NCBI GenBank assembly: GCA_017309115.1
Contig: JAFLEF010000027.1
Location: 1 to 64,000 of the forward strand
From: Verrucomicrobiota bacterium
GTDB lineage: Bacteria; Verrucomicrobiota; Verrucomicrobiia; Limisphaerales; UBA9464
Direction: 5' to 3'
DNA: 64,000 nt
Positions 1-64,000 of the stretch are shown one piece after another. A model generated the notes under the pieces. The model was not told the DNA's origin, made no database searches, and was given only the letters and a program-made list of their open reading frames with translations. Numbering within the stretch: the first letter of the stretch is position 1; each line of letters starts with the position of its first letter. The position numbers and the translations under genes were made by a program.

Positions 1-1
1 C

Positions 2-334
2 GGCCATTCCAGCCCGCAGCGGCTGAGTCTCGCCCGCAGCGGGATGCCCAAAGCCATTTCCTCCGCTAAACTCGGCTTTCCCAACGCCGAAGGCAGCGGA
101 GCCTCGCCTCCAACCGCCGTTTCTAGGATGAATCGTCCCGGGGTTCCCGTGGGAATTCGGCTCTACACCCCGGTGGATGTCGAAGGTACCCGTTGGCAGA
201 TGAGCACCATCGACGATAACACGATGGCGTGCGAAGACCTCGTCTTGGCCGATCTGAACGGGGACGGAAAACTGGATATTGTGGCTTCGGGTCGAGCCAC
301 CAAGAATCTCAAGGTGTGGTTCAACGAGCGGTAG
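2..334 (+). CDS. C-terminal end of an FG-GAP/VCBS-repeat protein (5' truncated by window edge)
   Basis: The frame is open from the window edge to a TAG at 332-334. The last ~60 residues read as the end of an FG-GAP/VCBS beta-propeller repeat: a DLNGDGKLDIV calcium-loop motif (around 255-285) followed by a short strand and the C-terminus. Such repeats are common in large secreted proteins of Planctomycetes and Verrucomicrobia. The first ~40 codons (roughly 2-130) do not look like propeller sequence: they hold an 11-nt direct repeat and an inverted repeat, so this part may be an inserted repeat or a degraded 5' region. The first ATG in view (44) is therefore not a trusted start. The end overlaps the convergent DUF1499 gene by 14 nt. 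The repeat family is fairly certain; whether the gene is intact is not. Confidence 0.5.
   Translation, partial: GHSSPQRLSLARSGMPKAISSAKLGFPNAEGSGASPPTAVSRMNRPGVPVGIRLYTPVDVEGTRWQMSTIDDNTMACEDLVLADLNGDGKLDIVASGRATKNLKVWFNER
12..99. repeat. Short direct repeat plus imperfect inverted repeat
   Basis: The 11-mer gcccgcagcgg occurs at 12-22 and again at 32-42. It is followed by an imperfect hairpin: ccgct (63-67) with agcgg (95-99), and inside it cggc (73-76) with gccg (86-89). This resembles a dispersed palindromic repeat sitting at the 5' side of the truncated FG-GAP frame. Only one copy lies in this window, so its dispersed nature is a guess. Confidence 0.3.
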
Positions 335-806
335 TCGGACGGGGTTCCGCGGATTGAGCCGAAGCAAAGGCGGTTCGAATCCGCTCCACCCGGGCCCGAT
401 TTACCCCCAGATCGGAATGCCCCACCCGGGACGCAGAACGGACTTCAATGGTGCGGTTCGTGGGTTGGAGCAGGAATTCCACGTCATCCACGAAGCGAAA
501 GAGTCGGGACCGGAACTCCACCCGCAGGTATTCCGGTGTCTCCTGAACGAGAGTGGTTCGGGGTTGGTTCAAGACCACGGACACCAAGCGGGCCCAGGCC
601 TCACTCGGAGCGTTGGTGAAGGTCAGTGGCTCAATGAAGTGCTCGGGGCGGTCATCCTGGCTGCACACGCAGTTGGGTTTTTCGCCACAGGGAGCCAGGC
701 GGCCGTCAACGAGATGGGAGGCAGGTTGGGAGGACATACGCGCGGAAACACATCCAGCGAGGACGAATAGGGCCAGGGTGGCGGGCAGCCAAGCGCGGCG
801 TTTCAT
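321..806 (-). CDS. DUF1499 family lipoprotein
   Basis: A 161-aa protein. I chose the ATG at 804-806 because it gives a short basic N-terminus, a hydrophobic stretch and a lipobox-like LAGC (Cys at about residue 18); the open frame continues upstream to 917 without any feature. After the lipobox, the motif around CGEKPNCVCSQD and the following hydrophobic and aromatic pattern match DUF1499, a small domain of unknown function found in lipoproteins and chloroplast proteins. It is predicted to be anchored in the periplasmic face of a membrane. It stands alone, convergent with the FG-GAP gene and divergent from the pilus locus. Family assignment is good; no biochemical role is known to me. Confidence 0.8.
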   Translation of the reverse strand: MKRRAWLPATLALFVLAGCVSARMSSQPASHLVDGRLAPCGEKPNCVCSQDDRPEHFIEPLTFTNAPSEAWARLVSVVLNQPRTTLVQETPEYLRVEFRSRLFRFVDDVEFLLQPTNRTIEVRSASRVGHSDLGVNRARVERIRTAFASAQSAEPRPTTAR

Positions 807-936
807 GTTCCGAGCATACTTCGGCGGGCTTGAAGCGCATCCGGGAAGGTTCACTTGCGGGTTTTGTTTACGGCAATAAACTCTCGCGTGTACCCCCGAA
901 TCAGGTGAGACTGACAAATCCTTTCCGGCTCAAAGT

Positions 937-966
937 TTGACTTTGGAATGGACGGTCCTTTTTACT
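937..966 (+). promoter_or_regulatory. Candidate promoter for the pilB-pilT-pilB-pilC operon
   Basis: TTGACT at 937-942 is followed after 18 nt by TTTACT at 961-966. The -35 box is close to the sigma-70 consensus and the -10 box matches at four of six positions. The start codon lies about 60 nt downstream. Prediction only. Confidence 0.35.
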
Positions 967-1026
967 CACGCGCGCTTGTTCCCCGGGTTGGTGGTTGAAT
1001 GACCGGGGCAGGTAACCTATTCGCTT

Positions 1027-2742
1027 GTGGCTGCCAAAGACGACTATCTGATCGATACGATGCTCGAGACGGGCCTGCTGGCCCCTGAGCTGGTGGACGA
1101 AGGCCGTGCCGAGGCGGAAGCCAACGGCGAGGGCGTTTTGGACACCTTGGTCAAAAAGGGTTTGGTGGATTCCTCGGTGGTAACGATGGCCAAGGCCACG
1201 TACTTCGGTGTGGAATCCGTCAACCTGGGTGACCTGAAGCTCGGCGACGACGTCATCGCCCTTGTTCCCCGGCATGTGGCCAAGAAATTCAACGTGATGC
1301 CAGTCGGGCAGAGCGACAGCGGCGCCATCATTGTGGCGTTGAGCGATCCGTCCGACATCGATTCCGTGGATGGCTTGCGTCACGCGCTCAACCGAGATCT
1401 GGAACTGCGCGTAACCAGTGCCAGCGACATTGAGACCTCGCTGAACCGGTTCTACGGCGGGTCTTCCCGGGATGATGGCGGGATCGCCAAGATGATTCAG
1501 GACATCACCGAGGGTGAGGTCGAAGTGACCGGTCTTTCGGGGGATGTCGGCAACGATACCGAGGGAGTCGATGCCGATGCGCCAATCATCAAGCTGGTGA
1601 ACCAAGTGATCGTGGACGCCTTCAAAAAGCGGGCTTCCGATATTCACCTGGAGCCCCTGGCCAAACGTTTTCGCCTCCGGTTCCGCATCGACGGCGTGTG
1701 CGTGGAGCAGCCCGATCTTCCGAAACGCCTTCAAGCGCCGATCATTGCCCGTCTCAAGATTCAGTCGGGCATGAGCATTGCGGAGAAGCGCATCCCGCAG
1801 GACGGCCGTATCAATACCAACGTCGGTGGCAAGACTATCGACTTGCGTGTGAACGACATTCCCACCCAGCACGGGGAGTCGATCTGTATGCGTATTCTCG
1901 ACAAATCCGGTCTGCGGCTGGGTTTGGCGGAACTGGGCTTTTTTGCCGATGACCAGGCGACGTTCGAGCGTTTGATCGGTCTGCCGGACGGCATTCTGTT
2001 GGTCACCGGGCCCACCGGTTCCGGCAAAACAACGACGCTGTATTCCTGTCTCAACTACATCAATCGACCCGACCGCAAAATCATCACGGTTGAGGACCCG
2101 GTGGAATACATGTTGGCGGGCATCAACCAAGTGCAGGTTAATGAACACATTGGCTTCACTTTCGCCAACGCGCTCCGGTCCATGCTGCGGCAGGCGCCCA
2201 ACGTGATCATGCTGGGGGAAATTCGCGATCTGGAGACCGCCTCGATTGCGATCAATGCGTCCCTCACCGGTCACTTGGTGTTCTCCACGCTGCATACCAA
2301 CGACGCGCCCGGTGCGGTCACTCGTTTGATCGACATCGGTGTGAAACCGTTCCTAGTGGCGTCTTCCGCCCGCTGTTTCATGGCCCAACGGTTGGTTCGC
2401 AAAGTCTGCAAAAACTGCGGCTCTCCGCACGTTCTGACCGACAAGGAAGTTCAGTCGCTCAACATTACTCCGGAGCAGTTGCAGCAATCTTCCGCGCGAA
2501 AAGGGCGCGGGTGCTCCGAATGTAACAAGACCGGATGCCGCGGTCGGTTTGGTATTTTCGAGATCTTCCTCGTTCAGGATGAAGTGCGCCGCCTAATCTT
2601 CGAGAAGGTTCCTTCCAATGTATTGCGGCGAAAGGCTCTGGAACTGGGAATGCGAACGCTCCGGGAAGACGGAACGCGCAAGGTTTTGGCTGGTCTGACC
2701 ACGGCCGAAGAAGTGGTTCGGGCGACCGTCAGCGAACACTGA
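1027..2742 (+). CDS. pilB: PilB/GspE-type assembly ATPase (first copy)
   Basis: A 571-aa hexameric secretion ATPase that powers pilus or pseudopilus extension at the inner membrane. The N-terminal ~150 residues are an MshEN/T2SSE-N domain. The RecA-like core has the P-loop GPTGSGKT (residues 328-335, Lys334), an Asp box in the region VEDPVEYM and a Walker B around GEIRDLETA. A Cys-x2-Cys pair (CKNC) and a second cysteine group (CSEC) near residues 460-505 form the zinc subdomain typical of PilB and GspE. The start is GTG at 1027: nothing upstream in frame is better and the N-terminus aligns with the family. The next gene, pilT, begins 68 nt downstream. Function is secure; whether it serves a true type IV pilus or a T2SS-like pseudopilus is open. 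Confidence 0.93.
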   Translation: MAAKDDYLIDTMLETGLLAPELVDEGRAEAEANGEGVLDTLVKKGLVDSSVVTMAKATYFGVESVNLGDLKLGDDVIALVPRHVAKKFNVMPVGQSDSGAIIVALSDPSDIDSVDGLRHALNRDLELRVTSASDIETSLNRFYGGSSRDDGGIAKMIQDITEGEVEVTGLSGDVGNDTEGVDADAPIIKLVNQVIVDAFKKRASDIHLEPLAKRFRLRFRIDGVCVEQPDLPKRLQAPIIARLKIQSGMSIAEKRIPQDGRINTNVGGKTIDLRVNDIPTQHGESICMRILDKSGLRLGLAELGFFADDQATFERLIGLPDGILLVTGPTGSGKTTTLYSCLNYINRPDRKIITVEDPVEYMLAGINQVQVNEHIGFTFANALRSMLRQAPNVIMLGEIRDLETASIAINASLTGHLVFSTLHTNDAPGAVTRLIDIGVKPFLVASSARCFMAQRLVRKVCKNCGSPHVLTDKEVQSLNITPEQLQQSSARKGRGCSECNKTGCRGRFGIFEIFLVQDEVRRLIFEKVPSNVLRRKALELGMRTLREDGTRKVLAGLTTAEEVVRATVSEH

Positions 2743-2810
2743 GGTAGATCATGGCAACGCATTTGCTGCTTTCGATCTAGGATCGCCCGCAAAATTTCAA
2801 AGGATTCGTC

Positions 2811-3920
2811 ATGTCGTATCAAATGTCCGATCTGTTGCAGTTGGTGGTGTCAGAGAACGCCGCCGACTTGCACATCCGAGTAGGGATTCCCCCAGTCATC
2901 CGCCTCCATGGTATTCTCCACCGCGTGGAGGGTCCGACTTTGAAGCCGGAGGACACCGAGGAACTGATGCGCTCCATCACCTCCGAAGATCACATTCAGC
3001 ATATCCGGGAAAAGGGCGGCGCCGACTTCGGATTTGCCTTCGGTGAACTGGCTCGGTTTCGCGTTTCGGCCTTCAAGGAGAAGGGCAACTTCGCCCTCGT
3101 GCTTCGGCAGATTCCGAGCAAGCTGCTGACGATGGAGCAGATTGGTATCCCGCCGAGTGTCAAGGAGTTGCTCTGGCGGCCGCGCGGACTGATCTTGGTG
3201 ACTGGGCCGACCGGTTCGGGCAAGACCACGACCCTCGCGTCGATGATCAACATCATCAACGAAGAGCGTGACGAGGCCCACATCATCACGGTCGAGGATC
3301 CGATCGAGTATTACCACAAGCACAAGAAGGCGGTGATCACCCAGCGCGAGGTGAACGTAGACGTGCCGAACTTCGCCGAGGCCTTGCGCCGCGCCTTGCG
3401 GCAGGACCCGGACGTGATTCTGGTCGGTGAGTTGCGCGATCTGGAAACTATGGAAGCGGCCATCACTGCGGCCGAAACGGGTCACTTGGTGTTCGGGACC
3501 CTGCACACCACTGGCGCGGCCAAGACGATTGACCGCATCACCAACGCATTCCCGATGAACCAGCAGGAAATGATCCGCATTCAGCTCTCCACAGTGCTGC
3601 AGGCGGTGATTTCCCAATTGCTCATTCCGCGGGTGGACAAACCGGGTCGCGTTGCGGTGTTTGAGATCATGGTCAACACGCCTTCCATCGCGGCGCTGAT
3701 TCGTGACAACAAGTCCTTCCGTATTCAGTCTGACATCCAAACGGGTGCCAAGTTCGGCATGGTGACGCTCGACAGCTTCCTTCTGGAGAAGTACGAGGCG
3801 GGGATGATTGCCGAGGAGGAAGTGCTGACCAAGGCGCAGGATCCAACCACGATCCTGCAGAAGGTTCAGGAACTGAAGGCCGCCAAAGCCGCCGCCGCAG
3901 CCGAAGAAAACCGTCGCTAA
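2811..3920 (+). CDS. pilT: PilT-type retraction ATPase
   Basis: A 369-aa ATPase of the PilT/PilU group, which depolymerises pili and drives twitching. It lacks the MshEN domain and zinc subdomain of PilB. The P-loop GPTGSGKT starts at residue 132 (Lys138), with a Walker B around GELRDLETM, and the His-rich region [14 protein letters not shown] is typical of PilT. The C-terminal region around [11 protein letters not shown] corresponds to the conserved AIRNLIRE-like motif of PilT. The tail is Ala/Lys-rich. A purine-rich stretch precedes the ATG. It sits between two PilB copies, with only 6 nt to the second. The presence of PilT argues for a retractable type IV pilus and against a plain type II secretion system. 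Confidence 0.93.
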
Positions 3921-3926
3921 CCTGCT

Positions 3927-5624
3927 ATGTCCGATCCTGTTACTGACCCGCTGCTACTGCTGTTGCGTGACCGTGGCATGTTGGATGACCTCCAGTTCGA
4001 GGAGGTCAGTCAGGAAGCCGGCCGAAGCGGTAAACCGGTACTTCAGGTCATTCAGGATTACGGTTTGCTCGATAAGGACATGGTCCTCCAGTTATTGGCG
4101 GACCATTTGGGGACTTCGGTCGTGGAGATCGACGAATCCGCCATTACGCCGGACGTCGTCGCGGCCATCCCGGCGGACAGCGCGCGCATGTATCAATGTG
4201 TTCCCATCGCCCTTTACGGTGACACCGTGCAGGTGGCGTTGGCGGATCCTTTGAATCCAGCGGTACTCGACGAGTTGGGGTTCACGGTAAAGTTCCAGCT
4301 GCAACTCGTGGTGGCCGATCCCGCGGCCGTCTTGCAGGCCATCGGCAAGTTCTATCCGGCCCAGGGTGGATCAGGATATGCCGATATTCTGAAGGAACTG
4401 GGGGGCGGCGGTCCGAATGAAGATCAAGAAGATACTCCGAAGGGGCCGGACTTGGGATCCGAGGCCAATGACGCCCCGATTGTGAAGTTCGTGAATCTGG
4501 TCCTGATGCAAGCGGTGCAGGACCGGGCGAGCGACATTCACTTCGAACCCTTCGAAGATGAGTTCAAGATTCGGTATCGCGTGGACGGAGCCCTCTACGA
4601 GATGTCGCCGCCGCCGAAGAATCTCGCCAGTCCCGTGACCTCCCGCCTAAAGGTCATGGCCAACCTGAACATTTCCGAGCGCCGTTTGCCTCAGGACGGT
4701 CGTATTTCGGTCAACATTGGAGGACGCCAAGTGGACCTCCGTATGTCCACTCTTCCCACGGCTTTCGGTGAATCGGTCGTGCTCCGCGTTTTGGACCGGT
4801 CGGCAGTCAAGATGGAGTTGGAGTCCCTTGGATTTCCGACGGATGTCTACGAATTCACCATCGAAACCATCAATCAGCCGAACGGGATTTTTGCCGTTAC
4901 CGGTCCCACTGGCTGCGGCAAGACCACGACGTTGTATTCGGCCTTGCGCCGGATCAATACCATTGATGCCAAGTTGCTGACGGTGGAAGACCCGGTCGAA
5001 TACGACATTGAAGGCATCATGCAGGTGCAGACCAACGAAGGTGCCGGTTTGACCTTCATGAAGGCCCTGCGGGCCTTTCTGCGTCAGGATCCCGACATCA
5101 TCATGATCGGGGAAATGCGCGATTTGGAAACTGCTCAGATCGCCATTCAAGCGTCGCTAACGGGTCACTTGGTGCTGTCCACGCTGCACACCAACGATTC
5201 CGCGGGTGCCGTAACGCGTCTCGTGGATATGGGGGTCGAGCCCTTCCTCATTTCGTCCACGCTGTTGGGGGTGTTGGCGCAACGGTTGGTTCGCAAGGTG
5301 TGTGTAAAATGCCGGACCCCATTTGAACCCACGGAGATGCAGTTGGGGCAGTTGGGCCTATCGGCCCATGATCTCGGCGACAAGACGTTCTTCTACGGAC
5401 GCGGCTGTTCCACGTGCAACGATTCGGGTTATCGCGGCCGAAAAGGAATTTACGAGTTGCTCGTGATTAAGGACGCGATTCGCAATCTAATTAATGAGCG
5501 AGCGCCAACCGTGGTCATTCGTCAGCGGGCGATTGAGCTGGGCATGGTGACGCTGCGAGAAGATGGATTGAGAAACATTTACGCTGGTGAAACAACGGTG
5601 GAAGAAGTGCTGAAATACACGTAA
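3927..5624 (+). CDS. PilB/GspE-type assembly ATPase (second copy)
   Basis: A 565-aa paralogue of the PilB protein encoded at 1027-2742, with the same order: MshEN domain (about 1-150), linker, RecA-like core and C-terminal zinc subdomain (CVKC and CSTC cysteine pairs, about 455-500). Its P-loop reads GPTGCGKT (from residue 326, Lys332), with Cys in place of Ser. The Walker B region is GEMRDLETA. The N-terminal portion is clearly diverged from the first copy, suggesting a different regulatory input or pilin partner. It starts 6 nt after pilT and ends 22 nt before pilC, so co-transcription is likely. Two extension ATPases in one operon may give alternative assembly modes. Confidence 0.92.
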
Positions 5625-5646
5625 CTCCTGCGGGGAAAGGACTGGT

Positions 5647-7005
5647 ATGCCGAAGTATCAATACGTAGCGATGGATTCTCGGGGCAAGGAGCAGAAGGGC
5701 GTGCTCGAGGTGGCCTCTCAGGCGGATGCGATCAATCGCCTGAAGGAAATGGGCTATTTCCCGACCAAAGTGATGGAGGCCGAGAAGCCTAAAGGAAAGA
5801 AGGAAGCCAAGAAGGCGGCCCCGGCGGGCGGGGGAGGCGGAGGAAAGAAGAAGGGGGGCGGCCTCGGGAATATCAACATCAAGATCCCGGGCATTGGCGG
5901 CGGGGTAAAGACCAAGGTGTTGACGACCTTTACCCGGCAGTTGGCGACCTTGGTGGACGCCGGTTTGCCGCTCTTGCGCGGATTGCGCGTGCTCCAAAAA
6001 CAGGAGAAGAACCCCACGCTGCGGAATTGCGTGGACGACCTGTCGATGTCGATCGAAGGCGGTTCGACCTTCTCCGAAGCGCTGGCGCAGCATCCCAAGA
6101 TCTTCAACCGACTCTTCGTCAACATGGTCAAGGCCGGCGAACTCGGCGGTGTGCTCGAAGTCGTGCTCAACCGTTTGGCCGAGTTCATGGAGAAAGCCGA
6201 GAAGATCAAGGGCAAGGTCGTGGCGGCCATGTTCTATCCGACGGCGGTCATGACGGTGGCAGTGGGCATTCTGGCGCTGCTGATGGTCGTGGTGGTGCCA
6301 AAATTTAAGACCATTTTCGCCGACTTGCTGGGGGATGCGGGCATGCCGGCCTTCACCGAGTTCGTGCTGTCGATTTCCGACGCCATCAAGAGCAAGACCA
6401 TTGTGATCACTGAGGGTCCCCCGTACGTGTACCCGGGACCGGTCATTTGGGGCATTGTGGCGTTTGTCATCGTCTTCAAGTTGGCGATTCGCATGAAGAA
6501 AGGCCGCTGGCTCTGGGATAAGGCCAAACTGCACTTCCCGGTGATCGGCAGTGTGATCCACAAAGTGGCCATCGCCCGGTTCTGCCGGACGCTCGGCACC
6601 TTGGTGAGTTCTGGTGTGCCCATTCTCCAGGCGTTGAACATTGTTCGCGAAACCGCGGGTAATGTGGTCGTGGCCAACGCCGTCCAACTGATTCACGAGA
6701 GTGTCAAGGAAGGTGAAACGATCACCGCGCCGCTGGAGAAGTCCGGCGTGTTCCCGCCCATGGTGATTTCGATGGTGGACGTCGGTGAGCAAACTGGTGC
6801 CCTCCCGGAAATGTTGCTGAAGATTGCCGACACCTACGATGACGAAGTCGACAACGCGGTCGCGGCCATGACCTCGCTGCTGGAACCGATCATGATCGTG
6901 TTCCTGGCCGTGATCGTCGGGAGCATCGTCATCGCTCTGTTCCTCCCGCTCATCACGCTGATCGACAAACTCGGTGGCGACGACGGTGGCGGCGGCGGCG
7001 AGTGA
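5647..7005 (+). CDS. pilC: PilC/GspF inner-membrane platform protein
   Basis: A 452-aa polytopic protein that couples the ATPases to pilin polymerisation. A short N-terminal segment (about 1-45, YQYVAMDSRGKEQKGVLE-like) is typical of GspF/PilC. It is followed by a low-complexity Lys/Gly linker (about residues 50-90). Two T2SSF domains follow, each with the conserved LATLVDAGLPLLRGL-type helix (about 98-112) and its second version (TLGTLVSSGVPILQAL, about 317-332). Hydrophobic segments lie near 200-222, 260-280 and at the C-terminus (about 415-440). The tail is Gly/Asp-rich. A strong terminator follows directly, so this ends the ATPase/platform transcription unit. Confidence 0.92.
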   Translation: MPKYQYVAMDSRGKEQKGVLEVASQADAINRLKEMGYFPTKVMEAEKPKGKKEAKKAAPAGGGGGGKKKGGGLGNINIKIPGIGGGVKTKVLTTFTRQLATLVDAGLPLLRGLRVLQKQEKNPTLRNCVDDLSMSIEGGSTFSEALAQHPKIFNRLFVNMVKAGELGGVLEVVLNRLAEFMEKAEKIKGKVVAAMFYPTAVMTVAVGILALLMVVVVPKFKTIFADLLGDAGMPAFTEFVLSISDAIKSKTIVITEGPPYVYPGPVIWGIVAFVIVFKLAIRMKKGRWLWDKAKLHFPVIGSVIHKVAIARFCRTLGTLVSSGVPILQALNIVRETAGNVVVANAVQLIHESVKEGETITAPLEKSGVFPPMVISMVDVGEQTGALPEMLLKIADTYDDEVDNAVAAMTSLLEPIMIVFLAVIVGSIVIALFLPLITLIDKLGGDDGGGGGE

Positions 7006-7016
7006 ACCGCTCGTGC

Positions 7017-7055
7017 AAAAACCCGGTCTGGAGCAGGGCTTCAGACCGGGTTTTT
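7017..7055 (+). terminator. Rho-independent terminator after pilC
   Basis: A near-perfect hairpin pairs aaaaacccggtctg (7017-7030) with cagaccgggttttt (7042-7055) around an 11-nt loop. The 3' arm runs into five T residues. The stop of pilC is 12 nt upstream. The symmetric A/T flanks could let it work in both directions. Confidence 0.85.
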
Positions 7056-7086
7056 CACTTTTGTTTACCAATTTAAACAACCCGGC

Positions 7087-7116
7087 TTGACACAGTGAAC
7101 GCGCAGGCAGTAAATA
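7087..7116 (+). promoter_or_regulatory. Candidate sigma-70 promoter for the toxin-antitoxin pair
   Basis: A perfect TTGACA (7087-7092) is followed after 18 nt by TAAATA (7111-7116). The GTG start of the toxin lies 45 nt downstream. The intervening stretch has repeated gttac/gtttac words that could be antitoxin operators. This is the best promoter match I see in the window. Confidence 0.6.
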
Positions 7117-7160
7117 CAAAGTAGTTACACTGCATTGGCGTTTACGTTACTGTCTTCCTT

Positions 7161-7448
7161 GTGGAGTTCGACTGGAACAATCCGCCATTCGCAATGGATG
7201 GTTCTTTGACGGTGCAGGATATCGAAGAGTCCTTCGAGGATCCGTTTGCCGTGCGGTTGTTGCCGGATTCATCCCGTTTCGGGGTGCAAGCCCGATACTT
7301 CAACCTCGGCAAAGCGGATTCCGGACAGGGGGTCTTCAGTGTTTACCGCACCAATGGTCGGATTTTTCGAGTGATCTGTGCCCGAGAGTTCTCGGACCAG
7401 GAAGAGTTCTTTTATCAACGGAAGCTTCGGCAAGCCCTCCAATCCTGA
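7161..7448 (+). CDS. brnT: BrnT-like toxin (type II toxin-antitoxin)
   Basis: A 95-aa protein. The GTG at 7161 gives the N-terminus MEFDWN, matching the usual MEFEWD start of BrnT; the first ATG (7194) would remove it. Further family signs are a DPFAV segment near residue 27, a central RYFNLGKADSGQGVFSVY strand pair, and RIFRVICAREFS with the conserved Arg/Ala-Arg-Glu near the C-terminus. BrnT is a ribonuclease-like toxin related to RelE, neutralised by BrnA. The stop codon overlaps the start of the downstream gene by one base (TGATG), as expected for a coupled toxin-first operon. The assignment rests on motif resemblance and on the partner. The pair lies between pilC and the pseudopilin genes. 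Confidence 0.72.
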   Translation: MEFDWNNPPFAMDGSLTVQDIEESFEDPFAVRLLPDSSRFGVQARYFNLGKADSGQGVFSVYRTNGRIFRVICAREFSDQEEFFYQRKLRQALQS

Positions 7449-7729
7449 TGCCAGTAGGTCTCGTCACGTCTTGGGATGAAGTTCCGCTGTTCGATAGTGA
7501 ACAGTCGGAGGCGGATTTCTGGGCGGATACCCAGGTGGACCTGCGGCTAATGGAATCGGCGACGGTGGGGGCGACCGAGCAGACCGAATCGGTGACCATC
7601 ACTCTGCGCATGGATCCGCGAATGCTCGCGCGGATCAAGCGGCTCGCCCGGGAGCGCTTCCTAAACTACCAGAGCATGATTAAGCAGTGGCTCAGTGAAC
7701 GGATGGAAAAGGAATTGAAGGACCGTTGA
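7448..7729 (+). CDS. brnA: BrnA/CopG-like antitoxin
   Basis: A 93-aa protein. Its N-terminal half is acidic, including the ADFWADTQVDL segment typical of CopG-type antitoxins paired with BrnT. Its C-terminal half, VTITLRMDPRMLARIKRLA followed by NYQSMIKQWLSERM, is a ribbon-helix-helix DNA-binding motif. Such antitoxins bind the toxin and repress their own promoter. Translation is coupled to the toxin by the TGATG overlap. The next gene, a prepilin, starts 34 nt downstream with no visible terminator between them, so read-through from the TA promoter into the pseudopilin genes is likely. Confidence 0.75.
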   Translation: MPVGLVTSWDEVPLFDSEQSEADFWADTQVDLRLMESATVGATEQTESVTITLRMDPRMLARIKRLARERFLNYQSMIKQWLSERMEKELKDR

Positions 7730-7763
7730 GAGGTGTTTCATCCTCTGCGACTTCCGCGCCAAC

Positions 7764-8549
7764 ATGAAAACGCTTTGCCTCAACCAATCGAAGGGCTCCC
7801 GGCCCGTGCCGGCGGTTCTGGCGTTCACCCTGATCGAACTCCTGGTGGTCATTTCGATCATCGCCGTTCTGGCGGGTCTCGTGGTGGGGGTCGCCCCGGC
7901 CGCCAGCAAGCGCATGCGGGAGGCTCGGATCAATGCGGAACTCGCCGCGCTCGTTTCCGCAATCGAGGCGTACAAGGTCAAATACGGCGTCTATCCTCCG
8001 GATAACTACGATCCCACCAACCGGGTGACCAACCCGACCCTGAATTCCCTCTACTACGAGCTGACGGGAGTATTGGTGGATAACAATCCCGCGAATCCCC
8101 GAATCATTTCGGCCGAGGACAACACCGTCATCAATCCGGATGTCTTCCAGAAGTACTTTGGCCGGGAAGGGGTGATGAATAGCATTCCCCTGATTCCGGC
8201 GCCGACGCCGGCGGCCCAAAACAAGCTGGACCGCGAGCAAAAGAAGAACCTGATCCGCCGCGAATTCAAAAAGGGTCAGTACGCCGAGATCTTTCGCTCA
8301 ACGTCCGATCCGGGTTACGTCGACTTGGAGGTTTTGGCGGTGGGTTTCTCCGGGGATGCCTCCGGTAAGAAGGGCTCGGGATTCTCTTGGCCGCCCCGCT
8401 CGCCGATTAGTGAACAGCCGATCAAGACCAACCCCGGCCTTAATCCGTGGCGCTACGTTTCAACCAATCCCACCAATAACCCCGGCCGGTTCGATCTCTG
8501 GGCCGAGATCCGCGAACGCGATCGCACCACCATCGTGGGCAACTGGTAA
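7764..8549 (+). CDS. Prepilin-like protein (GspG-like), pseudopilin 1
   Basis: A 261-aa protein with a 20-residue basic leader and the type III signal FTLIELLVVISIIAVLAG, so it would be cleaved by a prepilin peptidase and assembled into a pilus or pseudopilus. The residue before the Phe is Ala, not the usual Gly. After the N-terminal helix comes a GspG-like segment (NAELAALVSAIEAYKVKYG, then YPPDNYD), while the long C-terminal half is not recognisable. Glu at +5 is present. It is the first of six prepilin-like genes in the same direction. It resembles its neighbour at 8593-9393 in the N-terminal half, suggesting duplication. Confidence 0.85.
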   Translation: MKTLCLNQSKGSRPVPAVLAFTLIELLVVISIIAVLAGLVVGVAPAASKRMREARINAELAALVSAIEAYKVKYGVYPPDNYDPTNRVTNPTLNSLYYELTGVLVDNNPANPRIISAEDNTVINPDVFQKYFGREGVMNSIPLIPAPTPAAQNKLDREQKKNLIRREFKKGQYAEIFRSTSDPGYVDLEVLAVGFSGDASGKKGSGFSWPPRSPISEQPIKTNPGLNPWRYVSTNPTNNPGRFDLWAEIRERDRTTIVGNW

Positions 8550-8592
8550 TCCAATCCCCCTTCCACGTCCTCATCCCTCTCCGATCCCATCC

Positions 8593-9393
8593 ATGAAAGT
8601 CATCGTATCCTCCCGACCGCGCCGCGGCTTCACGCTGATCGAGTTGCTGGTCGTGATCTCCATCATCGCCATTTTGGCGGGATTGCTCCTGCCGGCGGTC
8701 GCCCGTGCGAGTCAAGCGGCCAAGATCAAAAAGGCGGAGGTCGACATGAACAACCTGGTCGCGGCAATCACAGCCTACAATGCGGCCTACAGTCGAATGC
8801 CGACCTCCAAACGGACCCGGGCGGCGATTACGGAGGAGTGGCCTGATTTTCTTTATGGGACCCAGCAGGGCGGACAACAGGTTCTCGATTCCAAGCTTAA
8901 GACGGGATATTTCTCGAAGGCTAACCCGACTGGTAACTGGAACATCAGCAATGCGGAGTTGATGGCAATCCTAACCGGCACCGAGCTTGCCAATTTCCCA
9001 CCCGGCGCCCCTGGCTATGCCGTCCAGAACGACATGGACAATCGACCGATCAACTTTAACAACGCTCTCAATCAAAAGGGTAACATCTACCTCAACACCA
9101 AGATCGCCAAGGGTGTGGGTCCCAACGGTTTGGGCGAACTCGACAAGGTTCTGCGCGATCCCTGGGGTCGTCCGTATCTGGTCTGGGTGGATACCGATTT
9201 CGACAACAAGATTGTGGATCCGTTTCCGGCCGCTGCGGGTGGCAGTGTTCTCCCGGCCAACAATCCCAATGCCCGTTTCATTGCCCAGCCGGTACTGGTG
9301 ATGTCGCTTGGGCCCGACGGCACTGCGGACTTCACCCAACCCTCGAACGTCAAGGGCACGGCTAACGCGGACAACCTCTACAGCTGGCGCTAA
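8593..9393 (+). CDS. Prepilin-like protein (GspG-like), pseudopilin 2
   Basis: A 266-aa protein. The open frame extends upstream to 8356 over the previous gene, but the ATG at 8593 gives a proper prepilin leader (MKVIVSSRPRRG) followed by FTLIELLVVISIIAILAG, with Gly at -1 and Glu at +5. The segment NNLVAAITAYNAAYSRMPT parallels the GspG-like helix of the preceding gene. Near the C-terminus, LRDPWGRPYLVWVDTDFDN is the DPWG motif of GspG/major pseudopilin proteins, which often form a calcium site. It is the most convincing major-pseudopilin candidate of the set. Confidence 0.87.
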   Translation: MKVIVSSRPRRGFTLIELLVVISIIAILAGLLLPAVARASQAAKIKKAEVDMNNLVAAITAYNAAYSRMPTSKRTRAAITEEWPDFLYGTQQGGQQVLDSKLKTGYFSKANPTGNWNISNAELMAILTGTELANFPPGAPGYAVQNDMDNRPINFNNALNQKGNIYLNTKIAKGVGPNGLGELDKVLRDPWGRPYLVWVDTDFDNKIVDPFPAAAGGSVLPANNPNARFIAQPVLVMSLGPDGTADFTQPSNVKGTANADNLYSWR

Positions 9394-9411
9394 ACCGCTG
9401 GTTTACGGGAC

Positions 9412-10332
9412 ATGAATCTGAGGATCACAGCGGGTACGGAAGGCCGTCGGGCGCGGGCCTTCACCTTGGTTGAGCTCTTGGTGGTCATCTCGATCATCGG
9501 CCTGCTGATGTTCATTGCGGTTCCGGCGTTCAAGGGATTCGGCCGATCCAATGTGATGTCGGCCGCGCAACAGCAGTTGCGTGATGATCTGAGCTTCGCC
9601 CGGCAACAGGCGATCACGCATCGCTCACCGGTGTACATGGTGTTCTTCATGCCGCCGAATGACTTTCGCGGCGATTTCTCCACGGAACTGAACAATCTTC
9701 ACACCAGTCTCTTGAATTTGCCGACTGGCAATGACTACGACCGGCAATATCGGGAGGTCTCGTTGCGCGCCTTCACCAACACCTTTCCGAAGCAGTTCGC
9801 CAGTTATGCCCTGTACACCGAGGGCAATGTCGGGGAGCAGCCAGGGGTCAAGGTGGGGCGCTTTCTGACCGATTGGCGGGCCCTGCCCGAAGGCGCGCTG
9901 TTCCCGACGAACGGCATGGAGGTCCTGTTGCCGAGCTGGGTCTCGGGTCTGAACAGCCAAATCATCGCCACCAATCTGAATTCCCGGACGTTCCCGTTCC
10001 CCATCGCTCCCGAGCGGTTCAGTCCGGAGGCCGCCAAGCGAATCAAATTGGAATTGCCGGCCCTGGCTTTCGATTCGCAGGGGCGGCTGTTCAATTTCGA
10101 TGTCAACGGCCGGGCCATCAACAACGGGACCACGCTGGCGGATCGATATGTCGCCGTTGGCGCCGGCAGTGTCCTGCTCTCGCGGCACCGGGTGAACAAA
10201 GGCGAGCCGGAGCGTTTTGATTTCCTGATAGCGGCGGATGTCGTGGAGACCCCCAAGCGGAACTACACCAATCATATTGTGCGGGTCTCAGCCCTTACCG
10301 GCCGCGCCAAATCCCTCAAGCCAGCCCCATGA
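9412..10332 (+). CDS. GspH/FimT-like minor pseudopilin (Verru_Chthon cassette D-like)
   Basis: A 306-aa protein with leader MNLRITAGTEGRRARA and signal FTLVELLVVISIIGLLMFIA. Ala precedes the Phe and Glu is at +5. The following QQLRDDLSFARQQAITHRSPV stretch is the characteristic GspH/FimT segment after the helix, and the rest is an extended beta-rich head. Its position at the start of a four-gene set (GspH-, GspI-, GspJ- and GspK-like) matches my recollection of the Verru_Chthon cassettes of Verrucomicrobia. The last codons overlap the next gene by 4 nt (ATGA), so translation is coupled. Confidence 0.82.
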   Translation: MNLRITAGTEGRRARAFTLVELLVVISIIGLLMFIAVPAFKGFGRSNVMSAAQQQLRDDLSFARQQAITHRSPVYMVFFMPPNDFRGDFSTELNNLHTSLLNLPTGNDYDRQYREVSLRAFTNTFPKQFASYALYTEGNVGEQPGVKVGRFLTDWRALPEGALFPTNGMEVLLPSWVSGLNSQIIATNLNSRTFPFPIAPERFSPEAAKRIKLELPALAFDSQGRLFNFDVNGRAINNGTTLADRYVAVGAGSVLLSRHRVNKGEPERFDFLIAADVVETPKRNYTNHIVRVSALTGRAKSLKPAP

Positions 10333-11282
10333 AAACCGTTCTGGTACCGTCCGCTGTCCGCCGTGTGGCGGCCTTCACCATGGTGGAGTTGGCCCTCTGC
10401 ATTGCCATCGTCGCCTTTGCCATGGTGGCCATTCTCGGCGTCCTGCCGCTGGGGTTGAGTGTTCAAAAGCAGAATCGCGAGGAGACCATTATTGATCAGG
10501 AAGGACCGATGTGGCTGGAGGTCATTCGCCGGGGCGGTATCGGCTGGGATGAACTGACCAATTACATCGACTCCATTGTCATTGAACAGACTCCGGTCAA
10601 CCGCTCTGGGGCGACGCGTACCTTTGGGTTTCGCGGTCCGTTCTTCCCGCCGGGGTTTCCGGTGCCCGCCCCGGGCACAACTTTGGCCACGGCCGAGGAC
10701 GTGGTGAGCCTGCTGTCGATTCCCCGCTTTGAGGCCGATAAGGGAACCATTTTGAGCAACAGGGTCACAGCGATCAGCCGCTCATTCAGTGGTGATTTCA
10801 ACTCCCAGATTCGTCCGAACGGCACCGCCAGCTTCACCCCGGAAGACCGGCAGATTGACGACGCGCTTCGCTATCAATTTCAGGTGGAAATCACGCCCGT
10901 GACGCAGCTGCCCACGCTGGGAGTTTCCCCCACGAATGCGGTGGCGCGGGCGGGAATCATCCTGGGGGGGTATCTGAATGCCCTCCGCTTGGACACCAAT
11001 CTGGTGTCGGAGTTGAACGACGACCGGAATTCGCAGGACTTGTTCGCGGCGACCTTGTACGACGTGAAGCTGGTCTTTCGCTGGCCAGTGTTCCGCGTGG
11101 GTGAAGAGTTGACGGTCGGTCCAGGGCAGCGCGTTCTGCGAACGCAGATGTATGGCAAGCCCCGATTTGCCCGGATCGCCCCCAACAACAACGCCAACAT
11201 TGAGAATGTCTACTGGCCGGGAACGAGCATTCGTCCGCGTCGCTTCGACAGCTCGGCGGTGAACCGTGTGCTGACCCAATAG
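10329..11282 (+). CDS. GspI/PilV-like minor pseudopilin (Verru_Chthon cassette B-like)
   Basis: A 317-aa protein with leader MKTVLVPSAVRRVAA and signal FTMVELALCIAIVAFAMVAI (Ala at -1, Glu at +5). It is followed by LGVLPLGLSVQKQNREETI, the GspI/PilV-like turn in which the helix leads into a short loop. The remainder is a beta-rich head without recognised motifs, rich in TN and GTN sequences. It starts within the stop of the previous gene (ATGA) and ends 7 nt before the next, so it belongs to a tightly coupled set. The likely role is priming or tip formation of the pseudopilus, inferred from GspI. Confidence 0.8.
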   Translation: MKTVLVPSAVRRVAAFTMVELALCIAIVAFAMVAILGVLPLGLSVQKQNREETIIDQEGPMWLEVIRRGGIGWDELTNYIDSIVIEQTPVNRSGATRTFGFRGPFFPPGFPVPAPGTTLATAEDVVSLLSIPRFEADKGTILSNRVTAISRSFSGDFNSQIRPNGTASFTPEDRQIDDALRYQFQVEITPVTQLPTLGVSPTNAVARAGIILGGYLNALRLDTNLVSELNDDRNSQDLFAATLYDVKLVFRWPVFRVGEELTVGPGQRVLRTQMYGKPRFARIAPNNNANIENVYWPGTSIRPRRFDSSAVNRVLTQ

Positions 11283-11289
11283 GATTCCC

Positions 11290-12270
11290 ATGAAGCCGGT
11301 TTCAATTTCGTCCACCTCCGCGAACGGGCGGCGTCGAGCAGGGTTCTCCCTGTTGGAGATGCTGGTCGGCATGGGCATTCTGTCCATCATCGTTTTGGCG
11401 CTGTTCGCCATGTTCAATCAGACCCAAAAGGCGTTGCTCGCCAATGTGGGTCAGAGCGACGTGATGGAAAGCGGTCGTTCGATCATGGATTTGCTGGGCC
11501 GCGATCTTACCCGGGCTCGCCCGTCCAACCTGGGTTCCAACATCGTATATGTTCCCGGAACGACGCAAATTGATGAGGTCATTAACCCTGCGGCCAACCT
11601 CGTGGTGATGCGCACCGCCGCCGGTCCGACAGATAACAACGTTCGGAACGTGTTTCTGGATCAATGGCGACGGGACACTCTGTTGCATGATGTGTTTTAT
11701 CTGTCCGAAACGGAGCCAGGATTGTGGGCCGGGGCCGGTTTGTTTGTTGCCCCTGAGGATCCCAACAATCCGGACGACGGCGTCGGCACGCTCTACCGCT
11801 ATGAAGATCGGCAACCGGTGAATCTGCGCGGCGCCCGGGGAGCCAAGAGGGCGGATCTGCTCTACGACCGGTTCTTTAACAACGCCCAGTACCGCGCGAA
11901 TCCCACCAACTCCAGCCGACTGCTGGATGGCGTGGTCTTCTTCCGGGTCACCCCGTTCGGTCCGTCGGGTCAGGCGTTGGACCGGACCAGCTTTTCTCGA
12001 ACTAACCTCTTCCCGATTCCTCAGGGCGTTCTCATCGGGCCAGATAGCAGGGTCGGTTATCCGCTCAATGCGACCTTGTTTCGCGGCCAGGCTTTTCCGT
12101 CTTCGCTCGAGGTGGAACTGGGCTTGCTTCCGACGGAGTTGCTGGATCGTTATCGCGCCCTGCCGCCGTCGCCTCCAGGCATCCGCTCGCGGTTCCTCAC
12201 TAACAACATCGCCAACATTCTCGTGTTTCGTCAGCGCATTCCGATGGCTACGCCGTCCGCACTCCCATGA
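11290..12270 (+). CDS. GspJ/PilW-like minor pseudopilin (Verru_Chthon cassette C-like)
   Basis: A 326-aa protein with leader MKPVSISSTSANGRRRAG and signal FSLLEMLVGMGILSIIVLAL (Gly at -1, Glu at +5). It continues into FAMFNQTQKALLANVGQ and SGRSIMDLLGRDLTRARPS, the arginine-containing helix typical of GspJ/PilW. The head domain is large and contains a TEPGLWAGAGLFV segment. The stop overlaps the start of the 1470-aa gene by 4 nt (ATGA). It probably sits in the tip complex with the GspI-like and GspK-like proteins. Confidence 0.82.
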   Translation: MKPVSISSTSANGRRRAGFSLLEMLVGMGILSIIVLALFAMFNQTQKALLANVGQSDVMESGRSIMDLLGRDLTRARPSNLGSNIVYVPGTTQIDEVINPAANLVVMRTAAGPTDNNVRNVFLDQWRRDTLLHDVFYLSETEPGLWAGAGLFVAPEDPNNPDDGVGTLYRYEDRQPVNLRGARGAKRADLLYDRFFNNAQYRANPTNSSRLLDGVVFFRVTPFGPSGQALDRTSFSRTNLFPIPQGVLIGPDSRVGYPLNATLFRGQAFPSSLEVELGLLPTELLDRYRALPPSPPGIRSRFLTNNIANILVFRQRIPMATPSALP

Positions 12271-15200
12271 AGCGTCCTGATTTTCCAGCCCGATCGGCGC
12301 AGCACGCTCGGCGCGGTATCGCGCTCGTGATCACGCTGCTCATGTTGTCGGTGGTGACCATCACCGCGGTGGCCTTCCTAGCCGTCAGCCGTCGGGAGCG
12401 GGCGGCGGTGGGCAGCGCAGCGGAACAGTTGAATGCTCGCCTTGTTGCGGAGACGGGCGTCAATCACGCGCTCGGTCGCATCGCCAGTCGAATTTCGGCG
12501 GTCACCAATCGCTTGGCGTATGGCGGAACCAATCGCTTGGGTGACGGGGGATATTTTGTTTCGACCAATTTTGGTAACCCCAACTTTCGCATCGGCCCAA
12601 ATTTCTCGTATCTGGACACCCGCGACTACCGACAACTGACCAATGTTAGCTACTTCCGGGACGATGATTTCAATCGGTTCAATCTCGCTTCGGCGGCGGA
12701 TCGCGAACAATACGCCCGACTGTTAGGGAATCTTTATTATGATCCTCGACCACCGGTTTTCGTGGCGACCAACCGGATCCCAGGGGACCCTGTCGATTTT
12801 CGCTTTTACCTCGATCTGAATCGCAACGGGCGTTTCGAAACCAATGGTTTAATCGCGGAGTTTGATCGACAGGGTAGAGTCATCGGCGACCTATCGGATG
12901 TCCGGTTTGCGTGGGGTGATCCGGAGTGGATCGGGGTGTTGGAGAATCCGGATGTCCCTCACTCGGGAACCAATCGGTTCATTGGACGCTTTGCTTACGT
13001 GGTGGTTCCCACGAGTGCGACGCTGGACTTGAATTTCAGCGGGAACAACGCGAAGAAAATCGACGTCGGGCAGGGAGGACTCTTTCCAGCTGATCGGAAC
13101 GGCATAAACCCGCCGAGTGGGTTTTACCGCAACCAGGGTGTCGGTACCTGGGAGATGAACTTGGCGGGTTTCTTCGGCGCGCTGCACCCTGATATCTGGA
13201 TGTTCCGGACCGACGATTATTTGTACCGGACCAATCGGAACGATGCCAACCAAGGCCTTACTTTCGCCGATGCTGAGCGTCTCCGCCGCTTTCGCCAGGA
13301 GCGTTATGCGCCGCCTTCCGCCGAGCAGTTTTTCGAGAGTGATTCGGGCAGCAGTGCAGTCGCCCACGTGCGAAACGTGTTTGAACAGGACGGCGTTGAT
13401 GGTTACTCCGACGGTCCCTTGGTGGTTAACCGCGCCGATATCTTCAATCGGTTCGAGAATGATGCTCCTGACCTCTCGTGGTCGGGCGGGGATCTCACGA
13501 ATCGCTTCGCGGACTTCAACGATCTCTTCAACTCCGACCTGGGTCTGTCCTATCGGATTACAGGCAACTACACCAACCAGGGTAATGTCGTCATCGGCAA
13601 CAGCACGTTTGACCGCTATACCTTCTATCGCCTGATCAACCAGCTCGGTACCGATTCCGGGGACGGTCGATTTGAAACGGGGACGCATCCGGCCTACGCC
13701 GACCTGTTTCGCGGACGGGAGGCGGTGAATCCGTTCGGGTTTTATCGCCGAGCAAAGCTCAACCTGAACTACGCTCAGGAGAATCCCAATGGAGACTCCG
13801 TGGATTCCGCACGAGTTGCCAATTTCCGACCGTGGCAACCGCTCGAGTGGTTCACCAATGCGACGCATCGGCTGTTGCTCAGCGAGTTCACCAATGGTCT
13901 GCCGTTCTTTCCTCCGCGGGTGGATCGACCGGTTCCAGGGCTGGCCATCAATGGTTGGACTCGGGTTAATGACAACAACACCTCGTACCCGACGAATTAT
14001 TCGTATACGGCGCAGGTCCATCGGCCCCTGCAAATGGCTGCCAACATCTTCGATGCGACCACCAATTTCTTTCTGGATGCCGGCCGAAGAGTAGCCGCTC
14101 CGACGGTTTTTCGGCCGCTCCTGTATGAAGATTTTCGTTCCCCTGGCGTTCTCCGGCTGCACGGGTTCCAAGAGGTCACCAATGGCGTGACGGTGGACAA
14201 CCTGCTGCGATCCGAATGGACTGCTCCGGACTTGGTCACTAATGGAGCGCCTCGGTGGCCGATGTCACCATCGGTTCGGTTGGCGCCCAGCGCTCCCGAG
14301 GCGAATCCGCCGATTACCACCCGGGAACGCAATCTGAACCTATTTGGAATCCCTTGGGTTGTGGGAGCGAAGAAGGGGCTGCCCAATTTCAATCAAGCAC
14401 TCTGGCAGACAGTAATTCAGCCGACGCGACGTCTGATTATTACCCGTCCTACGCGAACCTCTAGAATCGGCCAGACTGAACTCCCGATCAGTGGAGCCAA
14501 CACGGGAGGCTTTCGGACGGCGTACCAATATGTGTTGAGTATCACCAACCGGATCGGCGTGGAGGGGTGGAACTCCTATTTCACGAATTTCCCGCGCAAC
14601 GTTCGGATCTTTGCGACCAACGTTCTCGAGTTCACTTTGATGGACGAAACCGGCCCGGGTGCGCCGGTGCCAATTTTGCAGCGCCGGGAGCTGCTGTCGG
14701 CCAACATACTAACGAACAACTGGCCCGCTCGTGCCTATATCTCGCCGCAGTTCTCGCGCAATACGTCTTCGCCGCTGTTTTACGAGTTCCCGAATACCAT
14801 CACCAACTCGATCACCACCACTCCCAATGGCGGTTTGGTGATCGGCACGAGCTTCATCTACGACCCGACGGCAGTCTCGGGTGTCCGGGCATTCCCACTG
14901 ACGCAGACCAATCAAGGTCGGGTGGTGATCTCTCAGAGCAACCGCCGCTTCCTCACCCCGGTGATTTCGGCTTACGTCACCAACAGCCTGCTGTACGCGA
15001 TCATCGATGACCAGTCGGGCCGTTTGTTGGACATCGCGACTCTGCGCAGCACGATGGTGCGGACCAACATCATTTCAACGCTCAGTTTTGATTCCCAAGG
15101 AGTGGAGCAGGAATTCGTAAATGCTCAGGCGGGAACACAAACGAGCGCTTCCGCGGGGATGCCGGCCTTCTGGAGCACGAATCTGGTACAGAACAATCGT

Positions 15201-16679
15201 ACCCGGGGTATCGACAACCAGTTGCTAGTCTCCATTGGCGACATTCAAGCGCGGAGTCTGTGGCGAAACCCGCCGGCTTCTCCGGCCGGAATGGATCCGA
15301 TCGAATTCGCCATCCAAGGATTGAAGTATTTCATTTACGGCGAGGAGCCTCAGGGTTCGAGCGACTTTGCCGCGCGGGTTCGTCGAGAGTATGGCTCAAA
15401 TCTGGTGGTGCAGGTTGGATTCAATCCTTCGCCCCAAGTCTTTCTGTCGGACCGTCGCATGGCCAATGATCCGCTGGTTCATTACACGAAAGATGATCTG
15501 GCCCCGGGCTACTTTTTCCTCACCGATTCGGGTTATACCGAACTGCAGCACGAGTTTTTCGGACTGGTCCCCAGCACCAGAGTGGGAGGACCGACTTTGA
15601 CCACGAACTTTGTGGCCTTCGACGTCGGTACGCCGTTTAAGGAAATCAATGCGTATGCGCCCTGGGGCACGAATGCGAATCTGACTGGCGTGCAGGCGCC
15701 GACGACGGGAAACTCGAATCCTGGAAACCGAAATCCCAATACTTCGGTTCCTACGGCGTTCGACTACAGCTTCAAAGACCCGTTAATCCGCTCGCCAGCT
15801 GATTGGAATTTCCCCGCAGGCACCAATGCGTCGTTCCGCTTTTCGGGTGTGGGGCAGTTGGGACGGATCCATCGCGGCACTCCGTGGCAGACGATTTATC
15901 TGAAGTCGCTCGATGCGTTTGAAGTTGGTCCTGGGGAGGTCTCCTTGATGACGCGGCTTGGAATGGGTCGCCTGACGTGGACGGGTTGGGCTGGAAACCG
16001 GTTCACCCACCCGACCAATGACTGGAAGATCGTCGATCTCTTTACCACCGCGTTGAACGATAATGCGGCGCGAGGCCAATTGGGCGTCAATCAGGCAGGC
16101 GTATCCGCTTGGGCGGCGGTACTGTCGGGAGTTCCTTTGCTGGAAACCACCAGCACCACCAATCCGGATAACCCGCTTCCGCTTTTTCTGGAGCCGGGCT
16201 CGCCAGAGATCACTCAGATGATTACCGGGTACACGCATGCCGGGACCAACGTCCCCGGACTGCTGGCCAGTATGGCCGCCGTTAAGAATGGGGTTCAGGT
16301 AAATCCGGATGGCGTCTTCCCGAAACTCGGCTCAATTCTTCAGGTGCCCACCTTTTCGGATCGAGCTCCGTTCTTGAATCAGGACATCGGCTGGACCAAT
16401 GCCACCCGGGTCGGTGACGAGGTCCTGGAGCGATTGCCTCAGCAGATCCTGTCGCTACTGCGAGCCGATGAACCCCGTTTCGTCGTCTATTCCTTTGGCC
16501 AAACCCTCAAGCCCGCTCAAGGTGCTGTTAATCTGCGGCCGGGCCCCCTGTACGGGATTGTGACCAACTACGTGATCACCGGTGAGTATGTCACCAAAAC
16601 CGTGTTGCGACTGGACGGAGATCCCCGCCGATTGCAGCCCATCATCGAGGATCAGCGAGTCATCCTGTCGAATCCGTAA
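12267..16679 (+). CDS. Giant GspK/PilX-like pseudopilin (Verru_Chthon cassette A-like), 1470 aa
   Basis: The N-terminus has leader MKRPDFPARSAQHARRG, then IALVITLLMLSVVTITAVAF: a prepilin-type signal with Gly at -1, Ile at +1 and no Glu at +5, exactly the deviation that marks GspK. The segment SRRERAAVGSAAEQLNARL and ETGVNHALGRIASRIS follow the GspK/PilX pattern. GspK itself is about 320-350 aa, whereas this protein is 1470 aa and the extra ~1100 residues are beta-rich and full of TN dipeptides, without a domain I recognise. In T2SS, GspK caps the tip. Here the tip could carry a large adhesive or substrate-binding head. ATGA overlap with the GspJ-like gene. The 2391-aa protease begins 30 nt downstream. 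Confidence 0.78.
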   Translation: MKRPDFPARSAQHARRGIALVITLLMLSVVTITAVAFLAVSRRERAAVGSAAEQLNARLVAETGVNHALGRIASRISAVTNRLAYGGTNRLGDGGYFVSTNFGNPNFRIGPNFSYLDTRDYRQLTNVSYFRDDDFNRFNLASAADREQYARLLGNLYYDPRPPVFVATNRIPGDPVDFRFYLDLNRNGRFETNGLIAEFDRQGRVIGDLSDVRFAWGDPEWIGVLENPDVPHSGTNRFIGRFAYVVVPTSATLDLNFSGNNAKKIDVGQGGLFPADRNGINPPSGFYRNQGVGTWEMNLAGFFGALHPDIWMFRTDDYLYRTNRNDANQGLTFADAERLRRFRQERYAPPSAEQFFESDSGSSAVAHVRNVFEQDGVDGYSDGPLVVNRADIFNRFENDAPDLSWSGGDLTNRFADFNDLFNSDLGLSYRITGNYTNQGNVVIGNSTFDRYTFYRLINQLGTDSGDGRFETGTHPAYADLFRGREAVNPFGFYRRAKLNLNYAQENPNGDSVDSARVANFRPWQPLEWFTNATHRLLLSEFTNGLPFFPPRVDRPVPGLAINGWTRVNDNNTSYPTNYSYTAQVHRPLQMAANIFDATTNFFLDAGRRVAAPTVFRPLLYEDFRSPGVLRLHGFQEVTNGVTVDNLLRSEWTAPDLVTNGAPRWPMSPSVRLAPSAPEANPPITTRERNLNLFGIPWVVGAKKGLPNFNQALWQTVIQPTRRLIITRPTRTSRIGQTELPISGANTGGFRTAYQYVLSITNRIGVEGWNSYFTNFPRNVRIFATNVLEFTLMDETGPGAPVPILQRRELLSANILTNNWPARAYISPQFSRNTSSPLFYEFPNTITNSITTTPNGGLVIGTSFIYDPTAVSGVRAFPLTQTNQGRVVISQSNRRFLTPVISAYVTNSLLYAIIDDQSGRLLDIATLRSTMVRTNIISTLSFDSQGVEQEFVNAQAGTQTSASAGMPAFWSTNLVQNNRTRGIDNQLLVSIGDIQARSLWRNPPASPAGMDPIEFAIQGLKYFIYGEEPQGSSDFAARVRREYGSNLVVQVGFNPSPQVFLSDRRMANDPLVHYTKDDLAPGYFFLTDSGYTELQHEFFGLVPSTRVGGPTLTTNFVAFDVGTPFKEINAYAPWGTNANLTGVQAPTTGNSNPGNRNPNTSVPTAFDYSFKDPLIRSPADWNFPAGTNASFRFSGVGQLGRIHRGTPWQTIYLKSLDAFEVGPGEVSLMTRLGMGRLTWTGWAGNRFTHPTNDWKIVDLFTTALNDNAARGQLGVNQAGVSAWAAVLSGVPLLETTSTTNPDNPLPLFLEPGSPEITQMITGYTHAGTNVPGLLASMAAVKNGVQVNPDGVFPKLGSILQVPTFSDRAPFLNQDIGWTNATRVGDEVLERLPQQILSLLRADEPRFVVYSFGQTLKPAQGAVNLRPGPLYGIVTNYVITGEYVTKTVLRLDGDPRRLQPIIEDQRVILSNP

Positions 16680-16709
16680 CCCTTACCCGGACTTCGTTCA
16701 CCGTCTTCC

Positions 16710-19700
16710 ATGCGCTTTTCCCGTCGCCATCAACTGGCCTTGCTCGTTCTCCTGCTGGTCTGCGCCTATCTCGGATGGCGCGTTCATGACCGCGGGTTGC
16801 TCCGCCGAACCTCTGTTGCCGCCGTCGATTCTGCCGCGGCGCGTCTGGCGTCGCAGCCGCTCCTCGTCACCGCTTCCGGAGTGCCAACCGCCCCGGTCGC
16901 GCCGCGTTGGATTCCGCTGGTAACGCTGCCGGCCGGTGGCGCCTCCCCGTTTCCTGACACCGAAGTGACGAATCGTCTGCGCAACACCCCGGCGTCCGTG
17001 GCGGACCTGATGCGCAATGACCGGGCGCTACTGCTGCGCAATGCCTTGGTGGATACGGCCAATGGCGAGCCATTGGCGGTTCCGGCGAAGTTGCGGTCCC
17101 AACAACCGGCCGAAGCCTATCTAATTCAGGCGCAGGGACCTCTGACCAAGGCGTTTCAGGATCGGTTGGTGGAGGCCGGAGCAACAGTAATCTCGTACGT
17201 CCCCAATAATGCCCTGTTGGTTCGGGCCTCGGCCGACGTGGCAGAGAAACTATCGACGTCTGCTGAAACGGCGGCCCTGATGCCCCTGGAGCCCTATTTC
17301 AAACTGAGCCCGAGTTTGCTGAACTTCGCTCTTACCGAAACTCCTCTTCCCGAGGGCTTGCGACTGGTATTGACGATTCCGGACGCGCCCACGGATTTGC
17401 CGGCACTGACCGCTCTGGGTGCCCGTGAGGTGGCCCGCGAACGGGGACCTTTCGGAACCTTGATTACCGTGGAAGCTCCCAAGGACAGCCTGGTGGCGCT
17501 CGCTGGCCTTTCTTCCGTGCATCGGGTGGAGCCCAAGCGCGGAGTTCGCTTGGCGAATGATCTGACTGCTTTTTCATTGGGGTCGACAACCTCCCGCGAA
17601 AACACCAATTCGTTCGATGACCTGAACGGGGAAGGGGTGTTGGTCAACATCAACGATTCCGGGGTGGATGCGTCGAGTCCAGACCTTACGGGTCGGGTTT
17701 TCACCCTATCCACCGAGCCCCAAGTGTTGACCGATCCAGACGGTCACGGAACTCATGTGGCCGGCAGCATTGCGGGGAATGGTTCTCAATCCGACCAGAT
17801 CACTGTGAATCCGCCGCAGGGGTCTGTTACTAACGCCAACTTTAAGGGCAAGGCGCCGAAAGCCCTCCTTTACGCGTTGCCGGTGGATTTGATTGCGGGT
17901 CCGGCTTCTGGTGATTCCTGGTTGCAAGAGACGGCGGCCGAAGCACCTCAGAGATTCAACTCGTTGGAGGACGTTTTGATTTCCAACAACTCCTGGGGTT
18001 ACTTTGGGTTGGATCCCTTTGAGTATACGACTCATTCCGCCAGTTACGATGCGGCAGTGCGGGATGCCTTGCCACGAACCTCGGGAGATCAGCCGATCCT
18101 TTACGTCTTTGCGGCGGGCAACGAAGGGTTGGGTGGCAATAACGGCGTGGGTGGGATTCCGGACAGCATTGTTTCGCCGGGTAATGCGAAGAACGTGATC
18201 ACAGTGGGTTCCCTCGAGAGTTTGCGTGGATTTACCAACGCCATCGTCCTCGACACCAATGGATCACCCGTGCAGATCGGCGCGCTGGTGGTGGTACCGG
18301 GCTGGGAAACCAATGGGGGGCCATATTTCACGAATGAAGTGCTTCTGCCGTTTACGGACACCGACTGGCAGATTTCTTCCTTCTCGAGCCGCGGCAATGT
18401 GGGCATTGGAATCGAGGGAGCGGTGGGACGGTTTAAGCCCGACGTCGTGGCCGAAGGTTCCTTCATTGCTTCCGTCCGTTCGACGCAATGGTCGCCGCCT
18501 CCGCTGCCGGATCGAGATGATCCGTTCTTCCCGGTCGCCGCCATCTTCGACGAAATCAATGCCGAAGTACTGCCGCCGTACCGCTTTGAATCCGGCACCA
18601 GCATGGCGGCGCCGTCGATTTCCGGGTTGCTCGCGCAGTTGCAGCAATATTTCGAGTATACCGTTCAGCAGTTCCCCTCGGCGGCCGCGTACAAGGCCCT
18701 GCTCATCAACTCCGCTCGTCCGACCAGTCCGAGCTATATACCCACCCAAGATGAAGTGGTGAATTACGCGGGTTGGGGAAAGCCCAATCTGCAACGGGCT
18801 CTGGGAAGAGGATTCAAGTCCGTCCGCAACGGGGGTGAGGTTGATATCATCGGGGTTGAATCGACCTCCGGTTTGGCCACGGGCGACTCGGCGGATTTTC
18901 AGCTCAATGTCGGTCTAACGAATGCGTTGGATGTCCCGCTGCGAATCGCCTTGGTCTGGACCGACCCGCCGGGTGATCCGTTGGTGGGTCCCAAATTGGT
19001 CAATGATCTGGACCTCATTGTGTCGAACAAGATCACGGGTGAACTCTATTGGGGAAATGACTTCGACAGTGCGACGGGTCTGTCCCGTCCGCACGATACC
19101 AACGAAATCTCGACCAATGGTCTGGCGACTCTCGATCGCATCAACAATGTCGAGCGGATCGTTTTGCCGTCGCCCATCGGGTCCAACCTGGTGATCACGG
19201 TCGTAGCCCGCCGGGTCAACGTAAACAGCGTCCGATCCAACCCCTCGGTCATCGCGCAGGACTTCGCCTTGGCCTTCTCTTCGGATTTCGACGCGGCGGA
19301 TACCAATACCGTCGGAGTTTTGGATTTCCCCACGGGCTTCAACCCGATTGCCGCGGCGTTTGTGCGTCCGCCGATCCAAACGGTTACGAACGGCTATGCG
19401 TTTCTTAACCAACGGGCGGGCGCCAATTCGCCGCTGGAAGGCGGCACGAATGGGCAGTTCAAGCAGTGGCAGTTTTACGTCTTTACCAATCTGCCTGGCA
19501 CCACCACGAACGGAGACATCATCTTTACGAACGGAAGCAATGTGGCGTTCGTGACGTTCCCTGTAGGTAACCTGTCACGCGGACGGACCAATGGACCCGA
19601 TGTTGATCTGTATGTTTCGAGGGATCCGGGCCTAACCAACCTCAATCCAACCGCAGTGGCCGAAGCCCGCAAGTCTACGACCCGCGGGGGCACGGAGTTG

Positions 19701-22700
19701 GTCTATTATATCGGAGAAGCGTTGAGCGAGGACAACGTGTTTTACGTGGGCGTGAAGTCCGAGGACCATCAAGCCGGGGAGTATGGGTTTGTGGGCGTGA
19801 GTACCGACGAACCGTTCACATCTTTGGACGAGAATGGGTTTCCCCAGCCTCTGGCAATTCCATTGATTCAACCCATCCCAGACGGAACTCCTGCCGATCC
19901 CGGGCTCGGCTTATATATGGCGATTAGCATCATCCCGGCGGAGTTGCGGGCGGTTTATGCGGATGTGACCACGACCCATCAGAATTTCACGGACCTTAGC
20001 TCGGCCGTGAGTTTCAATCGGCAGTCGGCGGTTCTGCAGAATCACACCAAACTCTTGGGACAGGATTCTGGGACGAACGTCAGTGTCCTGTACGACGATA
20101 CCGGCAGCGGGTTGCCCGATTCACAACCCAGTGATGGACCTGGGTCGTTGATCGATTTTCTGGGTAATTCCGGCGGCGGCGTCTGGTTTCTTGAGACGGT
20201 GGACAATGCCTTGGGTTTCGAGGGGCGGATCAATGATCTGGGCCTTTCGTTGGTGCCCAATGATTTCGGTGAAGAGTTTGTGCTGCGTTGTGTGCGGGGT
20301 GGTTTTATCGGTTTGGAAGTCATCAACGTTCCGCCCGAAGCCAGTCGGTTGACGATCACCATCACCAACATTGATCCGGCCTTGCCGCTCGAGGTGTTTA
20401 TTAAGCGAGAGGCGTTCCCGGACATCACGGATCCGGCGAACAACGACAAGTATGCTCAGATCCCGGCCACCGGCGGCAGCGTCTCCATAGGCATTCGAGA
20501 CGTACCCCCGTTGGAGGCCGGCCGGTATTTCATTGCGGTTTACAATCCTCACGATGTCTTGGTTTGTTATCGGATCCGAGGACAGATCGAACGGAATTTG
20601 GACGCCAGCTTTACCCGTTCGTTTGTTTCGACCGAGGTGGGAACCATTCCTGACGCAGCGCGTCGATTCTCCCGAATTGAGGTTGATGACCCGCGCAAGG
20701 TGACTGCCATGGACGTGGGGTTGCGCATGAGTCATCCCCGGCTCTCCGATTTGGCTCTTCGCTTGGAGAACCCGAATGGCTACAGCGCGGTGATGTTTGA
20801 AAACCGGGGCGGAGTTTCCGCCACCAACCTGGGTCAGACCGTGGTCTCGACCAACGACGAGTTCCAGCACGTTGCGCTGACTTATGATCCGGCCAGCCAG
20901 AAGGCGGCGGTGTATGTGAACGGCATCCTTTCCTTCGAACGGTCGCTACCTCCTGGATTCCGGCCGGCGACCAGTAACGAGTTCTTCTTTGCACTCAATC
21001 CGCAACGTTTCTCCGACAATCAGGGGGTTACCCTGGATGATTTCGGAATCTGGCGGCGAGCCCTCCGTCCCCAGGAAATTCGGGACATCTATTTGCGGGG
21101 CGTGCAGGGGGAGGCCAAGCAGCCTTCCGATCGGAATTCCGGGCTCTATGCGCTGTGGCCCTTCAATGGTAACGGCAACGATGTCATCGGAACCAACCGA
21201 GCGGCGTTGGTTGGAGGTTATCAATTTGTTGACGGTCAATTCCCGGGAACCCAGGCGATTTACTTCCCTGAGCTCTCGTACGGCTACGATACGAATTTCA
21301 TCTCTCTGGCCCCGGGCTCGGCGTTCAGTCTCGAGGGTTGGGTGTATGTCCGGCCGACGGCCACCAATGCGGTCTATGCCGGTTGGTGGGGCGCGGGGAG
21401 TCAGAATCGATTTGGCCCTGGTTTGCTGACCAGCAGTCAGTTCGGCTTGGGATCGATCACCGCCGTGATGACCGATACCAATGGTAATCAGATCTACCTC
21501 AACTCGGCTCCAAATCAGTTTGTCCTCGGTCGGACGATTACCAATGTGCTCTTCGCCACATTCAGTGAGAACACCAATCGTTCGAACGAGAAGATCAAGT
21601 TTGTGCCGCCTCCGTTCACCGGCCAATTGATCGATGAACAACTGCTGTCCGAGGACAACTTTGAGTTGTTCGGTCCCGGTGCCTACACCCAAGGTACCCT
21701 CTTCCGCGGCTGGGAAGTGGTGAGCAACACTGTGGCGATTCTCCAGGATTCGCTGTTGGCGTATAACAGTGACCGGTTGTTGGCCATCTCGAACAGCGTC
21801 GTCCGCCGAACCTTCCCGGCGGTGGTGGGTGAACGATACAAGGTGGCCTTTGCCGGACGTCTGGCGCCGGAGGAAACCAATAATATCAATCCGCAGGTGT
21901 TCCTCGATGGGTTTGCTGTTACGCCTCCGGCGTTGGCGCTACCGACCAACGAATGGAACACCAACATCGTCTTCGAGATTCGGGCGACTAAGCCAACCGT
22001 GGTTCTGGAGATCAATGGATTCGGCGCGCCGGCTGGTTCCGCGGGAATGCTGGTGGACGATGTGCAGTTCTATCAGAGCGGAGGCACGGTCTCGTACTTG
22101 TCGGAAGAACCGCTGCGCCCGCTGCTTGGTGCAGGTCTCGGCACGTGGTTGCTCGAGATGAACGACACGCGAACTCCGTACGAGGGAAGTCTCCTGGATT
22201 GGCAACTCACCTTCACCTTCGCTCCGGTCAGTATTCCCGCAGTTCGCCTGACCAACGGGGTTCCCTTCACCACCAACACGTTTGCGGGTGAGCCCCAGTA
22301 CTTCTTCATCGATGTTCCGCTGGAGGCCTCGACCACCACCAATCTGATTCAGAGTTTGACGGGTGGTCCGCTGGCGCTCTGGTACAACCAGTTGGGGTTG
22401 CCGGGGCAAGGGGCACTTCCGGAGGACTATGCACTCGTGTATCCGACCAGCGGCGACCTTATTTTTGCTCGGGCGATCAACACCAACACCCCACCGGTGT
22501 TGATTCCGGGTCAGCGGTACTATCTCTCGGTGGAGAATCTTATCCAAACGCAGACCAACCTGTTCACCATCCAGGTGGATTTCGGAATCAAGATCACTCC
22601 TCTGACCAACGGAATTCCGGTGGTGGCGACCAACCTCAACAACGGTCTGATCGACTACTATTCGTTCCAGGTGTCCTCGAATGCGCTTGGGGTGTCCTTC

Positions 22701-23885
22701 CTGCTGACGAATCTCTCGGACAATCTTCAATTGGTGGCTCGCAAAGGGCCTCAGTTGCCCACCCGCACGCAGTTTGACTACGCCAGTACCAATGCTGGTG
22801 TCGCGCCCGAGGTCATCCTGATCGATCAATCCAGTCAACCGGTGCCCCTTTCTCCGGGGACGTGGTACTTGGGGGTGTACTCTATTAGTAGTAACATCGG
22901 AGTTCCGATAACCTACACCATCATTGGCAACGAGGTACTGGGATCGGTGGTGGGGCTGACGAATGGTGTTCCCTATGACGGTACGATCACCAATACGACC
23001 GGCATCTCGTACTTCTATCTCGATATCGTGGATGAACCGATCACGGCGACATTTGCCCTGACCAACCTCAGTGGAAACGCGAATCTATATCTGCGCCGAG
23101 GTCTGCCGTTGCCCGCGACCAACTCGTTCGAGTATGCGAGCACCAATGGCGGAACCACCAACGAAGTGATCACGTTGATTCCCGGTAGCCAACCGGTGCC
23201 GCTGACTGTGGGACGCTGGTATCTGGCCGTGGTGGCGGTGGATCCGCTCCCGTTGAACTTCACTGTGGTCGCCAGCTATATCCCCAATACCTTTGTGGTT
23301 ATCCCGCTCGAGGACAGCATTCCCTTCGAGTATTTCGATGCTCCGCCGACCAATAGTCTCTTTTTCAGCTTTGATGTGAATCCAGGCGTGAATGCCGTGC
23401 TCTTTGAAACGTACGGGCAGAACGGAGACGCGATTCTGCGAGTGTCTCAGGGTGTCCTCCCGCCGTTCGCGCAACCCGGCAATATCTTCACGGCGCCCAA
23501 TCCAGGGCCCACTAGCCAGCGCATTGCGGTCAGAACTGACACGGTCACCAATCTGGCGGGTCCATGGTATCTGGAGGTTCAGGTGCTCTCGACCAACGTC
23601 ATCGACTTCACGGTCCGGGCGGCGACGCAACAAGATGGTCTATTGATCAGTGGTGAACCCTTGACAGTCCAAATGGAGGCTGGGCCGCCGTTGGTGCTCA
23701 CCTTCGATACGATTCCGGGTGAAATCTACTCCATCCAATCGACGACGGACCTGTCGACCGATCCGGTGGTCTGGGTGTTTGTGGGATTTGAGACGGCCAC
23801 CAGTGATCGACTGATCTTCCCGCTGCCGGCGCCCGGTCCCACCGAGAGCACTCTGTTCTATCGGGTGGTCCAGGAGCCTCAGTAA
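16710..23885 (+). CDS. Giant multidomain subtilase (S8 serine protease), 2391 aa
   Basis: The N-terminus is a signal or anchor (basic MRFSRRHQ, then about 15 hydrophobic residues). A pro-domain-like region (about 130-195) precedes an S8 catalytic domain with Asp316 (INDSGVD), His346 (DGHGTHVAG), Asn471 (AAGNEG) and Ser631 (GTSMAAPS), so it should be active. Downstream are a first P-domain-like module (about 1035-1185), a second P-domain whose halves (about 1308-1380 and 1610-1840) are separated by LamG-like sequence, a DUF642-like segment (about 1650-1795), then about four pre-peptidase C-terminal (PPC) beta modules (1845-2310). The last ~75 residues form a beta module ending in FYRVV. It lies 30 nt behind the GspK-like gene and so is probably co-expressed with the pseudopilins, as a possible exported or displayed substrate. 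Confidence 0.88.
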   Translation: MRFSRRHQLALLVLLLVCAYLGWRVHDRGLLRRTSVAAVDSAAARLASQPLLVTASGVPTAPVAPRWIPLVTLPAGGASPFPDTEVTNRLRNTPASVADLMRNDRALLLRNALVDTANGEPLAVPAKLRSQQPAEAYLIQAQGPLTKAFQDRLVEAGATVISYVPNNALLVRASADVAEKLSTSAETAALMPLEPYFKLSPSLLNFALTETPLPEGLRLVLTIPDAPTDLPALTALGAREVARERGPFGTLITVEAPKDSLVALAGLSSVHRVEPKRGVRLANDLTAFSLGSTTSRENTNSFDDLNGEGVLVNINDSGVDASSPDLTGRVFTLSTEPQVLTDPDGHGTHVAGSIAGNGSQSDQITVNPPQGSVTNANFKGKAPKALLYALPVDLIAGPASGDSWLQETAAEAPQRFNSLEDVLISNNSWGYFGLDPFEYTTHSASYDAAVRDALPRTSGDQPILYVFAAGNEGLGGNNGVGGIPDSIVSPGNAKNVITVGSLESLRGFTNAIVLDTNGSPVQIGALVVVPGWETNGGPYFTNEVLLPFTDTDWQISSFSSRGNVGIGIEGAVGRFKPDVVAEGSFIASVRSTQWSPPPLPDRDDPFFPVAAIFDEINAEVLPPYRFESGTSMAAPSISGLLAQLQQYFEYTVQQFPSAAAYKALLINSARPTSPSYIPTQDEVVNYAGWGKPNLQRALGRGFKSVRNGGEVDIIGVESTSGLATGDSADFQLNVGLTNALDVPLRIALVWTDPPGDPLVGPKLVNDLDLIVSNKITGELYWGNDFDSATGLSRPHDTNEISTNGLATLDRINNVERIVLPSPIGSNLVITVVARRVNVNSVRSNPSVIAQDFALAFSSDFDAADTNTVGVLDFPTGFNPIAAAFVRPPIQTVTNGYAFLNQRAGANSPLEGGTNGQFKQWQFYVFTNLPGTTTNGDIIFTNGSNVAFVTFPVGNLSRGRTNGPDVDLYVSRDPGLTNLNPTAVAEARKSTTRGGTELVYYIGEALSEDNVFYVGVKSEDHQAGEYGFVGVSTDEPFTSLDENGFPQPLAIPLIQPIPDGTPADPGLGLYMAISIIPAELRAVYADVTTTHQNFTDLSSAVSFNRQSAVLQNHTKLLGQDSGTNVSVLYDDTGSGLPDSQPSDGPGSLIDFLGNSGGGVWFLETVDNALGFEGRINDLGLSLVPNDFGEEFVLRCVRGGFIGLEVINVPPEASRLTITITNIDPALPLEVFIKREAFPDITDPANNDKYAQIPATGGSVSIGIRDVPPLEAGRYFIAVYNPHDVLVCYRIRGQIERNLDASFTRSFVSTEVGTIPDAARRFSRIEVDDPRKVTAMDVGLRMSHPRLSDLALRLENPNGYSAVMFENRGGVSATNLGQTVVSTNDEFQHVALTYDPASQKAAVYVNGILSFERSLPPGFRPATSNEFFFALNPQRFSDNQGVTLDDFGIWRRALRPQEIRDIYLRGVQGEAKQPSDRNSGLYALWPFNGNGNDVIGTNRAALVGGYQFVDGQFPGTQAIYFPELSYGYDTNFISLAPGSAFSLEGWVYVRPTATNAVYAGWWGAGSQNRFGPGLLTSSQFGLGSITAVMTDTNGNQIYLNSAPNQFVLGRTITNVLFATFSENTNRSNEKIKFVPPPFTGQLIDEQLLSEDNFELFGPGAYTQGTLFRGWEVVSNTVAILQDSLLAYNSDRLLAISNSVVRRTFPAVVGERYKVAFAGRLAPEETNNINPQVFLDGFAVTPPALALPTNEWNTNIVFEIRATKPTVVLEINGFGAPAGSAGMLVDDVQFYQSGGTVSYLSEEPLRPLLGAGLGTWLLEMNDTRTPYEGSLLDWQLTFTFAPVSIPAVRLTNGVPFTTNTFAGEPQYFFIDVPLEASTTTNLIQSLTGGPLALWYNQLGLPGQGALPEDYALVYPTSGDLIFARAINTNTPPVLIPGQRYYLSVENLIQTQTNLFTIQVDFGIKITPLTNGIPVVATNLNNGLIDYYSFQVSSNALGVSFLLTNLSDNLQLVARKGPQLPTRTQFDYASTNAGVAPEVILIDQSSQPVPLSPGTWYLGVYSISSNIGVPITYTIIGNEVLGSVVGLTNGVPYDGTITNTTGISYFYLDIVDEPITATFALTNLSGNANLYLRRGLPLPATNSFEYASTNGGTTNEVITLIPGSQPVPLTVGRWYLAVVAVDPLPLNFTVVASYIPNTFVVIPLEDSIPFEYFDAPPTNSLFFSFDVNPGVNAVLFETYGQNGDAILRVSQGVLPPFAQPGNIFTAPNPGPTSQRIAVRTDTVTNLAGPWYLEVQVLSTNVIDFTVRAATQQDGLLISGEPLTVQMEAGPPLVLTFDTIPGEIYSIQSTTDLSTDPVVWVFVGFETATSDRLIFPLPAPGPTESTLFYRVVQEPQ

Positions 23886-23909
23886 GTAATCCGGTACCGG
23901 ACCTGATCC

Positions 23910-24854
23910 ATGGCGGGAGTCATCATTTCCCTGAATCCCGCGGTGGATGTGGAATGGCGGCTTCCGAGCGTCGTTCCCGAGGAGAAAAACGAGCTGACCT
24001 CGGAGAGCCGGTGGCCTGGCGGGAAGGGAATCAATGTCGCGCGTTGGTTGGCGTGGTTAGGTCAGCCACAGCGATTGTTCCTTCCGCTGGGAGGTTCGAC
24101 GGGTCGAGAACTAGCTGCGGGATTGAAGGCCGAGAAATTGAGTTTCTCAGCCTTTCCGTTGAGTCAGCCCAATCGAGCCAATGTGGTGGTCACCCCGGGC
24201 ACTGGGCCGCAGTATCGGTTTAATGCGACGTGGCCCCATTTGAGTGCTGCTGAGGCTCGAGAGTTGCGGGACGAAGCGGGGGCGTGGGTGAAACGTTCGG
24301 ATCCGGTGGTGATTTCGGGGACCCTGGCGTTCGGTGCCCCCGCCAGCACCTATGCTCAGTTGGTCAAGTTGGCGCGCCATTCCGGCCGGCGAGTATTCCT
24401 GGATTGTGACCGGGAGCCCTTTGCCCGGGCCGCGCGAGAACAGCCCTTTTTGGTGAAACCGAACGAGTACGAGTTGGGGCAGTGGGCGGGTCGAACCTTG
24501 TCTCAACTGTCTGACGTGGTGGCTGCGGCAAGGGAATTGTCGGAAGTGACTCGGGGTTGGGTGCTGGTGTCGCGGGGCGAAGCTGGCGCCATTCTGGTGA
24601 ACACCCGGGAACGCGTCTCGCTCCAGGCACGCTCACCAGCGGTTACCGTTCGCAATACGGTTGGCGCTGGCGATGCCCTGCTGGCCGGAACCATAACCGC
24701 CGTTCTGGCTGGCAAGCCGATGACGGATTGGTTGGCAGATGGAGTGTCCATCGGGACCGCCGCCACTCAAGTGGCTCCGGGCCGCTTGCCGACGCAGGCC
24801 CAATGGCGACGGATTCGGCGGGAGGTGGTGGTGACTGAGGTGGGAGGAAATTGA
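23910..24854 (+). CDS. PfkB-family sugar kinase, 1-phosphofructokinase/tagatose-6-phosphate kinase type
   Basis: A 314-aa ribokinase-fold kinase. The opening ISLNPAVDVEWRLP is the LNPAxD start of the FruK/LacC branch, GGKGINVARWLAWLG is PfkB signature 1, and NTVGAGDALLAGTITAVL is signature 2 with catalytic Asp255. The motif VKPNEYELGQWAG is also typical of this branch. It would phosphorylate a sugar phosphate (fructose-1-phosphate or tagatose-6-phosphate) with ATP in the cytoplasm; the sequence does not settle the substrate. It follows the subtilase by 24 nt and is convergent with yajQ. No PTS or transporter gene lies nearby, so no pathway can be assigned from context. Confidence 0.82.
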   Translation: MAGVIISLNPAVDVEWRLPSVVPEEKNELTSESRWPGGKGINVARWLAWLGQPQRLFLPLGGSTGRELAAGLKAEKLSFSAFPLSQPNRANVVVTPGTGPQYRFNATWPHLSAAEARELRDEAGAWVKRSDPVVISGTLAFGAPASTYAQLVKLARHSGRRVFLDCDREPFARAAREQPFLVKPNEYELGQWAGRTLSQLSDVVAAARELSEVTRGWVLVSRGEAGAILVNTRERVSLQARSPAVTVRNTVGAGDALLAGTITAVLAGKPMTDWLADGVSIGTAATQVAPGRLPTQAQWRRIRREVVVTEVGGN

Positions 24855-24880
24855 TTCCCTAAGGCACGGACAGTGGGACT

Positions 24881-25366
24881 TCAATCCCGGAAGTTGATGA
24901 AGCTGACCGCGACGGGCCAGTCGTGAGCCTTTACCGCGGCAATGACCGCTTGCAGATCGTCTCGGCTCTTTCCCGAAACGCGGACCTCATCTCCTTGAAT
25001 GGCTGCGGTGACCTTGTGGCCGCCTTGGCGGATGAACAGCGAGATCTGTTTGGCGGTGGGGCCATCGATGCCCTGTTTGATCTTTATGATCTGGCGGGCG
25101 TGCCCGAGGGGTGACAGTTCCGCCGATCCGGCATCAATGTTCTTCAGACTGATGTTGCGCTTGGCCAACTTGCCCATGAGCAGTTCGGTCAATTGCTGCA
25201 TTTTGAAGGCGTCATTGGCGCGCAATTTGAACTCATTCTTCTCCAGAACGATTTCGGCGCCGCTGTCCTTGAAGTCGAACCGGGTGGCCAATTCCTTTTT
25301 CGCTTGGCTGTAAGCGTTCTCGACCTCCATGGAATTCACCTGCGAAACGATGTCGAAACTCGGCAT
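24881..25366 (-). CDS. yajQ: YajQ-family nucleotide-binding protein
   Basis: A 161-aa protein, matching the ~163-aa family length when the ATG at 25364-25366 is used; it gives the conserved start MPSFDIVSQV, whereas the frame continues upstream to 25453 without conservation. Other conserved stretches are ATRFDFKDSGAEI, LRANDAFKMQQL and the C-terminal VRVSGKSRDDLQAVI. YajQ/DUF520 proteins are two-domain RNA-binding-like folds; some bind cyclic di-GMP and act as transcriptional co-regulators (known from Xanthomonas). It is convergent with the kinase gene and next to the CotH gene, with no clear operon. Confidence 0.92.
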   Translation of the reverse strand: MPSFDIVSQVNSMEVENAYSQAKKELATRFDFKDSGAEIVLEKNEFKLRANDAFKMQQLTELLMGKLAKRNISLKNIDAGSAELSPLGHARQIIKIKQGIDGPTAKQISLFIRQGGHKVTAAIQGDEVRVSGKSRDDLQAVIAAVKAHDWPVAVSFINFRD

Positions 25367-25445
25367 GTCTGAGGCGTACCGCGTTTTGGTGTTCAGGGCA
25401 ATTGTCCAGCGGAGGTTCGGCCGGAGCTTCGGGCGGGCTGTGGGC

Positions 25446-28400
25446 TTACTCAACCACCACGCGCAGGAAGCGGGATTCGCCGGGACCTATGGGTTCCTGA
25501 ACCGAGCCGGCGCCAACCTGACGCCGGAGCGGGGTCCAGAGGAACAGGTCGTTGGAAGCCTCAACAACCCAGGCGGTGGATGCGGCGCACTGAACGTGGA
25601 AAGACCAAGCGGAAGAAGTGGCGGTGATGGGCGAGACACCAAGGGCGGGTGGCGCCACTTCGGCCGAACCCGGTGACCCCTTGAGGAAGGTACTGCGGCG
25701 CCAATGCCGGGAGGAATTTGGGTCTGGAGCCCCTTCCTCGCGCACGACCAGAGAGTACCCGTCGCCATCGGCCTGAGCGGGCCAGGGGGCTTCGTCGCCG
25801 TAACTGAACCGATAAAGATCGGATCCGCCCAACGAAGTCTGCAAACGAAGCGTTTCGCCTCCGTTGTCCAGGCTGCCTTCAAAGGGCCCGAAAATCGGAA
25901 TCGACGTGGCCAAATCGTTGTAGGCTCGAAATGCGAGGGAGTTGGTGGTGCGAATCAAGAGGGCGAAACCGCCCGGTTCCAGGCTCGCGCCCTTGGGGAA
26001 GGTGAAGGCAATTCCTTCGGTGAACGCAACCCCGTCCAAAGAAAGTGTCCGCGTCGGACTGCTATTGTGGAGTTCGATGAACTCGAAGCCTTCAGGAGGC
26101 GGATTGTACATGACCTCGGTCAGACGCAGAGATTCCCTAAGTTCGACTGCTTGATCGGGCTCGCTGACAGTGAACTCCACTGGCGCGGACCAATTGCTGG
26201 TTCGCCCCTCCTGATCGGTGTAACGGACGCGGGCCCGATATAGTCGGCCGGCTTGAACAACGCCGCCGGGCACGGTTACTTCGGTGGAAGATTCCGGTAG
26301 CTCGCCCGAATCCCAGGTGGCGTTAATCTCGTAAGCCATGGGTTGCGCAGGCTGGTAGGAGGGGTGATCCGTTCGCGAGATTTCCGCCACGCGCCAGCGT
26401 ACGGATTTTAAGGCGGAAGAGCCTTGGTAGGTGTCCCGGGTGAAGCGCAATTGGTTGGCGGAATAATTGGGGGGGCCCTGATAGGCGAGAGTGGGGCGGA
26501 GCGGGCGATCAGGTTCGGCGCTGATCGTATCGAGGGAAAACTCCGGGTCCTGTCCGCGGTAGGTCACATAGCGTTTCATGATTTGGACCGCGCCTTCAAA
26601 GGTTCGGGATACTCCGGTGTAGGGCGTAAAGCGGTAGAAGCGACCTTGCCCAGCCTTGGAGGGTTGGCTGATTTGCGGGTTACCCAGGACCGGATTGAAA
26701 TCCCATTGGGCGCGGTCAGCGTCGATGAAACTGACCTCGTTGGTTCCGCGCAGTCGACGGGCGTATTCGTCAATCAGACGGTACGCCTCATCTTCATTCC
26801 ACAGCAGGTCGCGGAATTCCCGCACCCGATTGCGAAACTCGCGGGCGATGGCGGGGAATCTTGGGGTGTCGCTAAAGTTAGAGAGGACGCGGCTCTTGAA
26901 CGGTTCGTCGCCACCCTGTTGTCCCGCCCGATACATGTTGTCCGCCCACGTCAGGTCGAGATCCCAAGGAAGCACGGTCCAACGTTGTTCCTCCGGATGG
27001 CGGTAGTAGAAGTAGTTTTTCCCGTCGGCGATATCGTAGTGGTGGATGGCCTGAACCACCGTCTGGTAGTTGAAATAGGCGTCCAAGTTCAGATTCGAGC
27101 GCCACCAGGACTCGGTTTGAGGAGTCCCATTGTACGTCGAGAGGAACGCATTCAAGTCTGAAGAATCCGTTGGCCCATCTGGGCCAAGATTGTTGGGTTC
27201 GCCGGTGCCGGCTTCCATTTTGTAGAGGTTACCGTCGGGCAATCCGTGTTCGTCCAGGAAGCGGCCGTCCAGTTGCTCAATGGCGAGGTAAAGTCCCCAA
27301 AAGTCACCCGTGTACTGATCATCGGCCGCGGTTTCCGGAGCTTCGTCGATGATGCGGAACTGGACGAAGGTGCTGTGGGGAGAGGGCAATCCGGCCAATT
27401 GAAATAGACGGAACCCCACACTTTCGAAAAGTCCCTGCTCGCCGCGGTGTTGATAGTCACCCTGCTGAATGCACGCGCCCAGATTCAACTTCGTCCAGCG
27501 GGTCTGGTAGGGTCTCCCCCAATTGTCGCGGGCCTGAAAGTCATGGCCCCGTTTGAAGTCGAACTTCCACATGTTCTTCCCCATCGCATACCGCCACACG
27601 CCGCCACGGGGACGGAAGCGGATGTGATCGTACACCTCGCCATCGTAGACTAAGGTTCCGGTCCAGAAGTACTCGTCGCCATGGGATCGATCGAACCACG
27701 TGGAATCCTCCACATCGTCCTTCCGGGCGAGCAGATGGTAGGTTGGCAGCCGGTTCATTTCGGAGGACGGAACCACGATAGGACTGCCGGCCACGCCGTC
27801 GGCACCGGGTCGGATGGCGCCCTGCCAGGCGGGGACTTCGTCGTAGCAGAACAGGGCGAAGTTGGGTGACGGATCATCCAAGTAGGGCACGGTGAGGGAG
27901 ACTCCCCGGGAGTCCTGCGCGCTCAGCCGATAACGAATCAGCCGTCGATGCTGGCTAAGCTCCGCGGGTAGAACGACTTCAAATACGTCGGGATCAGCCC
28001 CTGATCGCTGCAAGTTCACAGTGGTCCAGCCATTGGTGTATTCGGGGTGTTCCCGGTGCGCGTAACTCCCGGGTTCAACGACCTGGTACTGGGCGGTGAC
28101 TCGGACCACTCCGTCGGGATCGGTCACCTTGGCAGAAAGCGTAACGGGTTGGCCGGAGCGGGGTTGACGGGGTGAATGTGCCACCTGACGGATGGCTGGT
28201 GGGGCATTCGTGGCGAAGACAACATTGATCCGGCCGGGGGTGGGGCCGCGCTCGCTTGGTCCAATGACGGCGGACAATCGGCCGTCGAAAAAACAATCGG
28301 AACTGCTGCCGAGATTGACGTTGGCGACCTGGACGGCGATGAAGTTTTCGCCCTCGCGCAGCAATCCGGAGGGGATCGAAAGGTCAAACCCTTCGTAACC

Positions 28401-29285
28401 GTTGTTTTCCCGAGCGTTCCCGGTGGCGACCCCGTTAAACGGGACATCCTCGTTCGGAAGACCGGCACTCGCGACGCGGACACCGTTGATCCAAACCTTG
28501 AAGCCATCGTCAAACAGGGCTTCGAGGCGCAAGGACGAGACCTCGGCGGCCCCGTTGAGGGTGAAACTGCGACGGAGGAAGAATTGGGTATAGTTCCCGC
28601 GCATTTCATTGAGAGTGGTTCCGAAGGCGACCTCGGGGTCGTAGCCCACGGGCGCGGGCGCGGATTCCCAGGCGCGGTCATCGAATAGAGTGGTCTGCCA
28701 GTTGGGGGCGGGGGCTTGAGTGCCGCGCCACAACCGCCAGGTGGAACGCGCGGGCAGAAGGACGATTCCCGACGTGTTGGGATTTCCCAGAACCGAAGCC
28801 CTCCAGTGCCCTCCCAGGTCGTTGTCCAGATTGGGATGAATCAGTTCGAGGGAATATCCCGGGGCATCTCCGACGGTGGGCCAGGGGAATCCCAATCCAT
28901 AGCCGACGGTGTCCCGCACGGTGCCGGCCGGGTCGCGGAGATTGAGGCGTTCCCCGTCGCCTGCCAGGCGTCCGGTCCACGGACCCACCGCCGAACCACC
29001 AAACTTAGCGCTAAACGAGGCCGGATCCTGAGCGACTACCAAATAGCCTCGGGCAGGCAAGGTGGTTCCGGGGGGGAACGTGAAGTTTACGCCCCCGCTG
29101 AGGGACCATCCGCCCAAGGCCAGAGGGGTTTCGCCGGGCCAATACAGTTCAATGAATTCCACCCGCTCCTGCTTAATGTCGGGACTCGAGTGGATCTCGT
29201 TGATGACGGGGTCCTGAGCCGCCAAACGAAGGAACATCAGGAACAGACCGACAACAGCGGAGCCAAGTTGAACCAGGGACCTCAT
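25446..29285 (-). CDS. Secreted CotH-kinase/lamin-tail domain protein, 1279 aa
   Basis: A signal peptide (MRSLVQLGSAVVGLFLMFLR) precedes a lamin-tail domain (about 28-115: VINEIHSS, FIELYWPG, SGGVNFTFPPG). A discoidin/galactose-binding-like module (about 185-340) is followed by a CotH kinase domain (about 490-900) with RFRPRGGVWR, NLYKMEAGTG and PWDLDLTW (the latter near residue 772). A fibronectin-like segment follows (about 985-1060), then a second lamin-tail domain (about 1075-1180: TEVMYNPPPEGFEFIELHN). The last ~70 residues form a beta module similar to other C-termini in this window. CotH proteins are atypical protein kinases; secreted versions with lamin-tail domains are common in this phylum and their targets are unknown. 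Single-gene unit. Confidence 0.85.
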   Translation of the reverse strand: MRSLVQLGSAVVGLFLMFLRLAAQDPVINEIHSSPDIKQERVEFIELYWPGETPLALGGWSLSGGVNFTFPPGTTLPARGYLVVAQDPASFSAKFGGSAVGPWTGRLAGDGERLNLRDPAGTVRDTVGYGLGFPWPTVGDAPGYSLELIHPNLDNDLGGHWRASVLGNPNTSGIVLLPARSTWRLWRGTQAPAPNWQTTLFDDRAWESAPAPVGYDPEVAFGTTLNEMRGNYTQFFLRRSFTLNGAAEVSSLRLEALFDDGFKVWINGVRVASAGLPNEDVPFNGVATGNARENNGYEGFDLSIPSGLLREGENFIAVQVANVNLGSSSDCFFDGRLSAVIGPSERGPTPGRINVVFATNAPPAIRQVAHSPRQPRSGQPVTLSAKVTDPDGVVRVTAQYQVVEPGSYAHREHPEYTNGWTTVNLQRSGADPDVFEVVLPAELSQHRRLIRYRLSAQDSRGVSLTVPYLDDPSPNFALFCYDEVPAWQGAIRPGADGVAGSPIVVPSSEMNRLPTYHLLARKDDVEDSTWFDRSHGDEYFWTGTLVYDGEVYDHIRFRPRGGVWRYAMGKNMWKFDFKRGHDFQARDNWGRPYQTRWTKLNLGACIQQGDYQHRGEQGLFESVGFRLFQLAGLPSPHSTFVQFRIIDEAPETAADDQYTGDFWGLYLAIEQLDGRFLDEHGLPDGNLYKMEAGTGEPNNLGPDGPTDSSDLNAFLSTYNGTPQTESWWRSNLNLDAYFNYQTVVQAIHHYDIADGKNYFYYRHPEEQRWTVLPWDLDLTWADNMYRAGQQGGDEPFKSRVLSNFSDTPRFPAIAREFRNRVREFRDLLWNEDEAYRLIDEYARRLRGTNEVSFIDADRAQWDFNPVLGNPQISQPSKAGQGRFYRFTPYTGVSRTFEGAVQIMKRYVTYRGQDPEFSLDTISAEPDRPLRPTLAYQGPPNYSANQLRFTRDTYQGSSALKSVRWRVAEISRTDHPSYQPAQPMAYEINATWDSGELPESSTEVTVPGGVVQAGRLYRARVRYTDQEGRTSNWSAPVEFTVSEPDQAVELRESLRLTEVMYNPPPEGFEFIELHNSSPTRTLSLDGVAFTEGIAFTFPKGASLEPGGFALLIRTTNSLAFRAYNDLATSIPIFGPFEGSLDNGGETLRLQTSLGGSDLYRFSYGDEAPWPAQADGDGYSLVVREEGAPDPNSSRHWRRSTFLKGSPGSAEVAPPALGVSPITATSSAWSFHVQCAASTAWVVEASNDLFLWTPLRRQVGAGSVQEPIGPGESRFLRVVVE

Positions 29286-29459
29286 GGGACTTAGGTAACG
29301 TGCCGATACCCCGTCGGCTCAGCAAGTCCAAGGCCGCCTGACTTGAGCGGCCTTGAAGCCGTCCCCGCCGATCGGCATACTCCCTCCGTCGTCAACCCAG
29401 AGTGATGACCGGGCGGTCTGGCGCAGGGGGTTTCCTGTGACTGGCCGCCTGCACTCTTC

Positions 29460-29939
29460 TCATTCTTCCCCGTCAAAATAGTCGAGACTCTCCGAACGGA
29501 TCAGGCGGCGTTCCGGGGAGCGGACCAACCACTTGCCGCTATCGGGATAATGGCATGATTCACCAATCGGGTTGTCGGCCACCACGTAGACCACGAGATC
29601 TTCAGTTCCCGAGTTGATCAGTTGATGCGCTTCACCCGGTGGAAACAGGAAGGCGTCGCCGGGTTCGATGTCGGTGAGACCGCCGACATGACGCACCTGA
29701 CCTCGGCCGGAGAGAACGTGGTAGAACTCCCACTGGGCACTATGGGAATGGTACGGGCAATTCGCCTGTCCGGGGGGGATACGGGAAATCTCCACATCGA
29801 ATGGATGTCGTTCCCGCAGATCTAACGAGGTGGGAACGCGACCCAAGGCTTCGGAGACGTTTTTGCTCGCCGAAGAGAACGTTCCCTTGGGAGAGGTCCA
29901 GGGCTCTTCCGGCATTTGGTGGGTGTTGATTTTCTTCAT
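29460..29939 (-). CDS. Small cupin-domain protein
   Basis: About 159 aa from the ATG at 29937-29939 (an in-frame ATG at 29955-29957 is an alternative; the frame is open further upstream but overlaps the amidohydrolase gene). The cupin motifs are clear: motif 1 has the metal-ligand pattern HSHSAQWEFYHVLSGRG (His, His, Glu), and motif 2 has PPGEAHQLINSG (His). These usually bind Fe, Mn or Ni in a small beta-barrel isomerase, dioxygenase or sensor. The N-terminal ~45 residues are variable. It is the last gene of the run that starts with the ceramidase-like gene, 58 nt after the amidohydrolase. The substrate cannot be told. Confidence 0.8.
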   Translation of the reverse strand: MKKINTHQMPEEPWTSPKGTFSSASKNVSEALGRVPTSLDLRERHPFDVEISRIPPGQANCPYHSHSAQWEFYHVLSGRGQVRHVGGLTDIEPGDAFLFPPGEAHQLINSGTEDLVVYVVADNPIGESCHYPDSGKWLVRSPERRLIRSESLDYFDGEE

Positions 29940-29997
29940 GTGGCTAGAGCAATCCATCGGTCGGACGGAGAGGTAATGGTCTGGTCCAACCGCCTGA

Positions 29998-30930
29998 TCA
30001 TCGAGACTTGAGTCGGTAGACGCGAATCGCGTTGGAATGGAAGAACTGACGGCTCGCGGATGGGCTGCGTTGACTGAAGTAGGCTTGGACGATTCGCAGT
30101 ACGGTTGCGTAGTTCGCAAAGTGAAGGCAGACCGGCCAGTTGCTGCCGAAAAGGAGCCGTTCCGGGCCGAAGGCCTGCCAGACGGCGTCAATCACGGATG
30201 AGTACGCCTGGGGATCGGTAGAGGCCTTTTGTTCTCGTTGTCCGGTGCCTTCAACTAGGCCGCTGACCTTGAGGAAGACATTGGGGGCATAGTGGCACGC
30301 AGAAAGCCCGCCTACCCAGTCATTGGGAGGAGGACTGCCGACTGGCACGTTGGCGCAGTGATCGACGACGACGCGCAGATTGCGAATCTGGTCGCTCAAG
30401 TCGGCCGCCTGCGGCAAATGCTGCGGCGGAATCAGGAGATCCAAGGTTAGGTCGAGGTCAGCCAGACGCCGCAAATCGTCCTGGGCGCGGCCGGGCTTAA
30501 GGGCGGCTTGCAGACGGTCGTCCCCGATGCGGATTCCGCGGAACAATCGATGGCGGCTGAATCGTTGGAGGTGGCTGGCGAACTCGGGCTCACCGGGTTT
30601 CAGGTTGCCCACCACGCCTAGGATGATGGGGTTCTGGTCAGCCAAATCCAACAGCCACTGATTGTCCTCCACCCAGCTGCTAGCCTCGACGACCACCGTG
30701 CCGGTGACACCGAGTGGACGCGTTAGTTCCACAAACTCCGCCGGCAGGATCGTTCGCGACAGGACCGCGTCGTCAGGCGGTGGCCAGGGAACCCCTTGCG
30801 GCCGGCTGGGGTCGTAGAAATGGGTGTGGGTGTCGATGATCCCGCTGTGGGAGTTGGCTGAAGTGGCGCAGCCCGCAGCGACGGCAAGGGCGGCGGTGGA
30901 GGTGGTGGAGACGAACTGACGTCGATTCAT
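29998..30930 (-). CDS. Amidohydrolase family protein (TIM-barrel lactonase type), exported
   Basis: A 310-aa protein. Start chosen at 30928-30930: MNRRQF begins a Tat-like signal and an AAGC lipobox follows; the 4-nt ATGA overlap with the DUF1501 stop also supports it. The enzyme body starts with GIIDTHTHFYDP, the HxH metal motif of amidohydrolase_2. It continues with VVVEASSWVEDNQWLL, GFRGIRIG-like barrel strands, VVVDHCANVP and ends with FGPERLLFGSNWPVC (Asp replaced by Asn-Trp region typical of the family). Relatives hydrolyse lactones such as 4-sulfomuconolactone or fuconolactone. The predicted place of action is outside the cytoplasmic membrane. Substrate unknown. Confidence 0.85.
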   Translation of the reverse strand: MNRRQFVSTTSTAALAVAAGCATSANSHSGIIDTHTHFYDPSRPQGVPWPPPDDAVLSRTILPAEFVELTRPLGVTGTVVVEASSWVEDNQWLLDLADQNPIILGVVGNLKPGEPEFASHLQRFSRHRLFRGIRIGDDRLQAALKPGRAQDDLRRLADLDLTLDLLIPPQHLPQAADLSDQIRNLRVVVDHCANVPVGSPPPNDWVGGLSACHYAPNVFLKVSGLVEGTGQREQKASTDPQAYSSVIDAVWQAFGPERLLFGSNWPVCLHFANYATVLRIVQAYFSQRSPSASRQFFHSNAIRVYRLKSR

Positions 30931-32369
30931 GCGAGAAGTTCCTGAATCACCCGGGCGTCCTGCTGATCGGTTAGGGTGAGTTCGGTGCCGTTGCGTTTGT
31001 AAGTCAGGTGCTGATGGTCCAGGCCAAAGCAGCGGAGCAGGGTAGCGTGCCAATCGTAGTGATGGACGACGTCCTTGATCGCGCGGTGTCCCCACTCGTC
31101 CGTTTCTCCGTGGACATAGCCCGCCCGAAAGCCGCCGCCTGCCACCCACTGACTGAACCCATGGGTGTTGTGATCGCGTCCGCACTTGGCGCGACCGGCG
31201 TCGTTTTGGAGGACCGGCAAGCGACCCATTTCGCCGCCCCAGTGAACCACGGTGCTGTCGAGCAGTCCGCGTTGTTTCAGGTCCTTCACCAAGGACGCGG
31301 AAGGTTGATCCGTCTCGGCGCAGCGGGCGGGCAGTTCCGTGAGGATCGCGCCGTGATGGTCCCAGGATTGGCCCTGGTTGAGAATCTGAACGAACCGCAC
31401 ACCACGTTCCACCAGACGACGCGCGATGAGGCAGCGGGTTCCATAGTCGCGCGTCGGGTCACGATCGAGTCCGTACAGTTTTCGAATGTGTTCGGGTTCG
31501 CTGGACAGATCGAAGGCCTCCCGGGCAGCGGTCTGCATGTGCGCGGCCAATTCGTAGCTGGCGATGCGGGCTTGGAGTTCGAGTTCCCCGGGGTGCTGTT
31601 CCTGATGTTCCCGGTTCAGTTCGCGCAGCAGGGCCAGCTGATTGGCCTGGGCTTCTCCGCGGAGATGGGCGGGAGGATCGAGGTTGAGAATGCGCGGTTC
31701 CGTTGGGCGAACCACCGTTCCCTGATACACGCCCGGGAGCCAACCCGAGGTCCAGTTCTCGCCAATTAACAGCGGCATGCCATGCGGCGAGGTCAGGGCC
31801 ACATAGGCCGGCAGATTCTGGGCTTCACATCCTAGGCCGTAGCCGAGCCAGCTGCCCAGGGAAGGTCGGCCGGCGGTGATGCGACCGGTGTTGAGGGCGT
31901 AAAGAGATTGGCCGTGGTTGTTGACCCCGGTCTTCATCGAGCGGATTAGCGTGAGGTCGTCCGCCACGGAGCTGAGGTGGGGCAGCAGTTCGCTTAGTTC
32001 CATGCCGCACTGACCCTGAGGTGCAAATTGCCAAGGACTGCCCAGGACCTTGGAGGAGGCCTCGGCGGCGTTGTCGTATTGGATTTCGCCGGGGAAGGGC
32101 TGTCCGTCATAGCGCGTCAGCTGGGGCTTGGGATCGAAAAGATCCATCTGACTGGGCCCGCCGATCATGAGCAGCGAGATCATGGCCTTGGCCCGCGGAG
32201 GATAGGGCGTCGGCTTGGGCTTCAGATCGAACTGAACGGGCTCCAGCAGCGGCTTGACCGGCGCGGCGAGCAAGCCATCGCGATTCAGCAGAGAGGAAAG
32301 CGCCAGACCTCCCAAGCCGAACGCGTGGGCGCGCAGGAAGTGTCGGCGGGAGGAACAGAAAGGATTCAT
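30927..32369 (-). CDS. DUF1501 protein with Tat signal
   Basis: A 480-aa protein. The N-terminus MNPFCSSRRHFLRAHAFGLGG is a twin-arginine signal. The body shows the alkaline-phosphatase-like fold features of DUF1501: SLLMIGGPSQMDLFDPKP, LIRSMKTGVNNHGQ, LGSWLGYGLG, CLIARRLVERGVRFVQI and WGGEMGRLPVLQND followed by RDHNTHGFSQW. DUF1501 proteins are nearly always paired with a PSD1 protein in Planctomycetes and Verrucomicrobia, as here, where the PSD1 gene is 15 nt upstream. The amidohydrolase start overlaps its stop. The biochemical role is unproven; metal-dependent hydrolysis is suspected from the fold. Confidence 0.9.
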   Translation of the reverse strand: MNPFCSSRRHFLRAHAFGLGGLALSSLLNRDGLLAAPVKPLLEPVQFDLKPKPTPYPPRAKAMISLLMIGGPSQMDLFDPKPQLTRYDGQPFPGEIQYDNAAEASSKVLGSPWQFAPQGQCGMELSELLPHLSSVADDLTLIRSMKTGVNNHGQSLYALNTGRITAGRPSLGSWLGYGLGCEAQNLPAYVALTSPHGMPLLIGENWTSGWLPGVYQGTVVRPTEPRILNLDPPAHLRGEAQANQLALLRELNREHQEQHPGELELQARIASYELAAHMQTAAREAFDLSSEPEHIRKLYGLDRDPTRDYGTRCLIARRLVERGVRFVQILNQGQSWDHHGAILTELPARCAETDQPSASLVKDLKQRGLLDSTVVHWGGEMGRLPVLQNDAGRAKCGRDHNTHGFSQWVAGGGFRAGYVHGETDEWGHRAIKDVVHHYDWHATLLRCFGLDHQHLTYKRNGTELTLTDQQDARVIQELLA

Positions 32370-32384
32370 GGCGTTGCGGCAGAC

Positions 32385-35027
32385 TTACTCAAGGTAGAGG
32401 AAGCGGTTGGAGGACAGCAGCACCTGACACAGGCTGGCGAGGGCTTCGGACTCAGCGGATTGGGTACTTTCGGGTGGGCGATTCTGACGGAAGACCTGGA
32501 GTTGCCGGTTGTAGAAGTCCTGACAGCGGGCGAGCTCGGAATCGGAAGGCTGGGTGGCGTAGAGAATCTCCCAGGCCCGTAGGACGGCGCGAGAAAGCTC
32601 CTGGCCGTTCTCGAATTCCAGCCGGCGGGCGAGGTGCCTTCCCTGTTCCACCAGGAACGCATCGTTCATCAGGAGCAGCGATTGCGGGGCCACGGTGGTT
32701 AGCGCCCGTCGTTCGCAGTTGGGTGCGAGCACTGGTAGGTCAAAGGTCTCGAGCACCGTGAGTGGACGGCTCCGGCGCACTTGAATGTAAACACTGCGGC
32801 GCAGCTCGGCACCGCTCACGGAACCCACATCCACGGGTTCGCCATTGGCATTTAGCTTCTCTTCGCCCACGACGATACGACCCGAGCCATGACGGGCCAC
32901 GGGAATGGGTGGACCGGCCGGAAACAGATTGAGATCGCCACTCGCGGCCAAGAGCGAATCGCGCAAGGTTTCTGCCTCCAAGCGACGCATCGGGAAGCGC
33001 GCAAGCCAGCGATGGTCGGGATCGCGCTGTTCGGCGACAGCGTGAACGCTGGATTGCCGGTAGGTGCGAGAGGTGACGATCAGACGTTGGAGGCGTTTGA
33101 GCTTCCAATCGTGTTCCATGAAATCGGCGGCCAGCCAGTCGAGCAGTTCCGGGTGAGTGGGTGGTTCGCCCAGATGCCCGAAGTCACCGGACGTGCGGAC
33201 CAGTCCCTGACCAAAATGGTGCTGCCAGAATCGATTCACCAGTACCCGGGCCACCAACGGATGGCGTCCGCTGGTGAGCCATTGAGCGTAAGCGAGGCGT
33301 CGTCCGGAGGTGGACTTCCCGGAACGGGCCGAAGCGATGGCGGCTTCCAATGAGCCGAGCGGAGCGAGCACTTCGAGTTCGTCCGGACGCACGACTTCCC
33401 GGGGCTGATCGTGATCCCCGCGGTGATGGCGTACGGTTTCCGGAACTCGGTCGGCGACCTCGGTGAGGGCCATCACGAATCCTTCGGGCGGCTTGGTGGA
33501 ACGGATCTGATTCGCTTCGGCGCGCTTGGCGGTGACCTTTTTGTTGCCCTCCGGATCATAGAGATCCAGGGAGTACCGGACATCGGCGCTGGGGTACTTC
33601 TTGAACAGTTCCTTTTGCTCCGCGGTGCGATTGCCGGGTTCGGTGTTGCGGGCGATCCGGACGGTTTCACGGAGCTCCTCGGGCAATAGCGCTAGCTGTT
33701 TCTCGAAGGCTTGATCGAGCAGTTCCTTGTGCAGTTGGTCGGCGGCGGAATCGAGAGTTCGGGCTTCGGCTTCGATGGCTTCGGCTCGAGCTCGGTCTTC
33801 GGCGGAGTAGAGGGAATACTGGCGTTCCCCCGGAGCCCGCCATTCCTTCCAGTTCAACGCCGGTTCGAAGATGGCCCGCAAGCGAAAGTAGTCGGCCTGG
33901 GAAATGGGATCGTACCGGTGATCATGACATTGGGCACAACCCACGGTGAGTCCGAGAAAGGCGGACGAAACCACCTTGAGCGTCTCGGCCATGACCTGGT
34001 TTCGGGCGAGGTTGGGATCTGGCGGTCCGTCTCCCGTGCCATCGGGAACCTGCCGAAGAAATCCGGTCGCAATGAGAGCTTCGCGGCGGGCCGGATCGGC
34101 CAGGGCGGCCTGGGTGTCGGCATGATGAGCGGAGGCTAGTTCGTCGCCGGCGAGTTGTTCGGCAATGAACTCGTTCCAAGGCTGGTCGGTGTTGAACGAC
34201 TGAATGACATAGTCTCGGTAACGCCACGATTGCGCCCGGACGGAGTCGGCTTCGACAAAGCCGTTGGAATCCGCGTAGCCGGCGATGTCGAGCCAGTGGC
34301 GACCCCAGCGTTCGCCATATTGCGGTCGGGCCAGATAGCGATCCACCAATCGCTCGAAAGCGTCCGGCGCTGAATCTCCCACGAACGCTTCGACTTCTTC
34401 GGGCGTGGGCGGCAGACCAAGCAGATCCAACGACACGCGGCGAATCAACGTCCGGCGATCTGCCGGTGGGGCAAACGATAGGCCGGTTGCGTCGTGACCG
34501 AGGGCGACCCAAGCGTCGATGGGATTGGGCTCTCGATTCGAAGGGGGTGACGCTTTAGTGATCGGCTGAAACGACCAGAACGTGCGGTCTTCCTCAGTCA
34601 GATAGAATCCTCGCGGCAGTGACTCGGGCTCAGGTCGGAGCGTGGGGGCACCCTGCCGGATCCATTCCGCGATCCGCTCGAGCTCGGCGGGCGTGGGACC
34701 CTTGCCGCCCTTGGGCATTTTCCCGTCGCGAATCACCGTCAGTAGCGCGCTGCGATCCGGGTCTCCGCTGACCAACAAGGCGCCGTCGGCGTCTGTCTGA
34801 TGCGGGACCATGAATCGTCGGAGTCGGAGGTCCAAGCCGGCCTTGGGATTCTCGGATTCGCCGTGGCAGTGAAAGCAATGCGCCTTGAGAATCGGGCGGA
34901 TGTGAACCTCGAAGTTCAGGTTCGTCGAGGTGGCCGCCTCGGTGGGGGCAAGGCCCATCAGGACGGTTAGTCCCAGACCGCCACCAGTTCGGACCAACCG
35001 GCGAATGAATCGGAAGCGCAAGGTCAT
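32385..35027 (-). CDS. PSCyt1-PSCyt2(DUF1549)-PSD1(DUF1553) protein
   Basis: An 880-aa exported protein with an N-terminal signal (about 1-31). The planctomycete cytochrome-c-like domain carries one haem site C51-F-H-C54-H55. It is followed by DUF1549 (about 150-370; RVSLDLLGLPPTPEEVEAF and GERWGRHWLDIAGYADSNG) and DUF1553 (about 560-840; RVLVNRFWQHHFGQGLV, GDFGHLGEPPTHPELLDWLA, LPVLAPNCERR). This domain order is hallmark content of the PVC superphylum. It starts inside the stop of the ceramidase-like gene (ATGA) and is followed by DUF1501. Members are often clustered with sulfatases or sugar enzymes; here there is no sulfatase. Function unproven, possibly redox-linked polysaccharide use. Confidence 0.92.
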   Translation of the reverse strand: MTLRFRFIRRLVRTGGGLGLTVLMGLAPTEAATSTNLNFEVHIRPILKAHCFHCHGESENPKAGLDLRLRRFMVPHQTDADGALLVSGDPDRSALLTVIRDGKMPKGGKGPTPAELERIAEWIRQGAPTLRPEPESLPRGFYLTEEDRTFWSFQPITKASPPSNREPNPIDAWVALGHDATGLSFAPPADRRTLIRRVSLDLLGLPPTPEEVEAFVGDSAPDAFERLVDRYLARPQYGERWGRHWLDIAGYADSNGFVEADSVRAQSWRYRDYVIQSFNTDQPWNEFIAEQLAGDELASAHHADTQAALADPARREALIATGFLRQVPDGTGDGPPDPNLARNQVMAETLKVVSSAFLGLTVGCAQCHDHRYDPISQADYFRLRAIFEPALNWKEWRAPGERQYSLYSAEDRARAEAIEAEARTLDSAADQLHKELLDQAFEKQLALLPEELRETVRIARNTEPGNRTAEQKELFKKYPSADVRYSLDLYDPEGNKKVTAKRAEANQIRSTKPPEGFVMALTEVADRVPETVRHHRGDHDQPREVVRPDELEVLAPLGSLEAAIASARSGKSTSGRRLAYAQWLTSGRHPLVARVLVNRFWQHHFGQGLVRTSGDFGHLGEPPTHPELLDWLAADFMEHDWKLKRLQRLIVTSRTYRQSSVHAVAEQRDPDHRWLARFPMRRLEAETLRDSLLAASGDLNLFPAGPPIPVARHGSGRIVVGEEKLNANGEPVDVGSVSGAELRRSVYIQVRRSRPLTVLETFDLPVLAPNCERRALTTVAPQSLLLMNDAFLVEQGRHLARRLEFENGQELSRAVLRAWEILYATQPSDSELARCQDFYNRQLQVFRQNRPPESTQSAESEALASLCQVLLSSNRFLYLE

Positions 35028-36448
35028 GGAGCGGCGTTCGCGGGTCGGACGGCGAGTTCTTCGAGGAGCTTCACGGCAACCTCAACGAGTTGCTCACCGG
35101 AACCGGCGGCGCAGCGGGCGCTGATCGGTTCGTAGTTTCCCTCGGCGTAGCTGCGGCGGTCGGGAATGTAGCCAATGCTGCCGTTGGCCAGTTCGGCGAG
35201 GAACGTTTGGCGGAAGGGCGAACGTCGTTTCAGAGCCAGGCCGAGTTCCACGAAGATCTCACCGGGAAGACTCACCCAAGCGAGTTCGTTTCCCAGCGCG
35301 ATGACTTGGACTTCCACCTCCAGCGGACGGCCTTCCCGCGCGGCTACGTCGAGAACCTGGTAGGCCTTGACCAGTTTCAGGAAGTTTTCTCGGGTGCGAT
35401 CATTGCCGGTTCGGACGGTCAGGCGGGCTTCGGTGACTTCCTCCGGGGCGATGGGTGCGAGCGGCAATGCCACCGTGGTGGAACGGACTTGCAACCGCGC
35501 TCGGGGAACGGGTCGGAGGGATTTCTCCGCAAGGAAGACGCTGGCGGCCAAGATGGTTCCGAGTCGTTCGGCTTCGGCGCGGGTGGATTGCTGGCGCACC
35601 CAATTGACGTCGAGGTGATTCAGGTTGCCGCAGGTGCCATTGGCAAAGAGCGTCACGCAGTTGGTCCCGTGATAGTCCGCTAGCCGCCGACTCAGCGCTC
35701 CCGGAAAATCCGCCGAGAATTGGGTGCCACCCACGGTGTCGGGGTGCATGGCGAAGTTCACGAATGCGGCGACGGCAGGAACCAGTTGGGCGGGCGGGTG
35801 GGGAGGTTCAATCAGCAGCAGTCCGACCTTGGGATCCGTGGGACCTGCCGGCAACATGACGTTGGGATTCAGCTTTCCGGGATTCCACGCCACCGAACCA
35901 TCCTGGAGATAGAACCGGCGGTTGAAGGCGAGCTGGTCGCAGCGTCCGGTGGCCGCACTCAGATGCACGGGACTTTGCTGCGCCTGGGCGCGAGCGACGG
36001 CTTCGGCGATAAGCGTTGGCAAGTGATCCGAATAGGCGGTGGTGACGGCATTGGTGGCGGTGGTGGTGTCGCTGAAGAGCGCGCCGCGCCGACCCCGATC
36101 GGTGAGTTCGGGGCCGGTATGAGCGTGGGTGGCGGAGATCAGGACGTTGCTGCCGGGAATACCCGTGCGGCGTTCGATTTCGCTGCGGGCTTCGCGGGTC
36201 AGCGAGAACGTAGTGGTAATCAGGTCCAAGGTGACCCAGGCGACGGTGTTGGTGCCGTCCTGAAGAACGAGCGCCTTGGCATACAGGTCGTCCAGCGTGC
36301 CTTCGGCGTTCCGAGCGTGATAGTAACCCGCCAGGGGTGCTCCGGCGGGTGGCGTGATGACCACCTGTGCTGCGCCAGCTCGCCACTCTGGTTCAGCGGC
36401 GGCAGCGGTGGCCCATGCGACGAACAGGCCCCCAATTGAGTTCCTCAT
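35024..36448 (-). CDS. Neutral/alkaline ceramidase-like hydrolase
   Basis: About 474 aa from the ATG at 36446-36448, which gives MRNSIGGLFVAWATAAAAEPE as a signal peptide; an ATG at 36482-36484 would add 12 basic/proline residues and is possible. The body opens with AGAAQVVITPPAGAPLAGYY, then WVTLDLI, VLISATHAHTGPE (the zinc-binding HxH of neutral ceramidase) and FVNFAMHPDTVGG, with FANGTCGNLNHLDVN further on. The C-terminal Ig-like domain of full-length (~650-aa) neutral ceramidases seems absent. Ceramide as substrate is unlikely to be general in this phylum; family members may cleave other amides or esters. First gene of the five-gene minus-strand run. Confidence 0.82.
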   Translation of the reverse strand: MRNSIGGLFVAWATAAAAEPEWRAGAAQVVITPPAGAPLAGYYHARNAEGTLDDLYAKALVLQDGTNTVAWVTLDLITTTFSLTREARSEIERRTGIPGSNVLISATHAHTGPELTDRGRRGALFSDTTTATNAVTTAYSDHLPTLIAEAVARAQAQQSPVHLSAATGRCDQLAFNRRFYLQDGSVAWNPGKLNPNVMLPAGPTDPKVGLLLIEPPHPPAQLVPAVAAFVNFAMHPDTVGGTQFSADFPGALSRRLADYHGTNCVTLFANGTCGNLNHLDVNWVRQQSTRAEAERLGTILAASVFLAEKSLRPVPRARLQVRSTTVALPLAPIAPEEVTEARLTVRTGNDRTRENFLKLVKAYQVLDVAAREGRPLEVEVQVIALGNELAWVSLPGEIFVELGLALKRRSPFRQTFLAELANGSIGYIPDRRSYAEGNYEPISARCAAGSGEQLVEVAVKLLEELAVRPANAAP

Positions 36449-36628
36449 CCGACGAAATCCCCAGGGACGATGAGCGGGAGGCATGCCGTCGAGACTGACT
36501 CCCGACCCGTGGGATGGCGAGCCTTCGAGCGAAGTCGCCTTCGCGGACTCACGAAGGGAAGGGAGCGAATTCGAATTCCGGCGGTCACCTTGGCCGACCC
36601 TCAACGGTGCTCCTTCCAAGCGCCTGCC

Positions 36629-37822
36629 TTAGTTCTCCCGGGCGGAAGATTCGGTATCCGGAGAGTCCGCCAGATCGAGTTCGGTCTGTTGGGGCGGCTC
36701 CGGCGTCTCCGCGGCTTCCGCGGTCGGCGGGGGTGTGTAACCCGGCGGCAGGGGGGTATCCAAAAGGTCCCGCTGCCAGGGCAGCAGATCCTGCCACTCT
36801 TGCGGATCCCCGCGACCCAGGGCCATGAGGGTTCCGCGGGCGGCGATGATGGTGGGGTCGATCCCCAGTTCCTTGGCGCGCACGTCCCGGCGAATGCGGA
36901 GTTCTTCGGCGTAATCCAGTTCCTTGCGGGTCATTCTCCGGCTGACCACGCGAATGTGCTTGGGGCGTTTGGCGAGCGGGACGGCCAAGCCTTGTTGCAC
37001 GGCTTCCAGAACTCCCTGTTTGCGGCGGGGAGTGAGATAAGGCGGCAATCGCACCGCACGGTGTCCTCCGCGGGAGGCTTGGTCCGCCACGGCGCAAAGG
37101 GTTTCGTGCTTGAGAATGAAAAACGGCGGACGACCGGTGCGTAGAGCGTCCCGTTCCCGCCAGTGCCAGAGTTCCCGGAGAACGGCCAGGCCGGTTTCAT
37201 CGAGTTTGTCGTGACCCCGGATCCGCCAGATCGTGTCGGGATTGTCACGGTCGGGACGGGCGGCATCCCGAATGATCCGCTGACAAATCTGCCGGTGCCA
37301 CTCGGTCCGTCCCAACTCCGCTAAGCGGGCGCCCAGCAAGGTTCGCAGCGGATTGAGATACCGGACGTCGTTCAGCGCGTAGGTGACCATCTTTTCGGTC
37401 AGCGGACGACGGCCCCAATTAGCCTTTTGGGATCCCTTCTCCAACCGCAGGTCAAGGTACTTGGAGAGGACGTCGTTTAAGCCGAACTTCGCTTCACCCA
37501 GCAGACGAGCCGCCCACATGGTGTCAAAGATGGCGGTGGGCTTGTAGTGGTGGCCCGTGAAGAGCAGGTGAAGATCGTAGTCGGCCGCGTGGAAAATGAT
37601 CTCATGGCGATCAAACGCCTCCCAGATCGGCTCGAGATGAACATCAGCGAGGGGATCGACCAATCGCTCTTCGCCGGGAATGGCGACCTGAAGCAGGCAC
37701 AGTTTTTCCGGATACGCATGGAGACTGTCCGCTTCGGTGTCCACCGCCACCCAAGGAGCGGCGTGCACCCGGGCGGCAAAGTCGTTGAGTTCAACCGCAG
37801 TGTGAATCACCGTCCCGACCAT
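36629..37822 (-). CDS. rnd: Ribonuclease D
   Basis: A 397-aa protein from the ATG at 37820-37822 ([12 protein letters not shown]); the frame runs up to 37933 but the extra residues overlap the kdsA start on the other strand. DEDDy exonuclease motifs are present: [13 protein letters not shown] (Asp, Glu), [12 protein letters not shown] (Asp) and [12 protein letters not shown] (Tyr, Asp). An HRDC domain follows (about 185-260). The C-terminal ~130 residues are Pro/Glu-rich and lack similarity I recognise; typical RNase D has a second HRDC-like domain there. RNase D trims tRNA 3' ends. The gene is divergent from kdsA with a 105-nt shared promoter region. Confidence 0.88.
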
Positions 37823-37927
37823 CTTCGAGTTTGTCGCGGTCGCCAAGAGTTGAAGTTGCCCGAGGGGGCGAACTGCCCGAAAAAAAGTGGATGGCACCCG
37901 GACCGGGAACTTCCGAGGGTTCCGCCC

Positions 37928-38764
37928 ATGCAACGTGACCCTTCGTCAACCGTTCCTGCCTTGTGGCGAACTTTAAATTCTCCCCGGACCTTTTTCCTGA
38001 TTGCTGGTCCCTGTGTGTTGGAGAGTGAGGAATTGGCTTTGGGTATTGGGAAGAAATTGAAGCAACTGTGTGCCCATCTGGGAATTACGTATATTTTCAA
38101 GGCTAGTTACGACAAGGCCAACCGGTCCTCCGGAACGTCGTTTCGGGGGCCGGGAATTCAAGAAGGGCTGGCGGCCCTGGGCCGGATTCGCACGCACCTG
38201 GGAGTGCCGGTGCTGACCGATATCCACGGTCTGGAGCAGGTCGAACCTGCGGCGGAAGTCTGTGATGTGCTGCAGATTCCGGCGTTTTTGTGTCGTCAGA
38301 CAGACCTGATTCACCGGGCGGTCGCCTCCGGAAGGATCGTGAACATCAAAAAGGGGCAGTTTCTGGCCCCGGAAGACATGGCCAACGTCGCGACCAAGGC
38401 GGCATCGGCGGCTCCCGAGGGTCAGCCCAAGCTCTTGTTGACCGAACGCGGCACCAGCTTTGGGTATCACAATTTGGTGGCGGACATGCGCAGCCTGCCG
38501 ATTCTCGGCCGGCTCGGGTATCCGGTGGTCTTTGACGCCACCCATTCGGTGCAATTGCCCGGTGGGGGTGGCGATCGATCGAGCGGACAGCGGGAGTTTG
38601 CGCCCGTTTTGGCCCGCTGCGCCGTGGTGGCCGGAGCCCGCGGATTGTTCATTGAGACGCACCCTCGACCCGACGAAGCCCTTAGCGACGGGCCCAACAT
38701 GATTCCGCTGGCCGAGATGGGAAGATTGCTCCGCCAACTCGTGCGGCTCCGAAAGGCCCTTTGA
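37928..38764 (+). CDS. kdsA: 3-deoxy-D-manno-octulosonate 8-phosphate synthase
   Basis: A 278-aa enzyme that condenses phosphoenolpyruvate with arabinose-5-phosphate to Kdo-8-phosphate, a lipopolysaccharide core precursor. Conserved motifs in order: [77 protein letters not shown] and [15 protein letters not shown]. The Cys29 in GPC, plus His, Glu and Asp in the later motifs, are the ligands of the metal-dependent class (as in Aquifex); the E. coli enzyme has Asn there. The frame is open upstream to 37547 but the ATG at 37928 gives the family length. It shows that the organism makes Kdo, hence a Gram-negative envelope. Confidence 0.95.
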
Positions 38765-38771
38765 CCGGCGG

Positions 38772-39287
38772 CTAGCGGTTGAGCTGCCAGAGGGTGAAGT
38801 TGAGGAAGCCGGCGAAGCTGACCCAAGCGAAGTACGGCAGAAACAGGAGTCCGGACCAACGATCGATTTGATAGAACCAGCCCATGGTCAGTCCGATCAG
38901 GAACCACAGCACGGTGATTTCGCCGAAGGCGAGGTCCGGACGTTTGAGTCCGAAGAAGATCAGGCTCCAGGCGGCGTTGAAGAGGAGTTGTAGGCAGTAG
39001 AGGCCCAGCGGTCCCCACTGTTGGGACCAACCGCCCTTTCGCCAGATCCGCCAGGCGGCGAGGGCCATGGTGGCATAGAGGTACGTCCAGACCGGTCCGA
39101 ATACCCAACTGGGAGGATTCCACGAGGGCTTCTGCAAACGGGCGTACCAGTCGCCTGGCCCGGCTTGGGATCCGATGGCGGCGGCGGCAAAGGTGACCAC
39201 GAGCCAGCCCAACCCGGCCGCGAGACTCAATCCCAGGGAAGGGGAACTCGTCGAGGAACGGGAATTGTCCGAGTCGGCGGCCGTCAT
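38772..39287 (-). CDS. tspO: TspO/MBR (tryptophan-rich sensory protein)
   Basis: A 171-aa membrane protein of the TspO family. I chose the ATG at 39285-39287; the ~55 upstream codons look unconserved. After a ~25-residue soluble N-terminus there are five hydrophobic helices. The family motifs are GSQAGPGDWYARLQKPSW, PPSWVFGPVWTYLYATM, LQLLFNAAWSLIFFGL and LFLPYFAWVSFAGFLNFTLW. TspO binds tetrapyrroles and influences stress responses; in bacteria the details vary. The stop is 7 nt from that of convergent kdsA, with no visible terminator between them. Confidence 0.93.
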   Translation of the reverse strand: MTAADSDNSRSSTSSPSLGLSLAAGLGWLVVTFAAAAIGSQAGPGDWYARLQKPSWNPPSWVFGPVWTYLYATMALAAWRIWRKGGWSQQWGPLGLYCLQLLFNAAWSLIFFGLKRPDLAFGEITVLWFLIGLTMGWFYQIDRWSGLLFLPYFAWVSFAGFLNFTLWQLNR

Positions 39288-39363
39288 GACCCAGCATTGG
39301 CACAGAAGGTCGAAAGGCAACAGGTTCTGCTTGCTGGCGCCCACAACGATGATCCTTTGAGGG

Positions 39364-40620
39364 ATGATACGATGGTTGTGGGGGCTGCTCTTGATCGGCC
39401 TATGGATGCAGGGGCGGGCGGCAGACACGTGGCCCCAGTGGCGGGGTCCCACCCGGGATGGTCAAGTTTCCGGACCCGCGTGGCCGGAAACACTTCAAGG
39501 AGCGGCGCTGACCCAACGCTGGCAGGTGAGTCTCGAGCCCGGCTACTCAGGGCCCATTGTGACGCCGGATCGGGTCTTCACGACCGAGACCGTCGATAAA
39601 AAGCTCGAACGAGTTCGGGCCTTGGACCGAACTACGGGTCGGGAGCTGTGGCGGCAGGAATGGGAAGGGGCGATGAGCGTGCCGTTCTTTGCCCGCTCCA
39701 ATGGGGATTGGATTCGAGCGACGCCCGCCTGGGATGGGGAGACGCTCTATGTGGCGGGAATGCGGGATGTATTGGTGGCGTTGGATGCTCAAACCGGAGC
39801 GGTTCGCTGGCGAAAAGACTTTGTGGAGGAGTTGAAGTCCCCGGTACCGGCGTTTGGGTTTGTTTCGTCGCCGTTGGTCGTGGGCGATGCGCTTTATGTG
39901 CAGGCGGGCGGGGGCGTGATGCGCTTGGAGAAAGCCACCGGGAAGATTGTTTGGCGCAGCTTGGAATCCACCGACGGCATGATGGGCAGCGCCTTTTCGT
40001 CACCGATGTTGGCGACGGTCGCCGGCCGACCGCAGTTGATTGTGCAAACCCGGACAGAATTGGTCGGCTTGAATCCGGAGTCCGGGGCGGTCCTGTGGCA
40101 ACAGCCCGTGGAAGCGTTTCGCGGCATGAACATCCTGACTCCCACTGCGGTGGGAAATCGGATCTTCACCAGTGCCTACGGCGGAAAGACCCTGGCCTAC
40201 GACATTCAGGAAACCAACGGAAGTTATCGGGCCGAACCCGCCTGGGAGTTCAAGGCGCAGGGCTACATGACCTCTCCGGTCATCGTCAACGGGTTCGCCT
40301 ACCTGCATCTGCGCAATCAACGCGCCCTCTGTATCAATGTGGCGACGGGCCAGGAGCAATGGACCACCGGGGATTCCTTCGGGAAGTACTGGAGTCTGGT
40401 TGCCCAGGGAGATCGGATCCTGGCGCTGGACCAAAAGGGTGAGTTGCTCCTGCTGCGGGCGAATCCGGAGAAGTTTACCCTCATTGACCGACGCAAGGTC
40501 AGCGAAGAGGAATCTTGGGCGCACGTGGCCGTGGTGGGTGAAGACGTCTATATCCGGGACCTGAAGGGACTGACGGCGTGGGTTTGGTCGGCGACTCCGG
40601 CCAAGTCCGCAGCGCGGTAA
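39364..40620 (+). CDS. Exported PQQ-type beta-propeller protein
   Basis: A 418-aa protein with signal peptide MIRWLWGLLLIGLWMQGRAA, then WPQWRGPTRDGQ, a signature start of the many outer-membrane-protein-assembly/PQQ-like propellers in this phylum. Repeats of the form ALDRTTGRELWRQEW, ALDAQTGAVRWRKDF, RLEKATGKIVWRSLE, GLNPESGAVLWQQPV and CINVATGQEQWTTGD mark the blades, giving at least five or six. There are no obvious PQQ-dehydrogenase catalytic residues, so a scaffold or sugar-binding role (BamB-like) is more likely than an enzyme. It is divergent from tspO with 76 nt between, and ends at a shared bidirectional terminator. Confidence 0.85.
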   Translation: MIRWLWGLLLIGLWMQGRAADTWPQWRGPTRDGQVSGPAWPETLQGAALTQRWQVSLEPGYSGPIVTPDRVFTTETVDKKLERVRALDRTTGRELWRQEWEGAMSVPFFARSNGDWIRATPAWDGETLYVAGMRDVLVALDAQTGAVRWRKDFVEELKSPVPAFGFVSSPLVVGDALYVQAGGGVMRLEKATGKIVWRSLESTDGMMGSAFSSPMLATVAGRPQLIVQTRTELVGLNPESGAVLWQQPVEAFRGMNILTPTAVGNRIFTSAYGGKTLAYDIQETNGSYRAEPAWEFKAQGYMTSPVIVNGFAYLHLRNQRALCINVATGQEQWTTGDSFGKYWSLVAQGDRILALDQKGELLLLRANPEKFTLIDRRKVSEEESWAHVAVVGEDVYIRDLKGLTAWVWSATPAKSAAR

Positions 40621-40641
40621 CCGGGGACTGGAAAACGAAAA

Positions 40642-40679
40642 CGGCGGAATCGGGGCACCCGATTCCGCCGTGTCTTTTT
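40642..40679. terminator. Bidirectional rho-independent terminator between the PQQ-type and FKBP genes
   Basis: A 13-bp perfect stem pairs cggcggaatcggg (40642-40654) with cccgattccgccg (40658-40670) around a 3-nt loop. The 3' arm is followed by a T-rich tail (40671-40679, tgtcttttt). On the opposite strand the tail is tttcgttttc, so it may serve both convergent genes. One of the two clearest terminators in the window. Confidence 0.85.
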
Positions 40680-40710
40680 CTCTCAGCTCTCAGCTGGTTT
40701 GCAACGAGCC

Positions 40711-41403
40711 TTACTTCTCGATCGAGAGCAGTTCCACGTCGAACACAAGAGCGGTGTTGGGACCGATCTTCGGCGGTGCCCCTTGTTCGCCGTAGGCGAG
40801 CTTGGCCGGGATCACGATCTGCCATTTGTCGCCTTCCTTCATCAGTTGGAGCGCTTCCGTCCATCCGGGGATCACACCATCCACCGGGAACGTCACGGGT
40901 TCTTTGCGGTCGACCGAGCTGTCGAACACGGTCCCGTCGGGCAGGGTGCCGTGGTAGTGGACCTTGACGGTGTCCTTGGGTCCGGGGGACTTGCCGGAAC
41001 CGCTCTTGATCACCTTGTACTGCAGGCCGGACGCGGTGGACTTGACGCCGTCCTTCTTGGCGTTGGCGGCGAGGAATTCCTCGGAGGCCTTGATGTTCTT
41101 CTCGCCATCGACCGCCTGCTTGGCCTGCATTTTGGCCATCATCTGATCACGGAACGCGGTCATCACGTCCTTGATTTCAGCGTCGGTCATGCCGGGTTTG
41201 CCGGCGAGGGCGTCGGCCAATCCGGCGGCGAGGGCTTTCGGATCCACTTCGACTCCCTGGCTCCGCATGCTAGAACCCATCTGGGTTCCGATGGCGTAGC
41301 TGAGGCGCTGTTGCGGGTCCTTTAGATCCGGGGCGTTTTGGGCGAACAGCGGAGTGGCCATGCCAAGCGCTGCCAGGAGAACGGTGAGGGAAGTAGATTT
41401 CAT
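40711..41403 (-). CDS. FKBP-type peptidyl-prolyl isomerase (FkpA/Mip-like), exported
   Basis: A 230-aa protein with signal peptide MKSTSLTVLLAALGMATPLFAQ. The N-terminal FKBP_N dimerisation helix region (about 30-120) includes QRLSYAIGTQMG and NIKASEEFLAANAKKDGV. The FKBP_C domain (about 125-228) includes DTVKVHYHGTLPDGTVFDSS, VIPGWTEALQLMKEGDKW and LAYGEQGAPPKIGPNTALVF, the usual active-site residues. It catalyses proline isomerisation in the periplasm and helps outer-membrane protein folding. It is monocistronic, convergent with the PQQ-type gene and divergent from gloA. Confidence 0.95.
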   Translation of the reverse strand: MKSTSLTVLLAALGMATPLFAQNAPDLKDPQQRLSYAIGTQMGSSMRSQGVEVDPKALAAGLADALAGKPGMTDAEIKDVMTAFRDQMMAKMQAKQAVDGEKNIKASEEFLAANAKKDGVKSTASGLQYKVIKSGSGKSPGPKDTVKVHYHGTLPDGTVFDSSVDRKEPVTFPVDGVIPGWTEALQLMKEGDKWQIVIPAKLAYGEQGAPPKIGPNTALVFDVELLSIEK

Positions 41404-41563
41404 TAATAGTGCGCCCGGACATGCCAGAGGCGCCGATGGCAGCCTTGCAGGTCTTCCGTCCGGGTCAAATTCTCAATTTTGGTCCGAGGGGACTGTGAAC
41501 CTTGGTCTAGGAGACGGCGGTGGTGATTGCCTGTTGGGACGGGTTCGTTACCCTCGGTCCGTC

Positions 41564-41977
41564 ATGCGCGTTACCCGACTCCATCACACCCGCTACCGCC
41601 TCAACGACCTGGAACGTTCGGTGAAGTTCTATCGCGAGGTCCTGGGGTTGGAGGAGGTTCGGCGGCACAAGTCTCCGCGGGGGTCGGAACTGGTCTTCCT
41701 GAAGGCGCCGGAAAGTGAGGCGCTCATCGAACTCTGCCATTTTCCCAGTTCCGGCCCGGTCGAAGTGCAGCCCGACCTGACTCATCTGGCTTTTGAGGTC
41801 AGTTCGCTGGAAGCCTTCGGCAAACACTTGGAGACTTTGGGGCTCAAATACTCGGATGGCCCACACTACAAGCCGGATGGCTCGGGTGGGTTTGCCTTCG
41901 TTGATGCGCCCGAAGGGTACGAAGTGGAATTGATACAACGTAGTCCGGAGGCGCAGGCCGGCCGAGCCACTTACTGA
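41564..41977 (+). CDS. gloA: Lactoylglutathione lyase (glyoxalase I), VOC family
   Basis: A 137-aa protein. The ATG at 41564 gives a length close to the 135 aa of E. coli glyoxalase I; the frame is open upstream to 41354 but overlaps the divergent FKBP gene. The four metal ligands of the VOC-fold enzyme appear at matching positions: His8 (LHHTRYRLNDLERS), Glu56 (ALIELCHF), His74 (LTHLAFEV) and Glu122 (GYEVELIQ). It would isomerise the hemithioacetal of methylglyoxal and a thiol. It is followed 6 nt later by folP, so it may be the first gene of the folP-cdaA-cdaR-glmM run. Confidence 0.85.
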   Translation: MRVTRLHHTRYRLNDLERSVKFYREVLGLEEVRRHKSPRGSELVFLKAPESEALIELCHFPSSGPVEVQPDLTHLAFEVSSLEAFGKHLETLGLKYSDGPHYKPDGSGGFAFVDAPEGYEVELIQRSPEAQAGRATY

Positions 41978-41983
41978 ATTCAC

Positions 41984-42832
41984 ATGGTGTGGCGTTGCCG
42001 TCAGTACACCTTCTCCTTTCCGCGCCCGGCATTGGTCATGGGCATTCTCAATGTGACGCCGGACTCCTTCTCGGACGGGGGTCGATTTCTGGATACTTCC
42101 GCGGCGGTGGATCGGGCCCAGCGCTTGGTGGCGGAAGGGGCGGACTTGGTAGACATCGGAGGCGAATCCACCCGGCCGGGTGCTCCGGAAGTGGAGGCGA
42201 GTGAGGAGCGGCGCCGGGTGCTGCCAGTTCTGGAGCGGCTGCAAGCGGAGTTACGGGTCCCGCTGTCGATCGATACCCGGAAGCCGGAAGTGGCGGCCGC
42301 CGCTCTGGAGGCGGGAGCCTCCGTGGTCAACGATGTGGAGGCCAATCGCACCGATCCCGAGATGTGGCGGGTCGTGGCCCAGGGGAATTGCGGGTATGTG
42401 GCCATGCACATGCAAGGCGCGCCGCAGACGATGCAGATCGCGCCTTCGTATTCCGATGTGGTGGGGGAAGTGGGGCGTTTTTTGGAGGAGCGACTCGAAC
42501 GATTGACTGCCGCCGGAGTCGGAGGCGAACAAGTCATTCTCGACCCGGGCATTGGTTTCGGAAAATCGTTGGACCACAATTTGGAACTGATCGCACATCT
42601 TTCCCAACTGAGTCGACTTCATCGGCCGATCCTTTTGGGCGTCTCCCGTAAGTCATTTCTGGGCCGCCTGCTGGGTGCTGAAGTGCCGGATCGATTGCCG
42701 GGCGCTTTGGCGTGCACGGTTTGGGGCGCACTCCAGGGCGTTCAGATCTTTCGTACCCACGACGTCGGTGCCACCGTCCAAGCGCTGCGAACGGTGGAGG
42801 CCCTGACCTCTGCTCGAACCCGACCCGTGTGA
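41984..42832 (+). CDS. folP: Dihydropteroate synthase
   Basis: A 282-aa enzyme that joins 4-aminobenzoate to dihydropterin diphosphate in folate synthesis. Motifs: MGILNVTPDSFSDGGRF (N-terminal loop), DIGGESTRPGA, SIDTRKPEVA, ILDPGIGFGKSLDHN and GVSRKSFLGRLL. The TIM barrel looks complete and no resistance-type insertion is visible. The start at 41984 leaves a short extension before the barrel. The stop TGA overlaps the GTG start of the diadenylate cyclase gene (GTGA), giving translational coupling. The folP next to cdaA arrangement also occurs in chlamydiae and some other phyla. Confidence 0.95.
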   Translation: MVWRCRQYTFSFPRPALVMGILNVTPDSFSDGGRFLDTSAAVDRAQRLVAEGADLVDIGGESTRPGAPEVEASEERRRVLPVLERLQAELRVPLSIDTRKPEVAAAALEAGASVVNDVEANRTDPEMWRVVAQGNCGYVAMHMQGAPQTMQIAPSYSDVVGEVGRFLEERLERLTAAGVGGEQVILDPGIGFGKSLDHNLELIAHLSQLSRLHRPILLGVSRKSFLGRLLGAEVPDRLPGALACTVWGALQGVQIFRTHDVGATVQALRTVEALTSARTRPV

Positions 42833-43656
42833 GTATCTGGTGGTGGCTAGATCAAGGTTGGCGTCCCGCGCTGGAGATTTTCCTCCTGGCGACGGGAATC
42901 TTTTGGGCGTTTCGGTTCATCAAGGGAACTCGGGGCGCCCAGATGCTGACCGGCCTGCTGGCTCTGCTCCTGTTCCTGACCATCATCACCCGGGTTTTGG
43001 ACCTCAAGGTCCTGAACATCCTGCTGAACCAGTTTTTTGCGGTCTTAGCGCTCGCCCTGGTGGTGATCTTTCAGCCGGAGTTACGCCGGATGCTGGCGGA
43101 ATTGGGAACCCTGCCGGTGTTCGTCAGCACCCGTCAGCAACGGGAGAACATTGAGGACATCGTGCAGGCAGCCGACCGGTTGTCGCCGGTGAAAATTGGG
43201 GCGCTGCTCGCCATTGAGCGGAATCAGCAGCTGGCGGAAGTTGTCGAAGGAGGAATTCCCATCAATGCGGACCTAACTCCGGAAATGCTGGAAACGATCT
43301 TCTTCCCCAATAACGCGATTCATGACGGGGGAGTGGTCATTCGCGAAAATCGAATCCTGCGGGCCGCCTGCATCTTTCCGCTGACCAACCGGCAGGATCT
43401 GTCGAAGTCCCTGGGAACCCGTCATCGGGCGGCCATTGGTCTGACCGAAGAAACCGACGCGATCGCCGTGGTTGTTTCGGAAGAGACAGGAGCTATTTCC
43501 TATGCGCACCGCGGTCAGTTGACCTGGAACGTCTCGGTCGAGGAACTCCGGGCGTTCCTAACGGCAGAGTTGGTTCCGAGCATCCAACCCAGAGGACTGG
43601 CAGCGTGGTGGCGTAAACTGCGGATGGCGAGCGCGGCCAAGGGAGGGGAAACTTAG
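42829..43656 (+). CDS. cdaA: Diadenylate cyclase CdaA (c-di-AMP synthase)
   Basis: A 275-aa membrane enzyme making cyclic di-AMP from two ATP. The start is GTG at 42829, overlapping the folP stop; the frame is open upstream inside folP, but this GTG gives the usual short N-terminus before the first helix. Three hydrophobic helices (about 14-32, 40-58, 65-82) precede the cytoplasmic DAC domain. The catalytic motifs are HDGG (Asp166-Gly167-Gly168) and RHR (198-200). The first motif is usually written DGA; here the third position is Gly, a mild variant. It is 2 nt from the CdaR-like gene and upstream of glmM, the classic regulatory trio. c-di-AMP usually controls osmolyte transport and cell-wall homeostasis. 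Confidence 0.93.
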   Translation: MSIWWWLDQGWRPALEIFLLATGIFWAFRFIKGTRGAQMLTGLLALLLFLTIITRVLDLKVLNILLNQFFAVLALALVVIFQPELRRMLAELGTLPVFVSTRQQRENIEDIVQAADRLSPVKIGALLAIERNQQLAEVVEGGIPINADLTPEMLETIFFPNNAIHDGGVVIRENRILRAACIFPLTNRQDLSKSLGTRHRAAIGLTEETDAIAVVVSEETGAISYAHRGQLTWNVSVEELRAFLTAELVPSIQPRGLAAWWRKLRMASAAKGGET

Positions 43657-43658
43657 GC

Positions 43659-44084
43659 ATGTCATGGCGGGATTACATCCTTGAGCATCGGTGGCAGAAG
43701 CTGTTCGCCCTGGGATTGGCCGTGCTGATTTGGTTCACGGTCCGATCCACGGAAGGACTCAGAATAGTGGACGATGCCTCCGACGGGATCCGGCAGTTCG
43801 ACAACGTACCCATCGTGGTGCTTACGAGTGCGGCGGATCTGGGGCGCTACGAAGTGAATCCGTCCCGGGTCCGAGTGGAATTGCGGGGTTCACCCGAAGG
43901 GCTTCGAGACCTTTCGCCGGCCTTGATTGAGGCCTACGTAAATTTGGTGGATCTCGGTCGCACTCCCCAAACAATCCACATCCACGTCAATCCGCCCGCG
44001 GGCACCGTCGTAACTCAGTTGGAACCGGTTAAAGTATTGGTGGATCGACTTTCCGAGAGCAATTCGTCCAAATCATCTCCATGA
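43659..44084 (+). CDS. cdaR: YbbR/CdaR-like regulator with a single YbbR domain
   Basis: A 141-aa protein with a basic N-terminus, one transmembrane helix (about 15-28, KLFALGLAVLIWFTV) and one extracytoplasmic YbbR domain (VPIVVLTSAADLGRYEV, VRVELRG, VNLVDLGRTPQTIHIHV). Bacillus CdaR has several YbbR repeats, so this is a short form. CdaR binds CdaA and adjusts c-di-AMP production. Its start is 2 nt after the cdaA stop, and its stop overlaps glmM by 4 nt (ATGA). Assignment rests on the domain pattern and on operon position between cdaA and glmM. Confidence 0.85.
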   Translation: MSWRDYILEHRWQKLFALGLAVLIWFTVRSTEGLRIVDDASDGIRQFDNVPIVVLTSAADLGRYEVNPSRVRVELRGSPEGLRDLSPALIEAYVNLVDLGRTPQTIHIHVNPPAGTVVTQLEPVKVLVDRLSESNSSKSSP

Positions 44085-45469
44085 GCATACCCAAACGAAT
44101 CTTCGGCACGGACGGCGTCCGGGGCCGGGCCAATATCGAACCGGTGACGGCCGAGACGGCGCTGCGGTTGGGCCGGTCGGCGGCCCATGTCTTTAAGAAC
44201 CGGGACGGTACGGCCCGCAATCGCGTGCGGCATCGGATTGTGGTGGGTAAGGACACGCGCCTTTCCGGTTACATGCTCGAGAACGCCCTTTCTTCCGGGG
44301 TTTTGTCCATGGGGGTGGACGTCATTTTCATCGGTCCACTGCCCACTCCGGGAGTGGCTTACGTCACCCGTTCGCTCCGAGCGGATGCCGGAATCGTCAT
44401 CACCGCCTCGCACAATCCCTATGACGACAATGGCATCAAGTTCTTCCGTCCCGACGGCTTCAAACTCGACGATTTGATCGAACGTCAGATTGAGGACCTG
44501 GTGTTCAGTGGCGAAATCGAAAGCGTTCGGCCGACAGCCAATCAAATCGGCAAGGCGTATCGGGTAGACGATGCCGTTGGTCGATACGTGGAACACGCCA
44601 AGGCTTCTTTCCCGCGCGGAATGACTCTCGAAGGCGTTCGCATTGTCGTGGATTGTGCCCATGGCGCTGCCTACAAGAGCACCCCAGCGGTTCTGCAGGA
44701 ACTCGGGGCGGAACTCATCGTGTTCGGAAATCAGCCGAACGGCACGAACATCAATCACGAATGCGGTTCCATGCACCCGACCACCTTGTGCTCCAAGGTT
44801 CGGGAGTACCGGGCCGATCTGGGAATTGCGCACGACGGCGACGCTGATCGAGTGTTGCTCTGTGATGAGGCGGGAACCCTGATCGACGGCGATGACATTC
44901 TGGCGATCACCGGCTTGCAAATGCTCGCGGCCGGAACGTTGGCCAAGAAAACCGTGGTCGCCACGGTGATGAGCAACGCCGGTCTGGCGGCGACCATCCG
45001 CGCGGCGGGCGGCGAGGTGGTTTGCACCCCGGTGGGAGATCGCTACGTCATTGATCTGATGCTGGCCGAGGGATTCAACCTGGGAGGTGAGCAAAGTGGG
45101 CACTTGATCTTCCGAGAGCACAGCACCACCGGAGACGGTCTGGTGGCTGCGCTGCAGATCCTCAGCACCATGAAAACCACGGGACAACCCTTGTCCCGAC
45201 TGGCCCGTTGCTGGACCCGGTATCCGCAACTCACCAGCAACGTCAAAGTCCGCAACAAACCGGATTTCGATCAACTAGAGGAGGTTCTCGACCTCGTTAA
45301 GAAGGCCGAGGCGGAAGTGAAGCCCCACGGTGGCCGGGTCCTTTTGCGCTATTCCGGAACAGAGCCCAAGGCCCGCTTGTTGATCGAAGGCCCAGACCAG
45401 GCCGTCATGGAACGTTGGTCCCGATTGATCTGCGAATCGCTGAAGCGACAGATTGGTGCCGACAGCTGA
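44081..45469 (+). CDS. glmM: Phosphoglucosamine mutase
   Basis: A 462-aa enzyme converting glucosamine-6-phosphate to glucosamine-1-phosphate for UDP-GlcNAc, peptidoglycan and LPS. Motifs: FGTDGVRGRAN (N-terminal), the phosphoserine loop ITASHNPYDDNG with Ser110, the Mg site DGDADRV (Asp252, Asp254, Asp256), the sugar loop GGEQSGHLIF and the C-terminal phosphate-binding RYSGTEPKARLLIEG. All catalytic features are in place. It is the last gene of gloA-folP-cdaA-cdaR-glmM. In other bacteria GlmM binds CdaA and lowers its activity, so the coupling here may have regulatory meaning. Confidence 0.96.
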   Translation: MSIPKRIFGTDGVRGRANIEPVTAETALRLGRSAAHVFKNRDGTARNRVRHRIVVGKDTRLSGYMLENALSSGVLSMGVDVIFIGPLPTPGVAYVTRSLRADAGIVITASHNPYDDNGIKFFRPDGFKLDDLIERQIEDLVFSGEIESVRPTANQIGKAYRVDDAVGRYVEHAKASFPRGMTLEGVRIVVDCAHGAAYKSTPAVLQELGAELIVFGNQPNGTNINHECGSMHPTTLCSKVREYRADLGIAHDGDADRVLLCDEAGTLIDGDDILAITGLQMLAAGTLAKKTVVATVMSNAGLAATIRAAGGEVVCTPVGDRYVIDLMLAEGFNLGGEQSGHLIFREHSTTGDGLVAALQILSTMKTTGQPLSRLARCWTRYPQLTSNVKVRNKPDFDQLEEVLDLVKKAEAEVKPHGGRVLLRYSGTEPKARLLIEGPDQAVMERWSRLICESLKRQIGADS

Positions 45470-45516
45470 TCTAGGTCGGAATGAGCAGTGGGAGTCGGTG
45501 GAGTCGGTGAAGCCAT

Positions 45517-48500
45517 CTACTCCCGCCAAACGCCAACCTCGTCGATGTCGCCGTCGAAATTGCCCATGAGTAGGGTAAAGTTTGTGGTACGAGAGGCGTT
45601 GAGATTTACGTTCACCTGAGACCTCAGGCTGCCGTTCACAAACAGACTCGCCCGGGTCAGGGCTGGTTCGTAGACCAGCCTCAGCCGAACCCAAGTATTG
45701 AGCGGGAGTTCGCTGAGCCACTGACTGCTGCTGAGCAAGGTGGTGGTTCCGGCGCGAATAAAGGGTCGGGCCGCGGTGTTCCACTTGCCTTCGACCACTT
45801 CGAGATTGGAATCCCAATCCTGGCGCAACGAAACAATCGGAGCGTCGGAGATTCCATAAGCCTTGAATTGGCGGGCCAAGATTCGGGCTTCCCAAACGAT
45901 TGGAGCGGCATTGGTGCCTTCGATGAGGTCGGGAAAAACCACCCGCACCTGATCGCCCACGCTGCGGGTTCGCAGGACTCCCCCGCCGTTGGATCCCCAG
46001 AATCCAGCGGCGGGGACCAACGTGGCGTTTCCTTCCAGGGCCAGATGCCAAGCATTGGTGGCTTCGTTGTTGGCTGAGGAGAAGCGGTAGACCGCCAATG
46101 CGTTCGAAGGGGCGAGACCCAATTGACTGATCATCTCGCCGGTGACGGTCAGGAAGAGGTCCTTCTCGGTGGTGAATTCAGTGTCCGTGGCCGATAGCCG
46201 GAGCTGATACGTTCCCGGTGCCCCAAGACTCACTGACGTTACGGGATTGGTCGGATCGGTGAAATTAACCAAACTCGGGCCAGCAACGAGGGACCAGCCC
46301 AAAGACAGGGGAAAACCGGGAAAATGGTCGTCCTGAACTGTGGTGGTCAGTTTCAGGCTGGAGGTGGGGAGGGCAAGGGACTGGTTGGTGGATCCTACGG
46401 TGATCTGGGGAGGTTGATTGATGCTGGGAATCTCCAGTCGGCCATAAACCCTCTGGCCATCGGGCAAGGTAGCTTCGGCTTGAATGGTGAACCCTGCCGC
46501 AGCTGGTCGAACCAGAGTCAGGGAGGACCCGGTGTTGGTCCATCCGCCGGCCCATTCCCACATCACCGTGGCACCGGCGAAATCGATCCCGGGCGCGGAC
46601 AGCGTCAGCAGGTTCGGCTCTCCTTGATTCCACATTGAGGATGCGCCTACCAAGGTTCCGGCCATACCTCGACCGGAGTTGGGAGGGAGTTGTGCGGCGG
46701 CGAGTAGTCCGGACGTGACGGCTACGCCGGCGCTTTGTTCGACCACCGTGAATTCGGTCGACGTGTTGAACATGTCGGTAAATCGGTCGTAGAGCGGAAA
46801 GCGGAGCGAATTGGTGAGTGAATCTGCCGGATAGGTGAAGCGACTTAAGTTGGTGCCGTAGAGACTCAACCAACTCATGCCCGACTGGAGACACCCCACC
46901 ATCTGGCCGGTGGGTGGCAGGTAGTGAGTATCGTTTTCGGCCTGCTGACTCACTGGTTGGAGCGGAAAATTGGGTCCCCAGCCGGTGATGTAGCTGCGAT
47001 TGCCGGGATTGGCGCCCCATTCATAGCCCAAATTGTTCCAGACCGCCGATCGCAAGGCCGAGTTTTGGGACGGCGACGGATTCACTTGAAGAGCCACCAA
47101 GGCATCGAAGGCTGGCATGCTGCCAAAGAACCAGCCGGCGCTGTAAAAACGCTTGGATTCCGCCGGGAAACTGAGGCCATAGGCATTCTGGGCTGAGCGT
47201 GTGGCTTGATCGAGACCCCCATTCAGGACCTCCAATCGGCACACTTCGCGGTACGCCGGGTCCCCGGTGTTGGTGTTGAGAGCCAGGCAGCGAATGGCAT
47301 TTCCATAGGAACCATATAGCCGCCACCAGGACCAGCGGCGCACCGAGCGATTGGCTGGGTCTGGCATCCAGGCTTTGAGCTGAGTCTCGTACTCCGGCTC
47401 ACCGGTAAGTGCGAAAAGTGCTGCTGCGGCCCAGCACAGCTCGTCATCGTGCATGAAGACGTCGCCGTAATGGGTCAGTTTCTGGTAGGATCCGTCCTTG
47501 CCGTAGGTTTGGATGGCGTTGGTGAGGAACGACCAGCCAAGCAGCGCCTGATCTCGGTATTGAGCGGCCTTCTGGGGAAAGGCGTCGGCAAATCCAGGGG
47601 CCGCGGCCAATTCCGCAAGAGCAGCGGTAGCGGCGGCGGTAGCTGCGGTGTTTTTCGGCCAAAGGACTTGGAGGTCGCCCTGCTCGGGCATGACATTGTC
47701 CTCGTACCGCCGCGCCCGTGGGTAAACCAGGAACGCGAAACCTCCATCGGTGTCTTGAAGTTTAGCCAAGAATCCCGCCTCCCACTCGGCCATCTGCCAG
47801 AGATCGCCCACCCCGTCACCGCTTTCCGGTGTTCCCAATCCATCGAGAATGCCAGCTCCCGGAAAATGGCGCGCGGCGATGCCCAGATGATGAATCAATT
47901 GGGCGCTATTGATCGTGTATTTGCTGTAGTCACCCGCGTCATGGTGGCCGCCGGCGACATCCACTGGGCCGGATTGAAGGAAGGGAAACAGTGAGTTGGT
48001 GGCATTGGCCAACTGCGGCGCAGTGTGCCGAGGATTGTTGCTGAAATCGCTGCTGGAGGCGGCCAGCAACGGGTTGGTCGGATGCGCTCCGGTGGGAATC
48101 TCCGCTGGAGCCATATGGTCGGCCGGCCGGGTGAAGCGCGTATCTGGCCAAGCCAAGTTAAACCCGCTGCGTTGGTGGGTTAGTCCCAGACTGTAGGTTC
48201 GGGCGGCCGCAGCCGCGATTTCAGGGCCGATTCGAAAGGAACTGGATCGTCCCATGCCCGTCACGCGTAGGAAGTAAGTACCGACATTCGTCAGCGTCGA
48301 AAAATCAGCAGCAAGTACCTGTTGATATGGCATGGGGGCGTTGAAGCCGACGTCTGGTCGAGACTGCAAACTGCCCGTATAAAGGACTTGCCCGTCGGCT
48401 TCCCGGACGACGTCAAAACTGGCGTTCTGCCAAGCGGTCAAGGGAAGCTCCCCCAGACTGCCCAACCAGTAACCGAGAAAACCCAGTTTGGGCGCATCGG

Positions 48501-48933
48501 GTACGAACCCAATGGGGTTCACATGCAGCACTGGCCCTCGGCGGGACTCATCGAATGGAATTGTCACCGGGTTTACTTCCACACCGCTGACCGTGACGGA
48601 GGAACCTGCGGAGAGCGCGTTGGATAGCACAAGGAAGACCCGGCTCTCCATGACGCTGGACCACTGCTTTTTCTGCACTGACGCCGCCCGCCGAACGGCC
48701 CCAATCTGGAGGACCGGCGACGGGGTTCCATTCTCCAGAACCTGGAAATCGGTCGGCTGAGGCAGATTCGCCGGACCTCCAATGCCGAGCCAAAGAGGCG
48801 CCGGCAGTTGGGACGTGTTGGTCAGGACCGTCGAGTAGGTCAATTCGAGGACCTGAGGCGTGATGACTTTGAGAGTTTGAGCAGAGAGCGTGGCTCCGAA
48901 GCAGAGGAGCAGGGCCAAAAGGGGCTTTTTCAT
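45517..48933 (-). CDS. Secreted glycoside hydrolase family 9 (cellulase-type), 1138 aa
   Basis: Signal peptide MKKPLLALLLCFGATLSAQ, then an unplaced region (about 20-125). A cellulase N-terminal Ig-like domain (about 128-240) starts at LHVNPIGFVPDAPKLG. The GH9 (alpha/alpha)6 catalytic domain (about 240-760) has the catalytic HHDAGDYSKY (Asp332, Asp335), YITGWGPNFP near residues 635-660 and a candidate acid in NTSTEFTVVEQSAG (Glu727, by position). A PKD/Ig-like segment (about 865-935) and a LamG-like module ending in GDIDEVGVWRE (about 945-1138) follow. It likely hydrolyses cellulose or related beta-glucans outside the cell. It is transcribed alone; the 286-nt gap upstream would hold its promoter, but I see no clear boxes. 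Confidence 0.87.
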   Translation of the reverse strand: MKKPLLALLLCFGATLSAQTLKVITPQVLELTYSTVLTNTSQLPAPLWLGIGGPANLPQPTDFQVLENGTPSPVLQIGAVRRAASVQKKQWSSVMESRVFLVLSNALSAGSSVTVSGVEVNPVTIPFDESRRGPVLHVNPIGFVPDAPKLGFLGYWLGSLGELPLTAWQNASFDVVREADGQVLYTGSLQSRPDVGFNAPMPYQQVLAADFSTLTNVGTYFLRVTGMGRSSSFRIGPEIAAAAARTYSLGLTHQRSGFNLAWPDTRFTRPADHMAPAEIPTGAHPTNPLLAASSSDFSNNPRHTAPQLANATNSLFPFLQSGPVDVAGGHHDAGDYSKYTINSAQLIHHLGIAARHFPGAGILDGLGTPESGDGVGDLWQMAEWEAGFLAKLQDTDGGFAFLVYPRARRYEDNVMPEQGDLQVLWPKNTAATAAATAALAELAAAPGFADAFPQKAAQYRDQALLGWSFLTNAIQTYGKDGSYQKLTHYGDVFMHDDELCWAAAALFALTGEPEYETQLKAWMPDPANRSVRRWSWWRLYGSYGNAIRCLALNTNTGDPAYREVCRLEVLNGGLDQATRSAQNAYGLSFPAESKRFYSAGWFFGSMPAFDALVALQVNPSPSQNSALRSAVWNNLGYEWGANPGNRSYITGWGPNFPLQPVSQQAENDTHYLPPTGQMVGCLQSGMSWLSLYGTNLSRFTYPADSLTNSLRFPLYDRFTDMFNTSTEFTVVEQSAGVAVTSGLLAAAQLPPNSGRGMAGTLVGASSMWNQGEPNLLTLSAPGIDFAGATVMWEWAGGWTNTGSSLTLVRPAAAGFTIQAEATLPDGQRVYGRLEIPSINQPPQITVGSTNQSLALPTSSLKLTTTVQDDHFPGFPLSLGWSLVAGPSLVNFTDPTNPVTSVSLGAPGTYQLRLSATDTEFTTEKDLFLTVTGEMISQLGLAPSNALAVYRFSSANNEATNAWHLALEGNATLVPAAGFWGSNGGGVLRTRSVGDQVRVVFPDLIEGTNAAPIVWEARILARQFKAYGISDAPIVSLRQDWDSNLEVVEGKWNTAARPFIRAGTTTLLSSSQWLSELPLNTWVRLRLVYEPALTRASLFVNGSLRSQVNVNLNASRTTNFTLLMGNFDGDIDEVGVWRE

Positions 48934-49219
48934 ACTGATTGCAGGATGGGATCCGATCTAACCAGAGGAGAATCCACGCAAGTCGCAATCAGGAGCAAGC
49001 AGGCGGGGGCCAACGGCGGAGCAGTTGGCCACAAATCGGGACGAAGTTCAGTTGAAGGCATGGCTTTGGGCGATTCAGGTTTTCCTGAACCAACCGGCAC
49101 ATTGCCTGCGGATGACGGACGCGCGAGAGGGAGAAATCGCGCGATTGATCTAGGGGAAATGAAGCCTCATCCCGGGGAATTGACCGAGGCAGTCGGGGGG
49201 ATTCCTCAGCGGGAAGGGA

Positions 49220-50752
49220 CTATCGGGCGGTGATCCGAATGCCCAAACGCTCGAGGGTGGAGCCTTCGCCTTGGAACAGCACGGCCAAGGCGGCGTAGTA
49301 GTCGAGAAGCGCGCGAACCTCGTCGGATCGGGCGGTTGTAAGATCGCGCTGGAGGCGCAGGACTTCAAACGTCGTGCTCTTGCCGTTCTCGAGCTTTTTC
49401 TGTTCGGCGTCGAGGGCGGCCTCCGCATAAATGCGCGCCTGGCGAGTCGCCTGGATTCGTTCGTAGGCCGACTGCGCCACGAGAATGGCATTGTCGACGG
49501 CGACCATAATCGATTGCTCGAGTTGTTTATGGCGGAGAATCAGCTGTTCCCGGACCACCTTGGCCGACCGGAAGCTGCTGACGGCCCCCCGATTACCCAG
49601 CGGGAAGGAGAAGCGGGCTCCAACTCCGTAGTTCCGGAAATCGGCGTTCCCCAATTGGCCTAACGCCTGATCCAGGTTGTAGCCGGTGTTGAAATTCCCA
49701 TTGGTCGAGTTGATCGTCGCGGAATTGGCGGCCAATCCAAAGCTGCTGACCAAGTCTAGTTGGGGAAACAGCTGATTTCGGCGAAAGCGAACAGTGATGT
49801 TCTGCTTCTCCATCTCGACCTGGGACTGAACGATGTCGGGCCGCATGGTCAATCCCCGGGACCAACTCTCCGCCCGATTGAACGGGTATGGTTGGGGGAC
49901 AAACTTCTCGCCGGGGACAAACGTCACATCCGCGATGTCACTGTAGTCCGAGGTGAGCAGTCGCCGGAGATTGTTTTGGGCCGTCCCGTAATTTTGCTGG
50001 GCGCTAATCAGGTCTGCCCGGGAAGTCGCCACCTGGGCCTCGGCTTGCTGTGATTCCAGTGGCGCCATGGCCCCCACTTCGACGCGCTTCCGATTCTCCA
50101 CCAAGAGCCTTTCGGCCAGTTCCACGGCTTTGGTCTGCACCGTCACGTTTTCCCGGGAAGCCGCCATGTTGTAGTAGGCGACTTGCACGTCCGTGGCGGT
50201 TTGAATCAACTGCGACCGAACCGCCTGTTCTTCCTGAAGAATGGTCCTCTTGTTCAGGGCAATGGCCCAGCGGGCTTGGTCGATCCAGAGGTTGCGCAAC
50301 AAAGGTTGGGTCAGGCTGACTCCGGTGCTGGCCGACACACCATTTTGGAACGTGGCATCCTCGAACCCGAAGCGCGATCGATTGGCGTCCAGACCTCCGA
50401 AAAGTTGGTAGGAAGCACCGGTGGGGAGCAAGCCTCCCAGCCGCATGTCGTAACCTTGGTTCCAGTTGATATTCTCGGGAATCCGCAGGGAGTTGATTTC
50501 TGGCTGGCGAGGCACCCTGGCTCGACTGGCGTCGTATCCGAAAGAATACGTCGGGTCGTACGCCGCATAACTCCCGGTCAGGTTTAATTCGGCCAACTCG
50601 GGGGAGTAGCGGAGGATCTTGATTTCCAGATTGTTCTCGAACGCCTCCTGAATGCACTCATCGAGAGTGATCGTGCGAACCTTGGCCTCGGCCAAGCCCA
50701 AGGATGGAGTGGCGACCAACAAGGCGGTCGTCAGCAGCGAACGAAACTTCAT
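49220..50752 (-). CDS. TolC-family outer-membrane efflux protein
   Basis: A 510-aa protein with signal peptide (about 1-21, ending LGLAEA). The outer-membrane channel repeat structure is visible: the N-terminal ITLDECIQEAFENNLEIKIL motif, long alpha-helical stretches with AVELAERLLVENRKRVEVGAM, ESQQAEAQVATSRADLISAQ, and a second half with SVQLSQPLLRNL-like and SFRSAKVVREQLILRHKQLE helices and LENGKSTTFEVLRLQRDL, the classic TolC second-half motif. It would form a trimeric tunnel for export. No membrane-fusion protein or inner-membrane pump lies next to it, so its partners are elsewhere. Alone on the minus strand. Confidence 0.9.
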   Translation of the reverse strand: MKFRSLLTTALLVATPSLGLAEAKVRTITLDECIQEAFENNLEIKILRYSPELAELNLTGSYAAYDPTYSFGYDASRARVPRQPEINSLRIPENINWNQGYDMRLGGLLPTGASYQLFGGLDANRSRFGFEDATFQNGVSASTGVSLTQPLLRNLWIDQARWAIALNKRTILQEEQAVRSQLIQTATDVQVAYYNMAASRENVTVQTKAVELAERLLVENRKRVEVGAMAPLESQQAEAQVATSRADLISAQQNYGTAQNNLRRLLTSDYSDIADVTFVPGEKFVPQPYPFNRAESWSRGLTMRPDIVQSQVEMEKQNITVRFRRNQLFPQLDLVSSFGLAANSATINSTNGNFNTGYNLDQALGQLGNADFRNYGVGARFSFPLGNRGAVSSFRSAKVVREQLILRHKQLEQSIMVAVDNAILVAQSAYERIQATRQARIYAEAALDAEQKKLENGKSTTFEVLRLQRDLTTARSDEVRALLDYYAALAVLFQGEGSTLERLGIRITAR

Positions 50753-50912
50753 GATTTGCTCAGACTGAGGAGTTTGCCGGAAGTGGTCAAACGGACTTTA
50801 GGTTTGCGCAGAAGACACCCTGCCTCGGGAGTTGGTTTCAGGAAAATGGAACAAAAGTGCCAAGGGGCGCTGAAGTAACTTCTCCGACTGGACTGGGAAG
50901 CGGTGCTACCAC

Positions 50913-52193
50913 TCACGCGCCGGCCCAAACCTCTTCCCCCGCCACCGCTCGGGCACACGCCACCGCCGAGCCCAACGCATCTTCGTGGAATCCATAGCGG
51001 AAGTAACTTCCGGCAAAAAAAATGGCCTGGTCAGGGGACCGGGAATTCAAACGAGGAAGTTCGCGCTGCGCTTGGATGGCCCCCAGGCTAAACAAGGGAT
51101 GCTCGTAATCGATCGTCCTCAAGACGCGCTCAGGTTGAATCAAGTCGGCTCCGTTGATGGAGACGAAGTAGTCGGTTCGGTCGCTCAGACCCTGCAGGCA
51201 ATTCATCCAATAGATTGTGGAAGGCAGGCTCTCCCGGCCCACATCGATACGGTAATTCCAAGAAGCCCAGGCTCGCCGACTTCGGGGCATTACCGAGGTA
51301 TCGGTGTGCACGACGGCTCGGTTGGGTTGGTAACGAAATTCCTTCAAACACGAAAGTTCGAGCGGATCCGGTTCGGCCAGCAGTCGTAGTGATTGATCGG
51401 CGTGACTAGCCAGGATTACTCGGTCGAACGACTCCGCGGACCCATCTTCGGTGGTCACTTCCGCACCCTTGGTCAGCCGCCGCACTGACCGAACTTTTCG
51501 CTTCAGGCGAATGCGGTCGCCGAACAAGGGCCACATTCGTCGGACATACTCCCGGGCACCGCCGTCCACAGTCCACCATGGATGTTGGGTATGGAGTCCG
51601 AGGAATCCGTGATTGTGGAAGAAGCGGAGCAGGGTGGTCGCCGGGAAGGCGAGCATCTGATCGGGCGGAGTGCTCCACACGGCACTGCTCATGGGGATCA
51701 GATACTGGTTCAGGAAGTCGTCGCCGTAGCTCCTGGTTTGGACATAGTCGCCCAGGGTGACTTCGGCCCAATGGGGATCGTCGAGTGCTGGTACCGCCTC
51801 CTGATTGAACCGGTGGATGGCTTGGAGCAGTCGCCAATAGCGGGGGCGAAACAAGTTGCGGCGTTGGGCGAACAAGGTGTTCCAACCTGAGCCGCAAAAC
51901 TCCAGACCGGTGGGCCGGTGCTGGACACTGAACGACATGGAGGTGGGTTTGACCGGTACCTTTAGTTCCTCAAACAAGCGGCAGAGGAAGGGATAGGTTA
52001 CCCGATTGAACACCATGAAGCCGGTGTCGAACGCAACCGATTCGCCCCGGTATTGGACGTCGATGGTGTTGGTGTGCCCGCCCGCGTAGTCCGCCTGTTC
52101 GAACAAACTTAGATCAAACCGATCCCGGAGCAGATAGGCACAGCCGAGACCGGCGATTCCCGTACCGACAATGGCAAGGCGAGGCCGACGCAT
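50913..52193 (-). CDS. FAD-dependent oxidoreductase (amine-oxidase fold, COG2907-like)
   Basis: A 426-aa flavoprotein. The N-terminal dinucleotide motif VGTGIAGLGCAYLL (about 9-22) and the following FEQADYAGGHTNTIDV fit the NAD(P)-binding Rossmann-like family. FDTGFMVFNRVTYPFL, EYVRRMWPLFGDRI and VILASHADQSLRLLA are typical of COG2907 proteins, predicted fatty-acid-modifying oxidoreductases often found with cyclopropane-fatty-acid genes. Here it is 51 nt from a fatty-acid desaturase gene upstream on the same strand, so a joint role in acyl-chain modification is plausible. The exact reaction is unknown. Confidence 0.82.
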   Translation of the reverse strand: MRRPRLAIVGTGIAGLGCAYLLRDRFDLSLFEQADYAGGHTNTIDVQYRGESVAFDTGFMVFNRVTYPFLCRLFEELKVPVKPTSMSFSVQHRPTGLEFCGSGWNTLFAQRRNLFRPRYWRLLQAIHRFNQEAVPALDDPHWAEVTLGDYVQTRSYGDDFLNQYLIPMSSAVWSTPPDQMLAFPATTLLRFFHNHGFLGLHTQHPWWTVDGGAREYVRRMWPLFGDRIRLKRKVRSVRRLTKGAEVTTEDGSAESFDRVILASHADQSLRLLAEPDPLELSCLKEFRYQPNRAVVHTDTSVMPRSRRAWASWNYRIDVGRESLPSTIYWMNCLQGLSDRTDYFVSINGADLIQPERVLRTIDYEHPLFSLGAIQAQRELPRLNSRSPDQAIFFAGSYFRYGFHEDALGSAVACARAVAGEEVWAGA

Positions 52194-52244
52194 GAGGCGT
52201 CATGGTTGGCCAGATTAAGGGCAATGCAACCAGCCGGCTCCGAA

Positions 52245-53231
52245 TCACTTTGCTGGCTTAATCTGGTTCTTCGGATCGTACGCCGAGTGGGGAACGGGCC
52301 GAAGGTCCCAGATCAAGCCGGTCCACGACATCATTTTCAGCAGGTAGTACGTGATGTCGACTTCCCACCAATAGAAGCCCTGACGGGTGCAGCCCATGTG
52401 TTGGTGGTGATTGTTGTGCCAGCCTTCACCAAGAGTGATCAGCGCCAGGAGGAAGCTATTCCGGCTGTCGTCGCCGGTCGCGTAACGTCGGTTACCCCAG
52501 ACGTGGGCCATCGAGTTGATGCAGGAAGTGCCGTGGAACAGGGCCGTGGTGCTGATGAAGAAGCCCCAGACGAGCATTTGCCAGCCATTGGTGCCCAAGC
52601 CGGGCGCAAACTTTTCCAGCAGAACCCCCAGCAGGAACAACGAGACAGCGAAGAGGAAGGGGACCAGGGCATCAAAGCGATTCAAGAAGACCAGTTCGGG
52701 ATACTTGGCGAGATCCTTCACCCGGCTGTAGTCGGTGGGGAAATTCTTGGTGCTGGTGATCCAGCCGATGTGGGACCAGATGAAGCCGTGCTGCCGGGGC
52801 GAGTGCTTGTCGTCTTCCTCGTCGGAATGTTGGTGATGATGGCGATGCGTGTAGGCCCACCAGAGAGCGCCTCGTTGGACACACGCTCCACCCCACAGCG
52901 CCAAAACAAACTGCCAGGCGCGGGACGTAGAGAAGGTTCGGTGGGAGAAATAGCGATGGTAGAAGCCCGTGACGGCAAACATCCGGGCGAAGTAAAGAAA
53001 GATGGCCGAACCGACCGCGAACCAGCTCCATCCGGTCCAAATGACCCCCAGGCAACCCAGATGGAGGATGACGAAGGGGATGGCTCGGACCCATTCCACC
53101 CGGTCGGGTTTGTCCTTCAGGGCGGCCAATTCCTGGGACCCATAGTCAGAGTCAAACCAGTGAACGAAGGAAATGACGGAGCGGCGCAAAAGGCCCAGAC
53201 GGGGAGCGGGAAGAGAGACTGTGTCGGACAT
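52245..53231 (-). CDS. Membrane acyl-CoA/acyl-lipid delta-9-type desaturase
   Basis: A 328-aa di-iron membrane desaturase. It has the three histidine boxes: HRYFSH (92-97), HRHHH (129-133) and HNNHH (around residue 272, GEGWHNNHHQH). Four or more hydrophobic helices surround them (about 50-82, 102-125, 185-205, 225-245). It would introduce a cis double bond in acyl chains using O2 and an electron donor, so the organism is aerobic or oxygen-tolerant. The ATG at 53231 is used; an A/T-rich 195-nt gap separates it from the Rrf2 gene upstream. Probable partner of the downstream FAD oxidoreductase. Confidence 0.92.
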   Translation of the reverse strand: MSDTVSLPAPRLGLLRRSVISFVHWFDSDYGSQELAALKDKPDRVEWVRAIPFVILHLGCLGVIWTGWSWFAVGSAIFLYFARMFAVTGFYHRYFSHRTFSTSRAWQFVLALWGGACVQRGALWWAYTHRHHHQHSDEEDDKHSPRQHGFIWSHIGWITSTKNFPTDYSRVKDLAKYPELVFLNRFDALVPFLFAVSLFLLGVLLEKFAPGLGTNGWQMLVWGFFISTTALFHGTSCINSMAHVWGNRRYATGDDSRNSFLLALITLGEGWHNNHHQHMGCTRQGFYWWEVDITYYLLKMMSWTGLIWDLRPVPHSAYDPKNQIKPAK

Positions 53232-53338
53232 GGATCGCTTAACTTGGATTTGCCCCCGAACCAGCGACGAGGAAAACAGGTTTCCCGGGATCAGCCGAAA
53301 CTAGAGGCAACGAAGTCGGAGAGTGGCAGTCCCGGAAG

Positions 53339-53356
53339 AAAAAACCAGCCCGGTTT
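53339..53356 (-). terminator. Possible weak terminator after the Rrf2 gene
   Basis: On the minus strand a 5-bp stem pairs aaacc with ggttt around a 5-nt loop and is followed by a run of six T residues (53344 down to 53339). Short stem; low confidence. Confidence 0.3.
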
Positions 53357-53426
53357 GGTCAAAATCCACACCGAATTTGTTACCTATCGGCAAACCGCCC
53401 GATTGTCGGAGACCTATTGAAAACGA

Positions 53427-53888
53427 TTAGATCTCGAAATCAATCGGTCGGTCTGGTTCCTGACGGAGTTGTTCGGCGCGAGTCACCAAATCCGCAACGG
53501 TGGCGGTTTCCAAGATCTTTGCGATGGCATCTCGGACTTCCTTCATAAAGGACCGCAGTGGACAGCGACGTTCATCGGGGCAGGAACATTTCTCATAAAA
53601 CCGCTCACTAATGCAGCCAACGGGGGCGAGCGCTCCTTCGAGATGGCGAACGACCTTGGCCAATGGAATCTTCTCGGGAGGCACGGCTAGTCGGTAGCCC
53701 CCGGCCACTCCCCGGCGACTTTCAACGATGCCGGCTGACTTCAAGTCGAAGAGAATCTGTTCCAGGAATCGCTTGGGGATTCGTTGCTGGTCGGAAATCG
53801 ACTGGATGCGGACGACGTCCTTTCCGTAGGCCTCACCCAGTGCTGTTAACGCTCGGAGAGCGTACTTCCCCCGAACTGACAATTTCAT
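53427..53888 (-). CDS. Rrf2-family transcriptional regulator with four cysteines
   Basis: A 153-aa winged-helix regulator. The start MKLSVRGKYALRALTALGEAY and the wing GVAGGYRLAVPPEKI are diagnostic of Rrf2. A cysteine cluster C92, C101, C103 and C109 (CISERFYEKCSCPDERRC) suggests an Fe-S or thiol-based sensor; the spacing differs from the three-Cys pattern of IscR. Rrf2 proteins sense Fe-S status, NO or cysteine and often repress neighbouring genes. The nearest targets would be the desaturase gene downstream or its own long upstream region. No isc or suf gene is present in the window. C-terminal ~35 residues are variable. Confidence 0.9.
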   Translation of the reverse strand: MKLSVRGKYALRALTALGEAYGKDVVRIQSISDQQRIPKRFLEQILFDLKSAGIVESRRGVAGGYRLAVPPEKIPLAKVVRHLEGALAPVGCISERFYEKCSCPDERRCPLRSFMKEVRDAIAKILETATVADLVTRAEQLRQEPDRPIDFEI

Positions 53889-54487
53889 GAATTCAAATGC
53901 TCATAATAGCGACCGGAACAGTCAAGTATCGGATTTAGTTGCAGTAAATGGGTTGAAATCGCTCGAAAGCCGAAGCTGTGCTGTAATCTATATACTCTAT
54001 TGACAAAGTAGTGTTTGCGAATAGCGTTGCTCCCGAGCGGTCCCGCTGCCAGCAGCGATGCGAGTAATCACTGATTCTACGAGGAATTGGTTCGCATCCT
54101 GCCGAGGCAGTCTCCTTGGGTTAGTTCTGATGTTCTATCCGGGTTGATAGGGGAGCGCGAACGTTACGGTTTGGTGTTCGCCGACCGTCGACGTGGATTC
54201 CGACCAGGTCTCTGGAGGTAGCCATTCTTGTTGGGAGCTCACCGTGCACCGGACGCCCCAACCGAAAAGTATCGACATTGACCATGAGGACACGGAATTC
54301 CGGAAACAAAACACACACACAGGAACAAGCGGACGGGCAATTGCGACACGAGCGGTGCCGTTGGCCTCGCTGGATCGCCATCCAACCCGTCTCCGCCCGG
54401 GCCTCCTGCTGGAGTCTCCCCCAAAACGCCTAGGCGGACCCGTCGTTTCTGCCGTTGGCATTCTCCCGGATTTCACCCTGTCTTCGA
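53889..54487. other. 599-nt intergenic region between the Rrf2 gene and the porin gene
   Basis: The segment 53895-54030 is clearly richer in A/T than its surroundings and probably holds divergent promoters. A TTGACA occurs at 54000-54005 but its spaced -10 is poor, so no promoter is assigned. 54308-54320 contains a short ac dinucleotide run. Frames on both strands (for example 54193-54576 and 54135-54581) lack family motifs and coding character. I see no tRNA fold or terminator. Confidence 0.5.
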
Positions 54488-56149
54488 ATGAAGGTTCAGT
54501 TTCGTTGCGCCCTATTTTATCTGCTGATGCTGAGCGCGTTAACAGCGTGGAGCAGTCCTGCTTTTGCTCAAGCTGAGCCACCTGGATCAGTGACCGCTAC
54601 GCCGTCTAACCCAGACGCGGCCCTGGTGCGAAAACTATTGGAACGGATCGAGGCTCTGGAAAAACGCGAACGGGAGCGAGAGCAAAGCGACCAGCAGAAT
54701 CGCGCCGAAGAAGTGAAGCGCCTGCAAGACCGAATTGATCAGTTGGAGAACAAGGTGCAGTCCTTGGAATCGGGGGAGATTCTGCCGGAGATTGTGGTGC
54801 AACCGGAGGGTAAACCCACCGTGGAATCGTTGGAGCAGCAGGTAAAGATTGCGGAGCGCAAGAACGAACTCGCGTGGGAGGCGGCCGAGGCCAAGAGCCG
54901 GGAGGCGCCGCGTTTCCAGGCCGGACCGAATGGGTTCTCCTTCAGTTCCGCCGATACTAATTTTGTGCTGCGGTTACGGGGATTGATCGAGGTGGATTCC
55001 CGGACGTTTTTCGGCGAAAGCGAGTTTCTGGAGGGGAATGACGGGTTTCTGCTTCGCCGCGCGCGGCCCATCTTCGAGGGCACGCTGTATCGCGATTTCG
55101 ACTTTGCGATTGTGCCCGACTTTGCGCCCCCCACCGCCACCCTGTTTGACGCGTATATCAATTACCGATACGAGCCCGGGCTCCAACTGCGAGTGGGCAA
55201 GTTCAAGCCCCCCGTGGGTCTGGAAATGTTGCAATCGGCGGCCACGCTGCCGTTTAACGAACGGTCGCTGGCGTCCGACCTTGTTCCCAACCGTGATGTC
55301 GGTCTGCAACTTTGGGGGGAATTGGAGGGAGGCAAATGGCACTACGCCTTGGGCGTTTTCAATGGAGTCGGCGATGGAGATATCTCAGCGAACGTGCCCT
55401 TTGATGACAACAAGGAGTTTGCCGGCCGGGTATTCGCCCATCCCTTTAAAGATCTTTCTCGCACCTGGCTGAAAGGAGTCGGCTTGGGTGTGGGGGGAAG
55501 CTTCGGTTTGGTCAGCTCCAACGTGGCCGGCTTGCCCAACAACATCGGCGGCACGCTGCCCGGATACTGGACCGATGGTCAGCAACAGTTCTTCGCCTAC
55601 AATCCGTTGGCGGGAACCGTGGTGGCTGACGGCCAACACTGGCGGATTCAACCGCAAGGCACTTACTTCCTGGGACCCTTCGGGTTCGCCGTAGAGTACA
55701 GCGTCTCGTACCAAGATGTCCTGAACAGTGCTACGTTGCGGAGGGCTTCGCTCGATAACACGGCTTGGTCGATTACGGGACAGTGGATGTTGACCGGGGA
55801 ACCCGCCTCGCGCCAAGCGATCGTCCCCAAAAACCCTTTCAATCCCCGTCTGGGTGGTTGGGGTGCCTGGCAATTGGTCGGTCGATACGGTCAGTTGCAC
55901 GTCGACGAAGAGGCCTTCCAGGGATTTTCAAATCCCGATACCTCCGCCGAATCGGTCGGCACGTGGTCTGTTGGACTCAACTGGTGGCTGAATCGCAACA
56001 TTCGGATCCTCACCAGTTTCTCTTACAGCCTCTTCAATGGCGGTGGAGTCATCAATCCCGTCGATCCCAACAGCGTCCTCCCGCCGGCGACGGTCACCGC
56101 AACGGGGAATGAAAAGGTCTTCTTTACCCGGATCCAACTCGGCTTCTGA
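54488..56149 (+). CDS. OprO/OprP-type phosphate-selective porin
   Basis: About 553 aa from the ATG at 54488, which gives signal peptide MKVQFRCALFYLLMLSALTA with an AFAQA cleavage site; the frame is open upstream to 54455. A coiled coil follows (about 40-95, LLERIEALEKRERERE and LQDRIDQLENKVQSLES). The Porin_O_P barrel (about 150-553) includes LRLRGLIEVDSRTFFGE, FLLRRARPIFEGTLYRDFDF and VGLNWWLNRNIRILTSFSYS, ending in a C-terminal aromatic (IQLGF), the outer-membrane assembly signal. The coiled coil may bind peptidoglycan. In Pseudomonas such porins take up phosphate or polyphosphate, but in other phyla the substrate is often unknown. It begins a plus-strand run of secreted proteins leading to the TPS genes. 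Confidence 0.88.
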   Translation: MKVQFRCALFYLLMLSALTAWSSPAFAQAEPPGSVTATPSNPDAALVRKLLERIEALEKREREREQSDQQNRAEEVKRLQDRIDQLENKVQSLESGEILPEIVVQPEGKPTVESLEQQVKIAERKNELAWEAAEAKSREAPRFQAGPNGFSFSSADTNFVLRLRGLIEVDSRTFFGESEFLEGNDGFLLRRARPIFEGTLYRDFDFAIVPDFAPPTATLFDAYINYRYEPGLQLRVGKFKPPVGLEMLQSAATLPFNERSLASDLVPNRDVGLQLWGELEGGKWHYALGVFNGVGDGDISANVPFDDNKEFAGRVFAHPFKDLSRTWLKGVGLGVGGSFGLVSSNVAGLPNNIGGTLPGYWTDGQQQFFAYNPLAGTVVADGQHWRIQPQGTYFLGPFGFAVEYSVSYQDVLNSATLRRASLDNTAWSITGQWMLTGEPASRQAIVPKNPFNPRLGGWGAWQLVGRYGQLHVDEEAFQGFSNPDTSAESVGTWSVGLNWWLNRNIRILTSFSYSLFNGGGVINPVDPNSVLPPATVTATGNEKVFFTRIQLGF

Positions 56150-56191
56150 TCCCGCGAGCCCCGCGATTCACTCCTCAATATCCAAGTGTTT

Positions 56192-57190
56192 ATGAATTCT
56201 ATGAAACCAGTACGCTTGTTGTTAACTCCTCCGCCCAAAATCGTGCTCGTCGCCGGTTTGGCTCTAGTCGGCTCCGTGTTGCAAGCCGCACCATTTCTCT
56301 ACTCACCCGGAGATTTGTTGTTGGCGTTTCGTCAGACTGGAAATGCTGATGACCTGGTCGTGAACGTTGGAGCCGCCACGAATTACACCTCAATTCCCGA
56401 CAATACGACGGTCGTAGTTCCCGCGCTTTCCTCAGAGCTTCTGACCGCCACATTCCCGAGTTTGAACGGCTTGATCTGGTCCGTTTCTGGAGCCACGCGA
56501 TCACCCCAATCTGGATTCCCGTCCCAGACACTCTGGGTCACTGCGCCTCGACTGCTGGCGGAGGTGCCGGCGTCAGCCTGGTTGCGGAAGGGACAGTTCG
56601 TGCAGGGCAATGCCGCCTCCCAGATTGACGCCGTGGGGGTGAACGCCGCGGCGTTCAGCAGTCGGACGCCAGCAGGTCCAGCCAACACGACGACCGGTGT
56701 CGCTATCCCGGTGGCCAATGAGGCGGCGTTTACTCAACTGATTGGTGCGGCCGGCGACTTTTCCGGGGTGTTTCAGGGAAATGTGGAGAATACCACAGCC
56801 GACGACTTTGACGGTGATCCCGCCAATGTCTCGCGTTCGGATCTGTTTGAACTCCTCCCGGGGACAACCGCCGGAGGCTCGATCAACACTGCCGGTCGGC
56901 ATTTGGGATTCTTTGAACTGAAGCCTGATGGAACCCTGATCTTTAGCACCCGTACAGCCGTCGTTCCGCCCCCGGTGATCCAGTCGATTAACCGCGTCGG
57001 AGACCAGACCTCCATCACCTTTGCGACGGTCGCCGGAGCCACCTATCGACTGCGAGCGGCCGATGGTCTGACCCAGCCGCTCTCCGCTTGGTCGGTGGGA
57101 TCTTCGTTGGTGGGGTCCGGAGGGCAGGGGGTTCTCCAGGATACCAGTGGCAGTCCGGTTCGCTTCTATGTCGTCGAAGTGAATCCTTGA
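56192..57190 (+). CDS. Secreted protein of unknown function with C-terminal FYxVE module
   Basis: About 332 aa from the ATG at 56192; GTG at 56186 and ATG at 56201 are alternatives. The N-terminus is a signal peptide (hydrophobic stretch VLVAGLALVGSVLQA). The mature start YSPGDLLLAFRQTGNADDLV resembles a family of secreted PVC proteins (GDLLLxFR...VNVG) often carrying PEP-CTERM tails, but I see no PEP-CTERM motif here. The last ~70 residues (VIQSINRVGDQTSITF, GATYRLRAADGL, RFYVVEV) are a beta module that recurs at the ends of the subtilase and the CotH protein. It lies 42 nt after the porin and 48 nt before the next secreted gene. Function not known. Confidence 0.6.
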   Translation: MNSMKPVRLLLTPPPKIVLVAGLALVGSVLQAAPFLYSPGDLLLAFRQTGNADDLVVNVGAATNYTSIPDNTTVVVPALSSELLTATFPSLNGLIWSVSGATRSPQSGFPSQTLWVTAPRLLAEVPASAWLRKGQFVQGNAASQIDAVGVNAAAFSSRTPAGPANTTTGVAIPVANEAAFTQLIGAAGDFSGVFQGNVENTTADDFDGDPANVSRSDLFELLPGTTAGGSINTAGRHLGFFELKPDGTLIFSTRTAVVPPPVIQSINRVGDQTSITFATVAGATYRLRAADGLTQPLSAWSVGSSLVGSGGQGVLQDTSGSPVRFYVVEVNP

Positions 57191-57238
57191 ATTGACAGAC
57201 ATTAATTTACTCCAACGTCAGCTACCAGCATACGAACT

Positions 57239-58321
57239 ATGAATATCAAGAAATTGGCACTCCTATCCGCGACGGGACTCCTCAGCCTGGCAGCAGTCCG
57301 GGCTCAGGTGGAGATCAACATTTCCGGGGCCGTGGCGTTCCGGGATACCGCCTATCGGGCTATCCGTAACCTCTATGGTGCGAACCTAGTCTCGCAGAAT
57401 CCCGCTGATAGTCCGACCGCCTCATCCCAACTAAAGGTCAATTGGACGGGAACGATTCCGGCCCTATTTGGGAATCAGGCGGTGACCGTCCGGGCCTTTT
57501 ACAATGGAGCGGTCGCTGGAATTCAGGACCTCACTCAGGATCGCTCCGTTCTCTTTCTCAACACCACAACACCCGGAGACACCAACACGGTGGCGTTGAA
57601 ATCCGATCTGGCGTTATCCTCGGTGTTTCAGCGTTCGACCGTTTACACCACGCCGACCCTGGATGACGCCCGGTTCGGGGTGACTCCAATCACGCTGGTC
57701 CGAAGCACGACCGCTTCCTCCGGGATCACCAACATCAACTCGCAACAGTTTCGGACGCTGGCGGCCAACGGTAGCCTGCCGACCTGGTTCTTTTCCGGAA
57801 ACACGAACGAGGTTAACCCGGTGGTCTTCATCAACCGGGACCCGACTGCTGGACAGCGCGTGGTTCTCTTCAAGGATTCCGGATTCAACGGATCCCCGAT
57901 TTCCTATACGTGGGACATTCCCTCGTCCAGCTTCGTGATTGATCCCACGGGTCGCACGGCGCCGCAGATTCAGACTCAGCTGAACACAGCGGGTCCGGCC
58001 ATCAGTTTTCTCGTGACGTTGGATGCATTCGGAGTGAATGGCGGTGCCAACGTCCTCGCGTATAACGGAAGCCTTCCGTTCAGGGGAACCTTCAACAACG
58101 TAGCGAACGACTTTACCCCGGTCATCAATGGCCAATACAGCCTGTGGGTCTACGAGCACATCTTCTCCCGCAGCACGGCGTCCGCGAACGTTCGGTCGTT
58201 CCGCGATGCTCTGATCCGTGCGATCGACACTGAACTCCAGATTTCGGCGTTTTCGATTCCGCTGAGCAAGATGCGCGTCGAGCGGGTGGCCGATGGCGCT
58301 CCGGTCGCGCCGGTGGAGTAA
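57239..58321 (+). CDS. Secreted protein, distantly like periplasmic binding proteins
   Basis: A 360-aa protein with signal peptide MNIKKLALLSATGLLSLAAV ending RAQ. The mature start VEINISGAVAFRDTAYRAI and the segment VTVRAFYNGAVAGIQDLTQ resemble the start and ligand-loop pattern of PstS-like phosphate-binding proteins, and the position after an OprP-type porin makes a phosphate link attractive. The resemblance is weak and no pst transporter genes lie nearby, so I leave it as a hypothetical. It ends 22 nt before the first possible start of the TpsB gene. A surface protein cooperating with the TPS system is an alternative. Confidence 0.5.
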   Translation: MNIKKLALLSATGLLSLAAVRAQVEINISGAVAFRDTAYRAIRNLYGANLVSQNPADSPTASSQLKVNWTGTIPALFGNQAVTVRAFYNGAVAGIQDLTQDRSVLFLNTTTPGDTNTVALKSDLALSSVFQRSTVYTTPTLDDARFGVTPITLVRSTTASSGITNINSQQFRTLAANGSLPTWFFSGNTNEVNPVVFINRDPTAGQRVVLFKDSGFNGSPISYTWDIPSSSFVIDPTGRTAPQIQTQLNTAGPAISFLVTLDAFGVNGGANVLAYNGSLPFRGTFNNVANDFTPVINGQYSLWVYEHIFSRSTASANVRSFRDALIRAIDTELQISAFSIPLSKMRVERVADGAPVAPVE

Positions 58322-58364
58322 ACCGGACGTCTGGATTTGCCCCATGCAAAGCTCCGGCACGACC

Positions 58365-60830
58365 ATGCGAGTGGAGTGTGTTCCGAACCCAGCCCGAGGG
58401 TTTCGGGGAGCACCTTGGTTTGGGCTTCTGCTCGCCGGGGTCCTTGCAGGGATGTTTGACGTTTGGGCGAAGCCGACGGGCGGAGCCGGGGGCACGAATG
58501 GACCAGTCCGCGGCGTGTCTCCACGCTTCAAGGTCCACCAGTATGTATTGCTGGGTCCATCTACGCTCTCCCCGGAACGAGTCCAAGAGGTCATGTCGGG
58601 GGCTGTGGGTTCGGAGGTTACTTCGGAGCAGATGCGCGACGGATTGCGTCGATTGCAACGCCTGCTGGAAGAGGAGGGCTTGGCTGGGGTGACCCTGAGT
58701 CTCGCCCGACAACCCATCACTAATGGAGTCGTCGGAATTCGAGTGCAGACAGCGGCGATGCCGACCACATCCCGAGATACCTTTGAGGTTCGCAGCTTCG
58801 AAGTGCGGGGAAATCAGACGCTCACTTCCTCAGAAGTTCAAGAAAGCCTGGCCCCGGCAATCGGGTCGGCCGTGACGGTGGCGGAAATTCGGGCGGCTCT
58901 GGCGCGCCTTCAAGCGGTGTATCGGGAGCGGGGTTTGGTGGATGCCACGGTGACACTGCCAGAGCAGGCGCCAGCGCAGGGAAAGGTTCGAATTGAAGTG
59001 TCCGAGGGAGTGCCGCTGAGGGTGGCGTTGCCGACTTTCGATGCGAATGCCTCCTTGGCAGCGGGAACTCCAAAGACGCCGGTCTTCGAAGTGAGGCGGT
59101 ATGACGTTTCCGGAAACTCCCTGCTCAGACCCGAGGTGGTGGACCAGATTCTGACGAATGCGACGGGTGCGGAGGTAACCCTGACACAGATCAGGAAGGC
59201 TTTGGGCGAACTGCAATTGGCTTACCGGGAGCGGGGTTATGCCACCGTTACCGTGGGTCTGCCGCAGCAGCAACTCACGAATGCCGTGGTTAAGGTCCAG
59301 GTGATTGAAGGCGAGTTGGTGGACATTCGGGTGACGGGCAACCGGCACTTTAGTTCGAACAATGTCACGCGTGCCTTGCCGAGCCTCGCGACCAACCAGG
59401 TCCTAAATAGCCGGGTGTTTCAAAGCGAGTTGGACATCGCCAATCAGAACCGGGACCGGCAGATCTACCCCGTTGTGGGTCCAGGTCCGGAACCTGGAAC
59501 CAGTTCGCTGAACCTTAAGGTAAAGGATCGGCTTCCCATCCATGGCCGCTTGGAGGTCAACAATTACAACACTCCGGCAACGCCAAGTTGGCGGATAAAT
59601 ACCTCCGCGCAGTATAACAATCTCTGGCAGTTGGAACATCAGGTCGGCCTCTCCTACGGATTCAGCCCGCAGGAATACAAGAACCCAATCCCACAGCCTG
59701 ACCTTCTTCTGAATCGACCCTTGATTGCCAATTTCGGCGGATACTATCGGATGCCATTCGGTCCGCCGGAGGCCCTGTCCTCCCGGCTGAACTCTTCGAC
59801 GCGGTTCGGCTATGACGAAGCGACTCGGGAGTTTCGTCTGCCACCGGCTGACGGGCAGTCCGAGGCCACGGTCTACGGCAGCGCTTCCTCCAACGATACC
59901 GGAGTGCAGTATGGACCGCCTCTGATCGTGACCGACAAACCGGGGCTGAAAATCGTCTCCCAAGACACCGGTCGAAATCTCACGGACAATGCCGCAATCG
60001 GCGGACGGTTCAGCTTTCCGAAGATCGTCGGCCAAACTCATCGTCTGGCGTTCTCGGCGGGGCCTGATCTGAAATACTTTTCGACGGAGAGTTATAACAC
60101 GAACAACTTCTTCTTCACCCAGACCTACACGACCCCTCAGGGCGGGGTAATCACAACCAACTGGGTGGAGTCGTCTCCCCAGCCCGTCCGCAACAATGAC
60201 GTGCACTATCTGCCGTTATCAGTCGGTGTGGACTATTCCCACAAGGATCGGACCGGAACGATGTCGGCCAATGTTGGGGTGAGCTACAATTTCGTGGGTA
60301 ACGCGGCTGAGTTTCGAGCTCTCGCCTTGTCGCCTTCCGCAAAGGCAGACTGGGCCAAGTTTGTTGCCTCTGCGAATCGGGATCAAAAATTGTGGGGCAA
60401 TTGGAACCTTTGGTTGCGGGCATCAGCTCAGGCCGCCACGGGACCGCTGATCAACAACGAGCAATTTGCGCTGGGCGGGATGAACAGTGTTCGGGGCTAT
60501 TTTGAAGGTGATGAAAATGGTGATGCTGGCTGGTTTGGAAGCGCGGAATTGCGAACGCCGTATCTCGTGGAAAACGTGCCGATTTGGAAGGATCAGGCGC
60601 CCGTCTGGGTGCGGGCATTGATTTTCATGGATGTGGGACAACGCTTTATTTATCAGGCGCCCAGCTTCCTTGAGCAGTTTAACACGCTATGGGGAACCGG
60701 CTTTGGTTTGAGCGCCAATATTAACAATCACGTGGACGTCCGCATCACCGTCGGCTGGCCGTTGCTGAATTCGATCAACACGGATGAAGGAACGGCTCGC
60801 ACCTATTTCTCTTTGGGAGGACAGTTCTAA
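58365..60830 (+). CDS. TpsB-type outer-membrane transporter (FhaC/ShlB, Omp85 superfamily) with extra POTRA domains
   Basis: About 821 aa from the ATG at 58365; an ATG at 58344 is an alternative and the frame is open to 58293 inside the previous gene. A basic N-terminus and hydrophobic WFGLLLAGVLAG give a signal. Then come POTRA-like repeats with the form FEVRSFEVRGNQTLTSSEV and FEVRRYDVSGNSLLRPEVV, each followed by YRERGLVDATVTLP- or YRERGYATVTVGLP-type strands. I count about four POTRA units (near residues 45-125, 145-225, 255-330 and 340-410). A 16-strand barrel region with the TpsB/Omp85 landmarks follows, including the conserved loop motif region GGMNSVRGYFEGDENGD (about 700-717, VRGY) and the final LGGQF. 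FhaC has two POTRA domains. It overlaps the TpsA gene by one base. Confidence 0.92.
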   Translation: MRVECVPNPARGFRGAPWFGLLLAGVLAGMFDVWAKPTGGAGGTNGPVRGVSPRFKVHQYVLLGPSTLSPERVQEVMSGAVGSEVTSEQMRDGLRRLQRLLEEEGLAGVTLSLARQPITNGVVGIRVQTAAMPTTSRDTFEVRSFEVRGNQTLTSSEVQESLAPAIGSAVTVAEIRAALARLQAVYRERGLVDATVTLPEQAPAQGKVRIEVSEGVPLRVALPTFDANASLAAGTPKTPVFEVRRYDVSGNSLLRPEVVDQILTNATGAEVTLTQIRKALGELQLAYRERGYATVTVGLPQQQLTNAVVKVQVIEGELVDIRVTGNRHFSSNNVTRALPSLATNQVLNSRVFQSELDIANQNRDRQIYPVVGPGPEPGTSSLNLKVKDRLPIHGRLEVNNYNTPATPSWRINTSAQYNNLWQLEHQVGLSYGFSPQEYKNPIPQPDLLLNRPLIANFGGYYRMPFGPPEALSSRLNSSTRFGYDEATREFRLPPADGQSEATVYGSASSNDTGVQYGPPLIVTDKPGLKIVSQDTGRNLTDNAAIGGRFSFPKIVGQTHRLAFSAGPDLKYFSTESYNTNNFFFTQTYTTPQGGVITTNWVESSPQPVRNNDVHYLPLSVGVDYSHKDRTGTMSANVGVSYNFVGNAAEFRALALSPSAKADWAKFVASANRDQKLWGNWNLWLRASAQAATGPLINNEQFALGGMNSVRGYFEGDENGDAGWFGSAELRTPYLVENVPIWKDQAPVWVRALIFMDVGQRFIYQAPSFLEQFNTLWGTGFGLSANINNHVDVRITVGWPLLNSINTDEGTARTYFSLGGQF

Positions 60831-63800
60831 TGAAGCATTCCAACAATCGACGATCAGTGGGGCGACGAACAACCGGCTCTCTGGGCATACTGGCCGCCTT
60901 GACCCCGTGGATGGTCCAGGCCAATCCCCACGGTCTGAGCGTTCAGAGCGGCTCGGCCACGGTCTCTACGCTGGGAAATCAATTGACCATTTCGGCCTCT
61001 CACCAAGCGGTGTTGAATTGGCAGTCCTTCAACATTCAGCCGGGCGAGACGACTCGCTTCGAACAACCCAGCGCAAGTTCAGTGGTCTGGAATCGGATTC
61101 ACGACGCACAGCCCTCCCAGATCTGGGGTAATCTGGAAGCCAATGGCATCGTGGTTCTGATGAACTCGTCAGGCTTCTATTTCGGACCGAATGCCTACGT
61201 GGGAGCTGCGGGTTTGGTGGTGTCGACAGCCATGGCTCCTGCCGAGTCTGCCGCCGGACTTTTCTGGCAATTCAATGGTGCGCCGCCCCAGGCCGGCATT
61301 GTTAACCACGGACAGTTGCGGGCCTCACCGGGTGGTTCGTTGTTCCTAATCGCGGAACGGATCGAGAACCATGGTGGGTTGAGTGCTCCGGGAGGTCAGG
61401 TCGGGTTGCTTGCCGGCCAGGAGGTCCTCCTGAGCAGTCGCCCCGACGGACTCGGAATCACCTCGTCGGTTCGTCTGCCGTCGGGCTCTGTCAACAATTC
61501 TGGCCGGATCGTGGCGGATGCCGGGACAATTGCCCTGCAGGCGGAAGTGGTAAACCACTCGGGACTGCTGCAAGCCAACACGGTTCGCGAACGCAACGGG
61601 GTGATTGAACTGGTGGCGGCAGAAGCGATCGAGTTACAGGCGAACTCCCGAATCGAGGCGTCTGGAGGAGAAGCAGGGGATGCTGGTCGAGTGGTGATTA
61701 AGTCGGCCGGGAGGTATCGGGATACTGATTCCGCGGTGATTGTCGTCTCTGGAGGGCGTTCGGGAGGCGATGGTGGGTTTGTGGAAGTTTCGGCTGCTTC
61801 CATGGCGTCCATCCGCGCGGATATTGACGGGAGTGCAAAGGCCGGGAGCGTGGGCGGTAAACTCTACATTGATCCGACCGATATCGTAATCGGCAATACA
61901 GGTTCCGGATCCATCGGAGGCGGCTCCGTGGGGCAGAACGATCCGCCTACAACCCTCAATCTCGACGTCAACTCCGCGTTCGTGGGATTCTCCGAGATCC
62001 ATCTTCAGGCCACCCGGAATATTCAGTTGGTGGCCAACACGCTTTGGGATCTGGCCGCCAGCACCGGGGTTTCGAGTCCCGGCAGCCGCCTCATTCTGGA
62101 AGCCGGCAATAATATCAGCCTCGGCTCAGGGTCGAGTCTGGTCGCGAGTCCGGGTTGGTCGATCTCCTTGTGGGCGGGACGTGATTGGAGCACAGAGTCG
62201 GGCGTTCGTTCCGGGGTGGGGAACATTCAGGTCTCGGGATCGGGTTCCATCCTTTCCCATGATGGAACCGTCGACCTAAGGGCCGGAAACAATGTCACCG
62301 TGGGCAACGGATTCATTCGCTCGGTTGGCGGTGGAGACATCTCCGTGTTGGCCCAGGGGGGAAACATCAATACGGGAACTCGCGCCAACGGGTTTCTCTT
62401 TCGACCCACCGGTTACTCGGTGGACCCCGACTTGGGCGGCATCAGCACGGCTGCGGGAGGGGATGTGACGTTGGTCGCCGGTCAGGACATCATCAGTTTT
62501 CTCCCCCTTCCGGGCGGAGTTCAAACCGATGGCGGCAGCGGGGCCTTCGGTGCTCGAGCGGGTAACGTGACGTTGACCGCTGGTCGGGACATTTCGGGTC
62601 ATTTTGTGGTGCGTCGTGGCGTGGGCATTCTGTCCGCGGGTCGCAATGCCGGCACGGAATCCCGTTTGTTGGCCTTGAGTCTGGTAGATGGTGGCTGGGA
62701 AGTGACCGCCGGTCAGAACGTCCTGCTCCAGGAAGTCCGCAATCCCAATGGCGTCTTCAACAATGTCGGCTTCGCGAATTCGGCCACGAAGCATCTCTTC
62801 GACTACTCGGATTCCAGTTACACGCTCTTGTCCGGCGGCAACTCCGTACAACTTCGAGGTACTGCGCTCCCCCGGTTTGAGGACGATTTTTCCCGGAGTC
62901 TGACGCCGATCTATCCCGCCATATTGGAGATTACTGCGGGAGCCGGTGGAGTGAATCTGGGAAATGATGTGACCCTGTTCCCGTCACCCATTGGGAATCT
63001 CAAGATTTCTACGACCGACGGTGGATCGGTCACGGGATCCAAACCAGGCGATCTGGTTCAATTGGTAGTTTCAGATAGCAGCAAGAAGCAGTATCGGGAG
63101 ACCGGGGATTTCGGGCTGGCGGACCACGCCGCCGTGCCAATCCACCTCCTTGATCCCCAGCCGATTGAACTGAACATCTCCGGTGACTTGTCGGGCGTGC
63201 TGCTGGGAGTCCCGAAACGCGCGGAAATCACTGTCGGTGGCAATCTGATCAACAGCCGTTTCGAAGGTCAGAATCTTCGCTCCAGTGACCTTACTCGAAT
63301 CACGGTGGCGGGCGATATTCGGAATCGCAACGAGTTCACCAGCGTGCCTCTGGCAGCGGTTCCCGACTGGTCGCTGTTGGATCTCGCTTTTCCGCCGCTG
63401 AACGGGGATCTGGCCGGCATCATTGGTTTGTTGCAGTACGACGCCGCCAACAAAACGATCACCTTCCGCGGCCGCATGACGGGGGATCAGCAGCGGATTC
63501 TGTCGAATCTTCCGGTCATGGTTTTCGATGCCAACGGACTTCCCGTTCTCGCGCCCAATGGCGACCCGGCTACTCGAATCGTGCCGTTTCTTCCGGCGGA
63601 AGTTACCCAAGCGCTTTACCAGAACAGCCAGGACGTTCCGTTGAATCCGGATACTGGGTACCGGCTGGGCGGCGGTGGGCGCTTCGAAGTGTCGGCACGG
63701 AATCTCGATCTGGGCGCCACGGTCGGCATCGTCTCTCAGGGACCGCGGGGCAATTCAGCCTTGGCCAACTACTTCAATCGGGGAGCCGACATCTCGGTGA

Positions 63801-64000
63801 ACCTGAGCGGGAACCTCGACATGTTCTCTACCACAATCTCCTCCCTGAACGGAGGAAGCATTACGGTTTTGGCGGATGGCGATATCAACGTGGGTTCGCG
63901 TTTCTTCACTGGGAATGACTCGCGCGCCCGGGGCATCTTCACGGTCGATCCCAGCGACGTTACGGTCATTGCCCGCGGAGACATCAACGTCAATGGATCC
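60830..64000 (+). CDS. TpsA-type exoprotein with filamentous-haemagglutinin N-terminal domain (3' truncated by window edge)
   Basis: The frame is open from the ATG at 60830 to the last base (1057 codons, ending on a codon boundary), so the gene continues beyond the window. The N-terminus is basic (MKHSNNRRSVGRRTTGS), followed by a hydrophobic stretch and a WMVQA-NPHG cleavage/start. The TPS domain (about 30-165) has GNQLTISASHQAVLNWQSFN, WNRIHDAQPSQIWGNLEANG and GFYFGPNAYVGAAGLVVST. Downstream, beta-helix repeats (GGSLFLIAERIENHGGLSAPGGQ, VNNSGRIVADAG) and GGKLYIDPTDIVIG are as in haemagglutinin-type adhesins. It is secreted through the TpsB encoded immediately upstream and probably forms a surface beta-helix. 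Role in adhesion or contact killing cannot be told without the C-terminus. Confidence 0.92.
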   Translation, partial: MKHSNNRRSVGRRTTGSLGILAALTPWMVQANPHGLSVQSGSATVSTLGNQLTISASHQAVLNWQSFNIQPGETTRFEQPSASSVVWNRIHDAQPSQIWGNLEANGIVVLMNSSGFYFGPNAYVGAAGLVVSTAMAPAESAAGLFWQFNGAPPQAGIVNHGQLRASPGGSLFLIAERIENHGGLSAPGGQVGLLAGQEVLLSSRPDGLGITSSVRLPSGSVNNSGRIVADAGTIALQAEVVNHSGLLQANTVRERNGVIELVAAEAIELQANSRIEASGGEAGDAGRVVIKSAGRYRDTDSAVIVVSGGRSGGDGGFVEVSAASMASIRADIDGSAKAGSVGGKLYIDPTDIVIGNTGSGSIGGGSVGQNDPPTTLNLDVNSAFVGFSEIHLQATRNIQLVANTLWDLAASTGVSSPGSRLILEAGNNISLGSGSSLVASPGWSISLWAGRDWSTESGVRSGVGNIQVSGSGSILSHDGTVDLRAGNNVTVGNGFIRSVGGGDISVLAQGGNINTGTRANGFLFRPTGYSVDPDLGGISTAAGGDVTLVAGQDIISFLPLPGGVQTDGGSGAFGARAGNVTLTAGRDISGHFVVRRGVGILSAGRNAGTESRLLALSLVDGGWEVTAGQNVLLQEVRNPNGVFNNVGFANSATKHLFDYSDSSYTLLSGGNSVQLRGTALPRFEDDFSRSLTPIYPAILEITAGAGGVNLGNDVTLFPSPIGNLKISTTDGGSVTGSKPGDLVQLVVSDSSKKQYRETGDFGLADHAAVPIHLLDPQPIELNISGDLSGVLLGVPKRAEITVGGNLINSRFEGQNLRSSDLTRITVAGDIRNRNEFTSVPLAAVPDWSLLDLAFPPLNGDLAGIIGLLQYDAANKTITFRGRMTGDQQRILSNLPVMVFDANGLPVLAPNGDPATRIVPFLPAEVTQALYQNSQDVPLNPDTGYRLGGGGRFEVSARNLDLGATVGIVSQGPRGNSALANYFNRGADISVNLSGNLDMFSTTISSLNGGSITVLADGDINVGSRFFTGNDSRARGIFTVDPSDVTVIARGDINVNGS

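Follow-up and report, generated by a model that had tools for sequence, protein, structure and literature searches.

What does a giant subtilase do at the end of a run of type IV pilus genes? The question arises from a 64,000-nt stretch of DNA (the window) on contig C32 of a Verrucomicrobiota genome that is 95.3% complete, with 3.7% contamination, and divided over 111 contigs. All of the genes concerned lie on the forward (+) strand. The run opens with a PilB-like assembly ATPase (1027..2742; PF00437, 1.4e-129; MshEN, 2.4e-17; TIGR02538, 589.2 bits, under the cut-off of 675.65), a PilT/PilU family retraction ATPase (2811..3920; TIGR01420, 442.8 bits against a cut-off of 319.1), a second PilB/GspE-type ATPase, PilB2 (3927..5624; PF00437, 5.6e-137; TIGR02533, 625.3 bits, cut-off 630.25), and a PilC/GspF platform protein (5647..7005; PF00482, 6.1e-68). 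Six prepilin-like genes and the S8 family subtilase (16710..23885) come after these. The preliminary description of the locus had listed PilB, PilT, a second PilB, PilC, six prepilin-like genes, and the protease, all of which are present at the coordinates given here; its account of 4-nt overlaps or a 7-nt gap among the last four prepilin genes (termed H, I, J, and K below), with the protease (S8) 30 nt farther on, agrees with the measured spacings (H/I -4, I/J +7, J/K -4, and K/S8 +30 nt). It was right as well that the prepilins come after PilC, but it overlooked a BrnT-like and a CopG-like gene in between. The same gene order is seen in those fetched loci of the host's order that extend far enough, and because it recurs across the order, the gene set is more than a product of chance. 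The relatives' genomes are fragmented too, and contig ends limit the counts reported below.

Prepilin motifs are visible by eye in all six of the prepilin-like proteins. The first two are GspG-like (prepilin 1, 7764..8549, TIGR01710 1.7e-9, under cut-off; prepilin 2, 8593..9393, TIGR01710 9.3e-15, under cut-off, and N_methyl 3e-9, scored on a longer open reading frame, 8356-9393). The remaining four had been labeled GspH-, GspI-, GspJ-, and GspK-like and compared with the Verru_Chthon cassettes of this phylum: the prepilin-like types hold, but profile support is weak, and none of the four Verru_Chthon scores passes its cut-off. These four are a GspH-like minor pilin with a Verru_Chthon D-like N-terminus (9412..10332; TIGR02596, 47.6 bits, cut-off 70), a GspI-like minor pilin with a B-like N-terminus (10329..11282; TIGR02598, 18.4 bits, cut-off 51.4), a GspJ-like minor pilin with a C-like N-terminus (11290..12270; TIGR02599, 24.9 bits, cut-off 256.5; TIGR01711, 2.8e-4), and the giant GspK-like minor pilin K, of 1470 aa (12267..16679; TIGR02600, 25.3 bits, cut-off 332.3, residues 17-74 only; T2SS_GspK, E 0.041). 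The locus thus shares with Verru_Chthon A-D (TIGR02600, 02598, 02599, and 02596) a run of four genes with the same types of prepilin-like N-terminus, and differs in that its proteins are matched at the N-terminus only; part of the likeness also stands at the C-terminus of K, in comparison with relatives from the phylum. A search of the open-licence PubMed Central literature for Verru_Chthon found no paper. The N-terminus of K in the window (RRGIALVITL) lacks Glu5, as expected of GspK/PilX. A profile comparison matches residues 1110-1466 to the K proteins of eight genomes from beyond the order (hhalign probability 98.9, E 2.4e-17), so K appears to be of GspK type, its extra length coming from a central insert.

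The protease itself, at 2391 aa, comprises an N-terminal hydrophobic segment, a pro-region (which appears in the structure model), a KP-43-like catalytic domain, LamG and PPC domains, and a C-terminal domain. The subtilase fold and the Asp-His-Ser triad are present, and the triad is kept in every S8 row that covers it. Relative to the KP-43/SubHal subtilases, S8 stands apart by its length, the N-terminal hydrophobic segment, the extended pro-region, and the long multidomain C-terminal part. By eye, the hydrophobic segment has no obvious signal-peptidase site in the window protein and 25 named relatives, and for this reason S8 may stay in the inner membrane. Four further proteins in the sampled stretches of genome share the C-terminal domain of S8, consistent with a general route of export. 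Copies of this possible sorting or anchoring domain are found at window positions 23607-23882 (the end of S8) and 56186-57190, and at L109:12971-16717. No match to the PilY1 beta-propeller (PF05567) was found in S8 at E 0.1, and a PilY1 search of 97 relatives returned 0/97, though the control likewise matched nowhere.

The genes most likely form two units, PilB-PilT-PilB2-PilC and then BrnT-CopG-G-G-H-I-J-K-S8, given a terminator hairpin after PilC and hairpins upstream of BrnT in relatives. The terminator scan places a strong intrinsic terminator at the end of the ATPase-platform unit (7017..7055, + strand), with a stem of 18 pairs vs. at most 9 in the other terminator-like sites of 1-16000; the number of such sites in that interval (17 found, 16.9 expected from shuffling) and in 16000-25000 (8 found, 9.4 expected) is at chance level. 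The PilC-BrnT gap was measured in 20 loci, that of the window among them; 14 have a hairpin of at least 7 pairs within 200 nt upstream of BrnT, and 10 have at least five T around the 3' end of the hairpin. From 7056 to 23885, the + strand scan gave nothing above chance, with stems of 5-7 pairs; since this interval holds only chance-level terminator-like sites and the K-S8 gap is 30 nt, co-transcription of the pilins and S8 is likely.

The BrnT-to-S8 unit is headed by a conserved promoter- or operator-like stretch (7087-7128), comprising TTGACA as a putative -35 box (7087..7092, +) and the putative operator GTAAATACAAAGTAGTTAC (7110..7128, +), recognized by motif conservation. Sigma-70 consensus promoter scans of 1-25000 called zero promoters, position 7087 included. 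A loosened form of the motif, GTAnnTACnnnG[TC][ACG]nn(n)AC, composed after the sequences had been viewed, occurs upstream of BrnT in 31/33 order loci, window included, and TTGAC lies 15-17 nt before it in 26 of these 31. With a strict pattern (at most one mismatch), 45/59 relatives were matched, usually at one place per genome, as is also the case in the host genome; the reversed pattern gave 3 matches. The distance to BrnT is 46-70 nt in 29/30 fetched motif matches. In a further set of named relatives (described below), the motif is matched in 24/31 loci, all 24 with TTGAC at the -35 place, and six of the seven misses have a related TGTAnTGACAATGTATTGACAATGTATG-kind repeat by eye. Two genomes (G060 and G068) have the BrnT-CopG pair and lack the motif within one mismatch, and two others (G052 and G069) have neither.

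The first gene of this unit encodes a BrnT-like protein of the toxin fold family (7161..7448, +), which falls under the PF04365 cut-off (21.6 bits vs. 34.5); 27/29 members of its family match the profile at E ≤0.1 (best 1.5e-8), and no solved relative was found for it. Directly after it, with a one-base overlap, is the gene for a CopG/BrnA-type ribbon-helix-helix protein (7448..7729, +; PF12441, 46.4 bits, cut-off 28). Both genes are present in 33/40 fetched order loci. Three of the seven loci without the pair have room for it (i.e., 33/36 with room), and in these three (L076, L083, and L092) the pilin operon is kept and the pair is missing between PilC and the pilins. Across the order loci, median identity to the window copies is 65.6% for BrnT, 69.0% for CopG, and 69.5% for PilC, and 28-36% for the pilins. 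Same-family BrnT-CopG pairs also occur outside the order (L130-L135 and L137-L140) with unrelated neighbors (by reading, some of the seven loci viewed have a miaA-like or a glyoxalase-like gene) and no operator-like motif; GTAnn(n)TAC is absent from the 160 nt upstream of the 10 fetched outside-order pairs that are not beside pilins. In G100, which lies outside the order and has its pair beside pilins, GTAAATAC is present upstream of the pair.

The preliminary description had staked its case on a conserved linkage between the protease and the pseudopilins, and this linkage is found. In a sample of 97 order genomes from 47 families, using the best K and S8 rows, K is immediately followed by S8 in the same orientation in at least 77 genomes and at least 34 families, among the matches listed. 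On the same basis (again among the matches listed), K and S8 are on different contigs in six genomes (G034, G048, G052, G061, G063, and G080), six have a K row only (G040, G047, G073, G074, G086, and G088), two have an S8 row only (G035 and G087), and six have neither (G005, G044, G056, G058, G065, and G072). Four of these 20 unlinked genomes were fetched (G088, G052, G074, and G073). The contig ends inside K in G088, ∼200 nt past K in G052, and ∼630 nt past K in G074. In G073, no S8 match was obtained (3/4 candidates scored); the pilins are kept, and K is followed by an antisense gene that is KdsA-like by reading. G073 is thus one clear exception to the linkage, and most of the other unlinked genomes are blurred by contig ends or by the matches listed.

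The set of named relatives (the best 80 of 286) is not independent of this sample, as 40/80 share DNA with its loci. Within these best 80, 63 loci have K ahead of S8, 11 are cut at the contig start, and six are free-standing; for the other 40 loci the counts are 24 linked, 10 cut at the contig start, and six free-standing. The free-standing giant S8 relatives (L180, L202, L219, L222, L224, and L225) have no pilin set adjoining, which means that the S8 family can exist without adjacent pilins. All six genomes that hold them also carry K, and where there is sequence beyond K, S8 is there (3/3); among the remaining three, two end at a contig edge after K and one is fragmented. An S8 of the subdivision 3 type also turns up in several public records whose titles name Akkermansia muciniphila or Proteobacteria (L166, L169, L172, L177, L185, L203, L210, and L220), and these organism labels look doubtful.

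The operon was found across one Verrucomicrobiota order (named relatives: Verrucomicrobia subdivision 3, Pedosphaera, and Limisphaerales). In a draw of 288 genomes from the phylum, with at most two candidates scored per genome, only this genome gave a whole-length match to the K profile among the matches listed, and 91 others matched it over short segments, mostly the N-terminal ∼60 residues. At 10 K loci examined from these 91 genomes (L136 and L141-L149), no S8 was found. In one of them, from the G100 genome of another class (L136:1-5883, - strand), the gene after K encodes a protein of at least 1961 aa with DUF7507 repeats and there is no S8; the S8 slot can thus be occupied by another kind of giant protein. 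No description of a BrnT-CopG-pilin-S8 operon was seen in the open-licence PubMed Central literature.

The rest of the machinery is encoded elsewhere in the host genome. The absence of a secretin and a prepilin peptidase near the locus, noted in the preliminary description, extends to the contig: family searches found neither on C32. They did locate three secretins (on C61, C57, and C39) and an A24 prepilin peptidase (on C90). The C61 secretin has a GspE-type ATPase and a GspM-like protein (the GspM label is from reading), the C57 secretin has a GspF-like protein, two pilin-like proteins (labels also from reading), and a weak T2SSB match, and the C39 secretin adjoins PilM (PF11104, 1.2e-32) and two proteins that match no Pfam family. 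L105 is a separate T2SS-like cluster of the genome. At L107:4107-17342, PilM, two such unmatched proteins, and a secretin precede two proteins with the S8 C-terminal domain. This PilM-secretin layout presumably resembles the Amuc_1098-1102 region of Akkermansia. Because of the PilT in the upstream unit and the PilM-secretin cluster elsewhere, a type IV pilus is favored.

Taken together, we read the BrnT-to-S8 unit as an operon for the pilins and tip of a type IV pilus, in which a KP-43-type subtilase takes the PilY1 slot and BrnT/CopG is the autoregulator, and give this reading a probability of roughly 0.43. Work on Myxococcus describes three minor-pilin clusters, each encoding PilY1 along with FimU, PilV, PilW, and PilX, which prime and tip the pilus, the PilX member lacking Glu5 as K does here (PMC7541494). 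The locus under study likewise has four FimU/V/W/X (GspH/I/J/K)-type minor pilins in one cluster, labels that come from weak profiles, together with one large protein that is here predicted to be exported. Unlike the Myxococcus clusters, the large protein is an S8 subtilase without a PilY1 domain, K reaches 1470 aa, and two GspG-like pilins and the BrnT/CopG pair are in the same unit as S8. The H-I-J-K minor pilins would probably constitute the priming and tip complex, with S8 in the slot that PilY1 holds beside FimU-PilV-PilW-PilX elsewhere. S8 would be made as a zymogen and held in the inner membrane via its N-terminal hydrophobic segment; removal of the pro-region, in the manner of subtilases, would free the catalytic and LamG-bearing part, which may then ride on, or be passed out by, the H-I-J-K tip, and at the surface may attack or grip polymers. 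The ribbon-helix-helix member of the BrnT/CopG pair probably binds 7110-7128, setting the output of the operon, presumably by repression. Weighing against this reading are the missing PilY1 domain of S8, the free-standing S8 copies, G073 with its pilins and K but no S8 match, the retention of PfkB beyond S8 in part of the named set, the C-terminal domain that S8 shares with other proteins, the lack of an obvious signal-peptidase site, the three loci with room but no pair, the motif-less G060 and G068, and the absence of a promoter call at 7087. The fuller proposal, of an order-wide protease-tipped type IV pilus in which PilY1 has been replaced by a membrane-held subtilase zymogen and a toxin-antitoxin pair serves as a dedicated promoter regulator, is more tentative, and we think it somewhat unlikely to hold in all its parts. 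If it is true, these bacteria, which live in soil and water and are known chiefly through metagenomes, would carry an active protease on a pilus to whatever surface the pilus contacts, and the prepilin cassettes of Verrucomicrobiota would gain a testable role. The BrnT/CopG pair would then also be a clear example of a toxin-antitoxin pair retained order-wide to regulate the operon of a surface structure, with its candidate binding site mapped.

Other roles for S8 were weighed against this reading. The preliminary description proposed a pseudopilus that could export the protease or hold it at the surface; in the form weighed here, H-I-J-K would be a type II-like pseudopilus and S8 its exported substrate, which would leave through a secretin encoded elsewhere in the genome and be released. 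The pseudopilin types are indeed those of a type II secretion pseudopilus (GspG-K), as reflected in the GspG/H/J-type profile matches, one of the three secretins is beside a GspE-type ATPase and a GspM-like protein, and the conserved linkage of S8 would be expected of such a substrate; we nevertheless find this rather unlikely, given a PilT encoded in the upstream unit, pseudopilins on a contig without a secretin match, the separate T2SS-like cluster, and an N-terminal hydrophobic stretch in S8 that is anchor-like, not cleaved-signal-like, by eye. That same segment, in which neither the window protein nor the 25 named relatives show an obvious cleavage site, and the pro-region in the model are also consistent with an envelope-tethered protease that stays periplasmic and serves in processing or quality control of K or of other proteins in the envelope. 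This role appears improbable, as LamG, PPC, and the shared C-terminal domain point to a protein that is secreted or displayed at the surface, and free-standing S8 copies exist. The least probable account, and a very doubtful one, treats S8 as a mere operon passenger, inherited vertically and sharing no function with the pilins. A PfkB gene 24 nt beyond S8 in the window offers a comparison: it is present in 4/5 family-level loci and absent in 11/11 order-level loci that have at least 1 kb beyond S8, all of which have S8. A loss of PfkB beyond the family was weakened as an interpretation by the named set, in which 20/45 loci with room keep the gene, including the distant L191 and L220 (S8 identity of 34-40%). 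S8 is kept more strictly than its neighbor, and the contrast is not absolute; given the retention in 20/45 named loci, part of the K-S8 linkage could be plain gene-order conservation. The confinement of the linkage to one order and the unlinked S8 paralogs also favor a passenger, but the linkage holds over at least 34 families at a median identity of 37% (among the matches listed), and S8 is behind K in 3/3 testable genomes that own a spare S8. A pilus-associated protease is favored over one that is freely secreted, acts in envelope processing, or is a passenger because S8 holds the slot of the Myxococcus PilY1.

For the BrnT/CopG pair, the alternative to a regulator of the pilin-S8 operon is an active addiction module of the ordinary toxin-antitoxin kind, whose place upstream of the pilins is incidental. 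Its overlapping genes, the toxin-antitoxin order, a PF12441 score above cut-off, and the homologous pairs at other places outside the order are what such a module would have. In favor of a regulator, two reports on Brucella place transcription of brnTA under the control of BrnA (PMC11980606; PMC10714953); against it, one related antitoxin failed to bind its own promoter (PMC10714953). The pair shares with the BrnT/BrnA type II system its gene order, a weak-profile toxin family, a ribbon-helix-helix partner, and a repeated upstream motif, and differs from it in that most of the order's genomes have it at a set position, heading a pilin operon. An addiction module seems distinctly unlikely in view of this shared position in 33/36 order loci with room, the high identity, the usually single operator place per genome, and a motif that is missing at 10 outside pairs away from pilins and present in G100 beside pilins. 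Such a distribution of the motif would be expected of a pair that leads the operon and regulates itself, and BrnT/CopG is probably a domesticated toxin-antitoxin pair that autoregulates the pilin-S8 operon. At the far end of the locus, a 1279-aa protein with lamin-tail and CotH kinase domains is encoded on the opposite strand (25446-29285, -), convergent to the PfkB gene.
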